Source: Sphingobacteriaceae bacterium (lineage in GTDB: Bacteria > Bacteroidota > Bacteroidia > Sphingobacteriales > Sphingobacteriaceae). Taken from it: a DNA stretch of 64,000 bases. Shown here in pieces: positions 1 through 64,000 of this stretch. Below the pieces are notes generated by a model, which saw only the letters and a list, made by a program, of their open reading frames with translations, was not told the DNA's origin and did no database searches. The stretch spans positions 620,001 through 684,000 of the forward strand of contig CAHJWG010000001.1 of NCBI GenBank assembly GCA_903642215.1, read 5' to 3'. A program made the position numbers and the translations under genes. Each line of letters starts with the position of its first letter. Within the stretch, counting starts at the first letter, position 1.

Positions 1-606
1 CGGCCCATGTGCGCCCAACACCAGTGTTTTTTCAATATCTGCAGTTCTGCTTGGGCCGGTAATTGTAGAAATCATGCTGGGCAGGTTGTTTTTATACTTG
101 CTTTTAAGCAGTTTAAAACCATCTTTCAAATCTAAAACCAATTGCGAAGTATAAGCTAAAACGATATGTTGATGCGGATAAATGCTTAATCTTCTGCCAG
201 CTGAATTGCCGTTAGTAACTAAAATACTGCCATTACGGGCAATTAAAGCATCACATAAAGTTAATCCGACTTCTGCCTGCTCAAAATCCTTGTCGGTTTC
301 AAAATAAGGATATTCGTAAGTTTTAAGAATGTTTTGCAGATAACTTTCCCAGCAATATATTTTATGCCAGTTGCGCTGTTCGGCTAAAGTAAGCAGGTTT
401 TCGATAAACTGAATTTCATCTTCGCAAAATATAAACTGACCGGCAACAGCTGTAAACTGTTCGGCAAACATCAATTCCAACAAATCATCCTGCGCCGGAT
501 ATAAAGGCAAATCTTCCAGTTGCGGGTAAGGGTTGTCCCGTTTTTCGAGCAATGCCTTACGGATTTTTTTCAATAACTGCTCTTTCGGTGTCGTGTTATC
601 TTTCAT
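1..606 (-). CDS. LUD-domain (LutC/YkgG-like) protein, 3' end outside window
   Basis: Open minus-strand frame from an ATG at 606 to the window edge, giving 202 codons that start MKDNTTPKEQLLKK. The translation contains the conserved stretch GPSRTADIEKTLVLGAHGP that lies near the C-terminus of LUD-domain proteins, so probably only about 10-25 residues are missing. LutC-type proteins take part in lactate oxidation in Bacillus, but a lone LUD gene next to ftsH is a familiar arrangement in Bacteroidota and its substrate is not established there. It lies downstream of ftsH on the same strand, separated by a hairpin. The family call is good; the function is inferred. Confidence 0.85.
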   Translation of the reverse strand, partial: MKDNTTPKEQLLKKIRKALLEKRDNPYPQLEDLPLYPAQDDLLELMFAEQFTAVAGQFIFCEDEIQFIENLLTLAEQRNWHKIYCWESYLQNILKTYEYPYFETDKDFEQAEVGLTLCDALIARNGSILVTNGNSAGRRLSIYPHQHIVLAYTSQLVLDLKDGFKLLKSKYKNNLPSMISTITGPSRTADIEKTLVLGAHGP

Positions 607-617
607 TGCCAAAATAA

Positions 618-646
618 AAGCCACTATGCGTTAAACATAGTGGCTT
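618..646 (-). terminator. Hairpin terminator downstream of ftsH
   Basis: An 11-bp perfect stem (AAGCCACTATG with CATAGTGGCTT) and a 7-nt loop lie between the ftsH stop and the LUD gene start. A/T-rich flanks on both sides allow termination of ftsH transcripts. Confidence 0.7.
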
Positions 647-665
647 AAAAATAAGTTACAAAAAT

Positions 666-2780
666 TTATTCTGTTTTTGCGCTTGTATCTGTTTCTTCCG
701 GGTTTCTGGCAAATGTGCCTGAATGGTCGCTAACGCCTTCATGAACAAGATTTTGTTCAACCGGTTCCAAATTTCCGGAAGGGTCATCGCCATTTACAAA
801 TTCATCGTATGTGGTGCGATTTTCAAACGGGCGTTTTCCTAAAATTTCTTCCAGATCAGATTGGAAAAGGATCTCTTTTTCAAGCAGTTTGTTAGCCAAT
901 TTATCCAGTCCTTCCCGTTTATCAGTCAATAACTTTTTGGTGTTCTCATAAACTATTTTTACCAGATTACGAACTTCATCATCAATCAATTCTGATGTTT
1001 TATCAGAATAAGGCTTATTAAATTGATATTCGCCTTGTGTATCGTTAAAAGAAACATTACCAACCTTTTCATTCATCCCATAGATACTAACCATTGCATA
1101 AGCTAATTTGGTGATACGCTCTAAATCGTTTTGTGCACCGGTTGATATTTTGCTGAACACAATATCTTCTGCCACACGGCCTCCCATCGTCATGCATAAA
1201 CCATCCATTAATTGCTCAGTAGTATATAAAAATTGTTCTTTAGGTAGATATTGTGCATAACCTAATGCAGCAACACCACGCGGAACGATAGAAACTTTTA
1301 CTAACGGATCAGCATGTTCCAGGAACCAGCCGGCAATGGCATGTCCGGCTTCGTGGAAAGCAACAATTCTTTTTTCCTCAGGAGAAATGATCTTGTTTTT
1401 CTTTTCCAAACCACCGATTACACGATCAACAGCATCTTGAAAATCTTGCATATCAACAGCTTCCTTATTCTTACGGGCAGCAATCAAAGCGGCTTCATTA
1501 CAAACGTTAGCAATTTCTGCTCCGGCAAATCCCGGAGTTTGCGCAGAAAGTTTTTTGGCATCAACATCTGCTGCTGTTTTTACCGGCAATAAATGTACTT
1601 TAAAAATTTGTTCACGGCCGTTTAAATCCGGTTTATCGATAGAAACCTGTCTGTCAAAACGTCCCGGGCGCATCAAGGCTGAATCCAAAACATCGGGGCG
1701 GTTAGTTGCTGCTAAAATAATAATACCAGAATCTGTACCAAAACCATCCATTTCAACCAATAGTTGGTTCAAGGTATTTTCCCGTTCATCATTCCCGCCA
1801 ACAATATTATTTTTACCTCGCGCACGGCCAATTGCATCAATCTCATCGATAAAAATGATACAAGGTGCTTTATCTTTTGCCTGCTTAAACAAATCACGCA
1901 CACGGGATGCACCAACACCTACAAACATTTCCACAAAATCAGAACCTGAAAGTGAAAAGAATGGTACTTGTGCTTCGCCTGCTACTGCTTTTGCCAGCAA
2001 AGTTTTCCCGGTTCCCGGAGAGCCAACCAATAATGCACCTTTCGGTATTTTACCACCGAGGTTGGTATATTTTTTAGGATTTTTAAGGAAATCCACAATT
2101 TCCATTACTTCCTGTTTGGCTTCTTCTAATCCGGCAACATCATTAAAAGTAACGCTTACCTGAGATTCTTTGTCAAATAAAGTTGCTTTGGATTTACCGA
2201 TATTAAATATCTGGCCGCCCGGGCCACCGCCGGAACCACCGCCCATACGGCGCATAATCAGCATCCACATACCGGCAAATAAACCTACCATGATGATAGT
2301 TTGTACTAACCAGCTGGAAAAAATACTTTCATGTTGTTCGTAAGTAATCGGAATTTTTTGACTTTCCGGTACATCTTTTTGAGCATTTTGTACAGATTGT
2401 TTCAAGCTTTCATAAGAGGCATCGGTAAAATAATACTGTGCATTATCATTTGCCATATTAAAAGAACGTTTATCGCGTACAGCTGCATATTGCTGTTTAC
2501 TTAAACTATCCTTTTTAATATAAACTTCGGCTACAACTAAATCACCATTTTTGTAAGCAACGATTTTATCTACGTCGCCTTTTCTAAGCATATTACCTTC
2601 AAAAGTTTGAAAGTTAATAAGTGAGCCTCCGCTGCCGCCAAAAAAATAAGGTACAACCAGCAATCCGATTACGGCAATTGCATAAATCCACATAAAATTA
2701 AATTTAGGCGGTTTGGGTGTTGTTTTTTTATTTGGTATGCGGCGGATTGGTTTCTGATTTTCAGAGTTTTTTTCTTTCAT
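666..2780 (-). CDS. ftsH: ATP-dependent zinc metalloprotease FtsH
   Basis: A membrane-anchored AAA+ protease that degrades misfolded membrane and regulatory proteins. The 704 residues show a basic N-terminus, TM1 near 31-47, a periplasmic domain, TM2 near 157-175, Walker A GSPGTGKT at about 253-260, Walker B IIFIDEID near 308, the second region of homology near 355-377, and the zinc site HEAGH at 476-480. The acidic C-terminal tail is typical of the Bacteroidota form. The second Gly/Pro of Walker A is Ser (GSPGTGKT rather than GPPGTGKT). rsfS lies upstream on the same strand with a 47-nt gap, so the two may be co-transcribed. Confidence 0.98.
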   Translation of the reverse strand: MKEKNSENQKPIRRIPNKKTTPKPPKFNFMWIYAIAVIGLLVVPYFFGGSGGSLINFQTFEGNMLRKGDVDKIVAYKNGDLVVAEVYIKKDSLSKQQYAAVRDKRSFNMANDNAQYYFTDASYESLKQSVQNAQKDVPESQKIPITYEQHESIFSSWLVQTIIMVGLFAGMWMLIMRRMGGGSGGGPGGQIFNIGKSKATLFDKESQVSVTFNDVAGLEEAKQEVMEIVDFLKNPKKYTNLGGKIPKGALLVGSPGTGKTLLAKAVAGEAQVPFFSLSGSDFVEMFVGVGASRVRDLFKQAKDKAPCIIFIDEIDAIGRARGKNNIVGGNDERENTLNQLLVEMDGFGTDSGIIILAATNRPDVLDSALMRPGRFDRQVSIDKPDLNGREQIFKVHLLPVKTAADVDAKKLSAQTPGFAGAEIANVCNEAALIAARKNKEAVDMQDFQDAVDRVIGGLEKKNKIISPEEKRIVAFHEAGHAIAGWFLEHADPLVKVSIVPRGVAALGYAQYLPKEQFLYTTEQLMDGLCMTMGGRVAEDIVFSKISTGAQNDLERITKLAYAMVSIYGMNEKVGNVSFNDTQGEYQFNKPYSDKTSELIDDEVRNLVKIVYENTKKLLTDKREGLDKLANKLLEKEILFQSDLEEILGKRPFENRTTYDEFVNGDDPSGNLEPVEQNLVHEGVSDHSGTFARNPEETDTSAKTE

Positions 2781-2827
2781 TTTTTACAAACACATAGTTA
2801 CAAACTTACAAGACCAGAAAAATAATT

Positions 2828-3211
2828 TTAAGCACTTTTGTAAGATTTAAATTCGGCATCGCCCCACAATTCCTCTATCCCGTAAAACTCGCGTTTGTCT
2901 GTTTTAAATATGTGTACTACAACGTCTATATAATCTAACAAAATCCACTCTCCATATTCAAAGCCTTCCTTTCTCCAAGGGTCCTGTTGCAAGGCTTTAT
3001 AAACTTCTTCTTCTACACTGCCGGCAATGGCTTTTACCTGAGTGGTAGATTCTGCATGGCAGATTACAAAATAATCTGACACTGAACTGCGGATATTTCT
3101 GAGGTCTAATCTAACAATATCATTACCTTTTTTTTCCTGAATACCGTTGATAACAATTTCTGAAATTAAGGCTGATTCTAATTTATTCTTGTTTATTACC
3201 ATTAAAAACAC
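2828..3211 (-). CDS. rsfS: Ribosomal silencing factor RsfS (Iojap)
   Basis: A 127-residue RsfS/YbeB/Iojap protein. This family binds L14 of the large ribosomal subunit and blocks subunit joining under starvation. Recognisable features are the region around DLRNIRSSVSDYFVICHAES and the motif WILLDYIDVVVHIF, both typical of the family. Start is uncertain: Met1 (3211) or Met4 (MVINKN, 3202). It is divergent from birA across a 39-nt gap. Confidence 0.93.
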   Translation of the reverse strand: MFLMVINKNKLESALISEIVINGIQEKKGNDIVRLDLRNIRSSVSDYFVICHAESTTQVKAIAGSVEEEVYKALQQDPWRKEGFEYGEWILLDYIDVVVHIFKTDKREFYGIEELWGDAEFKSYKSA

Positions 3212-3250
3212 TTAGTTTTGAAAACGAATTCATAGACGTTTTATTCTACT

Positions 3251-4027
3251 TTGCAAAATAACATAATTTCCGGTGCATTTGTTGGACAAAATATTCTGAC
3301 TTTTAAGGAGATAACGTCTACAAATGACCTTACAAAAGAATTGGTGGCAAATTCCACGCCATTACCAGAAGGAACAGTCATTATGGCAGAATATCAAACT
3401 GCCGGAAAAGGGCAGCAACAAAATGGCTGGTTTAGCGAAGCCGGCAAAAATTTAACCTTCAGCATTCTTTTATTTCCGGCATTTTTATCTCCCGGTAACA
3501 CTTTCCAGCTTTTAGCAGCAATCAGTTTAGGCGTAATCAAGCCTTTACAAAAACTTTTAGGCGATAGCATCCGCATAAAATGGCCGAATGATATTTATTA
3601 CGGGCAAAAGAAGCTCGGTGGCATTTTGATAGAAAATATTCTGGCCGGCAACACGGTTAAACACGCTGTAATTGGTATCGGGATAAACGTTAACCAAGAA
3701 AATTTCCCTGCTCATTTACCAAATCCGGTTTCAATAAAGCAGATTATTCAAAAAGAAAGTAGGTTAAAAGAAGTATTATTAGAAATTTGCGCCGGGATAG
3801 AATTTTATTACCTGAAGTTAAAAAGTGCGGATTTTGCAGAAATTAAACAGGAATATCTGGATAACCTTTACGGTTTCGGGCAGGAGCTGCTTTTTAAATC
3901 CAACGAAGAAATTTTTGAAGGAGAAATTTGCATAGTAAACCATTTGGGTATGCTGGGTATCAAAAGGAAAAAGGAAATTGAATTTTTTAATCTGAAACAG
4001 ATCAAATTTATTTTTAACGAATCATGA
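3251..4027 (+). CDS. birA: Biotin--[acetyl-CoA-carboxylase] ligase, catalytic domain only
   Basis: Transfers biotin to the carrier domain of biotin-dependent carboxylases. The frame has no ATG before residue 45, so translation most likely starts at TTG 3251 (MQNNIISG), which suits the family length (258 aa). Visible motifs are STNDLTKE, TAGKGQQQNGW (the biotinyl-AMP loop, usually GRGRxGR-like) and KWPNDIYYGQKKLGGIL. The N-terminal DNA-binding domain of E. coli BirA is absent, so it is not expected to repress transcription. It carries one copy of the dispersed motif (3765-3776) and overlaps the next gene by 4 nt. Confidence 0.93.
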   Translation: MQNNIISGAFVGQNILTFKEITSTNDLTKELVANSTPLPEGTVIMAEYQTAGKGQQQNGWFSEAGKNLTFSILLFPAFLSPGNTFQLLAAISLGVIKPLQKLLGDSIRIKWPNDIYYGQKKLGGILIENILAGNTVKHAVIGIGINVNQENFPAHLPNPVSIKQIIQKESRLKEVLLEICAGIEFYYLKLKSADFAEIKQEYLDNLYGFGQELLFKSNEEIFEGEICIVNHLGMLGIKRKKEIEFFNLKQIKFIFNES

Positions 4028-4470
4028 AAAAATTAACCCTGATTATCATTACAGCTTTATTAAGCACCGGTTTATCCGCACAAATTCTGCAGCCGGTAAA
4101 ATGGTCATACGCTGCAAAAAAAACCAGTAAAACAGAAGCCGTTTTACTGCTAAAAGCAACGATAGACCAAGGCTGGCATATCTATTCTACGCAGCAAAAA
4201 GAGGGCGGCCCGATAAAAACTTCAATCACGTTTACACCTTCAAAAGATTATGCCATAAACGGAGCATTGGCAGAACCGAAACCGGTAACCAAGTTTGAGC
4301 AGGTTTTTAAAATGAATGTTAACTATTTTGAAAAGGCAGTCATCTTTCAGCAAAAAATAAAACTAAAGAAAGACCAAACCAGCATTAAAGGCCAGTTAGA
4401 ATACATGGTTTGTAATGATAAGCAATGCCTTCCGCCAGATAATGTTGATTTCGATATTCCGATTAAGTAA
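4024..4470 (+). CDS. Secreted DsbD N-terminal-domain-like protein
   Basis: A 148-residue protein with a cleavable signal peptide (MKKLTLIIITALLSTGLSAQ). The remainder resembles the N-terminal periplasmic domain of thiol:disulfide interchange protein DsbD. The paired cysteines of that domain appear in MVCNDKQCLPPDNVDF. No membrane or thioredoxin domains follow, so it is a stand-alone domain that may exchange disulfides with another periplasmic partner (inference). The start overlaps the birA stop as ATGA, which implies translational coupling. Confidence 0.8.
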   Translation: MKKLTLIIITALLSTGLSAQILQPVKWSYAAKKTSKTEAVLLLKATIDQGWHIYSTQQKEGGPIKTSITFTPSKDYAINGALAEPKPVTKFEQVFKMNVNYFEKAVIFQQKIKLKKDQTSIKGQLEYMVCNDKQCLPPDNVDFDIPIK

Positions 4471-4506
4471 CTATTAAGCAGTTATTTAAATAATATTTTT
4501 ATAAAA

Positions 4507-5490
4507 ATGAGTATTCCCATAGAAAATATAGGTGTGTTTACTTCCGGTGGTGATGCGCCGGGGATGAACGCAGCCATCCGTGCCGTTGTGCGTACGGCGT
4601 TGTATTATAACATCCAGGTTACCGGAATCCGGCGCGGTTACGAAGGCATGATCAACGGCGATATGTTTATAATGGATCGCCGCTCGGTTGCCAACATTGT
4701 GCAGCGCGGCGGCACGATATTAAAAACAGCCCGCAGCGAACTTTTTAGAACGCCTGAAGGACGGAAAATAGCTTACGGCCAATTGCAAAAATACAATGTA
4801 GATGCTTTGGTAGCTATTGGCGGCGATGGTACGTTTACCGGTGCAAAAATTTTTGGACAGGAATTTAATATGCCGATTGTTGGTTTGCCCGGGACAATCG
4901 ATAACGATTTGTTTGGTACTGATTTTACCATCGGTTACGATACTGCCATAAATACGGTGGTAAACGCAGTAGATAAAATCCGCGATACGGCCGAATCACA
5001 TGATCGTTTGTTTATTGTGGAAGTGATGGGCCGTGATTGTGGTTTGATTGCTTTACGAACCGGAATTGCAACCGGTGCGGAAGCAATTTTGATCCCGGAA
5101 ACAAAAACTACCGGCATCGACTCTGTTTTTGCCCGTTTGGAAAGAGACCGCCGGCATAAATCATCTAAAATTATTATTGTTGCCGAAGCAGAAGAAGCCG
5201 GCGGCGCATTTGAAATTGGCGATCAGATTAAAGAGAAATATCCTAATTATGATACGCGCGTTTCTATTTTGGGCCACATCCAGCGTGGTGGTATGCCAAC
5301 CTGTATGGATCGTGTTTTAGCAAGCCGTGTAGGCGTTGCAGCTGTAGAAGGTTTACTTGACGGACACCGGAACGAAATGGTTGGCTTGGTGCACAACGAT
5401 ATCAAGTTTACAGATTTTGATCATGCCGTTAAACATAATACAGAGATCAACCCTAACTTTTTAAAAATTGTAGAAATTTTATCGTTGTAA
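4507..5490 (+). CDS. pfkA: ATP-dependent 6-phosphofructokinase
   Basis: Phosphorylates fructose 6-phosphate in glycolysis. At 327 residues it has the usual bacterial PfkA length. Motifs in order: GGDAPGMN (14-21), RRGYEG, GGDGTF near 105, the catalytic loop PGTIDND (128-134), MGRDCG near 174 and HIQRGG near 257. Gly at the position following GGDG is consistent with ATP rather than PPi use. It is followed by an inverted pair of the dispersed motif acting as a likely terminator. Confidence 0.98.
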   Translation: MSIPIENIGVFTSGGDAPGMNAAIRAVVRTALYYNIQVTGIRRGYEGMINGDMFIMDRRSVANIVQRGGTILKTARSELFRTPEGRKIAYGQLQKYNVDALVAIGGDGTFTGAKIFGQEFNMPIVGLPGTIDNDLFGTDFTIGYDTAINTVVNAVDKIRDTAESHDRLFIVEVMGRDCGLIALRTGIATGAEAILIPETKTTGIDSVFARLERDRRHKSSKIIIVAEAEEAGGAFEIGDQIKEKYPNYDTRVSILGHIQRGGMPTCMDRVLASRVGVAAVEGLLDGHRNEMVGLVHNDIKFTDFDHAVKHNTEINPNFLKIVEILSL

Positions 5491-5493
5491 GAT

Positions 5494-5564
5494 TTATGTG
5501 CTAAAAGAAGTAGTCAACTCCCTCTCCTTTAGAGTGGGCTGGGGCTACTTCTTTTAGCACATAA
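5494..5564. terminator. 20-bp inverted repeat built from two copies of the dispersed motif
   Basis: The left arm at 5494-5513 contains GCTAAAAGAAGTAG and the right arm at 5545-5564 is its exact 20-nt reverse complement. The 31-nt loop contains CCCTCTCCTTTAGAGTGGGC, itself a weak inverted repeat. It sits between the convergent pfkA and nucleotidase genes, so it probably works as a bidirectional terminator. Confidence 0.75.
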
Positions 5565-5567
5565 AAA

Positions 5568-6095
5568 TCAAAGTAGTTTTGCAGCAACTTCTTCCCAGGT
5601 ATTTACCCGTTCAAATTCTGTTATCAGTTTGTTATGCGGAGAGGTAAAAAGCAGCGGCCGACCGTCAAACGCAGTAAAATTGCGGCTGCGGTCATCAATC
5701 ATCACATCAACATTAACTATTTTTAAGCCGCAAAAAATAGTGCGCTGCCATGGGATAAACGGAAAATGATCTGCCAGCCAATCTACTTTATCTTCCAGCG
5801 AATTGCGAAATTCCATTGCTGCAGAAACAATAAAAACATCGTATTTCTGGTCTAATTCTTTAACCACGCGCTGGCTGTCTTTAATCACTTCCAAATCGCG
5901 GAAAAACCCTTTTTCATAAATGTGTTTTCTAAAATCTCCGGCAATATGTTCTGGTAAAATATGATAAAATTCTTCCCCGTCGGCTTGTGCTCTTAATGCT
6001 ATTTCCGGATGATCGCGTTTATAAAGTGCTTCAAATTTGGCAATTACATCTGCCATCACTTCGTCCATATCTATCGCAATGCGTTGTTTTTCCAT
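5568..6095 (-). CDS. 5'(3')-deoxyribonucleotidase-like HAD phosphatase
   Basis: HAD-superfamily protein of the NT5C (deoxyribonucleotidase) type, expected to dephosphorylate deoxynucleoside monophosphates. I place the start at ATG 6095 (MEKQRIAIDMDEVMADV) because motif I, DMDEV, should lie near the N-terminus. The open frame extends 16 residues further upstream without family resemblance. Later motifs are FIVSAAMEF (motif II region) and VDVMIDDRSRNF (motif IV). It is convergent with pfkA. Confidence 0.88.
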   Translation of the reverse strand: MEKQRIAIDMDEVMADVIAKFEALYKRDHPEIALRAQADGEEFYHILPEHIAGDFRKHIYEKGFFRDLEVIKDSQRVVKELDQKYDVFIVSAAMEFRNSLEDKVDWLADHFPFIPWQRTIFCGLKIVNVDVMIDDRSRNFTAFDGRPLLFTSPHNKLITEFERVNTWEEVAAKLL

Positions 6096-6164
6096 GATTG
6101 TATTGATAACTTGTTCTGCAAATTGAAAAAAATATATCAGCATTCACACAAATCAGTTGCATTT

Positions 6165-6176
6165 ATACTGTTTTTA
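6165..6176 (-). repeat. Dispersed motif copy upstream of rpsP
   Basis: Exact copy of TAAAAACAGTAT (reverse strand) in the spacer between the nucleotidase and rpsP, about 32 nt upstream of the -7 box. Confidence 0.8.
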
Positions 6177-6207
6177 GCAATGTTTTTTTATATCCTGAAT
6201 ATTTTTA

Positions 6208-6215
6208 TACTTTTG
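6208..6215 (+). promoter_or_regulatory. Putative rpsP promoter, -7 box
   Basis: TACTTTTG matches the Bacteroidota -7 consensus TAnnTTTG and lies 53 nt before the rpsP start. The -33 region is T-rich without a clear TTG. Confidence 0.5.
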
Positions 6216-6268
6216 CAGCCCCGCACAAAAAAGTTCCGGGGAATATGTTGAATACATAAAATTTAAAA

Positions 6269-6775
6269 ATGGCAACTAAAATCAGATTACAAAGACACGG
6301 TAAAAAAGGCAAACCCTTTTATTACATTGTGGTAGCAGATGCCCGCGCGCCGAGAGATGGCCGTTTCATCGAACGTTTAGGTTCTTATAACCCGAACACT
6401 AACCCGGCAACTATTAATATCGATTTCGATAAAACATTGGATTGGGTTAACACAGGCGCAGAACCAACCGATACCTGCCGTGCAATTTTGGCTTACAGAG
6501 GTGTAATGTACAAAAAGCATTTGCAGGGCGGTGTTAAAAAAGGTGCGTTAACAACAGAGCAGGCAGATGAAAAATTTGCAGCTTGGGTAGAGCAAAAAGA
6601 AAATAAAATTAGCGGCAAGAAAACAGATTTAGGTTCTGCAAAAGATGAAGCACGCAAAGCCGCTTTAGCTGCAGAAGCCAAGAAAAATACGGATCGTGCT
6701 GCTGCAATTGTTGCAAAAAATACACCTCCGGCAGCACCGGTTGCTGAAGTAACCGAAGAAGCTCCTGCCGAATAA
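6269..6775 (+). CDS. rpsP: 30S ribosomal protein S16 with acidic/Ala-rich tail
   Basis: The first 80 or so residues are a standard S16 (MATKIRLQRHGKKGKPFYYI, followed by APRDGRFIERLGSYNP). The rest of the 168 residues is a Lys/Ala/Glu-rich tail ending in PAPVAEVTEEAPAE-like sequence, a common extension in Bacteroidota that can hinder length-based annotation. It heads an rpsP-rimM pair separated by a hairpin. Confidence 0.97.
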   Translation: MATKIRLQRHGKKGKPFYYIVVADARAPRDGRFIERLGSYNPNTNPATINIDFDKTLDWVNTGAEPTDTCRAILAYRGVMYKKHLQGGVKKGALTTEQADEKFAAWVEQKENKISGKKTDLGSAKDEARKAALAAEAKKNTDRAAAIVAKNTPPAAPVAEVTEEAPAE

Positions 6776-6795
6776 TTTAATCTAAAATATTTATC

Positions 6796-6837
6796 GTATA
6801 GCGAAGTGCTTTCTGCCACAGGAAGACTTCGCTATAC
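6796..6837 (+). terminator. Hairpin between rpsP and rimM
   Basis: A 12-bp perfect inverted repeat (GTATAGCGAAGT with ACTTCGCTATAC) with an 18-nt loop, followed by TTGTTTT. It could terminate or attenuate transcription between rpsP and rimM. Confidence 0.6.
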
Positions 6838-6855
6838 TTGTTTTAAGCCCTTTTT

Positions 6856-7383
6856 ATGATGAATACAGAAGATTATTTCCATTTAGGTGCTGTTACCAAA
6901 ACGCGTGGCTTAAAAGGTGAATTACAGGTTTTTATAACTTTTGATGAACCGGAAAAGCTGAAGTTTACCAATTTATTTATTGAACTTGCCGGCAAACTGG
7001 TTCCGTATTTTGTAACCCTTTTTAAGATTCCGCAAAAAAATATCGCTTACCTGCAACTGGAAGATATTGACACCATTGAAAAAGCTGCTTTATTAGTAAA
7101 AAAAGATATTTACCTGCCCAATAAAATCAAACCCAAAAAGAAAAAAAGTGATTTTGGTTTAAAAGATCTGCTCAATTTTATTGCAGTTGATGTAAATGAA
7201 GGCGAGTTGGGCGAAATTATAGAAATCCATGAATTTCCGCAGCAGTTAGTTGCTACCGTTCCTTACAAAAATTGTGAAGTGCTTTTCCCCTTAAACGAAA
7301 GCATTATCAAAAGTATTGATGTGGTAAAAGGAGTAGTGCTGATAGATTTGCCGGAAGGTTTGCTGGATGTTTATCTGGATTGA
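6856..7383 (+). CDS. rimM: Ribosome maturation factor RimM
   Basis: A 175-residue RimM, which assists maturation of the head of the 30S subunit. The N-terminal domain starts with FHLGAVTKTRGLKGELQVF and the C-terminal PRC-barrel-like domain has GELGEIIEIHEFPQQLV. Position between rpsP and trmD matches the classic rpsP-rimM-trmD-rplS order. Confidence 0.95.
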   Translation: MMNTEDYFHLGAVTKTRGLKGELQVFITFDEPEKLKFTNLFIELAGKLVPYFVTLFKIPQKNIAYLQLEDIDTIEKAALLVKKDIYLPNKIKPKKKKSDFGLKDLLNFIAVDVNEGELGEIIEIHEFPQQLVATVPYKNCEVLFPLNESIIKSIDVVKGVVLIDLPEGLLDVYLD

Positions 7384-7409
7384 TCGGCTTAGGTTGAAGC
7401 TAAGATCGT

Positions 7410-7679
7410 TTAATAGTGGCCTTTAGGAGAAAGAATATTTAAGATATAAATTTCATTTTGATCCGAAATCTTATAAATTATCCTGTGTTCCTAAGTAATT
7501 CTTCTCGACCATCTTCCAGATAATTGGTGTTTTAAAGGTTCGGGTTTTCCAATTCCTTCGTAGGGGTTTTCCCGTATCGCATCAATTAGGTCCTGTATTT
7601 TCTTTTGAATAGCTTTATTTCCAGATGTTTTTCAATACTGTAAATCTCGGATTGCTTTAGGAGAACAAGTTACTTCCAT
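7410..7679 (-). pseudogene. YoeB-family toxin, inactivated by two in-frame stops
   Basis: Reading from ATG 7679 to TAA 7410-7412 gives 89 codons that follow the YoeB family: MEVTCSPKAIRDLQY, then the recognisable block NPYEGIGKPEPLKHQLSG, RWSRRIT, EHRIIYKI and a final HY. Codon 16 is TGA (7632-7634), where the family normally has Trp. Codon 63 is TAG (7491-7493), where a Glu is expected before EHR. The ATG overlaps the antitoxin stop by 10 nt, the usual arrangement. Both lesions are single-base changes, so the toxin looks recently lost. Confidence 0.88.
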
Positions 7680-7867
7680 AAATCTTCAGTCCGGATTTTT
7701 ACTCCTTTGCCGTTTTTTATGTCTTCTTCAGCCTGAAGAATTTCAGCAACAAATTCTGAGTTGTAGATACTTTTTTCTTCTTCAAAAGTAATTTTCAAAG
7801 CATTTAAAACAGCTTTAACAGCGGTTAACTGTTCTTCATTATCAGGATGTACAATCAATGTTCCCAT
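7670..7867 (-). CDS. Antitoxin of the decayed YoeB-type module
   Basis: A 65-residue acidic protein (MGTLIVHPDNEEQLTAVKAV) of the short DUF2683-like antitoxin type often encoded ahead of RelE/YoeB toxins in Bacteroidota. The reading frame is intact. Its partner immediately downstream carries two stop codons, so it may now be an orphan or neutralise a related toxin elsewhere (inference). Confidence 0.75.
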   Translation of the reverse strand: MGTLIVHPDNEEQLTAVKAVLNALKITFEEEKSIYNSEFVAEILQAEEDIKNGKGVKIRTEDLWK

Positions 7868-7946
7868 AAATCAAAAATAAAATTTTTATAATTACGAATC
7901 ATTATTTCAGCTAGCTTTCTCCTTTCCGCCTTTCTCCTCAAGACCT

Positions 7947-7954
7947 TATCTTTG
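7947..7954 (+). promoter_or_regulatory. Possible trmD -7 box abutting the start codon
   Basis: TATCTTTG fits TAnnTTTG and ends 4 nt before the trmD ATG. If used, the transcript would start at or near the start codon (leaderless). No convincing -33 TTG is seen. Confidence 0.35.
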
Positions 7955-7958
7955 CCGA

Positions 7959-8633
7959 ATGCGTTTTGATATCATCACCGTTTTGCCTGGCTTGCTCGAT
8001 AGTCCGTTTGCACATTCTATTTTGCAGCGTGCACAGAAAAAAGGAATTACAGAAATTTACGTTCATAACTTGCGCGATTATACTACCAACAAGCAAAAAA
8101 GTGTGGATGATTATCAATATGGCGGCGGAAGCGGAATGGTAATGACGGTTGAACCTTTTGCCAATTGCATCAATCACCTTAAAACGCAACGGGATTACGA
8201 TGAAATCATTTTTATGACACCGGATGGCCAAACCCTTAATCAACAGATCGCTAATAACTTATCCGTTAAAAAAAGCATTATCATTTTATGCGGACATTAT
8301 AAGGGCATCGATCAGCGTATCCGCGATACGTTTGTAACACGAGAAATTTCTGTGGGCGATTATGTACTTTCCGGTGGAGAGTTGCCTGCTGCGGTTTTGG
8401 TTGATGCTGTTGTTAGGTTGATTCCGGGTGTCTTGTCGGATGAAACTTCTGCCCTGTCAGATTCTTTTCAGGATGGATTGCTGGATGCGCCTTTATATAC
8501 GCGGCCGGCAGAATGGAACGGACAAGCAGTGCCGCCGATTTTATTAAGCGGCAACACGCCGGAAATTGAAAAGTGGCGGCATGAACAAGCTTTAGAACGA
8601 ACAAAAACGCGTCGCCCGGATTTACTTTCCTGA
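7959..8633 (+). CDS. trmD: tRNA (guanine37-N1)-methyltransferase TrmD
   Basis: SPOUT-class enzyme that makes m1G37 and prevents +1 frameshifting. The 224 residues start [20 protein letters not shown]. The SAM-binding trefoil knot is represented by [21 protein letters not shown] and [14 protein letters not shown]. Length is normal. It lies between the decayed toxin module and rplS. Confidence 0.97.
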
Positions 8634-8764
8634 TTTTACACCTGTTTGTGAATAAAAACAGAAATGTGGAAAATTTGAAATCTATCTTTTATAATTAATT
8701 TAAAATCCCTATAATTGCAATCCGATTTTTACGGGCTAAAAATCGTTATTAAGAGCTAAAAATC

Positions 8765-9112
8765 ATGGATTTAGTAAAATTTGTTGAAGAACAAAACATA
8801 GTTAAAAGCAGTTTCCCTTCCTTTAAAGCTGGTGACACCGTTAGCGTATACTACAAAATCAGAGAAGGTAATAAAGAGCGTATTCAGCTTTATCAAGGCG
8901 TTGTAATTCAGCGTAACAGCACTGGCGCACACGAAACTTTTACCGTACGTAAGGTTTCTAACGGCATTGGTGTTGAACGTATTTTCCCCGTCAATTCTCC
9001 AAATATTGATAAGGTAGAAGTTAACAGCCACGGTAAAGTACGTCGTGCTAAATTGTTCTACCTGCGCGAGTTAACCGGTAAAGCAGCTCGTATTAAATCT
9101 AAAAGAGTTTAA
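8765..9112 (+). CDS. rplS: 50S ribosomal protein L19
   Basis: The 115 residues match L19: [29 protein letters not shown] and the C-terminal [20 protein letters not shown] strong inverted-repeat terminator follows directly. Confidence 0.98.
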
Positions 9113-9132
9113 TATTTTTAAGATATTCAGTT

Positions 9133-9177
9133 GATAAAAGAAGCCTTTCAGAAAGAATCTGAAAGGCTTCTTTTATG
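9133..9177 (+). terminator. rplS terminator made of an inverted pair of the dispersed motif
   Basis: ATAAAAGAAGCCTTTCAGA and its reverse complement flank a short loop, giving a stem of about 19 bp followed by a T-rich tract. Both arms contain TAAAAGAAGCCT, two mismatches from the dispersed motif. Confidence 0.88.
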
Positions 9178-9224
9178 GGATAAAATTTTGTTTTAAGATT
9201 ATTATTTTGTCATCTCAACACGCC

Positions 9225-9306
9225 TGTCATCCTGAACTTGTTTCAGGATCTCTCGTGAAAAGTAGTAACCATGTTTTGTGAGATGCCGAAACAAGTTCTG
9301 CATGAC
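9225..9306. repeat. REP-like intergenic palindromic repeat
   Basis: The unit runs from TGTCATCCTGAACTTG to a mirror-image end in ATGCCGAAACAAGTTC. The arms GAACTTGTTTC and GAAACAAGTTC are perfect inverted repeats. Two closely related copies lie at 10835-10914 and 10960-11039, so this is a dispersed intergenic element. Confidence 0.75.
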
Positions 9307-9316
9307 AAAACTGATA

Positions 9317-9982
9317 TTAATCCGTTACCAATTCAGCTAAAAGCGTTCTTCCGCCTTTTACGGTTTCACCTAAATTTACGTTGATTTTGGTCCCGATCGG
9401 TAAAAAAACATCAACCCGAGATCCAAATTTAATAAAGCCAAACTGCGCGCTTTGCTCTACTTCATCGCCTTCATTGATATACCAAACGATACGGCGGGCC
9501 AAAGCACCTGCAATCTGCCTGAACAAAACCGGAATGCCCTGAGGCGTTTCTACCACAACCGTTGTGCGCTCGTTATCTGTGGATGATTTTGGATGCCAGG
9601 CAACCAGATATTTCCCCGGATGATATTTGAAGTATTTAACCACGCCGGTAATCGGGTTTCGGTTTACGTGTACGTTGATCGGCGACATAAAAATAGAAAC
9701 CTGGATCCGTTTATCTTTTAAATATTCCGGTTCCTGTACTTCTTCAATTACAACTACTTTTCCATCAGCGGGGCAAATTACCATTTTTTCGTCCGTCGTA
9801 ACTGCGATTTTCGGATGCCGGAAAAACTGCAGGACGATTAAAAATAATATTGCCGATAAAATATAAATCACCCAACGAAAAAGTACCGTATCCGGGAAGT
9901 AAAACTGGACGATTGCGTTAAGCACAAAAATAAATAATATGGTTAGAGCGATAGAGGAATAGCCTTCTTTATGAATAGTCAT
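9317..9982 (-). CDS. psd: Phosphatidylserine decarboxylase proenzyme
   Basis: Converts phosphatidylserine to phosphatidylethanolamine using a pyruvoyl group formed by self-cleavage. The 221-residue short-form protein has two N-terminal membrane segments and ends with FGFIKFGSRVDVFLPIG, where the GS of FGSR is the cleavage and pyruvoyl site. cdsA is 20 nt upstream on the same strand, so the two phospholipid genes form an operon. Confidence 0.95.
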   Translation of the reverse strand: MTIHKEGYSSIALTILFIFVLNAIVQFYFPDTVLFRWVIYILSAILFLIVLQFFRHPKIAVTTDEKMVICPADGKVVVIEEVQEPEYLKDKRIQVSIFMSPINVHVNRNPITGVVKYFKYHPGKYLVAWHPKSSTDNERTTVVVETPQGIPVLFRQIAGALARRIVWYINEGDEVEQSAQFGFIKFGSRVDVFLPIGTKINVNLGETVKGGRTLLAELVTD

Positions 9983-10002
9983 GCGTAAATAAACGTTTTA
10001 GA

Positions 10003-10812
10003 TTACAAAGGTGAAAATAAGTACAGATAAATAAAAACGAGCGGCGCGGCCAGTAAAAGTCCGTCGAAACGATCCAGCAAGCCACCATGTCCGGGTAAAA
10101 TATTGCCGGAATCTTTTACGTTGATGCTTCTTTTAAGCATAGATTCTACGAGATCGCTCATGGTGCCGAAAATGGAAATGATGAGCGAAACGATGATCCA
10201 GTGGAAGATTGAAATCTGTAAAAAATATTGACTGATAATGAACGCAATAATAACAGCTACGATAATTCCGCCGATAAATCCTTCCCATGTTTTTTTGGGT
10301 GAATGCTGTTCAAAAAGCTTATTTCTGCCAAATTGCCGGCCTGACAAGTAAGCGAAAGTATCATTCGTCCAAAGCAATAAAATGAATCCGAGCGGCAGAT
10401 GGAAATTAAAATCATGATGCAAAAATCCTATCGCCATAAAAAAAACGAAAGGTATTAACGTGTAAATCAATCCTAAAAAAGTATAAGCGATTTGGTGGAA
10501 CGGTTTTTCTGATTTTTGATAGAGTTCCGCAAAAAAAATTAAAACGCAGAATAAAACAATCAATCCTGAAAAATACCTGGTAAAAGAAGCATTGAGCCAA
10601 AAGGAAGTTGCGGTGATACAAATAAGTAAACCTAAAACTAATCCTAAAATTTGCTGCGGATAAACGCCGGTAGTTTTGATCAAACCATAAAATTCAAACA
10701 GGCAAAGTAAACTCAGTAATGAAAAAAAGCTGAGAAAAACATATGGCCCGAAAAAAAAGGCGGCCAGCATCACCAAAACAAAAAAGAAACCGGTTATCGC
10801 TCTGGTTTTCAT
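10003..10812 (-). CDS. cdsA: Phosphatidate cytidylyltransferase
   Basis: Makes CDP-diacylglycerol from phosphatidic acid and CTP. The 269-residue polytopic membrane protein carries the CdsA signature near 224-248 (SMLKR, KDSG, LPGHGGLLDRFD). It is coupled with psd downstream. Its first codons lie inside the first copy of a tandemly duplicated 110-bp segment (10805-10915). It carries one dispersed-motif copy at 10581-10592. Confidence 0.96.
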   Translation of the reverse strand: MKTRAITGFFFVLVMLAAFFFGPYVFLSFFSLLSLLCLFEFYGLIKTTGVYPQQILGLVLGLLICITATSFWLNASFTRYFSGLIVLFCVLIFFAELYQKSEKPFHQIAYTFLGLIYTLIPFVFFMAIGFLHHDFNFHLPLGFILLLWTNDTFAYLSGRQFGRNKLFEQHSPKKTWEGFIGGIIVAVIIAFIISQYFLQISIFHWIIVSLIISIFGTMSDLVESMLKRSINVKDSGNILPGHGGLLDRFDGLLLAAPLVFIYLYLFSPL

Positions 10813-11040
10813 GGCCGGATAGGTTGATTGTTTTCATGCAGAACTTGTTTCGGCATCTCATTACAAAAGTAAAAACCTGGCAAGAGGGATCCTGAAACAA
10901 GTTCAGGATGACAAAGCGGAAACAAGCGAGTTTTCATGGCCGGATAGGTTGATTGTTTTCATGCAGAACTTGTTTCGGCATCTCATCATAAAAGTAAAAA
11001 CCTGGCAAGAGGGATCCTGGAACAAGTTCAGGATGACAAA
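10805..11040. repeat. Tandem duplication (period 125 bp) containing two REP-like units
   Basis: The sequence starting GTTTTCATGGCCGGATAGG at 10805 recurs at 10930 and stays nearly identical for about 110 bp, with a few substitutions. Each unit includes an inverted-repeat element with GAACTTGTTTC and GAAACAAGTTC-like arms. The first unit includes the cdsA start codon, so the duplication copied the cdsA 5' end and its upstream repeat. Confidence 0.85.
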
Positions 11041-11061
11041 ATGGGAAATTACGATCAATTT

Positions 11062-11274
11062 TCATGGTTTAATATCGTTTAAAACCAGGATTTCGATAGC
11101 ACGGCTGAACTCAGATTTATGGATGTAAACTTCTACCTGCCCGAAAGTATTGTGTGCAGAATCGCGCTTATTCATTAAAACAGCTTCAATTTCGTGTTGT
11201 ACAAGCACTTGTTTTACCAATTCCGATTGAAAGAAATTAGCGGAAGTATAAATTTTAACCCAATCTGATTCCAT
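11062..11274 (-). CDS. DUF2007 putative signal-transducing protein
   Basis: A 70-residue protein (MESDWVKIYTSANFFQSELV) of the DUF2007 family. I take ATG 11274 as the start because it overlaps the upstream CPBP stop as TAATG. The longer open frame merely reads into that gene. The family is related to signal-transducing PII-like small domains by annotation only, and no function is proven. Confidence 0.8.
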   Translation of the reverse strand: MESDWVKIYTSANFFQSELVKQVLVQHEIEAVLMNKRDSAHNTFGQVEVYIHKSEFSRAIEILVLNDIKP

Positions 11275-12197
11275 TAAACAGTTTGTAAACGTTGCTTGTA
11301 AGTTTCCGACACTTTTTTGTAGCATAAAAACAGTATCAGCGTAAGTAAAATACTAAAGGCGTAGCTTTTCCAATCAAACGAAGGCTGTTCGGTTTTAATC
11401 ATTTTAAGCTGATACAAATAACTGGCCACCAAAGCGGCACCATTATTTAAAAAATGGCCAAATACGCCCGGCCAGATACTGCCGCTCCAGGCGGCGAAAT
11501 AACCGAAAAATACGCCTAAAGCCATGCGCGGTAAAAAGCCGAAAAACTGAAAATGTATGGCACTGAACAAGGCTGCGGAAAGCCAAATCCCCCAATGGAT
11601 GTTGTTTGTCCAGCCGGTAAAAATTTGCTGGAAGCAACCGCGAAAAATAAATTCTTCGGAAACGGCCGGTAAAATGGCGATCATCAGCAGGTTAATTAGA
11701 AAACTGAGCGGCGATTTCATTTGTAATAAAATCTCGGTTTGCTCGCCGGCTGTATCTTCCATACTGCGCATCCACCGTTCCACACCTTTTAAAAAGTGCG
11801 GTAAAACCATTTTCTGATTGAAATTGATCAGCATGTCCATCAGTGGCGAAGAGATCAGCATAACTAAAAACACCAGTAAAAGAAGTATCAGCGGAAACTT
11901 CCAATTTGCTTTGAGATAAGTTTGCGGCTGCCGAACCAAAACTTTTGCAAAAAAAATAGCCGGAATCAAAAAGCCAAAAACAGAAGAACCCATCTGCATA
12001 AACTTTAAACTATTTAGCGTGCTGGCCGGCATATTGGCACTCATCTGCATCATATCGCTAAAGCCGGAAGTACCGTAAATAATTACGATAATAACGCCAC
12101 AAATCAAACCGCCGATAAATAAGCCGCCGATGGCAAGCAGCACCATCAGCAAAAATTGCAACGGGTATGACATTTGGTAGTATGGCTTTTCAATCAT
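11274..12197 (-). CDS. CPBP-family intramembrane metalloprotease
   Basis: A 307-residue polytopic membrane protein of the CPBP/Abi (type II CAAX prenyl endopeptidase-like) family. The catalytic signature is clear: EEFIFRG (Glu 181-182, Arg 186), FSAIHFQFFGFLPRMALG (His 215) and FGHFLNN (His 248). Two dispersed-motif copies occur at 11325-11336 and 11877-11888, in frames that code for LILFL and LILLL in membrane segments. The substrate is unknown. Start could also be MSYPLQF at 12173. Confidence 0.9.
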   Translation of the reverse strand: MIEKPYYQMSYPLQFLLMVLLAIGGLFIGGLICGVIIVIIYGTSGFSDMMQMSANMPASTLNSLKFMQMGSSVFGFLIPAIFFAKVLVRQPQTYLKANWKFPLILLLLVFLVMLISSPLMDMLINFNQKMVLPHFLKGVERWMRSMEDTAGEQTEILLQMKSPLSFLINLLMIAILPAVSEEFIFRGCFQQIFTGWTNNIHWGIWLSAALFSAIHFQFFGFLPRMALGVFFGYFAAWSGSIWPGVFGHFLNNGAALVASYLYQLKMIKTEQPSFDWKSYAFSILLTLILFLCYKKVSETYKQRLQTV

Positions 12198-12213
12198 CTG
12201 CTGATAAATTACG

Positions 12214-12221
12214 TAAATTTG
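12214..12221 (+). promoter_or_regulatory. Putative dusB -7 box
   Basis: TAAATTTG fits TAnnTTTG and lies 18 nt before the chosen dusB ATG (12240). This supports that start over the upstream in-frame ATG at 12174, which lies ahead of the box. Confidence 0.5.
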
Positions 12222-12239
12222 CAGGGCTTAAAGATAAAC

Positions 12240-13232
12240 ATGTCTGTTCAAATAGGAAATATCGATCTGGGAAAATTCCCGCTTTTGCTGGCACCAATGG
12301 AAGATGTAAGCGATCCGCCGTTTCGGTTTGTGTGCAAACAAAACGGTGCGGATATGATGTACACGGAGTTTATTTCTTCGGAAGGATTGATCCGCGATGC
12401 GGCCAAAAGCCTGCAGAAACTGGATATTTTTGAGTATGAACGGCCAATCGGCATCCAGATTTTTGGTAGTAGTATTGATTCGATGCGGGAAGCAACACAG
12501 ATTGCCACGAAAGCTGGCCCGGATTTGATCGACATTAATTATGGCTGCCCGGTTAAAAACGTGGCCTGCCGTGGTGCCGGTGCCAGTTTATTGCAGGATA
12601 TTGATAAAATGGTTGCCATGACGAAAGCCGTGGTAGAAGCCACACACCTGCCGGTTACTGTAAAAACGCGTTTAGGCTGGGACGATCATACCAAAAATGT
12701 TTATACCGTTGCCGAGCGTTTGCAGGAAGTGGGCATCAAAGCATTAACCATACATGGCCGCACACGGTCGCAGATGTATAAAGGTGAGGCCGACTGGCGA
12801 TTGATTAGCGAAGTGAAGAAAAATCCAAATATCGAGATTCCTATTTTTGGAAACGGAGATATTGATTCGCCGGAAAAAGCTTTAGCTTGGAAACAGGAAT
12901 TTGCGGTTGATGGGATGATGATCGGCCGCGCAGCTATCGGCAACCCGTGGATTTTCCGGGAGATAAAATATTTTCTTCAAACCGGTAACTTTCTGGCTAA
13001 ACCAACGATAGAAGAACGGGTCGAAGTTTGCAAAACACATCTGCAAAAATCGATTGTCTGGAAAGGGCCGAAAACCGGGATTTTTGAAATGAGAAGGCAT
13101 TATGCCAACTATTTTAAAGGCGTGGAAAATTTTAAAGAAACACGAATGAGGTTAGTTGCTTCGGAAAACATAAACGAGATTTATGACATTCTGGAAGGAA
13201 TCAAATCAGCGCAGGCAGCTGTAATGGCGTGA
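12240..13232 (+). CDS. dusB: tRNA-dihydrouridine synthase
   Basis: FMN-dependent enzyme that reduces uridine in the tRNA D-loop. Motifs: LAPMEDVSDPPFRFVC, MYTEFISSEGLI, INYGCPVKNVACRGAGASLL (catalytic Cys), VTVKTRLGWDD and IHGRTRSQMYKG. The start at MSVQIGNIDLGKF is favoured; the 22 preceding residues overlap the divergent CPBP gene. DusB subtype is inferred from overall pattern. Confidence 0.93.
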   Translation: MSVQIGNIDLGKFPLLLAPMEDVSDPPFRFVCKQNGADMMYTEFISSEGLIRDAAKSLQKLDIFEYERPIGIQIFGSSIDSMREATQIATKAGPDLIDINYGCPVKNVACRGAGASLLQDIDKMVAMTKAVVEATHLPVTVKTRLGWDDHTKNVYTVAERLQEVGIKALTIHGRTRSQMYKGEADWRLISEVKKNPNIEIPIFGNGDIDSPEKALAWKQEFAVDGMMIGRAAIGNPWIFREIKYFLQTGNFLAKPTIEERVEVCKTHLQKSIVWKGPKTGIFEMRRHYANYFKGVENFKETRMRLVASENINEIYDILEGIKSAQAAVMA

Positions 13233-13283
13233 TTGTTGAACAAAGCATTTAGCTACATATATAATTTATTTGATCGAAAAATT

Positions 13284-13670
13284 ATGGTAAACACAATTAC
13301 AGAAGGTGTAAAAGTATCCGTTGAAACTTTATATCAGCAAGAATACTCTAACCCGGCAAACGAACATTTTATGTTTGCTTATAAGATTATTGTTGAAAAT
13401 ATGACGGATTATGCCGTGCAATTGATGCGCCGCCGCTGGGATATTTTTGACTCTAACGGAACAAAACGCGAAGTGGAAGGCGAAGGCGTAGTTGGTTTAC
13501 AACCGGTAATTGAGCCGGGTAATCAACATGAATATGTTTCGGGCTGTAATTTAAAAACCGAAATGGGCAGTATGAAAGGCGAATATCAAATGATTCGTTT
13601 GCTGGATAACCGCACGTTTGATGTTAAAATCCCGGAATTTCAGTTGGTTGTTCCTTATAAATTAAATTAA
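13284..13670 (+). CDS. apaG: ApaG domain protein
   Basis: A 128-residue ApaG/DUF525 protein: LMRRRWDIFDSNGTKREVEGEGVVGLQPVIEPG and a C-terminal MKGEYQMIRLL. The family has an Fn3-like fold and has been linked to Co2+ resistance and Mg2+ efflux, with no catalytic role. ATG 13284 is preferred because the upstream 17 residues lack homology. Confidence 0.93.
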   Translation: MVNTITEGVKVSVETLYQQEYSNPANEHFMFAYKIIVENMTDYAVQLMRRRWDIFDSNGTKREVEGEGVVGLQPVIEPGNQHEYVSGCNLKTEMGSMKGEYQMIRLLDNRTFDVKIPEFQLVVPYKLN

Positions 13671-13671
13671 G

Positions 13672-13731
13672 ATACTTCTTTTATACCAATAAAAACAGCA
13701 AAGCCGCAATCAAAAAAATTGCGGCTTTGCT
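13672..13731. terminator. Bidirectional terminator preceded by dispersed-motif dyad
   Basis: ATACTTCTTTTA at 13672-13683 and TAAAAACAGCAA at 13690-13701 form a loose dyad directly after the apaG stop. This is followed by a 14-bp perfect stem, AGCAAAGCCGCAAT with ATTGCGGCTTTGCT (13697-13710 and 13718-13731), with T-runs on both strands. It serves the convergent apaG and zinc-peptidase genes. Confidence 0.85.
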
Positions 13732-13754
13732 TGTTAAAAAGCTTTTCAATTTGC

Positions 13755-14450
13755 TTAATTTCTCCGGTTATTAAACAAAAAGGAAGCGTAATAAACCAAA
13801 GTTGCCAAAGCACTTAAAGCGGCAACAACATAAGTCATGGCAGCCCACCACAAAGCATCTTTCGCTTGTTCATGCTCTTCGCTGGTTTGCATCACCGTAT
13901 AATTATTGTTTAACCAGGCCAAAGCGCGGTTGCTGGCATCAAATTCAACCGGTAAAGTAATAAAACTGAAAGCAGTAACCAACGCCAAAGCAGCAATGCC
14001 AATAGCCAAGATCAACGGGTTCCCGCTAAAAAATAACAGCATAATACCGATCATCAAAGTCCATTGGGTTAAGGTTGAAGCCGTTTGCACAATTGGCACC
14101 ATCGCCGAACGGAAAGTTAGCCAGCTGTAAGCTTTTGCATGTTGCACGGCGTGGCCGCATTCGTGGGCTGCAATGGCCGCAGCGGCCACACTCCGGCTTT
14201 CGTAAACATCCGGACTTAAATTAACTGTTTTGTTTTCAGGGTTGTAATGATCGGAGAGCTGTCCATCCACAGAAATTACTTTTACGTCGAAAATTCCGTT
14301 ATCGCACAGCATTTTTTCGGCAACTTCTTTACCGGATAAACCCGAAAGCAAACCGATTTTCGCATATTTCTTAAACTTGCTTTTAAAACGCCATTGCACA
14401 CCAAAACTGATTACTGCAATCAAAATCATCAACACATATCCAGACATCAT
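13755..14450 (-). CDS. Neutral zinc metallopeptidase (YugP-like)
   Basis: A 231-residue membrane protein with the zinc site HECGH at 96-100, an N-terminal TM, and C-terminal TMs. It matches the Zn_peptidase_2 (YugP) family, whose substrate is unknown. It stands alone between apaG and murF. Confidence 0.88.
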   Translation of the reverse strand: MMSGYVLMILIAVISFGVQWRFKSKFKKYAKIGLLSGLSGKEVAEKMLCDNGIFDVKVISVDGQLSDHYNPENKTVNLSPDVYESRSVAAAAIAAHECGHAVQHAKAYSWLTFRSAMVPIVQTASTLTQWTLMIGIMLLFFSGNPLILAIGIAALALVTAFSFITLPVEFDASNRALAWLNNNYTVMQTSEEHEQAKDALWWAAMTYVVAALSALATLVYYASFLFNNRRN

Positions 14451-14518
14451 CTTATTTATTTTTTTACTATTGATGATCGTATTTCAAAAAGTATTCCGAT
14501 TCTTAATTTTTATATCGA

Positions 14519-14531
14519 TAAAAGAAGCATC
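14519..14531 (+). repeat. Dispersed motif in murF/zinc-peptidase spacer
   Basis: TAAAAGAAGCATC preceded by TTTTTATATCGA, so it shows the TTTTA-n-TAAAA arrangement seen at many copies. Confidence 0.85.
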
Positions 14532-14563
14532 AGCAAAAACCTGACAATTGGGCAGAAGATAGA

Positions 14564-15883
14564 TTACAAAAGCTCCAGCAAAGTTTCCAAACGCATGCCT
14601 CTCGAACCCTTTACCAAAATCGTTGCATTAGTTATGGATGAAGATTTTAGGGCGATAAAAGCAGCATCGGTACTTTCAAAAAAAGTATCGGTAAAAACAG
14701 TATGATGTTCGTAAAAAGCTTTTCCGATAAAAATCCGCTGATCAACTGCAATTTCGTTTGCTTTTTGGATTATCAACAAATGTTCTGCGGAGGAATGTTC
14801 GCCTAATTCAAACATATCGCCCAGAATTAGCACTTTTTTATCAGCCTTAATCGCTTCCAAATTTTTGATGGCAACTTCCATGCTGCTTGGGTTGGCGTTG
14901 TAATAATCGCAAATCAAGGTGTTAGTTTTGGTTTGGACGATTTGCGAACGGTTGTTTTCCGGCTGATAACCTGCAATTCCACTATTAATTTGTTCGACAG
15001 CTAACCCGAATTTATTTCCGATACAAATGGCAGCCAGCACATTATCAAAATTATAATTTCCTGTAAGCTGCGTTTGCACTTCCTGTTTTTGTATTGATGC
15101 AGCTTCATCATTCAGCCACCAGCTAATTTTTAAAAGCGGTACATTTTCCAAAATCTCTCCGGAAACCAAACTGTGCACTGCTTTTCCATAATAAACCGTT
15201 TTCTGGAAATGCCGATGGAAAGCCATTTCTTCCAAAATCAAATCATCATGGTTTACAAAAACAGTTCCGCCGGTTTGCGCCAAAAAATCAAACAATTCGC
15301 CTTTTCCTATTTTCACACCTTCCGGACCGCCAAAACCTTCTAAATGTGCGCGGCCGATATTGGTAATTAAACCATGCGTTGGCTGTGCAATCCCACATAA
15401 AAAAGCGATTTCCTGCTGATGATTTGCACCCATTTCTATAATTGCGATTTCTGTTTCACGTGAAATGGACAAAAGCGTAAGCGGCACGCCGATATGGTTA
15501 TTCAGGTTTCCTTTGGTGGCATATGTTTTAAATTTCCGGCTTAAAACGGAATTAATCAGCTCTTTCGTTGTCGTTTTTCCGTTGGAGCCGGTTAATCCAA
15601 TTACCGGAATTTGTAACTGTTTCCGATGAAAGCGCGCCAAATCCTGCAAAGCCGCAAGCACATCATCCACCAAAATAAAACGATCGCTTTTACGATGCGC
15701 AGCTTCATCAATTACGGCAAAAGCTGCACCCATTTCCAAAGCTTTTTCTGCAAAAGTATTGGCGTTAAAGTTTGCTCCTTTTAAAGCGAAAAAAATGCTG
15801 TTTGGGATGATGTTGCGCGTATCGGTACTGATTTGAGGATGCTGTTGAAAGGTTTGGTAAAGCTGTTCGGTAGTCATGTACAA
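14564..15883 (-). CDS. murF: UDP-MurNAc-tripeptide--D-Ala-D-Ala ligase
   Basis: Adds D-Ala-D-Ala to the peptidoglycan precursor in the cytoplasm. At 439 residues it has the family length, with the ATP-binding motif GLTGSNGKTTTKE near 97-108, EMGANHQQEI, and NYNFDNVLAAI in the central domain. Start is either 15883 (MYM) or 15877 (MTTEQLY). A double unit of the dispersed motif lies in its 3' part (14655-14704). Confidence 0.96.
   Translation of the reverse strand: MYMTTEQLYQTFQQHPQISTDTRNIIPNSIFFALKGANFNANTFAEKALEMGAAFAVIDEAAHRKSDRFILVDDVLAALQDLARFHRKQLQIPVIGLTGSNGKTTTKELINSVLSRKFKTYATKGNLNNHIGVPLTLLSISRETEIAIIEMGANHQQEIAFLCGIAQPTHGLITNIGRAHLEGFGGPEGVKIGKGELFDFLAQTGGTVFVNHDDLILEEMAFHRHFQKTVYYGKAVHSLVSGEILENVPLLKISWWLNDEAASIQKQEVQTQLTGNYNFDNVLAAICIGNKFGLAVEQINSGIAGYQPENNRSQIVQTKTNTLICDYYNANPSSMEVAIKNLEAIKADKKVLILGDMFELGEHSSAEHLLIIQKANEIAVDQRIFIGKAFYEHHTVFTDTFFESTDAAFIALKSSSITNATILVKGSRGMRLETLLELL
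14678..14704 (+). repeat. Extended two-part copy of the dispersed motif inside murF
   Basis: AAAAAAAGTATCGG directly followed by TAAAAACAGTATG. The same layout, with 14 nt before the core, occurs at 16130-16157, 21021-21047, 52165-52190 and 61540-61565 in unrelated genes. Confidence 0.85.
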
Positions 15884-15935
15884 TTTTAATCAAATCTGGG
15901 TTGAATTGGAAAGGGTTATCATCCATTTACGTTCT

Positions 15936-15985
15936 TTTTGCTTGTCCGTTCTTTTGTTTCAAGACAAAAGAACGGACAAGCAAAA
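15936..15985. terminator. 22-bp perfect hairpin between murF and M14 peptidase
   Basis: TTTTGCTTGTCCGTTCTTTT plus GT (15936-15957) is exactly complementary to 15964-15985, with a 6-nt loop. The genes on both sides diverge, so termination is not obviously needed; it may be a mobile-type palindrome. The rest of the 235-nt spacer holds an incomplete REP-like stretch around 15998-16025. Confidence 0.6.
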
Positions 15986-16118
15986 TAATTTGAAGAAGAT
16001 CATTCCGCTTCGCTCATGATGACAAGGAAAACTAAAATTATAGCAAAACTTCTATTACAACCGTCCAACCAAACCATAATTTCAATAGCTTAGGCATTTC
16101 CAAATCTTTCTTTTTTCT

Positions 16119-18629
16119 ATGAAAAAACTGATACTGTTTTTATCGATACTTTTTTGTTACTCCAATTTAAAAGCGCAAAAAATCCAGTCGCCGGCAGAAT
16201 TTTTAGGTTATAAATTGGGCGATCAGTTTACGCCGCATCATCGCATTGTCGAATATTTCAAATACATCGCCCAAACCTCCAAAAATGTAAAGTTAACGCA
16301 ATACGGAAGTACGAGCGAAGGCCGCCCGTTGCTAACCGCGTTTATTGCTTCGGATGAAAATATTAACCGCCTGGAAGAAATCCGACAAAATAATTTACGC
16401 CTAACCGGTTTAGTAAGCGGACAAGGCAGCACAGATTTCCCGGCAATTGTTTGGCTGGGTTACAACGTACACGGCAACGAACCAAGCTGCAGCGAAGCAG
16501 CCATGCAAACGCTTTTTGAGCTGGTTAACCCATCAAATACCAAAACTAAAACCTGGCTAAAAAATACGGTTGTGGTGATTGATCCTTGCCAAAACCCGGA
16601 TGGCCGCGAACGTTATGTAAATTTTTACAACCCGATCCACATTACGCCGCCGGATGCAGACCCTGCCGCACGCGAACACCGCGATACCTGGCCGAGCGGC
16701 CGTTACAACCATTACTATTTTGATATGAACCGCGATTGGGCCTGGCAAACGCAACAGGAATCGCAGGAAAAACTGGCAAATTACAACAAATGGCTGCCGC
16801 AGGTTCATGCGGATTTCCACGAGCAAAGCTATAATGCGCCGTATTATTTTGCGCCGGCTGCCGAACCTTTTCATAAAAATATTACGCCCTGGCAGCGCGA
16901 ATTTCAAACGACCATCGGCAAAAATAATGCGAAATATTTTGACCAAAACGGCTGGCTTTATTTTACTAAAGAAGAGTTTGATTTGCTGTATCCGTCTTAC
17001 GGCGATACTTATCCGCTGTATAATGGTTCCATCGGTATGACTTTTGAACAGGGCGGAATCGGTGCGGGTTTGGCAATTAAAACGGCTTCGGGCGATACTT
17101 TGAGATTGTCTGACCGTATCACGCATCACCTAACCACCGGTTTAAGTACGGTTGAGACTGCTTCGGCAAACGCAAAAAAACTGATGGAAGAATTTAAAAA
17201 GTTTTATGATCGTGCGGAAAGCAATCCGCCGGGAGACTATAAAACTTACATCGTTAAAAATGAAAACCCGGATAATTTGAAAGCACTGGCAAAATTGTTC
17301 GATAAAAACAGCATCCGATATGGTTTTGGCGGAGGTAATGCACTTACCGGTTTCAACTATTTTACCGGGAAAACCGAGAAGTTTAACGTTGATGCCAACG
17401 ATATGGTAATTCCATCGGCGCAGCCAAAAGCTGTTTTATTAAATGTTTTGATGGAACCGAAAACGTTTATGACGGATAGCAACACGTACGATATTACGGC
17501 CTGGAGCTTGCCTTATGTTTACGGCTTAAAAACTTATGGCATAAAAGAAGCATTGAAACCGCAATCTGCTTCGATGAAAATACAGGAACCGGTTCCGAAT
17601 CCCGCTAAAGCAAATTATGCTTACGTGTTAAACTGGAAATCATTGGATGATGTAAAATTTTTGGCTGCGCTGATGCAGAAAAACATCAAAGTGCGTGTTA
17701 CCGAATTGCCTTTTGAAGCTGCCGGTAAAAAGTTTTCCGCCGGCTCTTTGATCATTACCCGGGCCGGGAACAATCAGCTGGCCGAGGGTTTTGACGAGCA
17801 GGTTTTGTCAACCGCAAAAACATTTAACCGTAATTTAACGCCGCTGGCTTCGGGTTTTGTGGAGAAGGGAAATGATTTAGGTTTTTCGTCGGTCCATACC
17901 ATCGGCAAACCCAAAATTATGCTGGCTGCCGGCGATGATGTTTCGGCTTCTTCATTGGGCGAAGTTTGGTTTTATTTTGAAAAAGAGCTGCATTATCCGA
18001 TCAGCCTCATCAACACAAAAGATTTAAACCGTGTTAAATGGAGCGATTTTGATGTGGCGATTTTCCCGGATGGTTATTATAACGATTTCCCGGCGGATGA
18101 CTTGCAGAACTGGGTAACCAAAGGCGGCAAACTGATTTTGATGGAAAACGCAATCACAAAAGTTGCCGGTAAAAAAAGCTTCAACATCAAATTAAAAGAA
18201 GATAAAAAGCCGGATGAAGATGTAAAATCAGCTTTAAAAAAGAAACCTTACGAGGATATTAAAACATACAACAGTCGCGAACGCAGCGCAATCAGTAATA
18301 ATATTGCCGGTGCCATTTATAAAATCAACATCGATAATACGCATCCGCTTGGCTTCGGCTTCCCTGATTATTACTTCACTTTAAAACAAGATAATAATTT
18401 GTACGAGTTTTTGGATGAAGGCTGGAATGTAGGAACCATAAAAAAAGACGGCTACGTGGCCGGTTTTGCCGGGCAAAAAGTGAAAGCGCATTTGCAGGAC
18501 GGCTTGCTGCTTGGCGTGCAGGACATGGGCCGCGGCGAAGTGGTTTACCTGGCCGACGACCCGTTGTTCCGCAGCTTTTGGGAAAATGGCAAGCTGCTTT
18601 TTGGCAATGCTGTTTTTATGGTTAATTAA
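16119..18629 (+). CDS. Secreted M14-family zinc carboxypeptidase
   Basis: An 836-residue exported protein with signal peptide MKKLILFLSILFCYSNLKAQ. The zinc motif HxxE is at His119/Glu122 (NVHGNEPSCSEA) and a third ligand is probable in PQVHADFHEQ near 230, as in M14 peptidases. The large C-terminal part (GATase-like region with KIMLAAGDDVSASSLGEVW) is typical of the long Bacteroidota members. It ends 4 nt inside the convergent TonB receptor gene. Three exact motif copies lie within it, one of them in the signal-peptide codons. Confidence 0.92.
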   Translation: MKKLILFLSILFCYSNLKAQKIQSPAEFLGYKLGDQFTPHHRIVEYFKYIAQTSKNVKLTQYGSTSEGRPLLTAFIASDENINRLEEIRQNNLRLTGLVSGQGSTDFPAIVWLGYNVHGNEPSCSEAAMQTLFELVNPSNTKTKTWLKNTVVVIDPCQNPDGRERYVNFYNPIHITPPDADPAAREHRDTWPSGRYNHYYFDMNRDWAWQTQQESQEKLANYNKWLPQVHADFHEQSYNAPYYFAPAAEPFHKNITPWQREFQTTIGKNNAKYFDQNGWLYFTKEEFDLLYPSYGDTYPLYNGSIGMTFEQGGIGAGLAIKTASGDTLRLSDRITHHLTTGLSTVETASANAKKLMEEFKKFYDRAESNPPGDYKTYIVKNENPDNLKALAKLFDKNSIRYGFGGGNALTGFNYFTGKTEKFNVDANDMVIPSAQPKAVLLNVLMEPKTFMTDSNTYDITAWSLPYVYGLKTYGIKEALKPQSASMKIQEPVPNPAKANYAYVLNWKSLDDVKFLAALMQKNIKVRVTELPFEAAGKKFSAGSLIITRAGNNQLAEGFDEQVLSTAKTFNRNLTPLASGFVEKGNDLGFSSVHTIGKPKIMLAAGDDVSASSLGEVWFYFEKELHYPISLINTKDLNRVKWSDFDVAIFPDGYYNDFPADDLQNWVTKGGKLILMENAITKVAGKKSFNIKLKEDKKPDEDVKSALKKKPYEDIKTYNSRERSAISNNIAGAIYKINIDNTHPLGFGFPDYYFTLKQDNNLYEFLDEGWNVGTIKKDGYVAGFAGQKVKAHLQDGLLLGVQDMGRGEVVYLADDPLFRSFWENGKLLFGNAVFMVN
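16130..16157 (-). repeat. Extended two-part motif in the signal-peptide codons
   Basis: GATACTGTTTTTATCGATACTTTTTT: on the minus strand this is AAAAAAGTATCGA then TAAAAACAGTATC, like the copy in murF, here encoding LILFLSILF. Confidence 0.85.
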
Positions 18630-21070
18630 TTGCCGCCAACCCGGCCTTTTTCGCTTTCTGCACCGGATTGATGGTTGCGTGCCTTGATTTTACTGTTGCC
18701 GAAGTTGTAAGTGAAAGTTAACAATGCAACCCGCGTTTCTTGTTTTTGGTGAATGTCAATATTAACATTCTGATACTTGCTGGTTACATCATTGCGGCGG
18801 GTGTTGAAAATATCACTTACTGAAAACTTCAGGTTTGCTTTTTTATTGACGAACGATTTACTGATACCTGCATCCGTAGAATATTGCGGTTTTATATAAA
18901 ATACGCCATAAACCAACGAAGATTGATAATTGGAAGAAAGTTCTGCTTTGAAACCCTTTCCAATCGTAAAGTTTTGTAATGCCTTGATTTGAAATGCCGC
19001 CCGGCCTTTATTATAATTGCCGCCAAGCAAAGAATCAGATTTAAAACCTAAATAAAAACCGTTTAAATTAAGGTTTCCAGACCACCATTTTGTGAAGGTA
19101 AAAGGTGTATTGATGTTTGCATTATAAGAATTTTGGCTTTGCAGATTGAGCTGCGTGCTGTACGATGCTTTGTTTACCGTTACTAAAACTTCGGTCATCA
19201 CATCTTTGGTATGGCTGTAGCTTAAACTCACATTAACCGTTTTTTTGTAAGAATAATTGAGTTCAAAAGATTGTGTATACTGCGGTTTTAAAAACGGATT
19301 TCCCTGGCCGTAAGTGTATTGATCCAGATAATACACAAACGGATTTAAATTGTCGTAACTCGGCCGGTCAATGCGGCGGCTGTAAGAAAAGCCGATACTG
19401 TTTTTATCGGATAAATTTTCGTTCAGAAATAAACTTGGGAAGAAGTCTAAATAATTACGGTCAACAATTTGATTTGTAGTAATCAGGTTTCCGTTGGAAA
19501 TTGTATTTTCTGCACGCAGACCAAACTGCACGGAAAGCTTTTTAAAAGTTCTGCTCAGGTTGATATAACCTGCGTTAATTTTTTCGGTGTAAATAAAGCG
19601 GTTGGTGCGCGAAACATCGTTGATATAATCGCCGCCCGAAAGTTTTTGCGCTTCCAGATCATTATCTGTTTTTACATCGCTCACTTTAAAACCAACTTCC
19701 AGCTTTGCCAGCTTTTTAAAATTTTTGGCGTAATCCGCTTTTGCAGTTTTAATGTTGATGATTGAAGGCGTTTGGTTGCGCAGGGAAATTGGAATGTGCT
19801 GTAAATTTCCATCCGACAAAAAGAAATCCGTGTTATATTGTGCGATGTTATTATTTTTAAATTTGGAATAATCCAGGTCGATCCCTAACTCTTGCCCGGC
19901 AGTATCTAATTGCAAACGGTCGTTCAAGTTCAGGGCAAAATTTTGATAGGTTTGTTTCAAAACAGAATTGGTATTTTGCATGGAATCCGTAATTCCTACT
20001 TTAGAGCCGATAAGCGTATGCGATATATTATTATCCGTTTCGCCGTTGGCATAACCATTTATTAAAAAGCCGATGGTGTGTTTTTTGGTGATATCAAAAT
20101 CTACGCCGCCGCGGTAATTATTGTAATAGTATTTTTTCGGCATAAAAGTTTTCTGACTGAAATAAGTCGGAGAAGTTTGCTCATTTACCACACGATCAAT
20201 ATCTAACTGACGGTAATTTTGCCTGTCGCCGTGATCAAAAGAACCAAAAAAGTTAAACTTTCCTTCCTTGTGGTTTAACGTGATCGATTCGCTGGTTTTC
20301 GGATAATTACCATAGGCACCGGCCAAAATCAAACTTCCGTTAGTACCCGAAGCGCGATTCTTTTTCAGTTTAATATTGATGATACCAGAGTTTCCGGCAG
20401 CATCGTATTTTGCTGAAGGATTGGTAATCAGTTCGATGGACTGTATGGAATTTCCATCTGTAGAACGCAGTAAAGTAGCCAGTTGCGCGGCAGAAAGATA
20501 AGTTAGTTTGCCGTCAAGCATCACCGTTACGCCTTGTTTTCCGTTCAAACTGATGTTGTCATCTTTATCAACGGTAACGCCCGGTGCTTTCTCCAAAATT
20601 TCCATCGCCGTATTGCCGGCTGCCAAAATGCTGTTTTCTACATTTAAAACCGTTCTGTCAATTTTGCGCTCGATCAAAGGTTTTTGCGCAATTATGGATA
20701 CGCCTTTTAGCTGATGATTTCCGGCCGTCATCACTAAATTTTCTACAGAAACATTATTGTTTGCTTCGCTGATGGAAAAAGGTTTGGAAAAAACTTTTTG
20801 ATAACCAACCATACTCACCGAAACCAAAAACTTCCCGGCGGTAACGCCTGCAAATTTATACTGGCCTTTATTATCGGTTAATGCTCCTTTTACCAGGGAA
20901 GAATCTTTGGCTTTTAACAAACTAACGGTGGCATAATCGAGCGGTTTTTGCTGATTATCTTTTACCGTTCCGGAAACAGTTCCGTTAGTTTTGGTTTGGG
21001 CGGAGGCTTTTATCGCAATCAAAAAAAGTGCCGGTAAAAGAAGTATCGATAAGGTAAGTTTAATATTCAT
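18626..21070 (-). CDS. TonB-dependent outer-membrane receptor
   Basis: An 814-residue protein with signal peptide (ends IKASAQ), a carboxypeptidase-regulatory-like domain (GTVSGTVKDNQQKPLDYATV, about 30-115), a plug (GVTVMLDGKLTYLS) and an outer-membrane beta-barrel of the OMP_b-brl_3 type. The substrate is unknown. It lacks the SusC signature and a SusD partner. It ends 4 nt into the M14 gene. Motif copies at 19395-19406 and 21035-21046. Confidence 0.9.
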   Translation of the reverse strand: MNIKLTLSILLLPALFLIAIKASAQTKTNGTVSGTVKDNQQKPLDYATVSLLKAKDSSLVKGALTDNKGQYKFAGVTAGKFLVSVSMVGYQKVFSKPFSISEANNNVSVENLVMTAGNHQLKGVSIIAQKPLIERKIDRTVLNVENSILAAGNTAMEILEKAPGVTVDKDDNISLNGKQGVTVMLDGKLTYLSAAQLATLLRSTDGNSIQSIELITNPSAKYDAAGNSGIINIKLKKNRASGTNGSLILAGAYGNYPKTSESITLNHKEGKFNFFGSFDHGDRQNYRQLDIDRVVNEQTSPTYFSQKTFMPKKYYYNNYRGGVDFDITKKHTIGFLINGYANGETDNNISHTLIGSKVGITDSMQNTNSVLKQTYQNFALNLNDRLQLDTAGQELGIDLDYSKFKNNNIAQYNTDFFLSDGNLQHIPISLRNQTPSIINIKTAKADYAKNFKKLAKLEVGFKVSDVKTDNDLEAQKLSGGDYINDVSRTNRFIYTEKINAGYINLSRTFKKLSVQFGLRAENTISNGNLITTNQIVDRNYLDFFPSLFLNENLSDKNSIGFSYSRRIDRPSYDNLNPFVYYLDQYTYGQGNPFLKPQYTQSFELNYSYKKTVNVSLSYSHTKDVMTEVLVTVNKASYSTQLNLQSQNSYNANINTPFTFTKWWSGNLNLNGFYLGFKSDSLLGGNYNKGRAAFQIKALQNFTIGKGFKAELSSNYQSSLVYGVFYIKPQYSTDAGISKSFVNKKANLKFSVSDIFNTRRNDVTSKYQNVNIDIHQKQETRVALLTFTYNFGNSKIKARNHQSGAESEKGRVGGN
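21021..21047 (+). repeat. Extended two-part motif at the 5' end of the TonB receptor gene
   Basis: AAAAAAAGTGCCGG then TAAAAGAAGTATC, in codons for the signal peptide (SILLLPALF on the minus strand). Confidence 0.85.
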
Positions 21071-21276
21071 AGCAGTAAAATTTGAACAAAAGAATCCCCC
21101 GTAATAAGAGAAATCTTATTTTTTAAATTGTTGTAAACCAGTTTGTTGAATTAATTTCGGATGGCTTCCCGGAATTTTATTTACTCGTGTTATTTATAGG
21201 TAAGATGCAGGAAGCAGTAGTTAGGTTACAGATTTTAGAAGATTTATTTGCGGCAAAAGAAGCATTGTGTTTTTTG

Positions 21277-21375
21277 TCCTTTCGACGATAAGAGAAATCT
21301 TCTTTTCGTTGTAGAGGCAATTTATGAATCGCTCCCTAACCGTTGAAAGAAGATCTCTCCCTGCGGTCGGGATGA
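21277..21375. repeat. Intergenic imperfect palindromic repeat
   Basis: Runs from TTGTCCTTTCGACGATAAGA to CTCTCCCTGCGGTCGGGATG. A relative lies at 44884-44971 (TCCTCTCGACCGCAGGGAG to TTTCTCCTACCGTCGAAATG). The rest of the 338-nt spacer 21071-21408 shows no gene; it also holds CAAAAGAAGCAT at 21254, one mismatch from the dispersed motif. Confidence 0.6.
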
Positions 21376-21408
21376 CAGTAAAAATTGAGATGACAACAGA
21401 AGGAAGCA

Positions 21409-23040
21409 TCAATGCTCATTTTCCTGATGTTTCGTGGTATCTTTCAAACAAACCAAACCGGTTTCGGTCATTTTAAACCTGGCTAAACGTTTGCCCCAGT
21501 TTTTATCGTTCTCATCATTCAGGCAATCGTATAAATTGATATTGTTAAGTTCGACCCTGCTTAAATTTTCCTCCATTGTAATGATCGAATTTAAAGGCAG
21601 TTTAAGTGTAATTCCGATTTTTTGATCGCGCCATAATGCTTTTTTTATCGGCAATAATTTGCGGTCGAACTTGATGACCGTATCTTCCTGGATAAAATTA
21701 TAAGAAGTATTGCGCGCATTTAGTAAAGCTTCCTGATAATTTGACCCTTTAGAACTATACGATTCTATCAAAGCCGGATACTCGTTTTCGCTTTTTTCGA
21801 TAGATAAAGAAACGTTGTTCGGGTTGATGTCGTTATCGTTTTCATCATTTGTATTCAACACAATCCTGTTGGCAAAATCATCTTTTTTAATCCCTAAAGT
21901 TGCACTGTCTTCCTTGGTTAAAATTTTAACATCATTTATTTTGAGGTAATAATGCTGATTTTGAGTTTGCATAATGTTCATGTTCTGACTAAAACTGGCG
22001 TTCGATTTAAAATCAGATGCTACTTTTGACGCATAAAAAATAACCGTACTTAAAGCGGCAATCCACCCAATCAGCAAAATAAAACCAAAGCCGCGGCCAA
22101 ATACAACCCTGGAAAATACTACGCGGATTGTAAAAAGGATCAGCCCTAAAAGCGGGATAGCGCAAACTAAAAATCCGCAGGCATACAAAATATTGCTGAA
22201 CTCGTAATTAACAATGTTGAACGGCGAAAGCCCGTGTGTAAAAACAGATTTATTAGCGATGTAAACAATTAGCGTAATCAGCAAACCAATCATTACACAA
22301 ACGCAAATAGCAATAATAACGATGGCAACAAGCTTTAAAAGGATTTTGCCGCTGCCGTTAAAAAAACGTTTTAAAAGCAAAAAAAATTCACCGATAAAAT
22401 CCCGAATCTTATACAAAAACGGTTTGGCTTCGCGGTTGGCGTTGGATAATGATTGGCGCACGTTTTTAAGTTCTTCATCAAAACTGCGTTTAAAACCTTG
22501 CAAATCAGCTTTTTCACCTTTCATGGCCATTTTCTCTGCACGTGTATTTGCGCGAGGAACGATGAACCATAAAACAACATATAAAATTAATCCGCTGCCC
22601 GCACCAAAAACGGCGGCTACAAAAATGAGGCGTATCCAAACTGTTTCTATGCCGAAATAATTGGCAATACCGGCACAAATGCCTCCGAGTAAATGATCTT
22701 CGGGATCGCGGAACAAGCGGCGTTCTGTATAACTATCAGAAAAATTAGGGGTAAAAGAAGCATCAGTGTCGGCTTCGGTAGAAAAATCTTCGATCGTGCC
22801 CATCTGTAAAATAACGGAAGTAACATCGGCCGTAACAATTACCTGTTTGCCGTCTTTTTTAAGTAAGTCGGAAAACATTTCTGCAATCCGGTTTTCAATA
22901 TCCGTTGTAATTTCAAAGCTATCGTTTGTGCCGGCAAAATGCTTTTTAATGCCGGTCATGTAATTTTTTAATATCTCGTACGCATCTTCCTCAATGTGAA
23001 AAATGATACCGTTTATATTGATGATAATTGTTTTGTTCAT
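21409..23040 (-). CDS. PspC-domain membrane protein
   Basis: A 543-residue protein. Residues about 1-105 form a cytoplasmic domain (MNKTIIININGIIFHIEEDA), followed by a PspC domain near 108-170 (LFRDPEDHLLGGICAGIANYFG), several TMs, and a C-terminal extracytoplasmic part. PspC domains act in envelope-stress signalling in Enterobacteria; here the role is inferred. The PadR regulator lies 24 nt upstream, so the pair is very likely an autoregulated stress operon. Confidence 0.9.
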   Translation of the reverse strand: MNKTIIININGIIFHIEEDAYEILKNYMTGIKKHFAGTNDSFEITTDIENRIAEMFSDLLKKDGKQVIVTADVTSVILQMGTIEDFSTEADTDASFTPNFSDSYTERRLFRDPEDHLLGGICAGIANYFGIETVWIRLIFVAAVFGAGSGLILYVVLWFIVPRANTRAEKMAMKGEKADLQGFKRSFDEELKNVRQSLSNANREAKPFLYKIRDFIGEFFLLLKRFFNGSGKILLKLVAIVIIAICVCVMIGLLITLIVYIANKSVFTHGLSPFNIVNYEFSNILYACGFLVCAIPLLGLILFTIRVVFSRVVFGRGFGFILLIGWIAALSTVIFYASKVASDFKSNASFSQNMNIMQTQNQHYYLKINDVKILTKEDSATLGIKKDDFANRIVLNTNDENDNDINPNNVSLSIEKSENEYPALIESYSSKGSNYQEALLNARNTSYNFIQEDTVIKFDRKLLPIKKALWRDQKIGITLKLPLNSIITMEENLSRVELNNINLYDCLNDENDKNWGKRLARFKMTETGLVCLKDTTKHQENEH

Positions 23041-23064
23041 GATTGTATGTTGAAGAGGTTAGGT

Positions 23065-23400
23065 TTAAAGGTTATGGTTTTTGAGAGAAACTTCTACCGC
23101 GAAAGATAATTCCTTCCAGGTAGCATCCAGCTGTTTAAGCAGCACCAAACCTTCCGGTGTAAGCGTATAATATTTTCTCGGCGGCCCGGAAGTAGATTCT
23201 ACCCAGTTGTAACTGAGCAGTCCGTTATTTTTTAAACGCGTAAGCAGCGGATACAACGTGCCTTCCACCACCAGCAGTTTTGCTGTTTTCAGTTCAGCAA
23301 TTATATCTGAAGCGTAAATTTCTCCGCGGGAAATAATAGCCAGAATGCAGTATTCCAGTATTCCCTTCTTCATTTGGATTTGAGTGTTTTCCAATATCAT
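23065..23400 (-). CDS. PadR-family transcriptional regulator
   Basis: A 111-residue winged-helix regulator: MKKGILEYCILAIISRGEIYASDIIAELKTAKLLVVEGTLYPLLTRLKNNGLL and GPPRKYYTLTPEG are diagnostic. I choose ATG 23400 (MILENTQIQMKKG) because the promoter at 23405-23412 lies just upstream; the longer frame would start inside it. It precedes a PspC gene and has a palindromic operator overlapping its -33 region, which implies autoregulation. Confidence 0.93.
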   Translation of the reverse strand: MILENTQIQMKKGILEYCILAIISRGEIYASDIIAELKTAKLLVVEGTLYPLLTRLKNNGLLSYNWVESTSGPPRKYYTLTPEGLVLLKQLDATWKELSFAVEVSLKNHNL

Positions 23401-23404
23401 ATTG

Positions 23405-23440
23405 CAAAGATATATGTTTAGGAATGTATTATGCAATACA
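23405..23440 (-). promoter_or_regulatory. padR-pspC promoter with PadR-type palindromic operator
   Basis: The minus strand has -7 TATCTTTG (23412-23405) and -33 TTG (23436-23434) spaced 21 nt apart. The perfect palindrome TGTATTATGCAATACA (23425-23440) overlaps the -33 element. PadR operators often have ATGT/ACAT-like inverted repeats, so this is a good operator candidate. Confidence 0.7.
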
Positions 23441-23477
23441 AGGTACTAAAAATATTGAAATTTTAATTTTAAGTAGA

Positions 23478-23489
23478 TAAAAGAAGCAT
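23478..23489 (+). repeat. Dispersed motif in padR/susC spacer
   Basis: TAAAAGAAGCAT preceded by TTTTAAGTAGA, again the TTTTA-n-TAAAA layout. Confidence 0.85.
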
Positions 23490-23628
23490 TATATAAAAGT
23501 GAGCTGATTAAAAGATTGATTCCTAATAAAAAAATAGAAAATTAATGTTTTTTAAAAAATTTAGAAGTAAACATTAATTATTTTAGAATATTATGTACAT
23601 TACGACGGTTTTAATTTAAATATTAGGT

Positions 23629-26600
23629 ATGAAAAGAAAATTACTAATGATTTTCCTGTTATTGTTTGTTTTTTCTGAGGTGATTTTTGCTCAAACACGA
23701 ATAATATCTGGAATTGTAACTGGAAAAGAAGATGGATTACCGTTACTTGGTGTAAGTGTAATGGTAAAAGGCACTAAAACCGGTACGCAAACCGGACCTG
23801 ATGGTAGTTATTCAATAAGATTAACGGACGGACAGCCGCTTGTCTTTAGTTTTATTGGTTATAATGTGCAAACAGTTGTGCCAAGCGGTAACCGGTTGAG
23901 TGTAACATTATCAGGCACAACAAGCTTATTAAATGAGGTGCAGGTAATTGGTTATGGTACGCAATCCAAAAGAGAGAGTGTTGGAAGTATTTCTACCGTA
24001 AAAGGTTCGGAAGTTATTGAACAGCCGGTGCAAAACTTCGTACAATCCCTTGCCGGTAAGGCATCAGGTGTACAAGTTACCATAGCAAACGGGGTTGCCA
24101 ATACGCCGCCGGTATTTCATATCCGTGGTACAAATTCTATATCCTTAAGTTCGCAGCCTTTAATTGTGGTTGACGGTGTGCCGAGTTACTCCGGTGATTA
24201 CAGTGGAGGAGAATCCGGCGGAAGTGGTTTGGCTAACATTAATCCTGATGATATTGAAAGTATTGACATTGCAAAAGATGGTGCTTCCACAGCTATTTAT
24301 GGTAGCCGTGCAGCAAACGGAGTAGTGTTTGTAACGACTAAAAAAGGTAAAAAAGGTGATGCTGTAGTAAGTGTAGATAGCTGGATCGGGACAACCAAAG
24401 TAAACCGGCTGCCAAAGGTTTTAGACGCCTTTCAATACATTGCAGAAAAAAACGAAGCGTTAAAAAATACCGGTTTATATAATGATGTAGTTACAACGCC
24501 GCAAACAAAAGCCCTTTATTACGCAGGTCTAAGTACTGATGCTGCCGGTAATTCTGTTAATACCAACTGGGGTAAGTTGGTTTACCGAACCGGAACATCC
24601 TATAATACTTCAGCAAGTATTTCTGGTGGCACAGATAAAACAACTTATTATGGTTCTGCAACTTACAGTAACCAGCAGGGTATTTTACAAAAAAATGCTT
24701 TTACCAATCAAGGTGTATTATTTAATGTAAACCACCAGGCAAATAAATACATCAGTATTGGTGTAAAGCTATCTTATGCCGATCAAATGAATCTTGCCGC
24801 CGTATCATCTGGCTCTTTGGCTACCGAGGCCTATAGTACAACAGGTTTAGGGCGAGAGGCACTGTTGCTTCCTCCTGATATATCACCTTATAATAATGAT
24901 GGTACTTATAATACTACAGCAAGCGGTATCGGTGTAGGCAATAATAGAAACTTCTCTATTACTTATCCAAACCCAATACCGTCATTAGATTTGGATCGTT
25001 CTAACAACGAGATTAACCATACTGCCGCTAATGTTTATTTGCAGTTAAAACCAGTATCATGGATTACCCTTAAAACCACTTATGGGATTGACTATCTGTA
25101 TTCAGATAATGATTTGTTTACTAATCCAGTATCCAATTATACCATTTCAAATGGAATCACTACAAATGCCGCTTCAATAACAGATACTTATATCAAAAGA
25201 AGAAATTGGGTTTGGGATAATACTGCACAATTTGACTATACATTTTTTCAAAAAAATAATTTTTCATTATTATTAGGTAACGAACAGCAACGCCAAACTA
25301 CTTATGGTTTTGGTTTAAATAGATCAATACTTTCAGATCCGTCATTTAATCAGATACAAGCTGGATATGTCAACCTTGCTTTACCAGCAAACAATTTAAC
25401 TTATGGCGAAAACTACCTGGTCTCATTTTTTGGCCGGTTAAACTATAATTTTGATCAAAAATATATTCTGACAGGTACGATACGAAGGGACGGATATTCT
25501 GCTTTTGGCCCTAATAAAAAGTATGGCTATTTTCCGGGTGTTGGTGCAGCATGGGAAATTACTAAGGAAAAATTTTGGAGTAATATCGGCGCAGATAAAA
25601 TCTTCAGCAGTTTCAAGTTTAAAGGAAGTTATGCAAAAGTAGGTAACGCTTCCGGTATCGGTGATTATGCGTCGAACACTACTTATGGCAGTAGTTTATA
25701 TAATGCAGCAGCATCACTGGCACCAAATGCAACAGGAAACGTAAATTTAAGTTGGGAAACGAGTAAGAAAACAGATTTCGGGTTTGACTTTGGTATATTA
25801 AAAGATCGGATCAGTGGAGAAGTAGCTTATTACAAAAACAACATTGACGGGTTGATATTTTCTGTGCCGACAGCTCCGTCGGCAGGATTGATATCCAATC
25901 CTTTAGTTAATATTGGTTCCATGTATAACACCGGATTAGAAATTTCCTTTAATGCAGATATTATCAGAAAGGGAAGTTTTAGCTGGAGTTCAAACTTTAA
26001 TATCAGCTTTAACAAAAATAAAGTAACCTCGCTGTTTGCAGGTTTACAAAGTTTTACCCAGGCAACATCCAGTTTAGAAATCGCAAATATCACTAAGGTT
26101 GGTAGTTCGCTTGGAGATCTGTATATTGTTAAATCTGCTGGTGTTGATCCGGCAAACGGAAGAAGGATTTTTATAAACGGAAAAGGGCGGCAGGTAGAAT
26201 ATACTTATTTAGGAACCCAACACTGGTTTTATACCGCCGATGGCACTCCTGCACCTGCCATCAATCAAACGGCTGATGCGGTGGATTACGGTCGTGCTAC
26301 CCCAAAAGAATATGGTGGTTTCAGTAATACATTCCGCTATAAAAACTTTGATTTGAGTATTCTTTTTACTTATCAACTTGGCTTTAATTTGTATTACGGA
26401 ACGCAGGCAACGTTAACAGATCAACGTTTCTGGAACAACTCGACCGTAATTTTAGATCATTGGTCAACTCCGGGCCAGGTTGCGAAGTATCCGCAGGTTG
26501 TTTTTGGTGATAATGTTTCAAACGGTACTTCTTTCCCAACAGACTTTAATACGTATAAAGGAGATTTCGCCAAGCTAAAAACAGTAAATTTTGGTTATAC

Positions 26601-26832
26601 CATACCTAAAACTTTTCTAAATAAAATCGGAATGAAAAGCTTACGGATTTATGCAACTGCACAGAACTTGTTCATATTCACTAAATATCCCGGCTCTGAC
26701 CCCGAAGTTGCTTCTAACGGAACTTCTACAGGTTCTTTTGCCACTTCAAATGGTAACAGTGCGCCCGGTGTAGATCGGAATACCTCCGGCAACAGCCGCA
26801 CTTTTACAGCAGGCTTCTCAGTTAAGTTTTAA
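23629..26832 (+). CDS. SusC/RagA-family TonB-linked outer-membrane protein
   Basis: A 1067-residue receptor with signal peptide (ends VIFAQ), carboxypeptidase-regulatory domain (RIISGIVTGKEDGLPLLGVSV), a SusC-type plug (NEVQVIGYGTQ, LIVVDGVPS, IESIDIAKDGASTAIYGSRAANGVV) and a barrel ending in AGFSVKF. It forms a pedal-bin transporter with the SusD protein encoded 17 nt downstream. No glycoside hydrolase or sigma/anti-sigma gene is adjacent, so the substrate cannot be deduced. No exact dispersed motif occurs between 23.5 and 28.3 kb. Confidence 0.96.
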   Translation: MKRKLLMIFLLLFVFSEVIFAQTRIISGIVTGKEDGLPLLGVSVMVKGTKTGTQTGPDGSYSIRLTDGQPLVFSFIGYNVQTVVPSGNRLSVTLSGTTSLLNEVQVIGYGTQSKRESVGSISTVKGSEVIEQPVQNFVQSLAGKASGVQVTIANGVANTPPVFHIRGTNSISLSSQPLIVVDGVPSYSGDYSGGESGGSGLANINPDDIESIDIAKDGASTAIYGSRAANGVVFVTTKKGKKGDAVVSVDSWIGTTKVNRLPKVLDAFQYIAEKNEALKNTGLYNDVVTTPQTKALYYAGLSTDAAGNSVNTNWGKLVYRTGTSYNTSASISGGTDKTTYYGSATYSNQQGILQKNAFTNQGVLFNVNHQANKYISIGVKLSYADQMNLAAVSSGSLATEAYSTTGLGREALLLPPDISPYNNDGTYNTTASGIGVGNNRNFSITYPNPIPSLDLDRSNNEINHTAANVYLQLKPVSWITLKTTYGIDYLYSDNDLFTNPVSNYTISNGITTNAASITDTYIKRRNWVWDNTAQFDYTFFQKNNFSLLLGNEQQRQTTYGFGLNRSILSDPSFNQIQAGYVNLALPANNLTYGENYLVSFFGRLNYNFDQKYILTGTIRRDGYSAFGPNKKYGYFPGVGAAWEITKEKFWSNIGADKIFSSFKFKGSYAKVGNASGIGDYASNTTYGSSLYNAAASLAPNATGNVNLSWETSKKTDFGFDFGILKDRISGEVAYYKNNIDGLIFSVPTAPSAGLISNPLVNIGSMYNTGLEISFNADIIRKGSFSWSSNFNISFNKNKVTSLFAGLQSFTQATSSLEIANITKVGSSLGDLYIVKSAGVDPANGRRIFINGKGRQVEYTYLGTQHWFYTADGTPAPAINQTADAVDYGRATPKEYGGFSNTFRYKNFDLSILFTYQLGFNLYYGTQATLTDQRFWNNSTVILDHWSTPGQVAKYPQVVFGDNVSNGTSFPTDFNTYKGDFAKLKTVNFGYTIPKTFLNKIGMKSLRIYATAQNLFIFTKYPGSDPEVASNGTSTGSFATSNGNSAPGVDRNTSGNSRTFTAGFSVKF

Positions 26833-26849
26833 TAATTAATTTGAAAGAA

Positions 26850-28298
26850 ATGAACAAAAAATTTATATTCCTAATAGGCATAGTGCTGCTTAGCAGTTAC
26901 TCATGCAAAAAAAGTTTATTAACCCCTGTATCACAGACTTCTGTTGCCGCAGTAGGTGGCGCACCTTTCTCTACGCTGGCCCGTATTCAGGCACAGGTGT
27001 TAGGATTATACACAACGATAAGAAACGGACAGTCTTACGGTGGCCGGTATCAAATTTACAATGATGTAAAGGTCGACAACTGGATAAATGCAACCGCAAA
27101 TTCAGTAACTGCTTATCAAACCTGGACTTCCACCGTAAACAGCACCAGTTCCGAAGTGATCAATTTATGGAACCAGTGCTATATTTCCATCAACGATTGT
27201 AACCTGTTTATTGACGGCATGCAAACATCCGGTACAGCTGTTAGCGGTGCTGCGCTATCAGCAAATTATATTGCAGAAGCCAAATTTATTCGTGCTATTA
27301 ATTATTATGCTTTATTAAACCTGTATTGCCAGCCTTATGCTGTTAATGCTGGGGCAAGTCCGGGTGTGCCGCTTCGTTTAACAGGTAATTCTTCTTATGC
27401 TGATTTTGCTTTAGCACCATCAACCGTTACCCAGGTTTACGCACAAGTTATTAAAGATTTAAATGACGCGGAAACTGGCCTGCCTTTAACTTACGGTGAT
27501 GCTGCTACAATAACTACAAGGGCGCATAGAAATACAGCAATAGCTTTTAAAACACGCGTTTATTTAGCGATGCAGCAATACACAAATGTAATTACGGAAG
27601 CCAATAAAATTGTAAGCGCAACAGCACCTTTTACAGCTACTACCGGTGTGGCTAATGCATTGCAGGCAAGTATTGCAAATGTTTTTAAAACTTATACTAC
27701 AACAGAGTCTATCCTGTCTATGCCTTTTACTATTACTGAAACAGTTGGCACTCAAAATGCCTTTGGAGCTTATTATAACAGCGTAGGAACTGCCGAATTT
27801 TATCTTAATCCTGAAGGGGTGATAGCTGATGCACGATGGAAAGCAACTGATGCAAGAAGGGCTTTTATCTCTTTTGTTACAGCTAAAGGCCACTCTTATT
27901 TAACTAAATGGCCGTTAGCTGCCCCATATATTGATTGGGCTAATGTAATGCGGTATTCTGAAGTGCTTTTAAACCTGGCCGAAGCACGTGTCCGCAGTAC
28001 TAACACTTTGGATGCGCAAGCAATCGCTTTATTAAATGCAGTTAGGCAACGGTCTGATGCTACTACCACCTTTACAGCTGCAGGTTTTACAGGTGGTGTC
28101 GCGGATTTAACCGCTGCAATTTTGCAGGAAAGAAATATTGAATTTTTGGGCGAGGGTTTACGATGGAATGATATATGGCGACTGCAATTACCTATCCCTG
28201 CTAAAGGTGGCGTTACAGCTGTCCCTATAAATTCAGCTTCTTATATCTGGCCAATGTCTGGTAATGAGCAGCAGTATAACAATTTGATTGGCAGATGA
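26850..28298 (+). CDS. SusD/RagB-family nutrient-binding lipoprotein
   Basis: The surface lid of the SusCD complex. The 482-residue protein has a lipoprotein signal with lipobox LSSYSC near residue 20, TPR-like helices and the C-terminal SusD signature around NIEFLGEGLRWNDIWRLQ. ATG 26850 (MNKKFIFLIG) is preferred over the TTG three codons upstream. It pairs with the preceding SusC gene. Confidence 0.95.
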   Translation: MNKKFIFLIGIVLLSSYSCKKSLLTPVSQTSVAAVGGAPFSTLARIQAQVLGLYTTIRNGQSYGGRYQIYNDVKVDNWINATANSVTAYQTWTSTVNSTSSEVINLWNQCYISINDCNLFIDGMQTSGTAVSGAALSANYIAEAKFIRAINYYALLNLYCQPYAVNAGASPGVPLRLTGNSSYADFALAPSTVTQVYAQVIKDLNDAETGLPLTYGDAATITTRAHRNTAIAFKTRVYLAMQQYTNVITEANKIVSATAPFTATTGVANALQASIANVFKTYTTTESILSMPFTITETVGTQNAFGAYYNSVGTAEFYLNPEGVIADARWKATDARRAFISFVTAKGHSYLTKWPLAAPYIDWANVMRYSEVLLNLAEARVRSTNTLDAQAIALLNAVRQRSDATTTFTAAGFTGGVADLTAAILQERNIEFLGEGLRWNDIWRLQLPIPAKGGVTAVPINSASYIWPMSGNEQQYNNLIGR

Positions 28299-28312
28299 TA
28301 ACTACTCCAATT

Positions 28313-28334
28313 TTTATCCGATAAAAACAGTATC
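28313..28334 (+). repeat. Extended dispersed motif between susD and ompA-like genes
   Basis: TTTATCCGA followed by TAAAAACAGTATC. The whole 22 nt is identical to the reverse complement of 19394-19415, which lies in the coding region of the TonB receptor. Confidence 0.9.
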
Positions 28335-29535
28335 ACCTTTCCAGCACCACCTCAACCCGAAGATTCTTAACCGCTTCTTCGGGTTTTTTATTGTCATACA
28401 ACGGGTTTTTTCCGCCTAAACCAAAACAGTGCATGCGTTCATTAGCGATGCCGTGTTGCAATAAAAAACTTTTAATCGCCCAGGCACGCCTTTCTGATAA
28501 TTGCTGCAGGTAGTGTTCATCCGTAAAAACATTGGCATTGGTATGGCCGATAATCTGGATTTTCCAGCTTTGTTCTTCATTTAAAAAATTGAATAACCGG
28601 TTTAAATCCTTACCCGAAGTATTTAAAATTACTGCACTGTTAGGTTCAAAACGGATATTATAAAACACAATCTTAACACCGGTTTTTAACTTTTGCAGCT
28701 GGTAGTTTTGCTGTACCGATACTGTTTTTACCGGCAAAAAACTGTTAAGCAAAGCGTAGCCTTTTTTATCGATGGCAACCGTACACTTACTTTCCAAAGG
28801 TATTTTGAAGCTGTATTTCCCGGTTAAAGAATCCGAAACAGCCATTGCTATCACGTTGCCCGAAGCATCTTCTGCGGTTAAATTTGCAGTAACGGGCTGC
28901 ATGCTTTGTTTATCGGTAATAATTCCGGAAATAACTGAAGGCGGAATCTGGGAAGGCAAAACGTTTTGCAGCGCAGCATTAAAAGTAAACCCTTTTCCGC
29001 CGGGATAAATGTTATCAACTACCAAAATATAGTTTTCGCCTTCGTGCACTTCAATCGGCTTGGAAAAGCTTTTACCTGGTCCCGGAGAAGTAAAAATATC
29101 GGTAAAGCCATCTTTTAATCCGGTTTTTCCGCTGATAGAAAAATCATTCCGGCTGTTGTTCGTTCTAACCGGATGGCTATAATCGATCGTGTTTTCGGTC
29201 GGATTAATTGTCTTTTCCTTAAAAAGCATCCAGTCGTAATCGTCCTGAACAGCAGCCGGCGTAATTTCAAAAGTAAGAAAGCCATCGGCAGGAACCGCTA
29301 AACTAAACCAGCTCGTATTCCGTTCCTTTTCAAACAAAAAACCGAGCTTGTTTTTCTTTTTTTTAGGATATTCCTGCTGCCTGCCATAACCGGCTGCGGC
29401 GTTTTTGAAAACGTATTTCTGATTGACACGGAGGTTGACTGCTTCGGCATAATCTCCTTTTAACCGGGCGTTCTGACTGCTTCCTGCTAAGCTGAAAAAC
29501 ATTAAAAAAACAGTAGGCAGCCATTTATAACTCAT
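28333..29535 (-). CDS. OmpA-family protein
   Basis: A 400-residue exported protein (signal ends GSS). A middle carboxypeptidase-regulatory-like domain (SGIITDKQSMQPVTANLTA) is followed by an OmpA-like peptidoglycan-binding domain near 290-400: IQIIGHTNANVFTDEHYLQQLSERRAWAIKSFL. It probably tethers the outer membrane to the wall. It overlaps the upstream DoxX gene by 4 nt, which suggests coupling. Motif copy 28719-28730. Confidence 0.9.
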   Translation of the reverse strand: MSYKWLPTVFLMFFSLAGSSQNARLKGDYAEAVNLRVNQKYVFKNAAAGYGRQQEYPKKKKNKLGFLFEKERNTSWFSLAVPADGFLTFEITPAAVQDDYDWMLFKEKTINPTENTIDYSHPVRTNNSRNDFSISGKTGLKDGFTDIFTSPGPGKSFSKPIEVHEGENYILVVDNIYPGGKGFTFNAALQNVLPSQIPPSVISGIITDKQSMQPVTANLTAEDASGNVIAMAVSDSLTGKYSFKIPLESKCTVAIDKKGYALLNSFLPVKTVSVQQNYQLQKLKTGVKIVFYNIRFEPNSAVILNTSGKDLNRLFNFLNEEQSWKIQIIGHTNANVFTDEHYLQQLSERRAWAIKSFLLQHGIANERMHCFGLGGKNPLYDNKKPEEAVKNLRVEVVLER

Positions 29536-29939
29536 TTCCTATCAACACTATAAGTGCCCGGGCCAATAAATAGCAAGCCTAAAAACATGATGGCATCTTC
29601 TATAGCATGTGCCGCGCCTTGTAAACCATCGCCTTTAGAAAAGTGCATAACAGCAGCTATCATCAGGTTGATTACCAGCAGGATGCAAACCGGCCGAAAC
29701 ACCAACCCGATCATCAGCAATAAACCGCCAAACGTTTCGGTAACGGCAGCCATAAATCCCCAGAAAGCAGGCGCGTAACTGATGCCGACAACTTTCATTG
29801 TGCCGCCCAATTTTTCCCAATTTTCCGGCCCGCCGGCTAATTTGGGCACGCCGTGGTAAATAAACATAATCCCTAAACCAACGCGGATAATTAATACCCC
29901 GAAGTTTCTGTACTTGCCCAAGTTTTCTAAAATTGCCAT
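29532..29939 (-). CDS. DoxX-family membrane protein
   Basis: A 135-residue, four-helix membrane protein with the DoxX pattern GVLIIRVGLGIMFIYHGVPKL and GLLLMIGLVFRP. The family includes quinone-related and redox-stress proteins, but specific function is not known here. It overlaps the OmpA gene as ATGA and is 1 nt from the LD-carboxypeptidase gene upstream, forming a three-gene operon. Confidence 0.9.
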   Translation of the reverse strand: MAILENLGKYRNFGVLIIRVGLGIMFIYHGVPKLAGGPENWEKLGGTMKVVGISYAPAFWGFMAAVTETFGGLLLMIGLVFRPVCILLVINLMIAAVMHFSKGDGLQGAAHAIEDAIMFLGLLFIGPGTYSVDRK

Positions 29940-29940
29940 G

Positions 29941-30840
29941 TCAAATATAATTTGCGGTTGTATGCTGTTTTTGCACAGCTAAAATTAGTGTTTTTCCGAA
30001 GATCAAAGCCTGGTTGTTTGCAATATGTCCGGCCGGAAAATTAAAGCAAACCGGATAATCGTATTCTTTTACCACTTCAAAAATGATTTCTTCGGCAGTT
30101 TGACCGAACGGAATATCGTTATCTTTCAGTTCAGTTAAGCTGCCGATCATTAATCCGGCTAAATTTTTCAGTTTTCCGGCACGTTTTAATGTACGCATCA
30201 TGCGGTCGATGTTGTACAGATATTCGCCAACATCTTCTAAAAACAGGATTTTTCCATCGTAATCAAAATCAGAAACCGAACCTAAAACGGCTACTAATAA
30301 AGCTAAATTTCCGCCAACTAAAATGCCTTGCGCTTCGCCGAAACGGTTTAGTTTTTCTGCGGAGAATTGATAACCAAAATCTTCTCCGAATAAAGCTTTT
30401 CGTAAAGTTTGAAGTGATGCGGAAGTTCCATCCGGAATGGTTAAAGGCATTTGTCCGTGGATACTTTGCAAGCCAAAAACCGAAAATAAATGTGCGTGCA
30501 AAACGGTAATATCGCTAAAACCGATCAGCCATTTTGGTGCTTCTTTTATCGGCATAAAATCAACGTCGTCAATCATTCGAATCGTTCCGTAACCGCCGCG
30601 CGCCGCAAAAATGGCTTTTATGTTTTTATCGGCTAAAAACCTGCTTAAATCAGTTGCGCGAAGTTGATCTGTTCCGGCAAACTGATGGTATTCTGCCGTT
30701 ACGGTTTCACCTAAAACCACTTCCAAACCCCAGGAATTTAAAAGCGAAATCGCATCCGTCATTGGGTGCGGCAGTTTTTTGGCCGGACAAGTGATGGCAA
30801 CTTTATCGCCTTTTTTAAGGTAAGGTGGCTGGATGTTCAT
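29941..30840 (-). CDS. LD-carboxypeptidase (peptidase S66)
   Basis: A 299-residue S66 protein that removes the terminal D-Ala from murein tetrapeptides (LdcA) or cleaves microcin-like conjugates (MccF). The Ser-Glu-His triad is visible: GFSDIT (Ser109), [17 protein letters not shown] (Glu near 208) and FPAGHIANN (His near 277). First gene of the operon with doxX and ompA-like; divergent from metG. A motif variant (TAAAAGAAGCAC) is at 30537-30548. Confidence 0.92.
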
Positions 30841-30879
30841 ATAATTTGAAGCACGATTTTAAGAGCAGGCAAATTGGCT

Positions 30880-30887
30880 TATCTTTG
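30880..30887 (+). promoter_or_regulatory. metG -7 box that decides the start codon
   Basis: TATCTTTG fits the Bacteroidota -7 consensus. It lies downstream of the only upstream ATG (30825) and 28 nt ahead of TTG 30915, so translation must begin at the TTG. Confidence 0.65.
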
Positions 30888-30914
30888 CAAATTAAAAAAA
30901 TCCCCGCTAATACT

Positions 30915-33017
30915 TTGGAAAATCAACAGATAAAAAGATATACCGTAACGGCCGCGCTGCCTTATACCAACGGGCCGGTGCACATCGGGCATTTGGCCGG
31001 CGTTTATATTCCTGCGGATACTTATGTGCGTTATTTAAGGCTGAAAGAAAAGGACGTAATTTTTGTCTGCGGATCAGATGAACACGGCGTACCAATTACG
31101 TTAAAGGCTCGTAAAGAAGGTGTTACGCCGCAGGAAGTGGTGGATAAATACCATAAAATTATTGGCGATTCTTTTCGTGATTTTGGCATTTCCTTCAATA
31201 TTTATCACCGTACATCTTCGCAAACGCACCACGAAACAGCGGCCGGTTTTTTTAAGGATTTATATGATAAAAACGTTTTTATTGAAGAATCTACCGAGCA
31301 GTATTTTGATGAAAGCGCGCAGCAGTTTCTGGCTGATCGTTATATTGTTGGCACTTGCCCCGTTTGCGGCAACGAAAATGCTTACGGCGATCAGTGCGAA
31401 AAATGCGGAACTTCTTTAAATCCAACAGACTTAATCAATCCGCATTCCACTTTGTCCGGACAAGCACCAATTCTGCGTAAAACCACCAACTGGTTTTTGC
31501 CGCTGGATAAAATGCAGCCCGAAATTGAAGCTTATGTAGAAAGTCATCAAAAAAACTGGCGATCAACGGTTTACGGTCAGTGTAAATCCTGGTTAAACGG
31601 CGGATTGCAACCTCGGGCGATGACGCGCGATTTGGAATGGGGCGTAAAAGTGCCGGTGGCTGGTGCGGATGGCAAAGTTTTATACGTTTGGTTTGATGCG
31701 CCGATCGGCTATATTTCGGCTACTAAAGATTTGCTGGATGCTGATCTTTCCGAAGAAAAAAAACAGGAATATTACCTTAAAAATATACCGGTAAAAACAG
31801 CATCATGGGAAGATTACTGGAAATCCGAAGAAACCAAACTGGTGCATTTTATTGGCAAGGATAACATCGTTTTCCATTGCATTATTTTCCCGGCGATGCT
31901 GATGGCGCACGGCGGTTATCATCTGGCCGATCAGGTTCCTGCAAACGAGTTTTTGAATCTGGAAGGCGATAAAATTTCCACTTCACGCAACTGGGCGGTT
32001 TGGCTGCCGGAGTTTTTAAAAGATTTTCCGGGGAAGCAGGACGTTTTGCGTTACGTGCTCACTTCGGCCGCGCCGGAAACGAAAGACAATGATTTTACCT
32101 GGAAAGATTTTCAGGCCCGGAACAACAACGAACTGGTGGCCATTTATGGCAATTTCATCAACCGCGTGCTTGTTTTATCGCATAAATATTTTGGCGGAAA
32201 AGTGATGCCGAAGGGAATTTTATCCTATCAGGACATCGAAGTGATTAATAGTCTGGAAGCTTTCCCGGAGAAGATTGGTTTGGCTCTAGAGAATTACCAT
32301 TTTCGCGAAGCTTTAAGCGAGTTTATGAATTTAGCACGCCTGGGCAACAAATATCTGGCCGATGAAGAACCTTGGAAACTGATTAAAACCGATCCTGATC
32401 GCGTGCAAACGGTGCTCAATATCGGTTTGCAAATTGCGGCAAACCTGGCTATTTTATCGCAGCCATTTTTGCCAAACAGTGCCGATGCTTTGTTTACCAT
32501 GCTAAATCTGGAGCCGCAAATTTGGGACAAAGCCGGAACTATAGATTTGCTTACTGAAGGACATATTTTGAATGAGCCAAAACTGCTTTTTGAAAAGATT
32601 GAAGATGAGCAGATTGAAGCCCAAATCCAGAAATTATTAAACACCAAAATGGAAAACGAACAGGTAAAATTACCTTTGGTTGAAGCGAAACCGAACATAA
32701 GTTTTGAGCAGTTTGCTGCGCTGGATATTCGTGTGGGAACGATTTTATCCGCAGAAAAAGTAGCGAAAACCAAAAAATTATTAAAGCTGAGCATTGATAC
32801 CGGTTTGGATCAGCGCACCGTAGTTTCTGGCATTGCAGAATATTTTGAGCCGGAAGCAATTGTCGGTAAACAAGTCAGTATTTTGGTAAATCTGGAACCC
32901 CGCGAAATCAAAGGAATTTTATCACAAGGCATGATTTTAATGGCTGAAAATCCCGAAGGAAAACTAAGTTTTGCAGCACCGGCGGAAGTGTTTGGGAATG
33001 GCAGCGTGATTCGGTAA
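30915..33017 (+). CDS. metG: Methionyl-tRNA synthetase
   Basis: Charges tRNA-Met. With a TTG start the protein is 700 residues and begins with [20 protein letters not shown]. Class I signatures are HIGH (about 23-26) and KISTS near 353 (KMSKS equivalent). Two zinc knuckles CPVC and CEKC lie near 141-160, and the C-terminal Trbp111-like tRNA-binding domain starts [17 protein letters not shown]. The upstream ATG at 30825 lies ahead of the -7 box and is rejected. It carries a dispersed motif at 31792-31803. Confidence 0.95.
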
Positions 33018-33208
33018 ATAAGACTGACTCTGTGGTTTACATAGATAGAATTTATTAAATGTTTATAAAGTCAGAGTTTGAAAAAGCTATAAACTTAGAG
33101 GTGTAACTTTAGGTTTACTTGCTATAAAACTTCGTTTAAATAGCTAAAATTTTTAGATTTGGTTCCTGATAATGCTAAATAAGGCAAAACCCACTTTTAA
33201 GTAAATTG

Positions 33209-35830
33209 ATGGAATACAAAAGTTTCATTCAGAAATTAGGTTTTTTGCCTAAAGAAAATACCACAGGAATATTTTACAAAAAATATTCTAAATGTGATGA
33301 TTACCTAATTGAAATTGATTTTGAGAGTAATAAATTCAATTTTGGTAAACTAATCAGTGCTGAAAGTAAAACCACGCAAAACTTTTCTCAGGCAGAAAAT
33401 TGGGTTGTATTGGAGTGCGTTAACCGTTTGTTAGAAAAAGGTTATCCGCCTAAAAACATCGTTTTAGAGAAAACCTGGGCGACCGGCCACGGCACAAGCG
33501 GCCGGTTAGATATTTTGGTAACACATAATAATGGTTCTGCTTATTTGATGATTGAATGCAAAACCTACGGAGTAGAATTTGATAAAGAATTTAAAAAAAT
33601 ATTAAAAGACGGCGGCCAATTATTTACCTATTTTCAGCAGGATAAAAATGCCGATGTTTTAATGCTCTATGCTTCTGAGCTGGATAAAAAAGGTACTATC
33701 CATTATCAAAATGAAATTGTAAAAATTGAGGATGATTACCGGCAAACGGGCAACGTAAAAGATTTTTATGATCGTTGGAACAAATTACCCAAAAATAATG
33801 GTGTTTTTGATGATTGGGTGCAACCGTACGATTTTCAAAGTAAAGCTTTAACGCCTAAATCATTAAAAGAAATAAAGCAGGAAGACAGCAGTTTTATTTT
33901 TAATCGGTTTTTAGAAATCCTTCGTCATAATGTTGTTAGCGATAAACCCAATGCTTTCAACAAAATATTTACGCTGTTTTTGTGCAAAATTTATGATGAA
34001 AAATCCACTGGAAAAACCCAAGAATTGAATTTTCAATGGTTGGAAGGAACAGATAATCATATTTCTTTTCAGAAAAGACTGGCAGACCTTTATAAAAAAG
34101 GTATGAAAGAATTTTTGGAAAAAGATGTAAGTGATTTATCGGATAAAGAGTTTGAAGATAAGTTTGGACGGTATATTGATAATGACGAGACTAAACAAAA
34201 AATATTAGATCAGTTTACTGAGCTTAGGCTAAAAAAGAACAACGAGTTTGCAATAAAAGAGGTATTTGATGATTTTTCTTTTGAAGACAATGCCAAAGTA
34301 GTAAAAGAAGTTGTAGAGCTTTTGCAAGGTTACCAAATACGTTATACCAAGCGCCATCAGTATTTAAGTGATTTTTTTGAACTGCTTTTAACAACGGGTT
34401 TAAAGCAGGAATCTGGTCAGTTTTTTACACCTGTTCCGGTTGCGCAATTTATCATCAAAAGTATTCCTTTAGATAAAATTGTATTCGACAAACTAAACGC
34501 CGGCGAAGCAGACAATTTACTGCCTTCAATAATCGATTATGCAGCGGGAAGCGGCCATTTTCTGACTGAAAGTATGCACGAAATTCAGCGTATTCTGGAT
34601 AAGGAAGAAGCTGAAAATTATATCGATAAAACAAGCATTCAGATTAAAAAGTGGCAGTTAGATCATTTTGACTGGGCGATAAATTACGTTTACGGCATAG
34701 AAAAAGATTACCGTTTAGTAAAAGTAGGTAAAGTTGGTTGTTACTTGCATGGCGATGGTTTAGCCAAAGTAATCCACGGCGATGACTTGGCCAACTTTAC
34801 AGAATCAAAAGAATATCAGGGTAAATTAAAACATCGCGATAAGTATTTCCCGCAGGAAAACAAGCAGTTTGATATTTTGCTTTCCAATCCGCCTTATTCA
34901 GTTTCGGCGTTTAAAGGAACGCTGAAAAACGTTGAGCAGGATTTTAATCTGTATGATGACCTGACTGATCAAAGCAGCCAGATCGAATGCTTATTTATAG
35001 AACGCACCAAACAACTGCTAAAAGACGGCGGCCTGGCCGGTATAATTTTGCCAAGCAGCATTTTAAGTAACGGCGGCATTTATACAAAAGCCAGAGAAAT
35101 TCTTTTGCAATATTTTGATATTGTGGCCATTGCAGAGCTGGGCAGCAATACGTTTATGGCTACTGGTACCAATACGGTTACGCTGTTTTTGCGCAGAAGG
35201 AAAAATGAAATCAGCCAGAATATTAAATTATTGACTGAAAGATTTTTTACCAATCAGCAAGACGTAATTATTAATGGTATAGAAAAACCGGTTAGCAAAT
35301 ATGTAAATCACGTTTGGGAAAGCATTACTTATAGAGATTACCTGACTTTGCTGCAAAAACAGCCAAACGAAAACATCCGGAACCACGAAATTTATAAAGA
35401 ATACCAAAAGAAAATTGTTGCTAAAAACGATGACGAGCAGTGGAAAATCATTCTGGAGAAAGAACAGGAAAAGCTGTATTACTTTATACTAACCTATCCG
35501 CAGAAAATTGTACTGGTAAAAAGCGGTGATAAAAATGAAGAAAAACAGTTTTTAGGGTATGAGTTTAGCAACCGCCGTGGCAGCGAAGGTATCCACCCGA
35601 TACAGCGCGGTAAAAATATAGACGAATGCACAGCTTTATTTGACCCGGAAGTTTTTAATAACCCAGAAAAAGCAAGCACTTATATTTACAAAGCTTTCCA
35701 GAATGACCATGAGTTTGAAATTGCCGAAGCGTTACAAAACAACATTAGCCGCCATAATTTGGTGGACATGTTAACTTTTGACCGGGTTGATTTCGAGAAG
35801 AATATATCTTTAGCAGTAAAAAAAAAGTAA
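33209..35830 (+). CDS. Restriction-modification subunit with PD-(D/E)XK and N6-adenine methylase domains
   Basis: An 873-residue protein from ATG 33209 (a TTG one codon earlier is possible). Residues about 85-120 form a nuclease-type N-terminal domain: TSGRLDILVT then MIECK (Asp101, Glu116, Lys118), the PD-(D/E)XK signature found in HSDR_N-type domains. The remainder is a HsdM-like N6-adenine methylase: SAM motif AAGSGHFL near 446 and catalytic NPPY near 561. No HsdR translocase gene follows, so this resembles Type IIG/BcgI-like enzymes that need only a specificity subunit. It ends in an A9 run followed by the specificity gene. No exact dispersed motif lies within. Confidence 0.9.
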   Translation: MEYKSFIQKLGFLPKENTTGIFYKKYSKCDDYLIEIDFESNKFNFGKLISAESKTTQNFSQAENWVVLECVNRLLEKGYPPKNIVLEKTWATGHGTSGRLDILVTHNNGSAYLMIECKTYGVEFDKEFKKILKDGGQLFTYFQQDKNADVLMLYASELDKKGTIHYQNEIVKIEDDYRQTGNVKDFYDRWNKLPKNNGVFDDWVQPYDFQSKALTPKSLKEIKQEDSSFIFNRFLEILRHNVVSDKPNAFNKIFTLFLCKIYDEKSTGKTQELNFQWLEGTDNHISFQKRLADLYKKGMKEFLEKDVSDLSDKEFEDKFGRYIDNDETKQKILDQFTELRLKKNNEFAIKEVFDDFSFEDNAKVVKEVVELLQGYQIRYTKRHQYLSDFFELLLTTGLKQESGQFFTPVPVAQFIIKSIPLDKIVFDKLNAGEADNLLPSIIDYAAGSGHFLTESMHEIQRILDKEEAENYIDKTSIQIKKWQLDHFDWAINYVYGIEKDYRLVKVGKVGCYLHGDGLAKVIHGDDLANFTESKEYQGKLKHRDKYFPQENKQFDILLSNPPYSVSAFKGTLKNVEQDFNLYDDLTDQSSQIECLFIERTKQLLKDGGLAGIILPSSILSNGGIYTKAREILLQYFDIVAIAELGSNTFMATGTNTVTLFLRRRKNEISQNIKLLTERFFTNQQDVIINGIEKPVSKYVNHVWESITYRDYLTLLQKQPNENIRNHEIYKEYQKKIVAKNDDEQWKIILEKEQEKLYYFILTYPQKIVLVKSGDKNEEKQFLGYEFSNRRGSEGIHPIQRGKNIDECTALFDPEVFNNPEKASTYIYKAFQNDHEFEIAEALQNNISRHNLVDMLTFDRVDFEKNISLAVKKK

Positions 35831-35832
35831 AG
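35817..35832 (+). other. A9 homopolymer: candidate frameshift/phase-variation site
   Basis: GTAAAAAAAAAGTAA contains the methylase stop. A -1 shift here, or one additional A, would join the methylase frame to the specificity frame without a stop. Confidence 0.6.
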
Positions 35833-36966
35833 ATTGAGAGTAAATGGGAGCAAATAAAATTAGAAGAAATTGCTGTATTCTTAAAAAGGGGAAAGTCAAC
35901 CAAGTATGGTGATTCATCAATACAAATAATAAAATCAGGACAAGCAAGAGGTTATAAAGAATTTGATTTTCGAGAAAAACACTTTGTTGAAAATGGCTTT
36001 GAATTAGATGAAAGGCAACTTCAAAAAGGAGACATTTTGATTAATTCTTCCGGAGTTGGTACTGCTGGTCGGGTAACTTTATTTGATTTGGATGGAACTT
36101 TTGTTGTAGATAGTCATGTAACTATTCTTAGACTAAATTTTGATAAAGTTAATGCCGATTTTGTATTATATTGTTTAGCATCTATCGGATTTAAAAATCT
36201 TGAAGCATTGGCTATGGGTCAGAGTGGACAAATTGAATTGACTATACCCACAATTCAGAACATTAAAATCCCTCTTCCACCAAAAAATATTCAAGATAAA
36301 ATAGTTGCTGAAATAGAATTGCTTGAAAATGGCAGACATAAAGTTGATAATAGTATAGAGTTTTTAAAGAATTCTATTTCTAACTTAATGAACTTTGAGA
36401 ATGTAAAAAATCAAGAAAAGCTTGAAAAGTTGGCTGGCATGATTAGAAGAGGTAAATCAACTAAATATGGTAAATCTGAAATTCAAATAATTAAATCTGG
36501 CCAAGCAAGAGGAGTAGAGGAATTTGATTTTGCACAAAAGCATTATGTAGCTGAAGGATTCGTTTTAGATGAACGAAAATTAGAACGAGGTGATATTCTA
36601 ATAAACTCATCAGGAGTAGGTACAGCCGGAAGAGTAACACTATTCGATTTAGAAGGTGTTTTTGTTGTTGATAGTCATATAACAATTTTAAGATGTAATC
36701 TCCAATATGCTTTACCTAAGTTTATTTTACAAAGTTTAATAAAGCTTGGGTTTAAAAATATTGAAGCAATGGCTTTAGGGCAAAGTGGACAAATCGAATT
36801 ATCTATTACAACTATACAAAATATAAAGATTTCAGTTCCAACAATTGAAGAACAACAAACAATCGTCAACCAAATAGAAATCATCGAAAGTAAAATAGCA
36901 AAATTAGAACAAGAGCTATCCGAAATTCCGGTGCTAAAAGAAGCAGTGTTAAAAAAGTATTTGTAA
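35833..36966 (+). CDS. Restriction-modification specificity subunit (HsdS-like) with twin recognition domains
   Basis: About 377 residues from a non-standard ATT at 35833 (ESKWEQIKLEEIAVFLKRG). There is no ATG, GTG or TTG in frame near the true N-terminus; the next ATG (36037) would delete half of the first recognition domain. The frame is -1 relative to the methylase and continues back through its A9 run. It has two target-recognition units: GKSTKYG, IQIIKSGQARG, GDILINSSGVGTAGRVTLFDL, VVDSH, TILR and GQSGQIEL occur in both halves. Each is followed by a helical spacer. Near-identical TRDs predict a symmetric bipartite target. Confidence 0.82.
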   Translation: MESKWEQIKLEEIAVFLKRGKSTKYGDSSIQIIKSGQARGYKEFDFREKHFVENGFELDERQLQKGDILINSSGVGTAGRVTLFDLDGTFVVDSHVTILRLNFDKVNADFVLYCLASIGFKNLEALAMGQSGQIELTIPTIQNIKIPLPPKNIQDKIVAEIELLENGRHKVDNSIEFLKNSISNLMNFENVKNQEKLEKLAGMIRRGKSTKYGKSEIQIIKSGQARGVEEFDFAQKHYVAEGFVLDERKLERGDILINSSGVGTAGRVTLFDLEGVFVVDSHITILRCNLQYALPKFILQSLIKLGFKNIEAMALGQSGQIELSITTIQNIKISVPTIEEQQTIVNQIEIIESKIAKLEQELSEIPVLKEAVLKKYL

Positions 36967-37028
36967 GCTGATTGAGTGTATGCTAACTGAACAATTGCAG
37001 TTAATAAATTTTAGTTACTTTAGTGTTA

Positions 37029-37040
37029 TAAAAGAAGCAT
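37029..37040 (+). repeat. Dispersed motif between specificity gene and oxidoreductase genes
   Basis: TAAAAGAAGCAT in the 134-nt spacer; first exact copy after a gap from 31.8 kb. Confidence 0.85.
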
Positions 37041-37100
37041 ACATATCATAATTAACTGCAGTCTTATCGCAGCTTCATGTTTCAACATAAAAATTACAGT

Positions 37101-37736
37101 ATGTCCAAGAAAAATCAGGATACATCAAACGAAAATATCTCTAATGCAACGCGGCGCGGTTTCTTAAAGCAATCTTCGCTGTTAACCGCTTTGGCTTTGG
37201 CACCTGCAACGGTTGTGAAAGCGGCGGAAAACCAGTGGGACGAAAAGCTGGCCGATGTTTTTGAGAAAATGCCGGTTACGCTGGATGTAAATGGCGTAAA
37301 ACACAGTTTGCAGATTGAACCACGCGTAACGCTCTTAGATACGTTGCGCGAGTAGTTGAATTTAACCGGATCAAAAAAAGGTTGCGACCGCGGGCAATGT
37401 GGTGCGTGCACAGTGCATATTGATGGCGTGCGTGTAAATTCCTGTCTGAGTTTGGCCATAGCAAATCAGGGTAAAAAAATTACCACAATTGAAGGTTTGG
37501 CCAGCGGCGATGATTTGCATCCGATGCAGGAAGCGTTTATCAAGCATGATGGTTTCCAGTGCGGCTATTGCACTTCGGGCCAGATCATGTCTGGCGTGGC
37601 GTTGATTAAAGAAGGTCATGCCAATTCTGAAGTGGAAATACGCGAATATATGAGTGGAAATATTTGCCGTTGCGGTGCTTACCCCAACATTGTAAATGCG
37701 ATACAGGACGTTAAAAATGGAGGGCAACAATCATGA
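37101..37736 (+). pseudogene. paoA: 2Fe-2S subunit of a periplasmic aldehyde oxidoreductase, interrupted by an amber codon
   Basis: Without the stop it is a 211-residue YagT/PaoA-type subunit. A Tat signal (RRGFLKQSS, Arg 18-19) and the first part of the ferredoxin fold end with TLLDTLRE, then TAG at 37353-37355. The same frame continues with LNLTGSKKGCDRGQCGACTV and all cluster cysteines, including GNICRCGAY. Family members usually have Q or H at the TAG position, so a CAG-to-TAG change is likely. TTG follows at once and could restart translation, but that product would lack the Tat signal. The other two subunits are intact. Confidence 0.85.
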
Positions 37737-38722
37737 ACCAGTTTCAATATTCCAGGCCGGCTGATGCTTCGGTAGCGATAAAAACTTTATCCAAAGATCA
37801 GAACGCGTACTTTTTGGCCGGCGGCACCAACCTGATCGATATGATGAAAATGGGTTTGGTTTCTCCGCAGAAATTGGTAGATATCAATAATTTGCCGCTA
37901 AAAACAGTATCCGAAATTCCGGGCGGTTTACGCATCGGTGCGTTGGTAAGCAACACCAATCTGGCCGAACATCCGCTGATTAAACAAAAATATCCGCTGC
38001 TTTCATTGGCAATTAATGCCGGTGCATCGCCCCAACTGCGCAACATGGCTACGCTGGGCGGCAACATGATGCAGCGTACCCGTTGTCCGTATTTTTTCGA
38101 TTTAACGATGCCTTGCAACAAGCGCGTTCCGGGCAGCGGCTGTAGTGCTTTGGGCGGCTATAACCGAATGCACGCTATTTTTGGGGCGAGCGATAAATGC
38201 ATCGCCGTAAACCCAAGCGATATGAACGTGGCGATGGTTGCTTTGGATGCCACCGTGCATATCAGCGGGGCAAAAGGCAGTCGTACGATGAAGTTTGCTG
38301 ATTTCCACCGTTTGCCGGGCGATCATCCGGAACTGGATAATAATCTGAAAAAAGGAGAACTGATTACGGCGGTGGATTTGCCCGAGCCGCGTTTCAGCAA
38401 AAACGTACATTATGTAAAAATCCGCGACCGTGCATCTTACGCTTTTGCACTGGTTTCGGCGGCAGTAGCTTTGGAGATCGAAAATGATACGATAAAAGAA
38501 GCACGGCTGGCGATGGGCGGCGTGGCGCATAAACCCTGGCGGTTAACTGCGGTAGAAATGTTTTTGAAGGGAAAACCGGCAAACGAAGCAGTTTTTAAGC
38601 AAGCCGCACAGTTGGTTAGCAACGGCGCAAAAGCTTACGAATACAATAAATTTAAGCTGAAAATGGCACCCAATGCGGTTTTACAGGGATTAAAAGTAGC
38701 ATCCGGACTGGCATCTGCATAA
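37733..38722 (+). CDS. paoB: FAD-binding subunit of aldehyde oxidoreductase (YagS/PaoB type)
   Basis: A 329-residue FAD_binding_5/CO_deh_flav_C protein. FAD-binding motifs are FLAGGTNLIDMMKMG and RNMATLGGNMMQRTRCPYF. A cysteine cluster near 115-160 (RCPYFFDLTMPC, GSGC, DKC) fits the additional 4Fe-4S site of PaoB. Its start overlaps the interrupted small-subunit gene by 4 nt (ATGA), so loss of translation there might reduce its expression. Confidence 0.92.
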   Translation: MNQFQYSRPADASVAIKTLSKDQNAYFLAGGTNLIDMMKMGLVSPQKLVDINNLPLKTVSEIPGGLRIGALVSNTNLAEHPLIKQKYPLLSLAINAGASPQLRNMATLGGNMMQRTRCPYFFDLTMPCNKRVPGSGCSALGGYNRMHAIFGASDKCIAVNPSDMNVAMVALDATVHISGAKGSRTMKFADFHRLPGDHPELDNNLKKGELITAVDLPEPRFSKNVHYVKIRDRASYAFALVSAAVALEIENDTIKEARLAMGGVAHKPWRLTAVEMFLKGKPANEAVFKQAAQLVSNGAKAYEYNKFKLKMAPNAVLQGLKVASGLASA

Positions 38723-38740
38723 TTATCTATTTAAAATTTT

Positions 38741-40873
38741 ATGATGAAGAAAGATACGATAGGCGACCCGATGAGCCGTGTGGACGGCAGGCTGAAAGTT
38801 ACCGGCGGTGCAACTTATTCCGGCGAGTACAAAGTTGCCGGTTTAACTTACGGCGTGTTGGTGCCAGCTACGATTACAGCGGGAACCATCACGGCCATAG
38901 ATACCAAAGCTGCCGAGCGTGCGCCGGGCGTTTTAAAAGTGATTACTTCTTTTAACGCCCTAAAATTGCCTGGTTATCAGCCAACTGCAGAAAAACCTGT
39001 AAAAGGTTTGAAGCTGTTTAATGATGATAAAGTTTATTTTAATGGTCAGCCGATTGCGCTGGTTGTGGCTGATACTTTTGAACGGGCAACTTACGCGGCA
39101 ACGCTGGTAAAGGCAACGTATCAGACTGCTCCTTTTGAAACGGATTTCCATAAAAACCTGGATAAAAGCATTGTTCCGCAGGGCGGCCGTTATAAAGATT
39201 ACGTTCGGGGCGAAGCAGATGCGTATAAAAATGCACCTGTAAAAGTTGAACAGCAATATCTGCTGCCATCCGAAATGCACAACCCGATGGAACTGCATGT
39301 AACCACCGCTTTTTGGGATGGAGATAAAGTAACCATCTATACTAAATCGCAGGGCGTAAAAGGTTCACAGCGATCTTTTGCTGCGGCTTTTGGTATTCCT
39401 TTGGAAAATGTACAGATCAATTCGCGCTTTGTTGGCGGTGCGTTCGGCTCGTCTTTACGTACCTGGCCACACGAAATCGCGACTGCACAAGCGGCTAAAA
39501 TGCTGGGCAAGCCGGTAAAACTCACCCTAACGCGCGAACAGATGTTTACGCTGGTTGGCTACCGGCCGTTAACTATCCAAAAAATTGGTTTAGGTGCCAC
39601 GCCGGATGGAAAGTTGGTTGGCATCACCCACGAATCTTACTCGCAATCTGCTGTTTACGAAGAATTTACAGAGAACTCGGTTAACGTTTCTCGCTTTTTA
39701 TATGCCAGTCCGAATGCCAACACGCGTTACAAAATCGTCCCGTTAAATGTTGGCGTACCGGCACCCATGCGTGGCCCCGGCGAGGCAACCGGTTCATTTG
39801 CGCTGGAATCTGCTTTGGATGAGCTTTCTTATCTGCTTAAAATGGATCCGATCCAGCTTCGCCTGAATAATTATGCGGATATGGATCCGGAACGAAACCT
39901 GCCGTGGTCAAGCAAGTATTTAAAAGAATGTTATCAGCGTGGTGCCGAAAAAATTGGCTGGGCAAACCGTAAATCAGAACCAGCAACAAATAAAGATGGC
40001 GACTGGCTGGTTGGTTATGGCATTGGCTGCGGTGCTTTTGGTGCGTATCGATCAGCCTCACAAGCAAAACTGACTTTAACGCCGGATGGTAAAATCAATA
40101 TCAAAAGTGCCACAAGTGATATCGGCCCCGGCACGGCAACAGCCATGGTGCTGATTGCTGCGGATGTTTTAAATATGCCTGCGGAGAAAATTACGTTTGA
40201 GCTGGGAAATTCTGCCTTCCCGATGGCGCCAACGCAAGGCGGATCGGCAACGGTTTCTTCGGTTGGTTCTGCCGTGCATGATGTTTGCTTGGCGTTTAAA
40301 AACAAGATGCTTCTTTTAGCAGGCAAAAATCAGAATAGCGATGAGCAATTGGATTATGCAGCTGTTTTGAAAGCTGCTAATTTGCCTTTATTGGAAATCA
40401 CGCAGGAATCAAAAGGTGATGAAACGGCGCAAAAATATTCCATGTACTCCTTTTCCTCACATTTTGCGCAGGTTTACGTGCATCCTTTGACGGGAATGAT
40501 TAAGGTGAAGAAAGTAGTGGCCGTAGTTGATGCCGGCAAAATTGTGAACCTAAAAACAGCATCCAGCCAGATGATTGGCGGTGCCGTTGGCGGCATTGGT
40601 ATGGCCATGACGGAGGAAGCGGTGATGGATGATCGTTTTGGCAAATTGGCAAACGGAAACTTTGCCGATTACCACGTGCCGGTTCAAGCAGATATTCCGC
40701 AGATTGATGCCATTTTTATTGATAAACCAGATCCGATTATTAATCCAATCGGCACCAAAGGAATCGGAGAAATTTCCTTGATCGGCGTAGCCGCGGCTAT
40801 TGCTAATGCAGTTTACAACGCAACAGGCAAACGCATCCGTGAACTGCCGATTACACCGGATAAACTGATCTGA
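38741..40873 (+). CDS. paoC: Molybdenum-binding subunit of aldehyde oxidoreductase (YagR/PaoC type)
   Basis: A 710-residue xanthine-oxidase-family catalytic subunit. Moco-binding features are FVGGAFGSS, PAPMRGPGEATGSFALESALDELS and the C-terminal active-site Glu in GTKGIGEISLIG. In E. coli PaoABC the complex is exported with the Tat signal of the small subunit; here that signal is cut off by an amber codon. Motif copies at 40307-40318 and 40551-40562. Confidence 0.95.
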   Translation: MMKKDTIGDPMSRVDGRLKVTGGATYSGEYKVAGLTYGVLVPATITAGTITAIDTKAAERAPGVLKVITSFNALKLPGYQPTAEKPVKGLKLFNDDKVYFNGQPIALVVADTFERATYAATLVKATYQTAPFETDFHKNLDKSIVPQGGRYKDYVRGEADAYKNAPVKVEQQYLLPSEMHNPMELHVTTAFWDGDKVTIYTKSQGVKGSQRSFAAAFGIPLENVQINSRFVGGAFGSSLRTWPHEIATAQAAKMLGKPVKLTLTREQMFTLVGYRPLTIQKIGLGATPDGKLVGITHESYSQSAVYEEFTENSVNVSRFLYASPNANTRYKIVPLNVGVPAPMRGPGEATGSFALESALDELSYLLKMDPIQLRLNNYADMDPERNLPWSSKYLKECYQRGAEKIGWANRKSEPATNKDGDWLVGYGIGCGAFGAYRSASQAKLTLTPDGKINIKSATSDIGPGTATAMVLIAADVLNMPAEKITFELGNSAFPMAPTQGGSATVSSVGSAVHDVCLAFKNKMLLLAGKNQNSDEQLDYAAVLKAANLPLLEITQESKGDETAQKYSMYSFSSHFAQVYVHPLTGMIKVKKVVAVVDAGKIVNLKTASSQMIGGAVGGIGMAMTEEAVMDDRFGKLANGNFADYHVPVQADIPQIDAIFIDKPDPIINPIGTKGIGEISLIGVAAAIANAVYNATGKRIRELPITPDKLI

Positions 40874-40880
40874 TTTTAAC

Positions 40881-40892
40881 ATGCTTCTTTTA
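40881..40892 (-). repeat. Dispersed motif directly after paoC
   Basis: ATGCTTCTTTTAGCAGGTAA. A nearly identical stretch (ATGCTTCTTTTAGCAGGCAA) lies inside paoC at 40307. Confidence 0.85.
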
Positions 40893-40904
40893 GCAGGTAA
40901 AATT

Positions 40905-40912
40905 TATATTTG
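40905..40912 (+). promoter_or_regulatory. -7 box of the tRNA-Arg promoter
   Basis: TATATTTG fits TAnnTTTG, 51 nt upstream of the tRNA. The -33 position is occupied by a dispersed-motif copy (40881-40892). Confidence 0.5.
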
Positions 40913-40963
40913 CAAAGAAATCAGCATAAATATGTTTTAATTAAGCTGATAGCTGTAAACACT

Positions 40964-41035
40964 GGCCCCGTAGTTCAACGGATAGAATAGGCGTTTCCTA
41001 AACTCTAGATATGGGTTCGATTCCCGTCGGGGCCA
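40964..41035 (+). tRNA. tRNA-Arg (anticodon CCT)
   Basis: Cloverleaf with acceptor GGCCCCG/CGGGGCC, anticodon loop TTCCTAA giving CCT, and T-loop TTCGATT. Discriminator A; CCA is not encoded. The anticodon stem has one mismatch. It decodes AGG. Confidence 0.9.
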
Positions 41036-41041
41036 CTTCAT

Positions 41042-41077
41042 GGGAAAGGAGCGATAACCTCGCATCTTTCCCTTTTT
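41042..41077 (+). terminator. Terminator of tRNA-Arg
   Basis: GGGAAAG and CTTTCCC form the stem with an inner GCGA/TCGC pair, followed by TTTTT. The remaining spacer to 41290 shows no gene. Confidence 0.8.
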
Positions 41078-41290
41078 CATTTTTCCGTAAACATTTGTAA
41101 ATATGATGTATTAAATGCGCGGCTTCGTTCAATATCATATCCATCGAAATGCAGCTTTTTTAAAAAATTGAACCCGACACGTTCTTTTTATAAGTACATC
41201 GCCGTTTAAATAAACCTTTTTAAGCCTGAAAGCTAAATTTACCGAATCACTAATTATTGTACATCGTTCGTCAATATAAGTAAGCCCGTA

Positions 41291-42007
41291 ATGAATAACA
41301 ATGAGACTAAAAGAATAGCAAGGTTAACGGCAATTTTAACACAACTGCAATCTAAAAGAATTGTAACTTCAACAACCCTTGCTGAAAAATTCGGAGTAAG
41401 TACCAGAACAATTTACAGAGATATAAAAGTTTTGGAACATGCGGGTGTTCCTATATACACAGCGGATGGAAAAGGATATTCCTTGGCGGATGGCTACCGG
41501 ATTCCGCCTATTATGTTTACCGAAGAGGAGGCCGGTGCTTTAATAACAATCGAGCAGGTAGTTTTAACAAATAGCGACAGTTCGCTGATTTCCGCCTATT
41601 CCAAGGCGATCGATAAAATAAAAGCTGTTTTACTTTACGCAACTAAAGGTAAAATTGAATTATTGGCGAACAGGATCGTGATCAGTCCTGCCTGGCCCAA
41701 GGATGTGAAAAGCAATTCGTTAACAATAATTCAGCAGGCATTAACATCGTTTAAAGTTTTAAATATTACCTACAGATCTACTTATAAAAATGAAACAACA
41801 GAAAGAAACATTGAGCCGTTCGCGCTGTATTATACGCTGCATGAAAACTGGTCGCTTATTGCCTATTGCAGGTTAAGAAATGAGTACCGGATGTTTAATT
41901 TAGACAGAATAGCTGCTATCGTTAAGCTCGATATCAATTTTAAACCTCACGAAATAACACTTGCATCTTACTTAAAAGATAAAGAAAAAAACTTCAGACA
42001 CCCCTGA
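41291..42007 (+). CDS. WYL-domain (YafY-like) transcriptional regulator
   Basis: A 238-residue regulator with an N-terminal HTH_11 domain (LAEKFGVSTRTIYRDIKVLEHAGVPIY) and a C-terminal WYL-type domain (NIEPFALYYTLHENWSLIAYCRLRNEYRMFNLDRI). WYL domains sense nucleic-acid or small-molecule ligands. The VOC gene 56 nt downstream is a probable target or operon partner. Confidence 0.92.
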   Translation: MNNNETKRIARLTAILTQLQSKRIVTSTTLAEKFGVSTRTIYRDIKVLEHAGVPIYTADGKGYSLADGYRIPPIMFTEEEAGALITIEQVVLTNSDSSLISAYSKAIDKIKAVLLYATKGKIELLANRIVISPAWPKDVKSNSLTIIQQALTSFKVLNITYRSTYKNETTERNIEPFALYYTLHENWSLIAYCRLRNEYRMFNLDRIAAIVKLDINFKPHEITLASYLKDKEKNFRHP

Positions 42008-42063
42008 CATACTGTTGTCATTAAGCCATTCTAAATTTGCTTAAACAAGTAAACGGCAATATC

Positions 42064-42459
42064 ATGAAATTAACATCTTTAAGAATTATAACCGCTAATA
42101 TTAAACCTTTAGTCCAGTTTTTTGAAAAAGTAACCGATTCGCCTGCTATATGGTACACGGAAGATTTTGCTGAATTAATCTCCGGCACAGGTACTTTGGC
42201 CATTGGAAGCACTCGAACAATGAGTTTATTCGGTGAAGGGTTGATAACACCGGCGAGTAACCAAAGCGTCATCATCGAATTTCTTGTGGCAAACGTAGAT
42301 GATGAATTTGAAAGAATTAAAAATCATGTTCATGATATCGTTCAGGTTCCAACAACAATGCCGTGGGGTAACCGTTCACTACTGTTTCGTGACCCGGATG
42401 GTAATTTAATCAATTTTTTTACTCCAGTTAGTGCCGAAGCTATCAAAAAGTTTAGTTAA
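42064..42459 (+). CDS. VOC/glyoxalase-family protein
   Basis: A 131-residue vicinal-oxygen-chelate fold protein: LRIITANIKPLVQFFEKVTDS at the N-terminus and WGNRSLLFRDPDGNLINFFTPV at the C-terminus. The start at 42064 (MKLTSLRI) fits the domain. The reaction is unknown. Placed behind a WYL regulator. Confidence 0.88.
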   Translation: MKLTSLRIITANIKPLVQFFEKVTDSPAIWYTEDFAELISGTGTLAIGSTRTMSLFGEGLITPASNQSVIIEFLVANVDDEFERIKNHVHDIVQVPTTMPWGNRSLLFRDPDGNLINFFTPVSAEAIKKFS

Positions 42460-42560
42460 TCAACAGAAGCCGCCAATCATTGAGATCAATTAACATCTGC
42501 AGTTTTTTATAAAATTAGCGGAAATTGGAGCCTTTGGAGCCACAAATTTTAACATCAAAA

Positions 42561-42603
42561 CAAACTAAATTCCTGCAATTTATAGTTGTAGGAATTTAGT
42601 TTG
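42561..42603. terminator. Bidirectional terminator between VOC and azoreductase genes
   Basis: 14-bp perfect stem, CAAACTAAATTCCT with AGGAATTTAGTTTG, and a 15-nt loop, followed by TTTT. The genes converge here. Confidence 0.85.
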
Positions 42604-42657
42604 TTTTAAGCTACTTTGGTTTAATTATTGCCATTCACCTTTTTACGGCAGCAATTA

Positions 42658-43254
42658 TTAAAGCTGTATAGCTGCTACTGCTTTTTCTAATGCTTGGTCT
42701 TTTAAATCCGGTACACTTACGCCTTCTACCCGGAAAGCGGCCAAATCTGTCATACCTAAAAATCCTAAAACAACTCTTAAATAGGGTTCTGTAAAATCGT
42801 AGGCTTTCATCGGCCCATCGCTATAAACACCGCCTGTAGAAATAGCCAGATAAACTTTTTTATTTTTTACCAAACCTTCAGGGCCGTTTTCTGCGTAACG
42901 AAAAGTTTTCCCGGCTCGTGCAATATGATCGATCCATGCTTTTAAAGTAGAATGGATACTAAAATTGTACATAGGCACACCAATTACAAGCACATCTGCA
43001 TCCATTATTTCTGTAATAGCATCATCAGAATGTTTAACGGCTTCTGTTAGTTCCGGCGTATGGCTTTCTTTAGGTGTAAAAAAGGAATTTAAATGTACTT
43101 CTTCCAAATGCGGGAAAGGCGTTTTTACCAAATTATGAACCTTTACGGTACTGTTTGGATTGGCTGCCTGTAATTTTTCTACAATAGCATTACCTAATTT
43201 GATGCTAAAAGAAGCTTCACTGCGTGGACTGGATATCAGATGTAAGATTTTCAT
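42658..43254 (-). CDS. azoR: FMN-dependent NADH:quinone/azo reductase
   Basis: A 198-residue flavodoxin-fold oxidoreductase: MKILHLISSPRSEASFSIKLG (phosphate-binding loop), GVPMYNFSIHSTLKAWIDHI (the FMN-binding MYNF motif) and AISTGGVYSDGP. It detoxifies quinones and azo compounds. Divergent from the HxlR gene, which is its likely regulator. Confidence 0.93.
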   Translation of the reverse strand: MKILHLISSPRSEASFSIKLGNAIVEKLQAANPNSTVKVHNLVKTPFPHLEEVHLNSFFTPKESHTPELTEAVKHSDDAITEIMDADVLVIGVPMYNFSIHSTLKAWIDHIARAGKTFRYAENGPEGLVKNKKVYLAISTGGVYSDGPMKAYDFTEPYLRVVLGFLGMTDLAAFRVEGVSVPDLKDQALEKAVAAIQL

Positions 43255-43292
43255 GATTACTCTTTATTTAAAGTTTATCCTGCAAAACTATT

Positions 43293-43300
43293 TATATTTG
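43293..43300 (+). promoter_or_regulatory. -7 box of the hxlR promoter
   Basis: TATATTTG fits TAnnTTTG. A start near 43307 would place the large palindrome at 43314-43355 within the 5' leader. Confidence 0.5.
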
Positions 43301-43313
43301 GTAGGTAAAAGAT

Positions 43314-43355
43314 ACTGCTATCCCAAAGGATACCGGTATCTTTTGGGATAGCAGT
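43314..43355. promoter_or_regulatory. 42-bp near-perfect palindrome in the azoR/hxlR divergent region
   Basis: ACTGCTATCCCAAAGGATAC and its mirror (CGGTATCTTTTGGGATAGCA plus GT) pair over 21 bp with a single mismatch. It ends 6 nt before the hxlR start codon. It could be an HxlR operator or an mRNA hairpin that occludes the start. Confidence 0.75.
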
Positions 43356-43361
43356 AAAGAA

Positions 43362-43751
43362 ATGATAAGTAAAAACCAGGATATACCTACACCGGAAGTT
43401 TGTACAGCTAACATTGCAGCCGTAAGGGATGCACTTTATGTACTTAACGGGAAATGGAAACTACCTCTAATCGTTACCCTTTTAAACGGAGCTAAAAGGT
43501 TTAAAGAAATACAGAGATCTTTGAATGAAATTACGCCAAAAGTGTTATCTAAAGAACTTAAAGAATTGGAGCTGAACGGATTTTTGGAAAGAAAAGTTTT
43601 TAACACTTTTCCGGTAAGCATTACCTATGAACTTACGCCGTACAGCGAATCTTTAGACGAGGTTATAGAATCTTTAAGATCATGGGGAGAGCAGCATAGG
43701 AAACACCTTGTTAAAGGCCGCCGGTTAGAAAGTGTATTGCAGGATCATTAA
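43362..43751 (+). CDS. HxlR-family transcriptional regulator
   Basis: A 129-residue winged-helix protein: VLNGKWKLPLIVTLLNGAKRFKEIQRSLNEITPKVLSKELKELELNGFLER. Cys14 in TPEVCTAN matches the redox-sensing N-terminal Cys of YodB/HypR-type members. Divergent from azoR with a long palindrome between them, so thiol- or quinone-responsive control of azoR is likely (inference). Confidence 0.93.
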   Translation: MISKNQDIPTPEVCTANIAAVRDALYVLNGKWKLPLIVTLLNGAKRFKEIQRSLNEITPKVLSKELKELELNGFLERKVFNTFPVSITYELTPYSESLDEVIESLRSWGEQHRKHLVKGRRLESVLQDH

Positions 43752-43841
43752 AATAAGCTCTGAGTTAAATTTTGGCGAATATAATTGTAGTTTTTAGCTT
43801 GTCTTTAGGTTAAGCATAAACAAGCTATGCGATAATTACGT

Positions 43842-43976
43842 ACGAAAAAGCAAATTTTTATCGTTTTCCTGCTACTTTCTTTATTTTCCGTCGCACAAAA
43901 ATTTACTTTTCAAGAAATAGGTAAAATTACTTCAACAAAAAAATTGATGTTAAAAGAAGTATCATGTTTGCGATAA
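43842..43976 (+). pseudogene. Relic of a small exported ORF with ACG in place of ATG
   Basis: In frame: ACG (43842), then KKQIFIVFLLLSLFSVAQKF, a clear signal peptide, and a stop after 44 codons. No standard start is in frame at the expected position. The last codons include a copy of the dispersed motif (43951-43962). Probably the remains of a secreted protein; alternatively chance. The rest of spacer 43752-43992 shows nothing. Confidence 0.35.
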
Positions 43977-43992
43977 GCAGAATTTAAGCTGA

Positions 43993-44472
43993 TTAAAAAT
44001 CTAATGTGATTTGGCGTTTGATACTTTCTTCCAAAGAAATAAAAGTTTCTGTCCGCTGGATTCCTTCTACACTTTGGATTTGTTCATTTAAAATTTCGCG
44101 TAAATGGGTTGTATCCCGGCAAATAATTTTCGCAAAAATACTCCAGCTGCCGGTGGTATAATGCAGCTCTACAATTTCGTTTACTGTTTTTAATTGTTTA
44201 ACCGCATTATTATATTGCGAACCTTTTTCGAGGAAAATTCCTAGAAAAGCACAAACATCATAACCTAACTTTTGCGGACTAACTTCCAGGTTTGCACCTT
44301 TAATAATACCAAGTTCTTCCAGCTTTTTCATCCGAACGTGGATTGTACCGCCGGAAACAATCAGTTCTTTTGCAATTTCGGTATAAGGCGTGGTTGCGTT
44401 TTTCATCAGTATAGATAAAATCTGTAAATCAAGATTATCAATTTCTGAATTATGAGGTTTTTTAAGTGGCAT
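43993..44472 (-). CDS. Lrp/AsnC-family transcriptional regulator
   Basis: A 159-residue regulator: HTH near 9-60 (IDNLDLQILSILMKNATTPYTEIAKELIVSGGTIHVRMKKLEELGII) and a RAM ligand-binding domain (VCAFLGIFLEKGS, GSWSIFAKIICRDTTHL). Stands alone, divergent from the tRNA-like gene. The ligand is probably an amino acid. Confidence 0.93.
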   Translation of the reverse strand: MPLKKPHNSEIDNLDLQILSILMKNATTPYTEIAKELIVSGGTIHVRMKKLEELGIIKGANLEVSPQKLGYDVCAFLGIFLEKGSQYNNAVKQLKTVNEIVELHYTTGSWSIFAKIICRDTTHLREILNEQIQSVEGIQRTETFISLEESIKRQITLDF

Positions 44473-44545
44473 AAATTTTGAAATATGTAACGTTTTACAA
44501 TTATAATTTAAATATAGATAAAAATAAAAATAATTTGTTGAAATA

Positions 44546-44577
44546 TTTGCAAGGAATTGAGTGATGCCTTAGATTTG
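44546..44577 (+). promoter_or_regulatory. Promoter of the class-II tRNA-like gene
   Basis: -33 TTTG (44546-44549), 20-nt spacer, -7 TAGATTTG (44570-44577). This is one of the best Bacteroidota promoter matches in the window and suggests that the RNA is expressed. Confidence 0.65.
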
Positions 44578-44626
44578 TATCAAGCAATTAGAAAAAACGT
44601 TCTTTATAATTGCTAAACAAAGAATT

Positions 44627-44738
44627 TGTAGGATGGTGAAATTTGGCAGACACACCTCCTTGTCCCGGTGGCGAAGATTCTGGGAAACCATGGCAACATG
44701 ATAACCACTTCGTGAAGGTTCGACCCCTTCTCCTACAG
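44627..44738 (+). tRNA. Unusual class-II tRNA-like gene, anticodon position GTC
   Basis: 112-nt cloverleaf: acceptor TGTAGGA/TCCTACA (7 bp), D-arm GTG/CAC with a Leu-like loop AAATTTGGCAGA, anticodon stem CCTCC/GGTGG with one T-T mismatch, loop TTGTCCC, T-arm GAAGG-TTCGACC-CCTTC, discriminator G. The variable region is 42 nt (44672-44713), with stem CGAAG/CTTCG and an inner CATG-GCAA-CATG hairpin. The loop reads GTC (Asp), with C38, G73 and G10 as in tRNA-Asp, yet the long variable arm is that of Leu/Ser/Tyr tRNAs. C37 is odd for a decoding tRNA. Generic tools may call it Leu. Confidence 0.6.
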
Positions 44739-44771
44739 CCCTTCTCATAATTTAGGTTTATAATTGGTTAG

Positions 44772-44800
44772 TAAAAGCCCCTGCCCATCAGGGGCTTTGC
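44772..44800 (+). terminator. Terminator after the tRNA-like gene
   Basis: AAAGCCCCTG and CAGGGGCTTT with a short loop form a strong GC stem 35 nt downstream of the tRNA-like RNA. Confidence 0.8.
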
Positions 44801-44813
44801 TGTATAATAACAA

Positions 44814-44836
44814 TTTTTTGCCGGTAAAAACAGTAT
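44814..44836 (+). repeat. Extended dispersed motif, 23 nt shared with the OmpA-like gene
   Basis: TTTTTTGCCGG plus TAAAAACAGTAT; the same 23 nt occurs on the minus strand at 28719-28741 inside a coding sequence. Confidence 0.9.
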
Positions 44837-44883
44837 GGTTTTTAGAAGAGTGAAGTTTTTAGAGCGGAGATATAAATGCTTTG

Positions 44884-44971
44884 TCCTCTCGACCGCAGGG
44901 AGAAATTTTGTTTTAACCGAAAAAGTTTTGATCGTATAATTTAAAGAAGATTTCTCCTACCGTCGAAATGA
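44884..44971. repeat. Intergenic imperfect palindromic repeat
   Basis: TCCTCTCGACCGCAGGGAG and TTTCTCCTACCGTCGAAATG are the two ends; related to 21277-21375. Confidence 0.6.
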
Positions 44972-44986
44972 CAGCAATATCAAAAC

Positions 44987-45649
44987 CTACTTACAATATT
45001 TAGCCAGTTGTGCATCAGCTTTGTTGCTGCCAATATTGCGTACAAATTTCCAATCTTCGCAAGCACCGTCGCGGTCGCCTTGTTTTAATTTCTGGTTTGC
45101 CTGGGTTACAACTTCGTCTTCATATTCTTCGTCAAAACCTAATTGTTTTTTTAAAGCTAAAATTTGTGATTCTTTGGATACATCTGCTTTTCCCAAATAC
45201 TTATTTTCGTAATAATTAGTTACTGCATTTACCAAAGCCTGGCGTGCTTTATAAGCCGTAATTGCCTGTTCCATATCATTCCGACTCCTGGTTCCGCAGC
45301 GCGAATCACTCAGGTTAAAATTTACCGGTAAAATTAAAGTGGTATTCAAATCAGCATGATCAGGTAAAATCCACTTTCCGGCAGTTAGTTTTACCAAACG
45401 GATCGCTTCGTCATCCAAATCAATCCCAAAACCTTTTTGAACCCGAACATTTACAGGTTTGTTGTTTGCATCAATGCTAAAACTGATTTGCACGCTGCCC
45501 GAGATACAGTTTTGTTTGGAATAATCCGGATAGATCAGGTTTTTGGACAGGAAATCATTTAAAGCACGTGCGCCGCCTTTAAACTGCGGCTGATCCTGAA
45601 CGGTAAAAGCGGAGATAAAAGATTGAAAAACTATAAAAAAGTACAACAT
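44987..45649 (-). CDS. Exported protein with TonB C-terminal domain
   Basis: A 220-residue secreted protein with an N-terminal signal (ending SFISAF). Residues about 20-110 match the TonB C-terminal fold: ALNDFLSKNLIYPDYSKQ, GSVQISFSIDANNKPVNVRVQKG and LDDEAIRLVK. No proline-rich linker or typical TonB membrane anchor is seen, so it is probably not an energy transducer. The C-terminal third is helical (YEDEVVTQANQKLKQGDRDGACEDW). Confidence 0.82.
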   Translation of the reverse strand: MLYFFIVFQSFISAFTVQDQPQFKGGARALNDFLSKNLIYPDYSKQNCISGSVQISFSIDANNKPVNVRVQKGFGIDLDDEAIRLVKLTAGKWILPDHADLNTTLILPVNFNLSDSRCGTRSRNDMEQAITAYKARQALVNAVTNYYENKYLGKADVSKESQILALKKQLGFDEEYEDEVVTQANQKLKQGDRDGACEDWKFVRNIGSNKADAQLAKYCK

Positions 45650-45703
45650 AATCGGTGATGATAAATGAAATAAGATAACGAAAAAAGCAGCTTATCGTTG
45701 TAA

Positions 45704-46396
45704 TTAAAATCGGAGAATTAAGTTTGGATCCGGGATATTCTGCAAATACTTTCCTTTTTCAGAATTTTTGCAAACGCCGGGATAATCGCCCACATTTCCT
45801 TCCATATCAAAAATGAGTTGATAATGCAGATGCGGCGGCCAGTTTCCGTTTTCTTCTGCTGTACCAAATTTGGCTATTTCTTCATTTTTTTGAATGATTT
45901 TCCCCGGAGATAAATCCTGCAAAGCTTCCCGGTTTAAATGTCCGTAAAGCGCAAAAAAGGTTAATCCGTAAAAATTGTGTTCTAAAATAATGGTTGGCCC
46001 GTAATCTCCGAAATGATTATTATCTGCATAACTATGTATTTTGCCGGTAAAAGGAGCATAGACGGGCGTGCCTGCTTTGCCCCAAATATCCACGCCTAAA
46101 TGTAGCCGGCGCGGTTCGTCCAAAGTATTAAAATGGGCACTTCTGGCATAAAGCATACGGTTTTCAAAGTAGCCGCCAATGCCGTATTTACAATGATTTT
46201 GTGCGAGGACAGCTTCAATCCAAACCGAAAAAGCAGCTGTATCTGCAATGGTTTCTGCGTTCAAAGTTTTATTGGAATCCGTAAAATCGAAAGTAAATAA
46301 AAGATCTTTCTGCGGATCAAAATCAACAACTTTACCAATCTCCGGCGCATGTTTTTGCAGGAGATCGATAAATTGCTGATGCTTCTTTTGCAGCAT
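45704..46396 (-). CDS. M23-family peptidoglycan metallopeptidase
   Basis: A 230-residue LytM-type protein: HLGVD (His99, Asp103), APFTGKIHSYAD, TFFALYGHL and HLHYQL give the usual zinc ligands. No clear signal peptide, so its location is uncertain. It is 8 nt from rbfA on the same strand. Near-copies of the dispersed motif at 46048 and 46379. Confidence 0.9.
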   Translation of the reverse strand: MLQKKHQQFIDLLQKHAPEIGKVVDFDPQKDLLFTFDFTDSNKTLNAETIADTAAFSVWIEAVLAQNHCKYGIGGYFENRMLYARSAHFNTLDEPRRLHLGVDIWGKAGTPVYAPFTGKIHSYADNNHFGDYGPTIILEHNFYGLTFFALYGHLNREALQDLSPGKIIQKNEEIAKFGTAEENGNWPPHLHYQLIFDMEGNVGDYPGVCKNSEKGKYLQNIPDPNLILRF

Positions 46397-46404
46397 AAAT
46401 TTTA

Positions 46405-46764
46405 CTATTCGTTTTCGTCCTTGTGGATTTTATCAAAAATCTTGTCCATCCGATCAACATAATCGCTGGTATCATCCACAAAAAACTCCAACTGCGGAAT
46501 TATTCGCACTTGATCTTTAATCTGTTTGCCCAGTTTATAACGAATTTCCGACGAGTGCAGCTTGATCGTTTGCAAAGCCTGTTCATTGTTGGTTCCGTTA
46601 AAAAAACTCAAAAAAACGCGTGCAATGCCCAAATCCGGCGTAGTGCGCACTTTGGTAATCGTAATTAAAGTATTGGGCAGAAAATTCATTCCTTCCCGTT
46701 GAAAAATAGCCGCCAGATCCTGTTGGATAACGCCGGCAAACTTTTGTTGTCTTTTAGATTCCAT
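46405..46764 (-). CDS. rbfA: 30S ribosome-binding factor RbfA
   Basis: A 119-residue KH-fold factor for 16S 5'-end maturation and cold adaptation: RQQKFAGVIQQDLAAIFQREG, ITKVRTTPDLGIARVFLS and RIIPQLEFFVDDTSDYVDRMD. Operon-like with the M23 gene downstream. Confidence 0.95.
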   Translation of the reverse strand: MESKRQQKFAGVIQQDLAAIFQREGMNFLPNTLITITKVRTTPDLGIARVFLSFFNGTNNEQALQTIKLHSSEIRYKLGKQIKDQVRIIPQLEFFVDDTSDYVDRMDKIFDKIHKDENE

Positions 46765-46855
46765 AATCAGATTTTATTTACGGGAAGTTTTATGCTTAAA
46801 CGTAAATATCGAATATAAATGATAAACCGCCGCAACGGCTGCAATATTTATGTGG

Positions 46856-46867
46856 TAAAAACAGTAT
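46856..46867 (+). repeat. Dispersed motif between rbfA and hflX
   Basis: TAAAAACAGTAT, 5 nt before the hflX stop codon in the spacer. Confidence 0.85.
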
Positions 46868-46871
46868 GCAG

Positions 46872-48056
46872 TTAGTAAAGTAACTGATCGTAAGGATAAC
46901 GTTCTGTGTGGATTGCCTTTACGCGTTCGTACAACAACTTCCTGAAATCTTCTAAATTTTCTTTTTTTAAGGCCGAAATAAATATCGCCGGACTATTATT
47001 TCGGGCCATCCAGCTTTGCTCAAATTCTTCCAGCGTTGGCGCAAATTTTGGTTCTTCCGGGTTGATGTTTTCCGGGCTGTAAGCATCAATTTTGTTAAAA
47101 ACGGTAATAATTTTTTTATCGGCAGCACCCAAATCTTTTAAAGTTTCGGTAACGGTATGGATTTGATCTTCAAAATTCGGATGCGAAATATCAACCACGT
47201 GAATTAAAACATCGGCTTCCCGAACTTCATCCAAAGTTGATTTAAAACATTCAATTAAATGGTGAGGCAGTTTACGGATAAAACCAACCGTGTCCGAAAG
47301 TAAAAAAGGCAAATTCTCGATTACTACTTTTCGTACGGTTGTATCCAGCGTAGCGAACAATTTATTTTCTGCAAAAACCTCCGATTTAGAGATCATATTC
47401 ATAATCGTAGATTTCCCAACATTTGTATAACCAACCAACGCTACACGAACTAATTGTACCCGATTTTTACGCTGCGTTTCGTTTTGCCGGTCAATATGTT
47501 TTAGTTTTTCTTTCAGCAAAGAAATTTTGTTGAGGATCAAACGCCTGTCGGTTTCAATCTGGCTTTCTCCCGGCCCGCGCATCCCGATGCCACCTTTTTG
47601 CCGTTCTAAGTGTGTCCACAAGCGGGTTAATCGCGGTAATAAATATTGTAACTGCGCCAGTTCTACCTGCGCTTTTGCTTGTGCTGTTTGCGCTCTTCCG
47701 GCAAAAATATCCAGGATTAAGTTACTTCTGTCGAGGATTTTTACCTGTAGTTCATTTTCAATATTTCGTATCTGCGATGGTGTCAGTTCATCATCAAAAA
47801 CAACCATATCTATCTCTTCTGCAACTACATAAGTTTTTATTTCTTCCAGCTTTCCGGTACCAACAAAGGTGGCGCGTTCTGGCCGCTGCATTTTTTGGGT
47901 GAAAGTTTTAACGGTTAATCCGCCGGCTGTATCCACCAAAAATTCCAGTTCTTCTAAATATTCGCGCTCTTGTTCTTCAGTTTCGTTTGGTGTGATGATG
48001 CCAACTAAAACCGCTTTTTCCTGCTTTTCCGCAGTATCATAAAATTTTTGTTTCAT
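46872..48056 (-). CDS. hflX: GTPase HflX
   Basis: A 394-residue ribosome-associated GTPase that can rescue stalled or stress-damaged ribosomes. The N-terminal domain includes FVGTGKLEEIK and VVFDDELTPSQIRN, then GGIGMRGPGESQIETDRR, and the G domain has GYTNVGKST (209-217), DTVGFIRKLPHHL and NKID. Normal length. Confidence 0.97.
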   Translation of the reverse strand: MKQKFYDTAEKQEKAVLVGIITPNETEEQEREYLEELEFLVDTAGGLTVKTFTQKMQRPERATFVGTGKLEEIKTYVVAEEIDMVVFDDELTPSQIRNIENELQVKILDRSNLILDIFAGRAQTAQAKAQVELAQLQYLLPRLTRLWTHLERQKGGIGMRGPGESQIETDRRLILNKISLLKEKLKHIDRQNETQRKNRVQLVRVALVGYTNVGKSTIMNMISKSEVFAENKLFATLDTTVRKVVIENLPFLLSDTVGFIRKLPHHLIECFKSTLDEVREADVLIHVVDISHPNFEDQIHTVTETLKDLGAADKKIITVFNKIDAYSPENINPEEPKFAPTLEEFEQSWMARNNSPAIFISALKKENLEDFRKLLYERVKAIHTERYPYDQLLY

Positions 48057-48136
48057 TATTATTGATGGAATGTCCGGTCTGTTTTAAAATTAGCAATAAG
48101 GATAAAAGTGATGGTCGAGGTGTTAAGCAATAAAAA

Positions 48137-48643
48137 TTATTGCAATAATAGCTCCAGGAATACAAGATCCAGCCAGCGGTTAAATTTAAACCCAACTTCC
48201 TTAAAATGAGCTACTTTTACAAAGCCAAATGCTGCATGCAAGTTTAAACTTACCGTATTTTCGCTGTCAATCCCGGCAATTAAAGCATGTAAACCTGCAT
48301 TTTTGGCATGTAAAAGAAGTTCTTTAACCAGCAGTTTACTAATGCCCAAACGCCTGTAATCCTGATGCACGTAAACAGAATGTTCGGCCGTAAAACGGTA
48401 ACATGGCCAGGCCCGGAAATTTCCATAACTGCCAAAGCCGGCAATTGCGCCGTTTGATGCTGCAACAATTACCGGGAAATCAGCCTCTTTTCGTTCTTTA
48501 TACCAATCCAAACGCATGGCTAAAGTATGAGGAGTTTCGCTGTAAACGGCAGTTGTGTGGATGATGGCATCATTGTAAATCTCTAAAATTTGCTGCAAAT
48601 CCTGCACTGTTGCTTCCCTGATCATGATCTCCGGTGAATCCAT
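48137..48643 (-). CDS. GNAT acetyltransferase, phosphinothricin-acetyltransferase type
   Basis: A 168-residue acetyltransferase: IREATVQDLQQILEIYNDAI, WYKERKEADFPVIVAA and AEHSVYVHQDYRRLGISKLLVKEL (acetyl-CoA loop). Members acetylate amino-acid-like substrates such as phosphinothricin or methionine sulfone; the natural substrate is unknown. It lies 12 nt after trpC, so it is likely read through from the trp operon. Confidence 0.88.
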   Translation of the reverse strand: MDSPEIMIREATVQDLQQILEIYNDAIIHTTAVYSETPHTLAMRLDWYKERKEADFPVIVAASNGAIAGFGSYGNFRAWPCYRFTAEHSVYVHQDYRRLGISKLLVKELLLHAKNAGLHALIAGIDSENTVSLNLHAAFGFVKVAHFKEVGFKFNRWLDLVFLELLLQ

Positions 48644-48655
48644 AAACTGAAACTT

Positions 48656-49456
48656 TTAGAAAGTTAATTTTTTTATTTCAGCAACAAATTCCTGCATTGC
48701 CTGCCCCGGATCGGTTTCTTTCATAAAATTCTCACCGATTAAAAATCCGTTAAAACCGGCTTCTTTTAAGCGTAAAATAGTTTCGGGATTAGAAATCGCA
48801 CTTTCAGAAATCTTTAAAAATTCCTTCGGTATAGATTTTATCAGGTTAAAAGAAGTATCAACGGAAACAGTAAAATCCGCCAGGTTTCGGTTATTTACAC
48901 CGATAACATCAAGCTGCGGGTTTAAACTGCGTTCCAGTTCTTCCAAATTATGTACTTCCAGTAAAACATTTAACCCCAAACTTTTTGCAAGCGAAGCCAT
49001 TGTTTTAATTTCCTGCGGAGATAAAATTGCTGCAATCAGTAAAATGATATCTGCACCCAAAGCTTTTGCTTCGATGATCTGGTATTCATCAATCATGAAA
49101 TCCTTACGCAAAACCGGAACCTGATTTGCTTTTCTCGCCTGGATCAAATCACTTTTTTTACCCATAAAAAAAGTAGAATCAGTTAAAACGGACAATGCCG
49201 AAGCACCGGCCGCAGCATAAGCCTGCGTTACGTTTTTAACTTTTACCTGATCGTTAATAATTCCTTTGGAAGGCGATTTTCGCTTAAACTCTGCAATAAT
49301 TCCGCTTCGCAACGGATCAAGCAAAAACTCGCGGAAAGAATAAGTTGGCCGGCCAAAATAGTCTGATTCTTCCAGTTTGGTGTAAGAATTTTTGTTTTTT
49401 GCAGCCTGAACTTCTACTTTTTTCCGGGCAACAATCCGATCTAAAATATTTGCCAT
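48656..49456 (-). CDS. trpC: Indole-3-glycerol-phosphate synthase
   Basis: Fourth enzyme step of Trp synthesis. The 266-residue TIM barrel has IIAEFKRKSPSKG (active-site Lys/Glu), VLRKDFMIDEYQI, LEVHNLEELE and GVNNRNLADF. It directly follows trpG (26-nt gap); trpD, usually between them in this phylum, is not here. It contains motif copy 48847-48858. Confidence 0.97.
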   Translation of the reverse strand: MANILDRIVARKKVEVQAAKNKNSYTKLEESDYFGRPTYSFREFLLDPLRSGIIAEFKRKSPSKGIINDQVKVKNVTQAYAAAGASALSVLTDSTFFMGKKSDLIQARKANQVPVLRKDFMIDEYQIIEAKALGADIILLIAAILSPQEIKTMASLAKSLGLNVLLEVHNLEELERSLNPQLDVIGVNNRNLADFTVSVDTSFNLIKSIPKEFLKISESAISNPETILRLKEAGFNGFLIGENFMKETDPGQAMQEFVAEIKKLTF

Positions 49457-49482
49457 AAATGAACGTGTAGCAGTAACGCTAC

Positions 49483-50112
49483 TTATAATTTGATGAAATT
49501 ATTGGCTAATAATTCCGGATTAGCTTCTGTTTCCGATCCGAATAACCAGTTGTGCATTAGTTGTTTACCATGTTCTGTTAACACTGATTCCGGATGAAAC
49601 TGCACGCCGCGCACATCATAAATTTTGTGCCGCAATGCCATAATGGAATTGTCTTTTTCATCAATTGCGGTAATCAGGATTTCTGCGGGCAAGCCTTTTT
49701 CTGCAACAACCCAAGAATGATAGCGGCCAACCTTAAATGTTTCCGGCAATCCGGCAAATAGTTTTTCTTCTGAATCCGTTACTTTTATCGGCGTTGCCAA
49801 ACCATGCATTGGCCGGCTTAAATTAAATAATTCTCCGCCAAAAACTTCGGCAATGGCTTGCTGACCTAAACAAACACCGAGAATGCTTTTAGTTGGCGCA
49901 TATTTTTCGATTACTTTTAACAACAAACCTGCTTCGGAAGGAATGCCCGGACCGGGAGAAAGGATGATTTTATCAAACGTTTCCGCATCTTCCAGCTTAA
50001 ACTGGTCGTTGCGCCAAACTTCGCATTCCAATCCTAATTCGTTTACTAAATGAACCAGGTTGTAAGTAAAAGAATCGTAATTATCGATGATTAAAATTTT
50101 AGGATTTTTCAT
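49483..50112 (-). CDS. trpG: Anthranilate synthase component II (glutamine amidotransferase)
   Basis: A 209-residue amidotransferase: IIDNYDSFTYNLVHLVNELG, LSPGPGIPSEAG, GVCLGQQAIAE (nucleophile Cys) and VQFHPESVLTEHG (His-Glu). It feeds ammonia to TrpE. The 17-nt spacer to trpE consists almost wholly of a copy of the dispersed motif (50113-50129). Confidence 0.96.
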   Translation of the reverse strand: MKNPKILIIDNYDSFTYNLVHLVNELGLECEVWRNDQFKLEDAETFDKIILSPGPGIPSEAGLLLKVIEKYAPTKSILGVCLGQQAIAEVFGGELFNLSRPMHGLATPIKVTDSEEKLFAGLPETFKVGRYHSWVVAEKGLPAEILITAIDEKDNSIMALRHKIYDVRGVQFHPESVLTEHGKQLMHNWLFGSETEANPELLANNFIKL

Positions 50113-50129
50113 GATGCTTCTTTTATCGG
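50113..50129 (-). repeat. Dispersed motif fills the trpE-trpG spacer
   Basis: GATGCTTCTTTTATCGG; on the coding strand CCGATAAAAGAAGCATC directly precedes the trpG ATG, so it may also serve as its A-rich translation initiation region. Confidence 0.85.
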
Positions 50130-51539
50130 TTAAATTTCTTCGGCTGTTTCCAAGGCTTTACGCAACGCGGCTACTTTATTGTTTACTTCATTTAATTCGC
50201 TAACCGGCACAGAATCAGCAACAATGCCTGCGCCGGCCTGATAATGCAGCACGTTTGCTTTACTTAAGAAAGAACGGATAATAATGGCGTGATTAAAATC
50301 GCCGTTAAAACCCAGAAAACCGATGGCACCGCTATAAAAACTTCTTTTGCCTTTTTCGTAGGCATCAATCAGTTCCATGGCGCGATATTTTGGCGCACCG
50401 CTCAATGTACCCGCCGGATAAGTATCGGCAACAACTTTAAAGGAAGGAACATTCGGTTTTAATTTCCCGGTAACGCGGGAAACCAAGTGAATCAGATGCG
50501 AATAATACTGCACTTCTTTAAAGGCTTTCACTTCCACATTGGTGCAGTGCCGGCTCAAATCATTACGCGCTAAATCTACCAGCATCACATGTTCTGCGGA
50601 TTCTTTCGGATCGTTTTCTAAAGCACGCGCCAATTGTGCATCTTTTTCGTCATCGCCGGTTCGTTTAAAAGTTCCGGCAATCGGATAAATGGTTGCAATC
50701 CTGTTTTTAATGGTGATTTGTGCTTCGGGCGAAGAACCGAAAATTTTAAAGTTGCCGTAATCAAAATAAAACAGATACGGCGACGGATTGATGGAACGCA
50801 ACGCACGGTAAACGTTAAATTCATCGCCTTGAAAAGGCTGCGAAAAATTGCGGGAAGGCACGATCTGGAAAACATCGCCGCGCAAAATATGCTGCTGCAT
50901 TTTTTTTACGATGTCGATAAATTCTTCATCTTTTAAGTTAGAAGTTTCGGTACCGTTTAAATTAAAATGATATTCGGGGAAGTTTTTATTCTGAATCAGA
51001 TACTGAATCCGCTCCAACCCGGAAGTTTTTAGATTATTTTCCGGCTGATTTTCAAAAATGTATAACTCGTTTTTAAAGTGATCAACCGCAATAATATACC
51101 GGTAAACGAAGTATTGCATTTCCGGGATTGTGCGGTGATCTTGTTCTTTTTTAAGTTTGATGGTTTCAAAATGTTCTACAATTTCATGTGAGAAATAGCC
51201 GAACAAACCATTAGAAATAATTTTGAAAGGAGCTTTATCCGTCTCAAATAAACTCAAAAAAGTTTCTGTGTGTGTTACCAGATCAAAAGTTCCGGCTGCA
51301 AATTCCTCTTGCGTACCATCCGGATATTGGTTTAACATCGTTCCGTTTTGGAGCACCATACCGGCAATCGGTTCGCAGCAAATGTAACTCATGCTGTTTT
51401 CACGGCTATGATAATCAGAGCTTTCGAGTAGCAAGCTATTTGGAAAAACATCGCGCAGCTTCAAATAAATACTTACCGGCGTGGTTGTATCCGCCAATAA
51501 TTTTTTGAAGGAAGAGGTTATTTTGTATTTCATTTTCAT
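50130..51539 (-). CDS. trpE: Anthranilate synthase component I
   Basis: First committed enzyme of Trp synthesis. The 469-residue protein has the Trp-feedback motif LLESSDYHSRENSMSY, and the chorismate-binding core with GDVFQIVPSRNF, IFGSSPEAQ, PIAGTFKRTGDDEKD, DLARNDLSRHC and TLSGAPKYRAMELI. Preceded by a leader peptide with two Trp codons and a terminator, so expression is probably controlled by attenuation. Confidence 0.97.
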   Translation of the reverse strand: MKMKYKITSSFKKLLADTTTPVSIYLKLRDVFPNSLLLESSDYHSRENSMSYICCEPIAGMVLQNGTMLNQYPDGTQEEFAAGTFDLVTHTETFLSLFETDKAPFKIISNGLFGYFSHEIVEHFETIKLKKEQDHRTIPEMQYFVYRYIIAVDHFKNELYIFENQPENNLKTSGLERIQYLIQNKNFPEYHFNLNGTETSNLKDEEFIDIVKKMQQHILRGDVFQIVPSRNFSQPFQGDEFNVYRALRSINPSPYLFYFDYGNFKIFGSSPEAQITIKNRIATIYPIAGTFKRTGDDEKDAQLARALENDPKESAEHVMLVDLARNDLSRHCTNVEVKAFKEVQYYSHLIHLVSRVTGKLKPNVPSFKVVADTYPAGTLSGAPKYRAMELIDAYEKGKRSFYSGAIGFLGFNGDFNHAIIIRSFLSKANVLHYQAGAGIVADSVPVSELNEVNNKVAALRKALETAEEI

Positions 51540-51540
51540 T

Positions 51541-51574
51541 ATAAAAAAACCCGACTCGTATTTACGGCCGGGTT
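51541..51574 (-). terminator. trp attenuator terminator
   Basis: On the minus strand AACCCG and CGGGTT form a stem (with an inner CGTA/TACG pair), followed by a run of seven T right before trpE. This is a Rho-independent terminator within the leader. Confidence 0.8.
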
Positions 51575-51608
51575 CATATCAGGTTTATAATTGATTAGGT
51601 AGGAAAAA

Positions 51609-51677
51609 TCAAAAACACCATCCGGCTTCTCTTTTGGGAAGTTTTTGCCAGCTGTTAATATGGTTTTGATCAATCAT
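51609..51677 (-). CDS. trpL: trp leader peptide, two Trp residues
   Basis: A 22-codon ORF from ATG 51677 to TGA 51609-51611: MIDQNHINSW, then QKLPKREAGWCF. Trp at positions 10 and 20 of 22 is far above chance. It sits between a consensus promoter and the attenuator terminator, the classical layout of ribosome-mediated attenuation. Confidence 0.75.
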   Translation of the reverse strand: MIDQNHINSWQKLPKREAGWCF

Positions 51678-51684
51678 TATTCAG

Positions 51685-51714
51685 CAAAATTAGAAAGAAA
51701 AATGAATTTGCAAA
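51685..51714 (-). promoter_or_regulatory. trp operon promoter
   Basis: Minus strand: -33 TTTG (51714-51711), 18-nt spacer, -7 TAATTTTG (51692-51685). Good consensus match upstream of trpL. Confidence 0.75.
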
Positions 51715-51747
51715 TTTTTTTGCAAAAATTATTTTTCAAACTGACAT

Positions 51748-52179
51748 TCACAAAACGCCGCGATGACTTAGAATAAGTGTTACGATTACAATTATTATTG
51801 CTGAAAGATAAAAAATGAAGATGTTAAAATGCTTCTTTTCCGGTAATAAAATCTTCTTGGAACGAGAATAGCCGATCGTAATTAAAACAACGGCAATGAT
51901 CATCATGGTGATATGTTCTACAGTCCAGTAACGTGTTGTTGCATTTTTCATGGCTGCACCGGAAAACTGTACCAGCGGACTCAAAAAGAAGTATAGTATC
52001 AAGCCGATGAGTAATTGTGTATGTGCCGAAATAAGTGCAAATAAATTTAATTTCCGGTTGGTTTCGGTATAAGGTTTTTTACCTATCCAGCTTAAAAGTG
52101 CTTGTATTGTTGCAAAAACAACTAAAATAAGCACTACATAGCGCAAACCCGAGTGTAGATATTTAAAAAAAGTGTACAT
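51748..52179 (-). CDS. Cytochrome-b-like four-helix membrane protein
   Basis: A 143-residue protein with four TMs; His9, His53, His89 (FKYLHSGLRY, ALISAHTQL, TVEHITM) could bind heme, as in the cytochrome-b/CopD-like small proteins common in Bacteroidota. Function unknown. The start codon overlaps a dispersed-motif copy. Confidence 0.75.
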   Translation of the reverse strand: MYTFFKYLHSGLRYVVLILVVFATIQALLSWIGKKPYTETNRKLNLFALISAHTQLLIGLILYFFLSPLVQFSGAAMKNATTRYWTVEHITMMIIAVVLITIGYSRSKKILLPEKKHFNIFIFYLSAIIIVIVTLILSHRGVL

Positions 52180-52190
52180 AAAAGAAGTAT
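52165..52190 (+). repeat. Extended two-part motif overlapping a start codon
   Basis: AAAAAAAGTGTACA then TAAAAGAAGTAT. The gene on the minus strand starts with the CAT formed at the junction, giving ATACTTCTTTTATG, as at the tricorn-like gene (59793). Confidence 0.85.
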
Positions 52191-52556
52191 TGAGTTTTCT
52201 GCAAATATACAGGTTATTTAATGTTGCTTACGTTTTGAGGGAAGCCGATGTGTACCTGCCATAAAGTTGCCAAAAACTTTTTAGGATGTAGGAGTTTTGT
52301 ACGGCTTAACCGGAACCGATTTCTGGCGTCAGTGTGATTTACCTTTTTGAAGCCGGCGAACCGGTTGTTTTAGCTTATATTAAAAACTGCTTTTTAACAG
52401 CAAAGAGCTTTTTATGCGGTAAAAGAAGCATCGGTAAAACCGGTTACGGGTAAGATACGTAAAACAATTTTTGGTTAAAAGGAGTAAGATTGATAATGAT
52501 TGCTGCGGAATGTGAAGCGGCACTTTTTTTAAAAACCTTGATAATTTATCTTGTTT
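52180..52556. other. 377-nt spacer without a gene
   Basis: No supported CDS. It holds a second motif copy at 52420-52431, followed by CGGTAAAACCGG, and preceded by TTTTTATGCGG. Confidence 0.6.
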
Positions 52557-53183
52557 ATGATATTTCAGCTTGATAACCGTCCGATATTTCCGGATCCGGA
52601 GCTGGCAGAACCGGATGGATTATTAGCTGTAGGCGGCGATTTATCTACCGAAAGGTTGAGAAATGCTTATGCGCAGGGGATTTTCCCCTGGTATAGCAAT
52701 AATCAACCTATTTTGTGGTATTCGCCGCACGAACGTTTCGTTTTGTACCCGTCGGCTTTAAAAATTTCAAAAAGTATGAAGCAGGTATTAAAATCCGGTA
52801 GGTTCAGTGTTACTTTTAATCAGGATTTTCAGGCTGTGATCAGTTCTTGTGCTGATGCTTTTCGTTCCGGCCAGCACGGAACCTGGATTACGCGGGATAT
52901 GGAAAAAGCTTATCTAAAACTGTATCATCAAGGCAAAGCACACTCAATAGAAGTTTGGGAAAACGACAAACTGGCCGGTGGTTTATACGGTGTTGATGTA
53001 AACCGGATTTTTTGCGGCGAAAGTATGTTTAGCAAAGTAAACAATGCCTCAAAAACAGCTTTAATTGCTTTATGTCAGCAAAAAAACTACGCGTTAATTG
53101 ATTGCCAGATGTACACAGAACATTTAGAATCTATGGGCGCAGTTACAATCAGCAGAAAAGAATATCTCAAATTTTTAACATAA
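52557..53183 (+). CDS. aat: Leucyl/phenylalanyl-tRNA--protein transferase
   Basis: N-degron enzyme that adds Leu or Phe to proteins with N-terminal Arg/Lys. The 208-residue protein shows GLLAVGGDLSTERL, AYAQGIFPWY, ILWYSPHERFVL, GTWITRDMEKAY, GGLYGVDVNRIFCGESMFS and DCQMYTEHLESMGA. ATG 52557 chosen over TTG 52551. Confidence 0.96.
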   Translation: MIFQLDNRPIFPDPELAEPDGLLAVGGDLSTERLRNAYAQGIFPWYSNNQPILWYSPHERFVLYPSALKISKSMKQVLKSGRFSVTFNQDFQAVISSCADAFRSGQHGTWITRDMEKAYLKLYHQGKAHSIEVWENDKLAGGLYGVDVNRIFCGESMFSKVNNASKTALIALCQQKNYALIDCQMYTEHLESMGAVTISRKEYLKFLT

Positions 53184-53184
53184 A

Positions 53185-53220
53185 AAAAAGAGCTTCCTCA
53201 ATTTCAAGGAAGCTCTTTTT
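53185..53220. terminator. Bidirectional terminator between aat and gpx
   Basis: 14-bp perfect stem, AAAAAGAGCTTCCT with AGGAAGCTCTTTTT, 8-nt loop; genes converge. Confidence 0.9.
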
Positions 53221-53231
53221 ACCATTAATTT

Positions 53232-53744
53232 TTACAACTGACTGGTAATTTCTGTTGATAAAGGAGTAACGCTCGAACGGTAACGATGGATCAGTTTTCC
53301 GTTTTCATCTATTAAAAACTTTTCGAAATTCCATTGAATTTCACCTGTGAAATCAGGATTTTCTGCTGATGTCAAAAACTTAAAAAGCGGGCTGATATCA
53401 TCACCTTTAACACTAATTTTTTCGCTTAAAGGGAAGGTAACACCAAAATTTTTCTGGCAAAACTCTTTTATTGCCAAATTAGCACCTGGTTCTTGTCCGC
53501 CAAAGTTATTAGCCGGGAAACCAACTACTACAACTTTATCTTTGTATTGGTCAGATAATTTTTGCAATTCGGCATATTGTTTGGTAAATCCGCATTTAGA
53601 AGCAGTATTAACAATTAATAGTTTTTTGCCTTTGTAAGAAGCAAGATTAAAGTTTTTACCATCGATTGTTTTCAATTTAAAATCATAAACTGAACCTGGA
53701 GCGATAAAAAGAAGCGTAAGAATAATAGCAATTGATTTGATCAT
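53232..53744 (-). CDS. Glutathione-peroxidase-family thiol peroxidase
   Basis: A 170-residue protein with an N-terminal signal/anchor. NTASKCGFTKQY places the peroxidatic Cys at 51; FPANNFGGQEPG gives the Gln and IQWNFEKFLI the Trp/Asn of the active site. Bacterial members with Cys usually use thioredoxin. Probable periplasmic location. Confidence 0.92.
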   Translation of the reverse strand: MIKSIAIILTLLFIAPGSVYDFKLKTIDGKNFNLASYKGKKLLIVNTASKCGFTKQYAELQKLSDQYKDKVVVVGFPANNFGGQEPGANLAIKEFCQKNFGVTFPLSEKISVKGDDISPLFKFLTSAENPDFTGEIQWNFEKFLIDENGKLIHRYRSSVTPLSTEITSQL

Positions 53745-53785
53745 TTTTTTAAAACTAAGTTGCCGTAAAGGTAAGTTATTTCTAA

Positions 53786-54217
53786 CTATTTAGAAACCAA
53801 CGTTAATAGATAAAAATTTTCCTTGTCGGTCATTAACTTTTTATTTTTTGCAGTTTTGTCTTTGTAACCTAACAAATGCAATGTCCCGTGGATTATTATA
53901 CGGTTTAATTCCTGCATCATGGTGATGCCATAAATTTTTGCATTTTCTGATACTCTTTCTATCGATATAAAAATGTCACCAATAATTTCTTTTTCGGTTT
54001 CAGAATTATCAAAAGTGATAATATCGGTGTAAGTATCGTGCTGTAAATAATCCTGATTAATTTTTAACAGATAAGCATCAGAACAGAAAATGAAGTTAAT
54101 TTCTTTTAGTATATGATTTTCTGCCAGGATTGTTTGTTGGATCCAGCTGCGGATATTTTTTTTGTTTTTTATTTTGAAATCAATTTCTTCTTCAAAAAAA
54201 TAAATTTTTGCAGGCAT
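53786..54217 (-). CDS. ybeY: Endoribonuclease YbeY
   Basis: A 143-residue rRNA-maturation nuclease. TDIITFDNSE and the zinc motif HGTLHLLGYKDKT: His110, His114, and Asp120 where many bacteria have a third His. From memory GYKDKT is usual in Bacteroidota. The gene is 2 nt from the anti-sigma-type ATPase gene upstream. Confidence 0.93.
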   Translation of the reverse strand: MPAKIYFFEEEIDFKIKNKKNIRSWIQQTILAENHILKEINFIFCSDAYLLKINQDYLQHDTYTDIITFDNSETEKEIIGDIFISIERVSENAKIYGITMMQELNRIIIHGTLHLLGYKDKTAKNKKLMTDKENFYLLTLVSK

Positions 54218-54219
54218 TA

Positions 54220-54648
54220 TCAGATTTTGAAGTGCAGTTCTACTTCATTTCCCCGTGTATTAAAAATAAATTGATCTGCAAGATGTTTAATGATAAAAAC
54301 ACCGCGGCCGGTTAATTTTTCTAAGTTTTCCGGTGCTGTCGGATCCGGGATGTTATTGTAATCGAAGCCCGGCCCTTCATCTGCTACTGTCCAGGTAATT
54401 TTTTTACCTTCTGTAATTTCGGCATTAATATATACCGTTTTACTTATATCAGATTGGTTTCCATGTACAATTGAATTAATTAATGCTTCGTTCAGGCAAG
54501 TCATCATATTAGCAAAAGTGTCTTCGCTAACATGATAACGTTCTGAAATTTCTTCAACTAAATTTTCTAAACGGGCAATACTGTCCATTGTTGAAGGAAG
54601 CTGCAGGGTGTACAATTCGCCGTCTGATACTTTTACTGGTTGCACCAT
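54220..54648 (-). CDS. Anti-sigma-factor-type serine kinase (HATPase_c_2)
   Basis: A 142-residue GHKL ATPase of RsbW/SpoIIAB type: N-box CLNEALINSIVHGN, G1 box DEGPGFDYNNIPDP, G2 ENLEKLTGRGVFIIKHLAD. Family members phosphorylate anti-anti-sigma factors; no partner is encoded nearby. Part of a tight operon with DUF4175 and ybeY. Confidence 0.92.
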   Translation of the reverse strand: MVQPVKVSDGELYTLQLPSTMDSIARLENLVEEISERYHVSEDTFANMMTCLNEALINSIVHGNQSDISKTVYINAEITEGKKITWTVADEGPGFDYNNIPDPTAPENLEKLTGRGVFIIKHLADQFIFNTRGNEVELHFKI

Positions 54649-54650
54649 TA

Positions 54651-57600
54651 TTATTTGCGGTTAATTTCGTTAAAGTAAGTCTTTATTTTTGATTTATAAA
54701 ACAGATTCACATTCGGCGGTATGGTTATAAGCTGTTCTGTTTGCTTATTTTTTATCTGCTGATAGCTTTGTAATGCCTTCTGGTAACCCGGAGCGGTGGT
54801 TTTGCCGGCCTGGCTTTCCCGCTTTTGGTCTTGTTCTCTTTCCTGTTCTGCTTTTTCAGCTTCCAACAACCTAGTTTGTATTTTCTGTTGCCTGATTAAC
54901 GTTTCAGTTTGTATTTTCTTATTTACGAGATCGCTCTCAGTTTGTTCCATTTGTTTCGCAATCTCGCCGAGATTACCTAACCCGCTTTTACCGTCTTTGT
55001 TTTCTTGCTGGTTAATATTTTGTAACGCCCGGCGGATCATTTCCTGCTGTCTGGCCATTTTTGCCATCTGCTCGCTCATGCCTTCACCTCTTTGCTGGCC
55101 AGGCTGATTTTGCGGCTGGCCCTGATTGCCCTGCTGCTGCATTTGCTGCCTTGCTTTTTGCATGTTTTTGTTGAGTTCCTGCTGCATCTGGCTTAACTGC
55201 TGCATGGAAGGCTGCTTCTTTTTGCCGCTGCCGGGTTTGGCATTTTTCATCATATTCTGTAGCTGATCCAGTACCTCATTCAGCATTAAAGCCAGATTAT
55301 TCATCGAAGTCATGGCAAATTGTTGCGCGCTGTTAGCTTCATTCGTTCGCCTTTCGCCCAGGTTAGCAATTGCCTGATCGATGTTATTGTTGATCGTTGT
55401 GATTTCTTTATTCACCGTAGATTCTATTTGCGGCACGCGTTTACTCAACGCAAACAAACTGTCTTCTACTGTTTTTAGGTTATCTTTTATGTTTTGCTGC
55501 TGCTGTGTTTGATTAACGTAATCGGGATCATTAGCATTAAGCTGCTTAAACGTTTGCATCACTTTTTCCTGGTTGAAAGAACTTGTAACCAAGCTTTTTA
55601 AAATCGCCCGAAGCTGCTGTGCATTCAGTTCCGTTTCTTTTTCTTCGCCTTGCTGCTGCGATTGCTTCATTTTACTGCTCATTTTTTGCATGGCAGCAGC
55701 AGCATTTTGTTGAGATTGTGATGCTTTTGGCCGATTATTTTTTTCTAAGTTTTCCGAGCTCTTGTCCATTTCCTGCTCGGCATCTTTTTGTTCTTCTTTC
55801 GGCGTTTCAAAATCATTCTTTTTTTCCAGCTGTTCGTTTTTCTGTTCCAGTTCTTTTAAAGATTTTTCCAATTCTTTAAAGTCTTTTTTGATAGATTCCT
55901 GTTCCTGTTTCAGCTGGTTGTTTTCCTGCTTCGTTTGCTTACTTTTTTCTGCTAAAGCCTGTTGCTTTTCGGTCAGTTTATCCAACTGATTAATGTTCTG
56001 GTTCAGCTTCTGGTCAAACTCCAGTTGCTTATATAATTCCAGCATCCGGTCAAGTTCTTTTTGCAGCGATTTATTGTCCATCTGCATTTTAGAAACATCT
56101 TCCCGCGCTTCATCTTTCTGATTTTGCTGCAGCATCTGCTCCAGATTTTTCAGCAGTTCCTTCGTTTTTTCGTCCAAAACATTCTTAAACAAATCATTAA
56201 TCTGCTTCTGTTTTTCTAAAACTTCTTGGTTTTGCTGCTTCGTTTCCTGGCGGTTATACAGGTTTTTTTCATTTTCCTGCTGCATATCTTTCACCAAATC
56301 TTCCAGTTCGCGGCGTTTTTGCAGCAAATCTTCCACTTGCTTTTTCTCGTCAAAAGAAAGCGTTTTTTTATCCAGCAAAAGGCGGTTCAGTTTCTGTGCA
56401 TCGCGTTCTACCTGAGCCGAAAGTTTAATGGCCGATTGCATTTTGTTTTTAACCGATTGCGTGCCGGCGTCCAGTTGCTTATTTTGTTCGATTTCTGTTG
56501 GGATGCGCAAAGTTTGCTCCGGCGTACGGCTGTGTTTTGCGCCGTTTACGCCATCATTGTCAGCTACATCAAAATAATAACTCAACTCATCGCCCGGATT
56601 TAGCGATGCTTCTTTTATCGACCAAAAGTAGAAGAACGTAGACGAGTTTTGCTTCAAATCAGCTTTAACAGGCAAACTATAAGTTTTATTTTTCTGCGGA
56701 GAAGCGTTATTCCGAACAGAATAATGAAAAGTTAAAGACGAAAACCCATAATCATCCTGGATTTTCCCGTTAAAATAAAATGCTTTAGAACTGATGGAAT
56801 CTGCTTTTTGCTCCGCAGAAATTACCGGCGGTAAATCCGGGATTATAGAAATTCGATAAGCGGCAGAATCCGTAGAAGTAACAAAATTATTGATCGGTTT
56901 TACCGCATAAGAACCAGATTTCAATAGTTTTTCCTGATGTTTAAAAACCTCATTATCAGCAGAAATCAATGTTTTTTTCTGATTCATCGAAAATAAAACC
57001 TGGCTGGTATTTTCGGTATGCAATTCCCATTGCGCCAGCGTTCCTTCGGGCAAAGTCAGATCGCCGGCGTTATTTACACTTTCTGCGGATTTATGCAGAT
57101 ACACCGGATAAATCAGCTTTACATCCAAATGCAGCAACGAAGGTTTCGGGTTGACTTTGATCTCAAATTCCTCCGAAGAAAAATCATTTCCAACCAAATG
57201 AAAACGGATATTTTGCTGAATGTTAGAAAAAGTATGGTAAAAAGAGCTCAGGTTTTCTTTGTCTAATTTAAAGCTGTTTTTGCCGGATTCGAGGTAAATA
57301 CTTTCCGGAAATTCATTGCCGCTCAGCTTTAAATTCAGCTTAAAATCTTCGCCCTGAACAACTGAAAGCGATTTATTTAAAATATGCCAGTTAAAAGGAG
57401 CTTTGGGCGCAAAATACTGGTTGTGTTTGATGATGCGCTCCGTGCCATCGTGGATGATGGAAGGTGCCACAAACGCCACCGTGATAATTAAAACCAGCGG
57501 AATCAAAATCCATTTCAAGAACTTTTTATTTTCGTTAATTTTTACCGCTGCCGAAAAAGTAACCGGTTTTAACTCAGCAATTTTTTGGTTGATGCTGGCT

Positions 57601-58007
57601 TCGATCAAAATTTTATGATCCGGATTTTGATCAGCAATTTTCTTCAACTGCAAAGTATTCAGCAGTTTATCCTGCACATTTTGAAAATATTTACCGATGA
57701 TTTCTGCTGCCTGATCGTGCGAAATCAACTTTCCTAATCGAAAATAAGCCAGCAAAGACGGCGCAACGAGCCAGGCAAAAAGCGACAAATTCAACAGGAT
57801 AAATCCATAGAAAATAAAGGAACGGAAAAACGTATTGAAATGGCCGTAATACTCGGAAAAAGTGATAACAAGATAGCTGAAAAACAGCGCTGCGCCCAAA
57901 AAAATGAACCCGCGAAGTAACTTGTTTAAGTAATACTTCCGGATAAATTCATCCATTTTGGCAAGCAGTAAATCATAATTGCTTGTGGGCTGCATCATAC
58001 AAATCAA
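54651..58007 (-). CDS. DUF4175 family membrane protein with long Gln/Glu/Lys coiled coil
   Basis: A 1118-residue protein with three TMs (near 33-52, 58-80 and 163-182), a beta-rich extracytoplasmic region, then a low-complexity coiled coil from about 500 onward (runs of Q, E, K and N) and Gln-rich QMQQQGNQGQPQNQPGQQRG. DUF4175 proteins are conserved in Bacteroidota and of unknown role. The start is ambiguous (58007, 57998 or 57995). The dispersed motif is at 56606-56617. Confidence 0.88.
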   Translation of the reverse strand: MICMMQPTSNYDLLLAKMDEFIRKYYLNKLLRGFIFLGAALFFSYLVITFSEYYGHFNTFFRSFIFYGFILLNLSLFAWLVAPSLLAYFRLGKLISHDQAAEIIGKYFQNVQDKLLNTLQLKKIADQNPDHKILIEASINQKIAELKPVTFSAAVKINENKKFLKWILIPLVLIITVAFVAPSIIHDGTERIIKHNQYFAPKAPFNWHILNKSLSVVQGEDFKLNLKLSGNEFPESIYLESGKNSFKLDKENLSSFYHTFSNIQQNIRFHLVGNDFSSEEFEIKVNPKPSLLHLDVKLIYPVYLHKSAESVNNAGDLTLPEGTLAQWELHTENTSQVLFSMNQKKTLISADNEVFKHQEKLLKSGSYAVKPINNFVTSTDSAAYRISIIPDLPPVISAEQKADSISSKAFYFNGKIQDDYGFSSLTFHYSVRNNASPQKNKTYSLPVKADLKQNSSTFFYFWSIKEASLNPGDELSYYFDVADNDGVNGAKHSRTPEQTLRIPTEIEQNKQLDAGTQSVKNKMQSAIKLSAQVERDAQKLNRLLLDKKTLSFDEKKQVEDLLQKRRELEDLVKDMQQENEKNLYNRQETKQQNQEVLEKQKQINDLFKNVLDEKTKELLKNLEQMLQQNQKDEAREDVSKMQMDNKSLQKELDRMLELYKQLEFDQKLNQNINQLDKLTEKQQALAEKSKQTKQENNQLKQEQESIKKDFKELEKSLKELEQKNEQLEKKNDFETPKEEQKDAEQEMDKSSENLEKNNRPKASQSQQNAAAAMQKMSSKMKQSQQQGEEKETELNAQQLRAILKSLVTSSFNQEKVMQTFKQLNANDPDYVNQTQQQQNIKDNLKTVEDSLFALSKRVPQIESTVNKEITTINNNIDQAIANLGERRTNEANSAQQFAMTSMNNLALMLNEVLDQLQNMMKNAKPGSGKKKQPSMQQLSQMQQELNKNMQKARQQMQQQGNQGQPQNQPGQQRGEGMSEQMAKMARQQEMIRRALQNINQQENKDGKSGLGNLGEIAKQMEQTESDLVNKKIQTETLIRQQKIQTRLLEAEKAEQEREQDQKRESQAGKTTAPGYQKALQSYQQIKNKQTEQLITIPPNVNLFYKSKIKTYFNEINRK

Positions 58008-58285
58008 AAATAAACATAAAAAACAGTACCAAAAAGCAGGAAGTAATTATTGTTGATGCTCTTTTTAGCAGATAAAAGTTTGCTTTTGAGTTTTGAAACT
58101 TCATCAAAAGTAAATCCGTATTTGGTAAAACAATTACCAATTTAATGCCTGGTTAAAGCTTTTAATATTTATTTTAACTTAAAAGGATATTTATATCTTA
58201 GCTAATTCATTGTTTTTTAGGCTTTTTAATCATATTGAAAATAACAGCGAGTAGCAAGCATTTATCAGGACATTAAGAAACGCTT
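58008..58285. other. 278-nt spacer without a gene
   Basis: No supported CDS. Contains a motif variant ATGCTCTTTTTAGCAGATAA at 58056. Confidence 0.5.
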
Positions 58286-59143
58286 ATGGCAAAACTTAAA
58301 TATTGCAAAACGCTGTTAGGGCACAATAATCTTGATTTTTCGATTGAATGCCTGCAAAGTTTTTTAAAGCATTGTTGTGATGAAATTTCCCTGCAGATTT
58401 TTGAAGATGGCACACTTACCGCAGCCGATGAAGAAAAGCTTTTATCCGGCCTGAAAAACAGTGCGATCATCAGAAAAAAGGAAAGAGACGGAAAAATTAA
58501 AGCTGTCCTGGCGGCTTTTCCAGCTTGTAACGCGTACAGAAACACCACCAATTTTGCGCAGAAATTATTTGATATTATGCTGTATGATGATCAGGATGTT
58601 TTTTATATCGACAGTGATATTTATTTTCTGAAAAAATTTGCGCTGCCCGAACTGGATGAAATGCCTGTTTTTATGTTTGATACACAAAACGCCTACTCTT
58701 TTTCGCCGGTAGATTTAATAAAAATCAATATTCCGGTTTTTCCTAATGTAAACACAGGTGTTTTTTACTTCCCCAAAAACTTATTTAAGCTTGATTTTAT
58801 CGAACAACTGCTACAGGACCAAGTGCTTACAAAAAGCTTTAACAAATGTATGAACTGGTCTGAACAAACTATCTGGAGTTTTTTGGCGGCTAAAAGCAGG
58901 AGCATCAGTTATTTTGATTGCAAGCAGTTGATTATGGCAGATTTTGCGCTAAAAACGGATGCGGATACCATCGCCATTCATCTGGTTTACTACTTCAGAA
59001 CGCATATTAAACAGTTGCGTTTGATGGATTTCCCGGATGCGGATTCCTGTTCAAAAATCAATCTAAAAATTCATACTGCTTTTTTAAATAAAATGGATTT
59101 TGCTGTAGAAAAGCTGATCAGAAAGCTGAAACGGCTGGTGTAA
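58286..59143 (+). CDS. Putative GT-A-type glycosyltransferase
   Basis: A 285-residue protein that I do not recognise exactly. VFYIDSDIYFLKKF contains a DxD motif (Asp109, Asp111) after a hydrophobic strand, and NTGVFYFPKNLF and WSEQTIWSF resemble acceptor-side elements of nucleotide-sugar glycosyltransferases (GT8-like). Function is inferred from the motif only. Isolated gene followed by a terminator. Confidence 0.6.
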   Translation: MAKLKYCKTLLGHNNLDFSIECLQSFLKHCCDEISLQIFEDGTLTAADEEKLLSGLKNSAIIRKKERDGKIKAVLAAFPACNAYRNTTNFAQKLFDIMLYDDQDVFYIDSDIYFLKKFALPELDEMPVFMFDTQNAYSFSPVDLIKINIPVFPNVNTGVFYFPKNLFKLDFIEQLLQDQVLTKSFNKCMNWSEQTIWSFLAAKSRSISYFDCKQLIMADFALKTDADTIAIHLVYYFRTHIKQLRLMDFPDADSCSKINLKIHTAFLNKMDFAVEKLIRKLKRLV

Positions 59144-59186
59144 TACAAATTGAGACTTCTTTTAGCACCTAAAAATTGTACACAAA

Positions 59187-59221
59187 AAAGCCGCCGGCAT
59201 AAACGCCGACGGCTTTTTTTT
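59187..59221. terminator. Terminator of the putative glycosyltransferase gene
   Basis: AAAAAAGCCGCCGGC and GCCGACGGCTTTTTT form a strong stem with one mismatch and a T-run. Confidence 0.85.
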
Positions 59222-59228
59222 ACCGGGA

Positions 59229-59393
59229 TTAATAGCGGTGATGGCGTACCGGTAAATGGTGCCTGTAATAGCGGTGATGAACAATACGTTTTTTAACAAC
59301 CACAACCCTGCGCGGGCCACGATTTTGTGCTTCAGCATTGCCGAAAGCGAGAACGGTTATGAAAGCGATTAGAATTACTTTGAAAAATTTCAT
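59229..59393 (-). CDS. Small exported Arg/His-rich peptide
   Basis: 54 residues from ATG 59393: signal peptide MKFFKVILIAFITVLAFGNAEA, then QNRGPRRVVVVKKRIVHH and a Tyr/His-rich tail (YYRHHLPVRHHRY). The longer open frame upstream is low-complexity shadow of the next gene. Unknown; possibly metal- or polyanion-binding in the periplasm (inference). Confidence 0.65.
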   Translation of the reverse strand: MKFFKVILIAFITVLAFGNAEAQNRGPRRVVVVKKRIVHHRYYRHHLPVRHHRY

Positions 59394-59427
59394 AATAGTT
59401 TTTTTAGATAAAGGGTTTTGAATTGAA

Positions 59428-59586
59428 TTAATAATGATTGTAATTATGGTTATGATCGTGATGATCATCATGATGATGATAGCGTGGCGGCCGCCTGTTA
59501 TATTCGCGTGCATGAACAGAACAGCCGGAGATTGCCAGCGCAGCAATTAAACTCATTGCTAACATTTTTAAATTATGCTTTTTCAT
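59428..59586 (-). CDS. Small His-rich lipoprotein
   Basis: 52 residues from ATG 59586 with a lipobox (AALAISGC) at about 22. The mature part is HHHDDHHDHNHNYNHY-rich, suggesting Zn/Cu/Ni binding. It is 34 nt upstream of the Arg/His-rich peptide gene on the same strand, and the two likely form a unit. Confidence 0.65.
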   Translation of the reverse strand: MKKHNLKMLAMSLIAALAISGCSVHAREYNRRPPRYHHHDDHHDHNHNYNHY

Positions 59587-59792
59587 GATATGGTTGGTTG
59601 TTACAGTACCTATAAACTGTAAAATTGGTGTAAGGTTTAATACGTAATAGCGGGTTCTTTTTTTGTTAAACGATGCTAATTCCAAAGAAAAATAAAGCAA
59701 CAGCAATCTTTTTTATCTATTCGCAAAATTTTTACAAAAAGTAATCGGGTAAAAACTTATCTTGAAAACTTTTTAAATTGTGGTTAATTTCA

Positions 59793-59804
59793 ATACTTCT
59801 TTTA
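59793..59804 (-). repeat. Dispersed motif overlapping the tricorn-like start codon
   Basis: ATACTTCTTTTA followed by TG forms the start codon ATG at 59804. Confidence 0.85.
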
Positions 59805-62800
59805 TGCACAAAAAATTACAAACAGCTTGTTTATTTTTTTTGCTGGCAGCTGCTCCAACTGCTTTTTCGCAGTCTTTTGCAGGTAAAACCGTTGCCGGCA
59901 TCCCTTATTATTCTGATCCGGCAATTTCGCCGGACGGTACTGAAATTGCTTTTACTTCCGGCGGAGATATCTGGACGGTTCCTGCTGCCGGCGGCGAAGC
60001 GCATTTGCTAATTTCTGACCCGGCTTATGATTCGCGGCCGGTTTATTCGCCCGATGGAAAATATCTCGCCTTCAACTCAACCCGAACCGGCAATGGTGAT
60101 ATTTATATTTTCAACCTTAAAACAAATGAATTAAAACGCCTGACTTTTGATGACGGCAATGAAAGTTTAAGTGCCTGGTCGCCGGATGGTAAATACGTTT
60201 ATTACGCTTCCACCAGTCATGAAATTTCCGGGATGAACGATGTTTTCCGGATCAAAGCGGGAGGCGGCACGCCGATGCCGGTAAGCGAAAACCGTTATAT
60301 GAACGAGTTTTTTGCGATGCCTTCTCCCGATGGAAAAACCCTTGCTTTAACCGCTCGCGGCGTAGCTGCGCAACAATGGTGGCGCAACGGCAGCAGCCAT
60401 TTAGACCAATCAGAAATTTGGTTGATGAAAGAAGGAAAACCATCGCCTTATGAAAAATTTACGGCCGGCGGTGCCAAAGAATTATGGCCGATGTGGAGCA
60501 AAGACGGACAATCAATCTATTATATTTCTGATCGCAGCGGCACACAAAATTTATGGGTAAAAACAGTATCCGGCACACCAAAACAACTTACTAAATTTAG
60601 TAGTGGGCGCGTGCTTTGGCCAACTATGGCTTTCAACGGAAAAACAATTGTTTTTGAGCGCGATTTTAAAATCTGGAAGTACGATTTAGCTTCCGGCAAA
60701 GCTTCTGCCATGGATATTGTTCGCCGCGGCGCACCCGCCGGCCCCGGTACAGAACATCAGCGGTTAACCAATCAGTTCAGAAGTTTAGCTTTATCCCCGG
60801 ATGGTAAAAAAGTTGCTTTTGTAGCACATGGCGATGTTTTTGTTTCCGCTGCGCGGGATGGCGGGGATGCTTTTAGGGTAACCAATACCGGTGCAAACGA
60901 ATCGCAGCCGCAATGGGCACCAAACAGCAATACGCTGGTTTACATTTCCGATCGCGGAGATGCCGCACATTTATATCAGTATAATTTTATCACGGCAAAA
61001 GAAGTATGCCTTACAGATGGTAACCTGGATGATGGCGCACCGTTATTTTCACCAACCGGAAAATCAGTTGCCTTTATCCGTAACGGGAAAGAATTGCGGG
61101 TTTTAAACCTGGAAACCAAGCAGGAAAAACTTTTGGCAAAAGGATTTATGGGCCGGCCGCCTTTTACCGCTGCCGGCGGTGTTAGTTGGTCGCCGGATGG
61201 CAGCTGGCTGGCTTACGGTGCTTACGGCAACAAAACCTTTTACAATGTTTACGTGGTTCCTGCTGCCGGCGGCGAACCGAAAGCGATTAGTTTTTTAGCG
61301 AATACTTTTGGCGGAGATGTTAACTGGAGTGCCGATGGAAAATATATCTTGTTCAACACTAATCAGCGGACAGAAGACGCCAGTATAGCCCGGATTGACC
61401 TGGTGCCGCAGCGGCCGCGTTTCCGCGAAGATCAGTTCCAGCAGATGTTTATCGAACAAAATACTTCGCCTGCAAGCCCGGTAAACACGGTAACATCCAA
61501 ACCATCGGCAGAGAAAAAACCGGATGCTTTGGATTCACTCAAAAAAGCATCGGTAAAAACAGTACGGCCAAAACCGGAAGAAATAAAAATTGTGACGGAA
61601 GGCATCCGCCAGCGTTTAAATTTACTGCCGCTCGGCGTAGATGTTAACGATTTTAAGTTGAGTAAAGATGGCAACACGTTGTTAATAACAGCATCTGCCG
61701 CCGGGCAATCCAACCTGTACACTTATTCTTTAAACGAACTGGCTACAGAACCGGCTGCCTTAAAACAGCTTACTTCTACACATGCGCCTAAAATTGATGC
61801 GCAGTTTTCTGCCGATGGTCGCGAAGTTTTTTATATGGAGCAGGGCCGCATACAATCCATCGCTTTGGATAGCAAAACAGTAAAACCTTTGGCAGTTACC
61901 GCCGAAATGGATATTGACTTTAACAAAGAAAAAATAGAGGTTTTTGAACAGGCCTGGGAAGCGCAAAGCAAAGGTTTTTATGATGAAAACTTCCACGGAA
62001 CCAACTGGAATACGGTTAGGCGGGAGTATGAGCCGATGGCTGCCGGAGCCAGCACGCCGGAAGAATTGCGGCGGATTTTAAGTTTGATGGTGGGCGAATT
62101 AAACGCTTCACATTCCGGCATTTCCGGTTCTTCTCCTTTGCAGATTGTTACCGGCCGTTTAGGTTTGCATTTTGATCGCGCAGCTTATGAAAACGGCGGC
62201 AAGTTTAAAATTACCGAAATTATCCCTTTAAGTGCTGCTGACCTCGCCGAAAATATCCATATCGGAGATTATTTAACCGCAATTGATGATCAGCCGTTAA
62301 ATGCAAATATTAATCTGGATCAGTTACTGGAAAATAAAATTAACCGCCGGGTTGCTTTAACTATTGGTTCGGCTTCGGGTGCAAATTCGCATAAAGTAAC
62401 CGTTCGGCCAAGCAATCAGGCAACAGAAAAAGGCTTGCTTTATAAATACTGGGTACAGCAGCAACGGGATTATATCAATAAAATCAGTAACGGCCGGCTG
62501 GGTTATGTACATTTATTTGATATGTCAGAACAATCTCTTAATCAGTTATATCTGGATTTGGATGCAGAAAATCAATCCAAAGAAGGTGTCGTGATTGATG
62601 TACGCAATAACAACGGCGGTTTTGTAAATGCTTATGCGCTGGATGTATTCAGTAGAAAACCGTATTTAACCATGACCGGCCGCGGGATGCCTTCCGGCCC
62701 GGCGCGTACACAGTTGGGACAAAGAACGCTTGAACTGCCAACAATTTTGGTTACCAACCAGCATTCACTTTCTGATGCGGAAGATTTTACAGAAGGTTAC

Positions 62801-63067
62801 CGCGCCATGAAATTGGGAAAAGTGGTGGGCGAGCCAACCGGCGGCTGGATTATTTTTACCGGAGCTACAACTTTAATCGATGGTTCTACCCTGCGGATGC
62901 CTTTTAGCCGGATTACCGATCATGATGGTAAAGATATGGAATTGCATCCGCGCCCGGTTGATGTACCTGTTTCCAGAGCTTTAGGTGAAGGAAATACGAA
63001 AGATTCTCAATTAGATGCGGCGGCGAAGGAGTTGCTACAGGAAGTTGGCGGGAACAAATCGAGGTAG
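59804..63067 (+). CDS. Secreted tricorn-like S41 protease with beta-propeller domains
   Basis: A 1087-residue exported protein (signal MHKKLQTACLFFLLAAAPTAFS). Residues about 25-600 hold repeated PD40/WD-like units (SPDGTEIAFTS, SPDGKYLAFNS, SPDGKYVYYAS, SPDGSWLAYGA). A PDZ region near 780-850 (ENIHIGDYLTAIDDQPL) and S41 core follow: GRLGYVHLFDMS, VIDVRNNNGG and NQHSLSDAEDF with the nucleophile Ser near 990. Expected to degrade peptides in the periplasm. ATG 59804 preferred over ATG-less upstream frame. Confidence 0.93.
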   Translation: MHKKLQTACLFFLLAAAPTAFSQSFAGKTVAGIPYYSDPAISPDGTEIAFTSGGDIWTVPAAGGEAHLLISDPAYDSRPVYSPDGKYLAFNSTRTGNGDIYIFNLKTNELKRLTFDDGNESLSAWSPDGKYVYYASTSHEISGMNDVFRIKAGGGTPMPVSENRYMNEFFAMPSPDGKTLALTARGVAAQQWWRNGSSHLDQSEIWLMKEGKPSPYEKFTAGGAKELWPMWSKDGQSIYYISDRSGTQNLWVKTVSGTPKQLTKFSSGRVLWPTMAFNGKTIVFERDFKIWKYDLASGKASAMDIVRRGAPAGPGTEHQRLTNQFRSLALSPDGKKVAFVAHGDVFVSAARDGGDAFRVTNTGANESQPQWAPNSNTLVYISDRGDAAHLYQYNFITAKEVCLTDGNLDDGAPLFSPTGKSVAFIRNGKELRVLNLETKQEKLLAKGFMGRPPFTAAGGVSWSPDGSWLAYGAYGNKTFYNVYVVPAAGGEPKAISFLANTFGGDVNWSADGKYILFNTNQRTEDASIARIDLVPQRPRFREDQFQQMFIEQNTSPASPVNTVTSKPSAEKKPDALDSLKKASVKTVRPKPEEIKIVTEGIRQRLNLLPLGVDVNDFKLSKDGNTLLITASAAGQSNLYTYSLNELATEPAALKQLTSTHAPKIDAQFSADGREVFYMEQGRIQSIALDSKTVKPLAVTAEMDIDFNKEKIEVFEQAWEAQSKGFYDENFHGTNWNTVRREYEPMAAGASTPEELRRILSLMVGELNASHSGISGSSPLQIVTGRLGLHFDRAAYENGGKFKITEIIPLSAADLAENIHIGDYLTAIDDQPLNANINLDQLLENKINRRVALTIGSASGANSHKVTVRPSNQATEKGLLYKYWVQQQRDYINKISNGRLGYVHLFDMSEQSLNQLYLDLDAENQSKEGVVIDVRNNNGGFVNAYALDVFSRKPYLTMTGRGMPSGPARTQLGQRTLELPTILVTNQHSLSDAEDFTEGYRAMKLGKVVGEPTGGWIIFTGATTLIDGSTLRMPFSRITDHDGKDMELHPRPVDVPVSRALGEGNTKDSQLDAAAKELLQEVGGNKSR
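61540..61565 (+). repeat. Extended two-part motif in the tricorn-like gene
   Basis: CAAAAAAGCATCGG then TAAAAACAGTAC. Confidence 0.75.
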
Positions 63068-63092
63068 GATTTATTAAGATTGTAAATTTTGG

Positions 63093-63139
63093 AATGCTTC
63101 TTTTATCGGCTTAAAATTTAGGTTGATAAAAGAAGTATT
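63093..63139. terminator. Inverted motif pair between convergent genes
   Basis: ATGCTTCTTTTA (63094-63105) and TAAAAGAAGTAT (63127-63138) are exact motif copies facing each other, with TCGG and TTGA-type linkers. The location between convergent tricorn-like and YihY genes fits a terminator. Confidence 0.8.
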
Positions 63140-63140
63140 C

Positions 63141-64000
63141 CTATTTTTCCAGCCGATTTTGCGCCGGCAAAACTTTTACATCACGTTCCACTTCTTTTTG
63201 TTCGATTTGAACTGCATATTCGGCAGGTTCAATTTTATCACCGTATTCTTCAGCGTAAACTTTTGTAAACTCAGCTCCAAAATATAAAATGGCCGACGTG
63301 TAATAAATCCACACTAAAATAACAATCAACGAACCCGCTGCGCCGTAAGTAGAACCGGTTCCGGTGGTTTGGATGTAAATGCCGATCAGATATTTGCCCA
63401 GCATAAATAAAAGTGAAGTAAAAAAAGCACCGGTACGCACATCCCGCCAGGCAATTTTAACATCTGGCAAAAACTTAAAAATAAAGCCGAATAAAACGGC
63501 AATCACCAAAAACGTAATGCCAAGGTTAATCAGGTTAAAAATCTGGACGGTAACTTCCGGGAAATAGCGTGTAATCCGGCTGCTTAATGCCAAAACCAGC
63601 GCATTGATAATCAAAGAAACAACCAGTAAAAAGCCCAATCCTATAATCATCGAAAAGGAAATCAGCCGGTTGGTCAGCATTTTTACCCAGCCTTTTTTGG
63701 GTTTCGCTTTTACCCGCCAAATGATATTGATCGAATCCTGAATCTCCAAAAAAATACTGGTTGCACCGATAATCAAGGTGATTATGCTGGTTGCAACCGC
63801 AATCCCGGTTTTACCGGACAAGGAAACACTTTTGATCATTTCCTGAATTTGCAGTGCGGCGTTACTACCAACATAGGATTTTATTTCCGGATAAATATTA
63901 TTCTGCGCAGCATCTTTCCCTAAAAAAATTCCGATTAAGGAAATAACCAACATGAGTAAAGGTGCCAGGGCAAAAACCGTATAATAAGCCAATGCTGCAC
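63141..64000 (-). CDS. YihY/BrkB-family inner-membrane protein, 5' end outside window
   Basis: An open frame runs past the window edge; the N-terminal residues are missing. The visible part begins AALAYYTVFALAPLLMLVISLIG, the hallmark of the YihY/UPF0761 family (once misnamed ribonuclease BN). Several TMs follow, with WRVKAKPKKGWVKMLTNRL and IYYTSAILYFGAEFTKVYAEEYG near the C-terminus. Function unknown. Confidence 0.93.
   Translation of the reverse strand, partial: AALAYYTVFALAPLLMLVISLIGIFLGKDAAQNNIYPEIKSYVGSNAALQIQEMIKSVSLSGKTGIAVATSIITLIIGATSIFLEIQDSINIIWRVKAKPKKGWVKMLTNRLISFSMIIGLGFLLVVSLIINALVLALSSRITRYFPEVTVQIFNLINLGITFLVIAVLFGFIFKFLPDVKIAWRDVRTGAFFTSLLFMLGKYLIGIYIQTTGTGSTYGAAGSLIVILVWIYYTSAILYFGAEFTKVYAEEYGDKIEPAEYAVQIEQKEVERDVKVLPAQNRLEK

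Follow-up and report, generated by a model that had tools for sequence, protein, structure and literature searches.

A dense, clade-restricted bipartite DNA motif in Sphingobacteriaceae as a candidate uptake sequence

Motif copies in the 64-kb window

Within and between its open reading frames (ORFs), the 64,000-nucleotide stretch analysed here (the window) carries 37 exact copies of two words, 22 of TAAAAGAAGYAT and 15 of TAAAAACAGYAT, with 24 on the plus and 13 on the minus strand. Allowing one mismatch yields 49 matches for TAAAAGAAGYAT and 32 for TAAAAACAGYAT, whereas dinucleotide-shuffled sequences average 2.0 and 2.3, and none of 100 reached either observed value; distinct one-mismatch sites number 41, three of them common to both word lists. 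The words and their pieces also top the k-mer ranking of the window for k = 9 to 12 against an order-3 Markov background. According to a crude ORF caller, 13 copies are intergenic, 2 lie at ORF edges and 22 within ORFs. The dense repetition and the roughly 15 spacer copies of the original prediction are thus recovered (the latter as intergenic plus edge copies), while its count of 35 (23 plus, 12 minus) has to be corrected and its "some 20" one-mismatch copies are in fact about twice as many. Its four 12-nt words, moreover, are not the whole site, which also includes an A/T tract located one helical turn further upstream: WWWW seven bases 5' of TAAAARMAGYAT has 34 matches in the window versus 0.09 expected, 32 of them being exact copies of those words. 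The copies below derive from a motif search of the window and crude ORF calls; presence and loss refer to comparison with Mucilaginibacter arboris and genome G027 (the relatives).

3753-3776 (+): GA type, A/T tract slot AAGAAA, in ORF 3251-4027 (+); exact in M. arboris and G027
5502-5556 (both strands): one-mismatch inverted pair TAAAAGAAGTAG (+ and -) between convergent ORFs 4507-5490 (+) and 5568-6143 (-); strong hairpin, RNA fold z -10.8
6165-6188 (-): AC type, intergenic; M. arboris without copy
9135-9175 (both strands): one-mismatch inverted pair TAAAAGAAGCCT (+ and -) between convergent ORFs 8765-9112 (+) and 9317-9982 (-); strong hairpin, RNA fold z -7.4
10124-10147 (-): GA type, in ORF 10003-10812 (-); in both relatives
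10569-10592 (+): GA type, in ORF 10003-10812 (-); in both relatives
11313-11336 (+): AC type, in ORF 11274-12197 (-); retained in M. arboris, singly mismatched in G027
11865-11888 (+): GA type, in ORF 11274-12197 (-); in both relatives
13672-13701 (-): GA copy 13672-13683 (-) and one-mismatch AC copy 13690-13701 (+), intergenic, at the preferred 18-bp inverted spacing; strand folded gives no hairpin, z +0.2
14507-14530 (+): GA type, intergenic; in both relatives
14680-14703 (+): AC type, in ORF 14564-15883 (-); both relatives have the GA type
16131-16154 (-): AC type, start of ORF 16119-18629 (+); kept in G027, lost in M. arboris
17291-17314 (+): AC type, in ORF 16119-18629 (+)
17530-17553 (+): GA type, in ORF 16119-18629 (+)
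18607-18630 (-): AC type, 3' end of ORF 16119-18629 (+)
19395-19418 (-): AC type, in ORF 18626-21070 (-); lost in both relatives
21023-21046 (+): GA type, in ORF 18626-21070 (-)
22740-22763 (+): GA type, in ORF 21409-23040 (-); lost in both relatives
23466-23489 (+): GA type, intergenic
28310-28333 (+): AC type, end of ORF 28333-29535 (-)
28719-28742 (-): AC type, in ORF 28333-29535 (-)
31780-31803 (+): AC type, in ORF 30825-33017 (+); both relatives have the GA type
37017-37040 (+): GA type, intergenic
37887-37910 (+): AC type, in ORF 37733-38722 (+)
40307-40330 (-): GA type, in ORF 38741-40873 (+)
40539-40562 (+): AC type, in ORF 38741-40873 (+)
40881-40904 (-): GA type, intergenic, directly past ORF 38741-40873 (+)
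43939-43962 (+): GA type, intergenic
44813-44836 (+): AC type, intergenic
46844-46867 (+): AC type, intergenic
48835-48858 (+): GA type, in ORF 48656-49456 (-)
50114-50137 (-): GA type, intergenic
52167-52190 (+): GA type, start edge of ORF 51748-52179 (-)
52408-52431 (+): GA type, intergenic
56606-56629 (-): GA type, in ORF 54651-58007 (-)
59793-59816 (-): GA type, start of ORF 59780-63067 (+)
60546-60569 (+): AC type, in ORF 59780-63067 (+)
63094-63138 (both strands): exact GA inverted pair, 63094-63105 (-) and 63127-63138 (+), with one A/T tract in common, between convergent ORFs 59780-63067 (+) and 63141-63992 (-); hairpin, RNA fold z -10.2 / -7.1 on the two strands

Site architecture, distribution and conservation

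The full site spans about 24 bp and consists of an A/T tract (positions -12 to -7), a YGR step and TAAAA(GA/AC)AGYAT. The tract is strongest at -11 to -8, where 86-96% of sites are all-A/T versus 17-26% of the background, and its centre lies 12 bp from AAAA. The core adopts one of two states, GA or AC, with intermediates being rare, and beyond about -18 and +16 the copies share no sequence. On C1 of the own genome, excluding a mobile island (see below), 440 perfect versus 326 singly mismatched sites were found for the GA type and 232 versus 264 for the AC type; on C1 of M. arboris the respective values are 202 versus 115 and 72 versus 87. A large share of the one-mismatch class is made up of position 12 variants and GA/AC intermediates. 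An excess of perfect over singly mismatched copies is a trait of uptake sequences; that exact AC copies are not commoner than one-mismatch copies counts against the uptake reading discussed below.

In its own 3.84-Mb genome (92% complete) the motif has 2430 exact copies, 1644 of TAAAAGAAGYAT (776+868 on the two strands) and 786 of TAAAAACAGYAT (353+433), compared to 4 copies of the reversed words (0+3 and 0+1). The other two clade genomes (99-100% complete) carry 3035 and 3480 copies, with 3 and 5 for the reversed words, so that one exact copy occurs per 1580, 1384 and 1149 bp in the three genomes. The thousands of copies per genome forecast from the window are hence present and, in the genome-wide count named in advance as a check, exceed the reversed control hundreds of times rather than lying near background. 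Among 201 family genomes the motif is limited to one genus-level group of three, including M. arboris, the remaining 198 having at most 17 copies of TAAAAGAAGYAT, comparable to the reversed control. In a class sample of 395 genomes, the own genome has 2655 copies of TAAAARMAGYAT and the next highest 104 (68 for its reversed word), with all other 394 near background. One 22-kb locus of M. arboris has 16 copies, whereas each of the other 77 loci scanned alongside it has 0 or 1. Another Bacteroidota genus carries a dispersed motif, GGTCAGAGCC, that is unrelated to this one. The own genome also contains a genuine repeat family, which differs in appearance from the motif.

Motif density is about tenfold higher in spacers (3.0/kb) than in genes (0.32/kb), and among spacers it amounts to 4.4, 3.0 and 1.5 per kb for convergent, co-directional and divergent ones. 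Of the 673 copies on the own C1, 295 lie within ORFs (156 sense, 139 antisense). Orientation is unbiased both here (334/339) and on C1 of M. arboris (130/144); with GC skew as stand-in for ori/ter, the strand-bias check suggested along with the original prediction likewise gave no significant link (p 0.07). Most copies are single, and 58 of the 63 close pairs (20 of 25 on C1 of M. arboris) are inverted, with preferred spacings of 18 and 32 bp. Once pairs are merged, copies are spaced more regularly than random (KS p 9e-5 and 0.002), which could partly be a consequence of gene spacing. A motif-free gap of 74,347 bp coincides with a mobile island bearing a TrwC relaxase, integrases, a resolvase and a type I methylase.

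Between species, 204 of the 673 copies are alignable (80.5% identity), and 161 of these are kept, compared to 10.7-17.4% of random 12-mers. In coding copies, third codon positions changed in 28 of 452 cases (6%) within the core versus 951 of 2452 (39%) in the flanks. There are 19 switches between GA and AC; all 12 that lie in genes change the peptide yet keep the motif. Of the substitutions in the A/T tract, 32 of 43 remain A/T, versus 27-34% in flanks. Coding copies thus conserve the DNA and not the peptide; the peptide conservation that had been named as the refuting outcome is absent.

Competence genes and known uptake sequences

ComEC and DprA are present in all three clade genomes. As ComEC is also found in 25 of 27 relatives in the family, its presence is no proof of competence. 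Directly upstream of comEC a ComEA-like plus barrel-like protein is encoded, which is a candidate DNA uptake channel; its gene has matches in 55 of 60 relatives, and the channel gene alone therefore does not explain the clade restriction. The type IV pilus search covered two families, PF00437 (PilB/GspE-type ATPase) and PF07963 (prepilin), neither of which has a match over cut-off in the three genomes; two partial PF00437 matches below cut-off (E 3.4e-4 and 4.4e-5) occur in the own genome and M. arboris. Of the competence genes proposed for inspection, comEC, dprA and the gene for the ComEA-like plus barrel-like protein were found and PF07963 prepilins were not. Hence, the original prediction's comparison with Neisseria DUS and Haemophilus USS fits the distribution of the motif, but does not reach as far as the known machinery.

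Uptake words that act as self tags are known for the most part in two unrelated families of bacteria. The pilin ComP recognises DUS, whereas the prepilin family PF07963 is without match in the motif clade. In the cited literature, uptake sequences are described for Pasteurellaceae and Neisseriaceae (PMC1626085, PMC1939737, PMC7811141), and known USS/DUS species are stated to use type IV pili (PMC7965970). The Haemophilus/Pasteurellaceae USS, with the core AAGTGCGGT or ACAAGCGGT, is described as occurring near once per kb in genes and spacers, without orientation bias, slightly regularly spaced, with close pairs oppositely oriented and with A/T segments, As in the first and Ts in the last, set about one helical turn (12 positions) from each other (PMC1626085). 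Our motif resembles it in its density of about one exact copy per kb, far above background, lack of orientation bias, slight regularity, inverted close pairs, genic and spacer copies and A/T segments phased by about 12 bp. It also shares the USS/DUS trait of arising by mutation, with DNA rather than peptide conserved in genes, as judged from the 204 alignable copies. It differs in its unrelated core with two interchangeable states, in its single flanking A/T tract located 5' of the core as written (3' in USS), in its occurrence in another phylum, in genomes where neither of the two pilus families searched has a match over cut-off, and in that its role in uptake is putative. The Neisseria DUS GCCGTCTGAA and its dialects are described as a clade-limited word with inverted pairs associated with terminators (PMC3630211); the motif is likewise clade-limited and forms inverted pairs, but has an A/T tract, whereas DUS is reported without flanking motif in the comparison of PMC1626085. 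Riemerella (Flavobacteriaceae) belongs to Bacteroidota as well. In this genus, R. columbina shows a preference for DNA of its own species when compared with DNA from R. anatipestifer or E. coli, and the candidate words in Table 3 of that report are only A-rich k-mers (PMC7965970), unlike the motif. Transformation of R. anatipestifer depends on ComEC, DprA, ComF and RecA and, in addition, on four proteins that belong to none of the known systems; one of these is an HHH protein and another is predicted to reside in the outer membrane (PMC8459023). DUF5689, the family of a transformation-essential Riemerella protein, has no match in the three clade genomes. For the M. arboris clade itself, our literature search found no uptake reports.

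A probable uptake sequence and alternative explanations

We consider it reasonably probable that the motif serves natural transformation as an uptake (self-recognition) sequence specific to the clade; DNA uptake by cells of the clade, motif preference and receptor identity are what we infer here. An outer-surface DNA receptor would bind both parts of the site (the A/T tract and, about 12 bp on, the AAAA core in its GA or AC form followed by AGYAT) and preferentially import motif-bearing DNA, whose chromosomal recombination would enrich the motif over time (molecular drive), mostly at the least harmful places, i.e. between genes and at their ends. ComEC and DprA would carry out the inner steps. 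The outer step would employ another receptor or channel, probably of Bacteroidota type; with no match over cut-off for the two pilus families searched, it must differ from the pilus type.

Alternatively, the motif might recruit a nucleoid or chromosome-organising protein specific to the clade, which would bind each site and bend the DNA at its two A/T tracts. The long bipartite site with phased A/T tracts, the preference of inverted pairs for 18- and 32-bp spacing and the fairly even, genome-wide presence would suit such a protein, but a 74-kb copy-free stretch is tolerated and enrichment peaks at convergent gene ends; no nucleoid protein is known whose sites are this dense and this close to perfect within one genus, and we regard this explanation as unlikely. 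Chi-like recombination hotspots or KOPS-like segregation motifs, both already named as alternatives, are also short over-represented words, and a link to recombination would fit. Chi and KOPS, however, are strand-biased along the replichore, and the lack of strand bias and of a significant GC skew link therefore disfavours them; given also the spacer enrichment, the inverted pairing and the 24-bp extent with its A/T tract, this explanation is very unlikely.

Enrichment at gene ends and the strong hairpins predicted for three of four folded inverted pairs, those between convergent ORFs, would agree with transcription terminators or RNA-level elements. Yet most copies are single, the pair at 13672 with 18-bp spacing does not fold, and the many copies in ORFs, sense and antisense alike, are not predicted by a transcript-level function, so that we give this reading very little weight; hairpin use looks secondary, as for DUS. 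A self-versus-foreign marker for an intracellular defence system (restriction, Argonaute or similar) could account for an acquired island that is motif-free in an otherwise densely marked genome, but an island that gains copies only slowly would be just as empty, and known exclusion motifs are shorter, making this very improbable, too. Finally, thousands of copies and inverted pairs recall remnants of a mobile repeat of REP/MITE type. With no unit longer than the site, copies within conserved genes that are retained by orthologues, and a genuine repeat family of unlike appearance, this is extremely improbable.

Beyond the clade, we tentatively entertain the idea, without leaning towards it, that Bacteroidota own a pilus-independent, sequence-specific uptake system, with a surface receptor and a machine in the outer membrane, for which the ComEA-like plus barrel-like protein is the candidate, reading a bipartite self-motif, and with different lineages having evolved unrelated motifs such as the TAAAA(GA/AC)AGYAT site and GGTCAGAGCC of the second genus. 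If the motif is indeed an uptake sequence, it would represent an independent case in another phylum without pilus machinery, sequence-specific uptake would not depend on type IV pilins, and the DNA receptor still missing from the outer membrane of Bacteroidota would become easier to approach. Clade restriction and the two-state GA/AC core would make receptor-DNA co-evolution directly testable, and the question why bacteria favour DNA of their kin could be put to a new natural test in this system.

Abundance and carriers of the motif

The words of the original prediction are present in the window and prove commoner than had been counted, with 37 exact copies (24 plus, 13 minus); allowing one mismatch, the two words give 49 and 32 matches, compared to about 2 in shuffled sequence. 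The motif occurs in two core states, a GA type (TAAAAGAAGYAT) and an AC type (TAAAAACAGYAT). Within the genome that carries the window (3,839,488 bases in 68 contigs, the window being C1:620001-684000), these words are found 1644 and 786 times, while the same words written backwards occur 3 times and once, respectively. A survey of 201 genomes from 25 genera of the family finds the motif in three genomes, all in the genus-level group of the window, with 1644 (our own), 2321 and 2624 copies of TAAAAGAAGYAT and 786, 714 and 856 copies of TAAAAACAGYAT. The two relatives in this group are Mucilaginibacter arboris (G002, assigned by 22,421 identical bases) and G027. In the other 198 genomes TAAAAGAAGYAT is found at most 17 times, which is near the reversed counts of those genomes. 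The class-wide draw of 395 genomes gives 2655 matches of TAAAARMAGYAT in our genome, followed by 104 in the next best, which also holds 68 reversed matches. Among 78 titled loci that surround a gene for an outer-membrane protein, the sole carrier is that of M. arboris HMF7410 (16 copies in 22 kb), and the remaining 77, 40 of them labelled Mucilaginibacter, show 0 or 1 copies each. Taken together, the family, class and locus counts therefore make the motif a property of a small clade around M. arboris within the Sphingobacteriaceae, to which it is confined.

Simple A-rich codon bias is ruled out as its cause by the near-zero counts of the reversed words and by the spread of copies across reading frames and both strands of genes. 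The motif is a real finding, neither a protein motif nor a repeat element. A distinct dispersed repeat of about 85 bp lies at about 9225-9310 and 10830-11040 of the window. Its partial copies number in the dozens across the genome, and the two relatives hold some as well; window k-mers such as GTTCAGGATGAC, which head part of the over-representation list, probably belong to it. The window also encodes a large protein (33206-35830) with N6-methylase and Eco57I-type methylase matches.

Form of the site and constraint on the DNA

A site profile was built on the 324 copies found within 464 kb of our genome. The core reads T, AAAA, GA or AC, AG, C or T, and AT, with a preference for C or T thereafter, and the GA/AC position is essentially two-state (GA 213, AC 111, AA 15, GC 9). 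Upstream, positions -3 to -1 show a weak C/T-G-A/G preference, and an A/T tract extends from -12 to -7, with A first, A or T next and mostly T last. C and G are almost missing at -11 to -8; depending on class, 86-96% of copies are all-A/T at these positions, compared to a background of 17% in coding sequence and 26% in spacers. The centres of the tract and of AAAA are 12 bp apart. Beyond about -18 and +16 the copies have no sequence in common.

To evaluate conservation, our genome was compared with M. arboris over 362,608 aligned bases (80.5% identical), and 204 of the 673 copies on the window's contig, C1, had 52 aligned bases to the available part of that genome. The motif is retained at 161 of these 204, random 12-mers being identical in 10.7% of cases in coding sequence, 13.2% in spacers and 17.4% at edges. 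Using ORFs from a crude longest-ORF caller, as for all genic, spacer and codon counts here, and 113 of 118 coding sites (five with more than four mismatches were excluded), core change at codon positions 1, 2 and 3 amounts to 6.4, 7.3 and 6.2%, compared to 16.7, 11.0 and 38.8% in the flanks of the same ORFs. Moreover, 19 of the kept copies switched between GA and AC, and all 12 switches within genes alter an amino acid while retaining the DNA motif (e.g. VKTVF to VKEAF). The comparison thus rules out conservation of the encoded peptide as the cause of the motif, and the constraint acts on the DNA. Tract substitutions between the species stay A/T in 32 of 43 cases, compared to 27-34% in the flanks. 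In the window, the copies at 14692 and 31792 show the GA/AC switch in both relatives; of the aligned window copies, M. arboris has lost 4 of 22 and G027 3 of 17.

Distribution along the chromosome

The 1.104-Mb contig C1 holds its 673 copies in nearly equal orientation (334 plus, 339 minus), without a significant link to GC skew (p 0.07). Motif density is 3.0 per kb in spacers and 0.32 per kb in genes, which hold 156 sense and 139 antisense copies; among spacers it falls from 4.4 (convergent) through 3.0 (co-directional) to 1.5 per kb (divergent). Pairs less than 80 bp apart are mostly inverted, in 58 of 63 cases on C1 and 20 of 25 in M. arboris. Examples from the window, all inverted pairs between convergent ORFs with a strong fold, are:

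5502-5556, inverted pair
9135-9175, inverted pair
63094-63138, inverted pair

RNA folding gave no strong fold for the 18-bp pair at 13672 of the window. The favoured spacings of inverted pairs are 18 and 32 bp. In our geometric reading, both sites of a 32-bp pair have one A/T tract in common, and in 18-bp pairs the T-run of one core occupies the A/T-tract slot of the other site. The left copy is of the AC type in all six exact 18-bp pairs on C1, and on the same reading it is the five-T run of this copy that fills the slot.

After merging of pairs, the gaps between copies are more regular than exponential, with a deficit below 500 bp and an excess at 0.9-2 kb, to which gene spacing may contribute. 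The motif is missing from 74,347 bp of C1, between the copies at 47,930 and 122,277. Since this stretch (47,930-122,276; loci L169-L172 and L003) carries genes for a TrwC relaxase, three recombinases (two of the tyrosine and one of the serine type) and a type I methylase, it is an acquired island. A peptidase/ABC exporter is also encoded there. A second long motif-free gap, of 16.7 kb, lies at C1 1,034,425-1,051,116.

Likeness to uptake sequences and a second dispersed word

The uptake sequences of Pasteurellaceae (USS) and Neisseria (DUS) are described as occurring about once per kb, without orientation bias and with somewhat regular spacing, as forming inverted close pairs, as having many genic copies and as showing a strong consensus; USS additionally carry A/T segments that begin with As and end with Ts, spaced by roughly one turn of the helix (PMC1626085). 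All of these traits are seen in the clade motif save for consensus strength, which holds for the GA type but not clearly for the AC type. The simplest common cause of the common traits would be the same, i.e. a surface receptor would favour DNA bearing the site, which would then spread through the genome as imported DNA recombines. In nearly every genomic test run, the motif behaves like an uptake sequence, as originally suggested.

Of the competence genes named in the original prediction, comEC and dprA are present in all three clade genomes. Known USS and DUS systems, however, operate with type IV pili (PMC7965970), and profile searches of the three genomes gave no PF07963 prepilin and no PF00437 ATPase over cut-off, with two partial ATPase matches below it. 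Because these pilus families are missing and uptake is here a prediction, we do not class the motif as USS or DUS. Competence with uncharacterised machinery is documented for Bacteroidota in Riemerella. In R. anatipestifer it depends on ComEC, DprA, ComF and RecA together with four further proteins that belong to no known system, among them one with an HHH domain and one predicted to lie in the outer membrane (PMC8459023). Impairment is seen in tonBA and tonBB mutants (PMC8383284), and R. columbina shows a preference for its own DNA (PMC7965970). A search for the DUF5689 family of a Riemerella-type receptor gave no match in the three clade genomes. Searches of open-licence PMC yielded no account of a Bacteroidota uptake sequence beyond a k-mer table in PMC7965970.

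A gene for a 681-residue protein immediately precedes comEC in the same orientation:

L165:12384-14429, minus strand, candidate gene
L165:10276-12381, minus strand, comEC

The protein has a signal-peptide-like start and a strand-rich remainder, and no Pfam or NCBIfam family matched. Residues 60-122 weakly match ComEA structures (E 0.08 and 0.33, neither significant alone). An AlphaFold2 model from five sequences (mean pLDDT 49.8, pTM 0.28) was of insufficient quality for a fold search; all that can be read from it is a helical N-terminal part and, after it, a region rich in strands. The gene adjoins comEC in 14 of 15 comEC-bearing family genomes sampled (in G010 the match is weak and partial; the exception is G014), and in ten genomes of other families (G201-G210) the two always lie on different contigs; it is thus a comEC partner in this family. 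The protein is probably barrel-forming and makes a fair candidate for a DNA channel in the outer membrane. As matches occur in 55 of 60 relatives, some over a short stretch only, it cannot alone set clade specificity, which would call for a surface partner or for loops that have diverged.

Outside the clade, 112 loci with a length of 14 kb or more were also scored for dispersed words (71 titled, 41 from other genomes), six titled loci and one stretch having fallen below that length. Contexts were inspected for nine loci, the others being judged by score. The word of L264 proved to be a tandem protein repeat, those of L080 and L239 longer repeats, and those of L026, L031, L033, L052 and L089 clustered spacer repeats. 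Such clustered repeats based on GATGTGCAGAT occur in other Mucilaginibacter species (L031, L033, L089) and, by count alone, in L028, L032, L034, L040 and L043. The sole survivor among the inspected loci was GGTCAGAGCC in L251 (G204:C5:50001-70000), with copies, for example, at 5376, 7661, 11609, 12566, 14543 and 18668 and recurring one-mismatch forms such as GGTCAGATCC. It is found 481 times in G204, 153 and 83 times in two further members of its genus, and 0-8 times in each of the 32 remaining genomes among the 35 of its family; the reversed word occurs 0-1 times in the three carriers. GGTCAGAGCC is unrelated to the clade motif and confined to a single genus in another family of Bacteroidota, and G204, unlike the clade of the window, has a PF00437 ATPase over cut-off. 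In view of this second word, clade-limited dispersed words may therefore be commoner in Bacteroidota than known.
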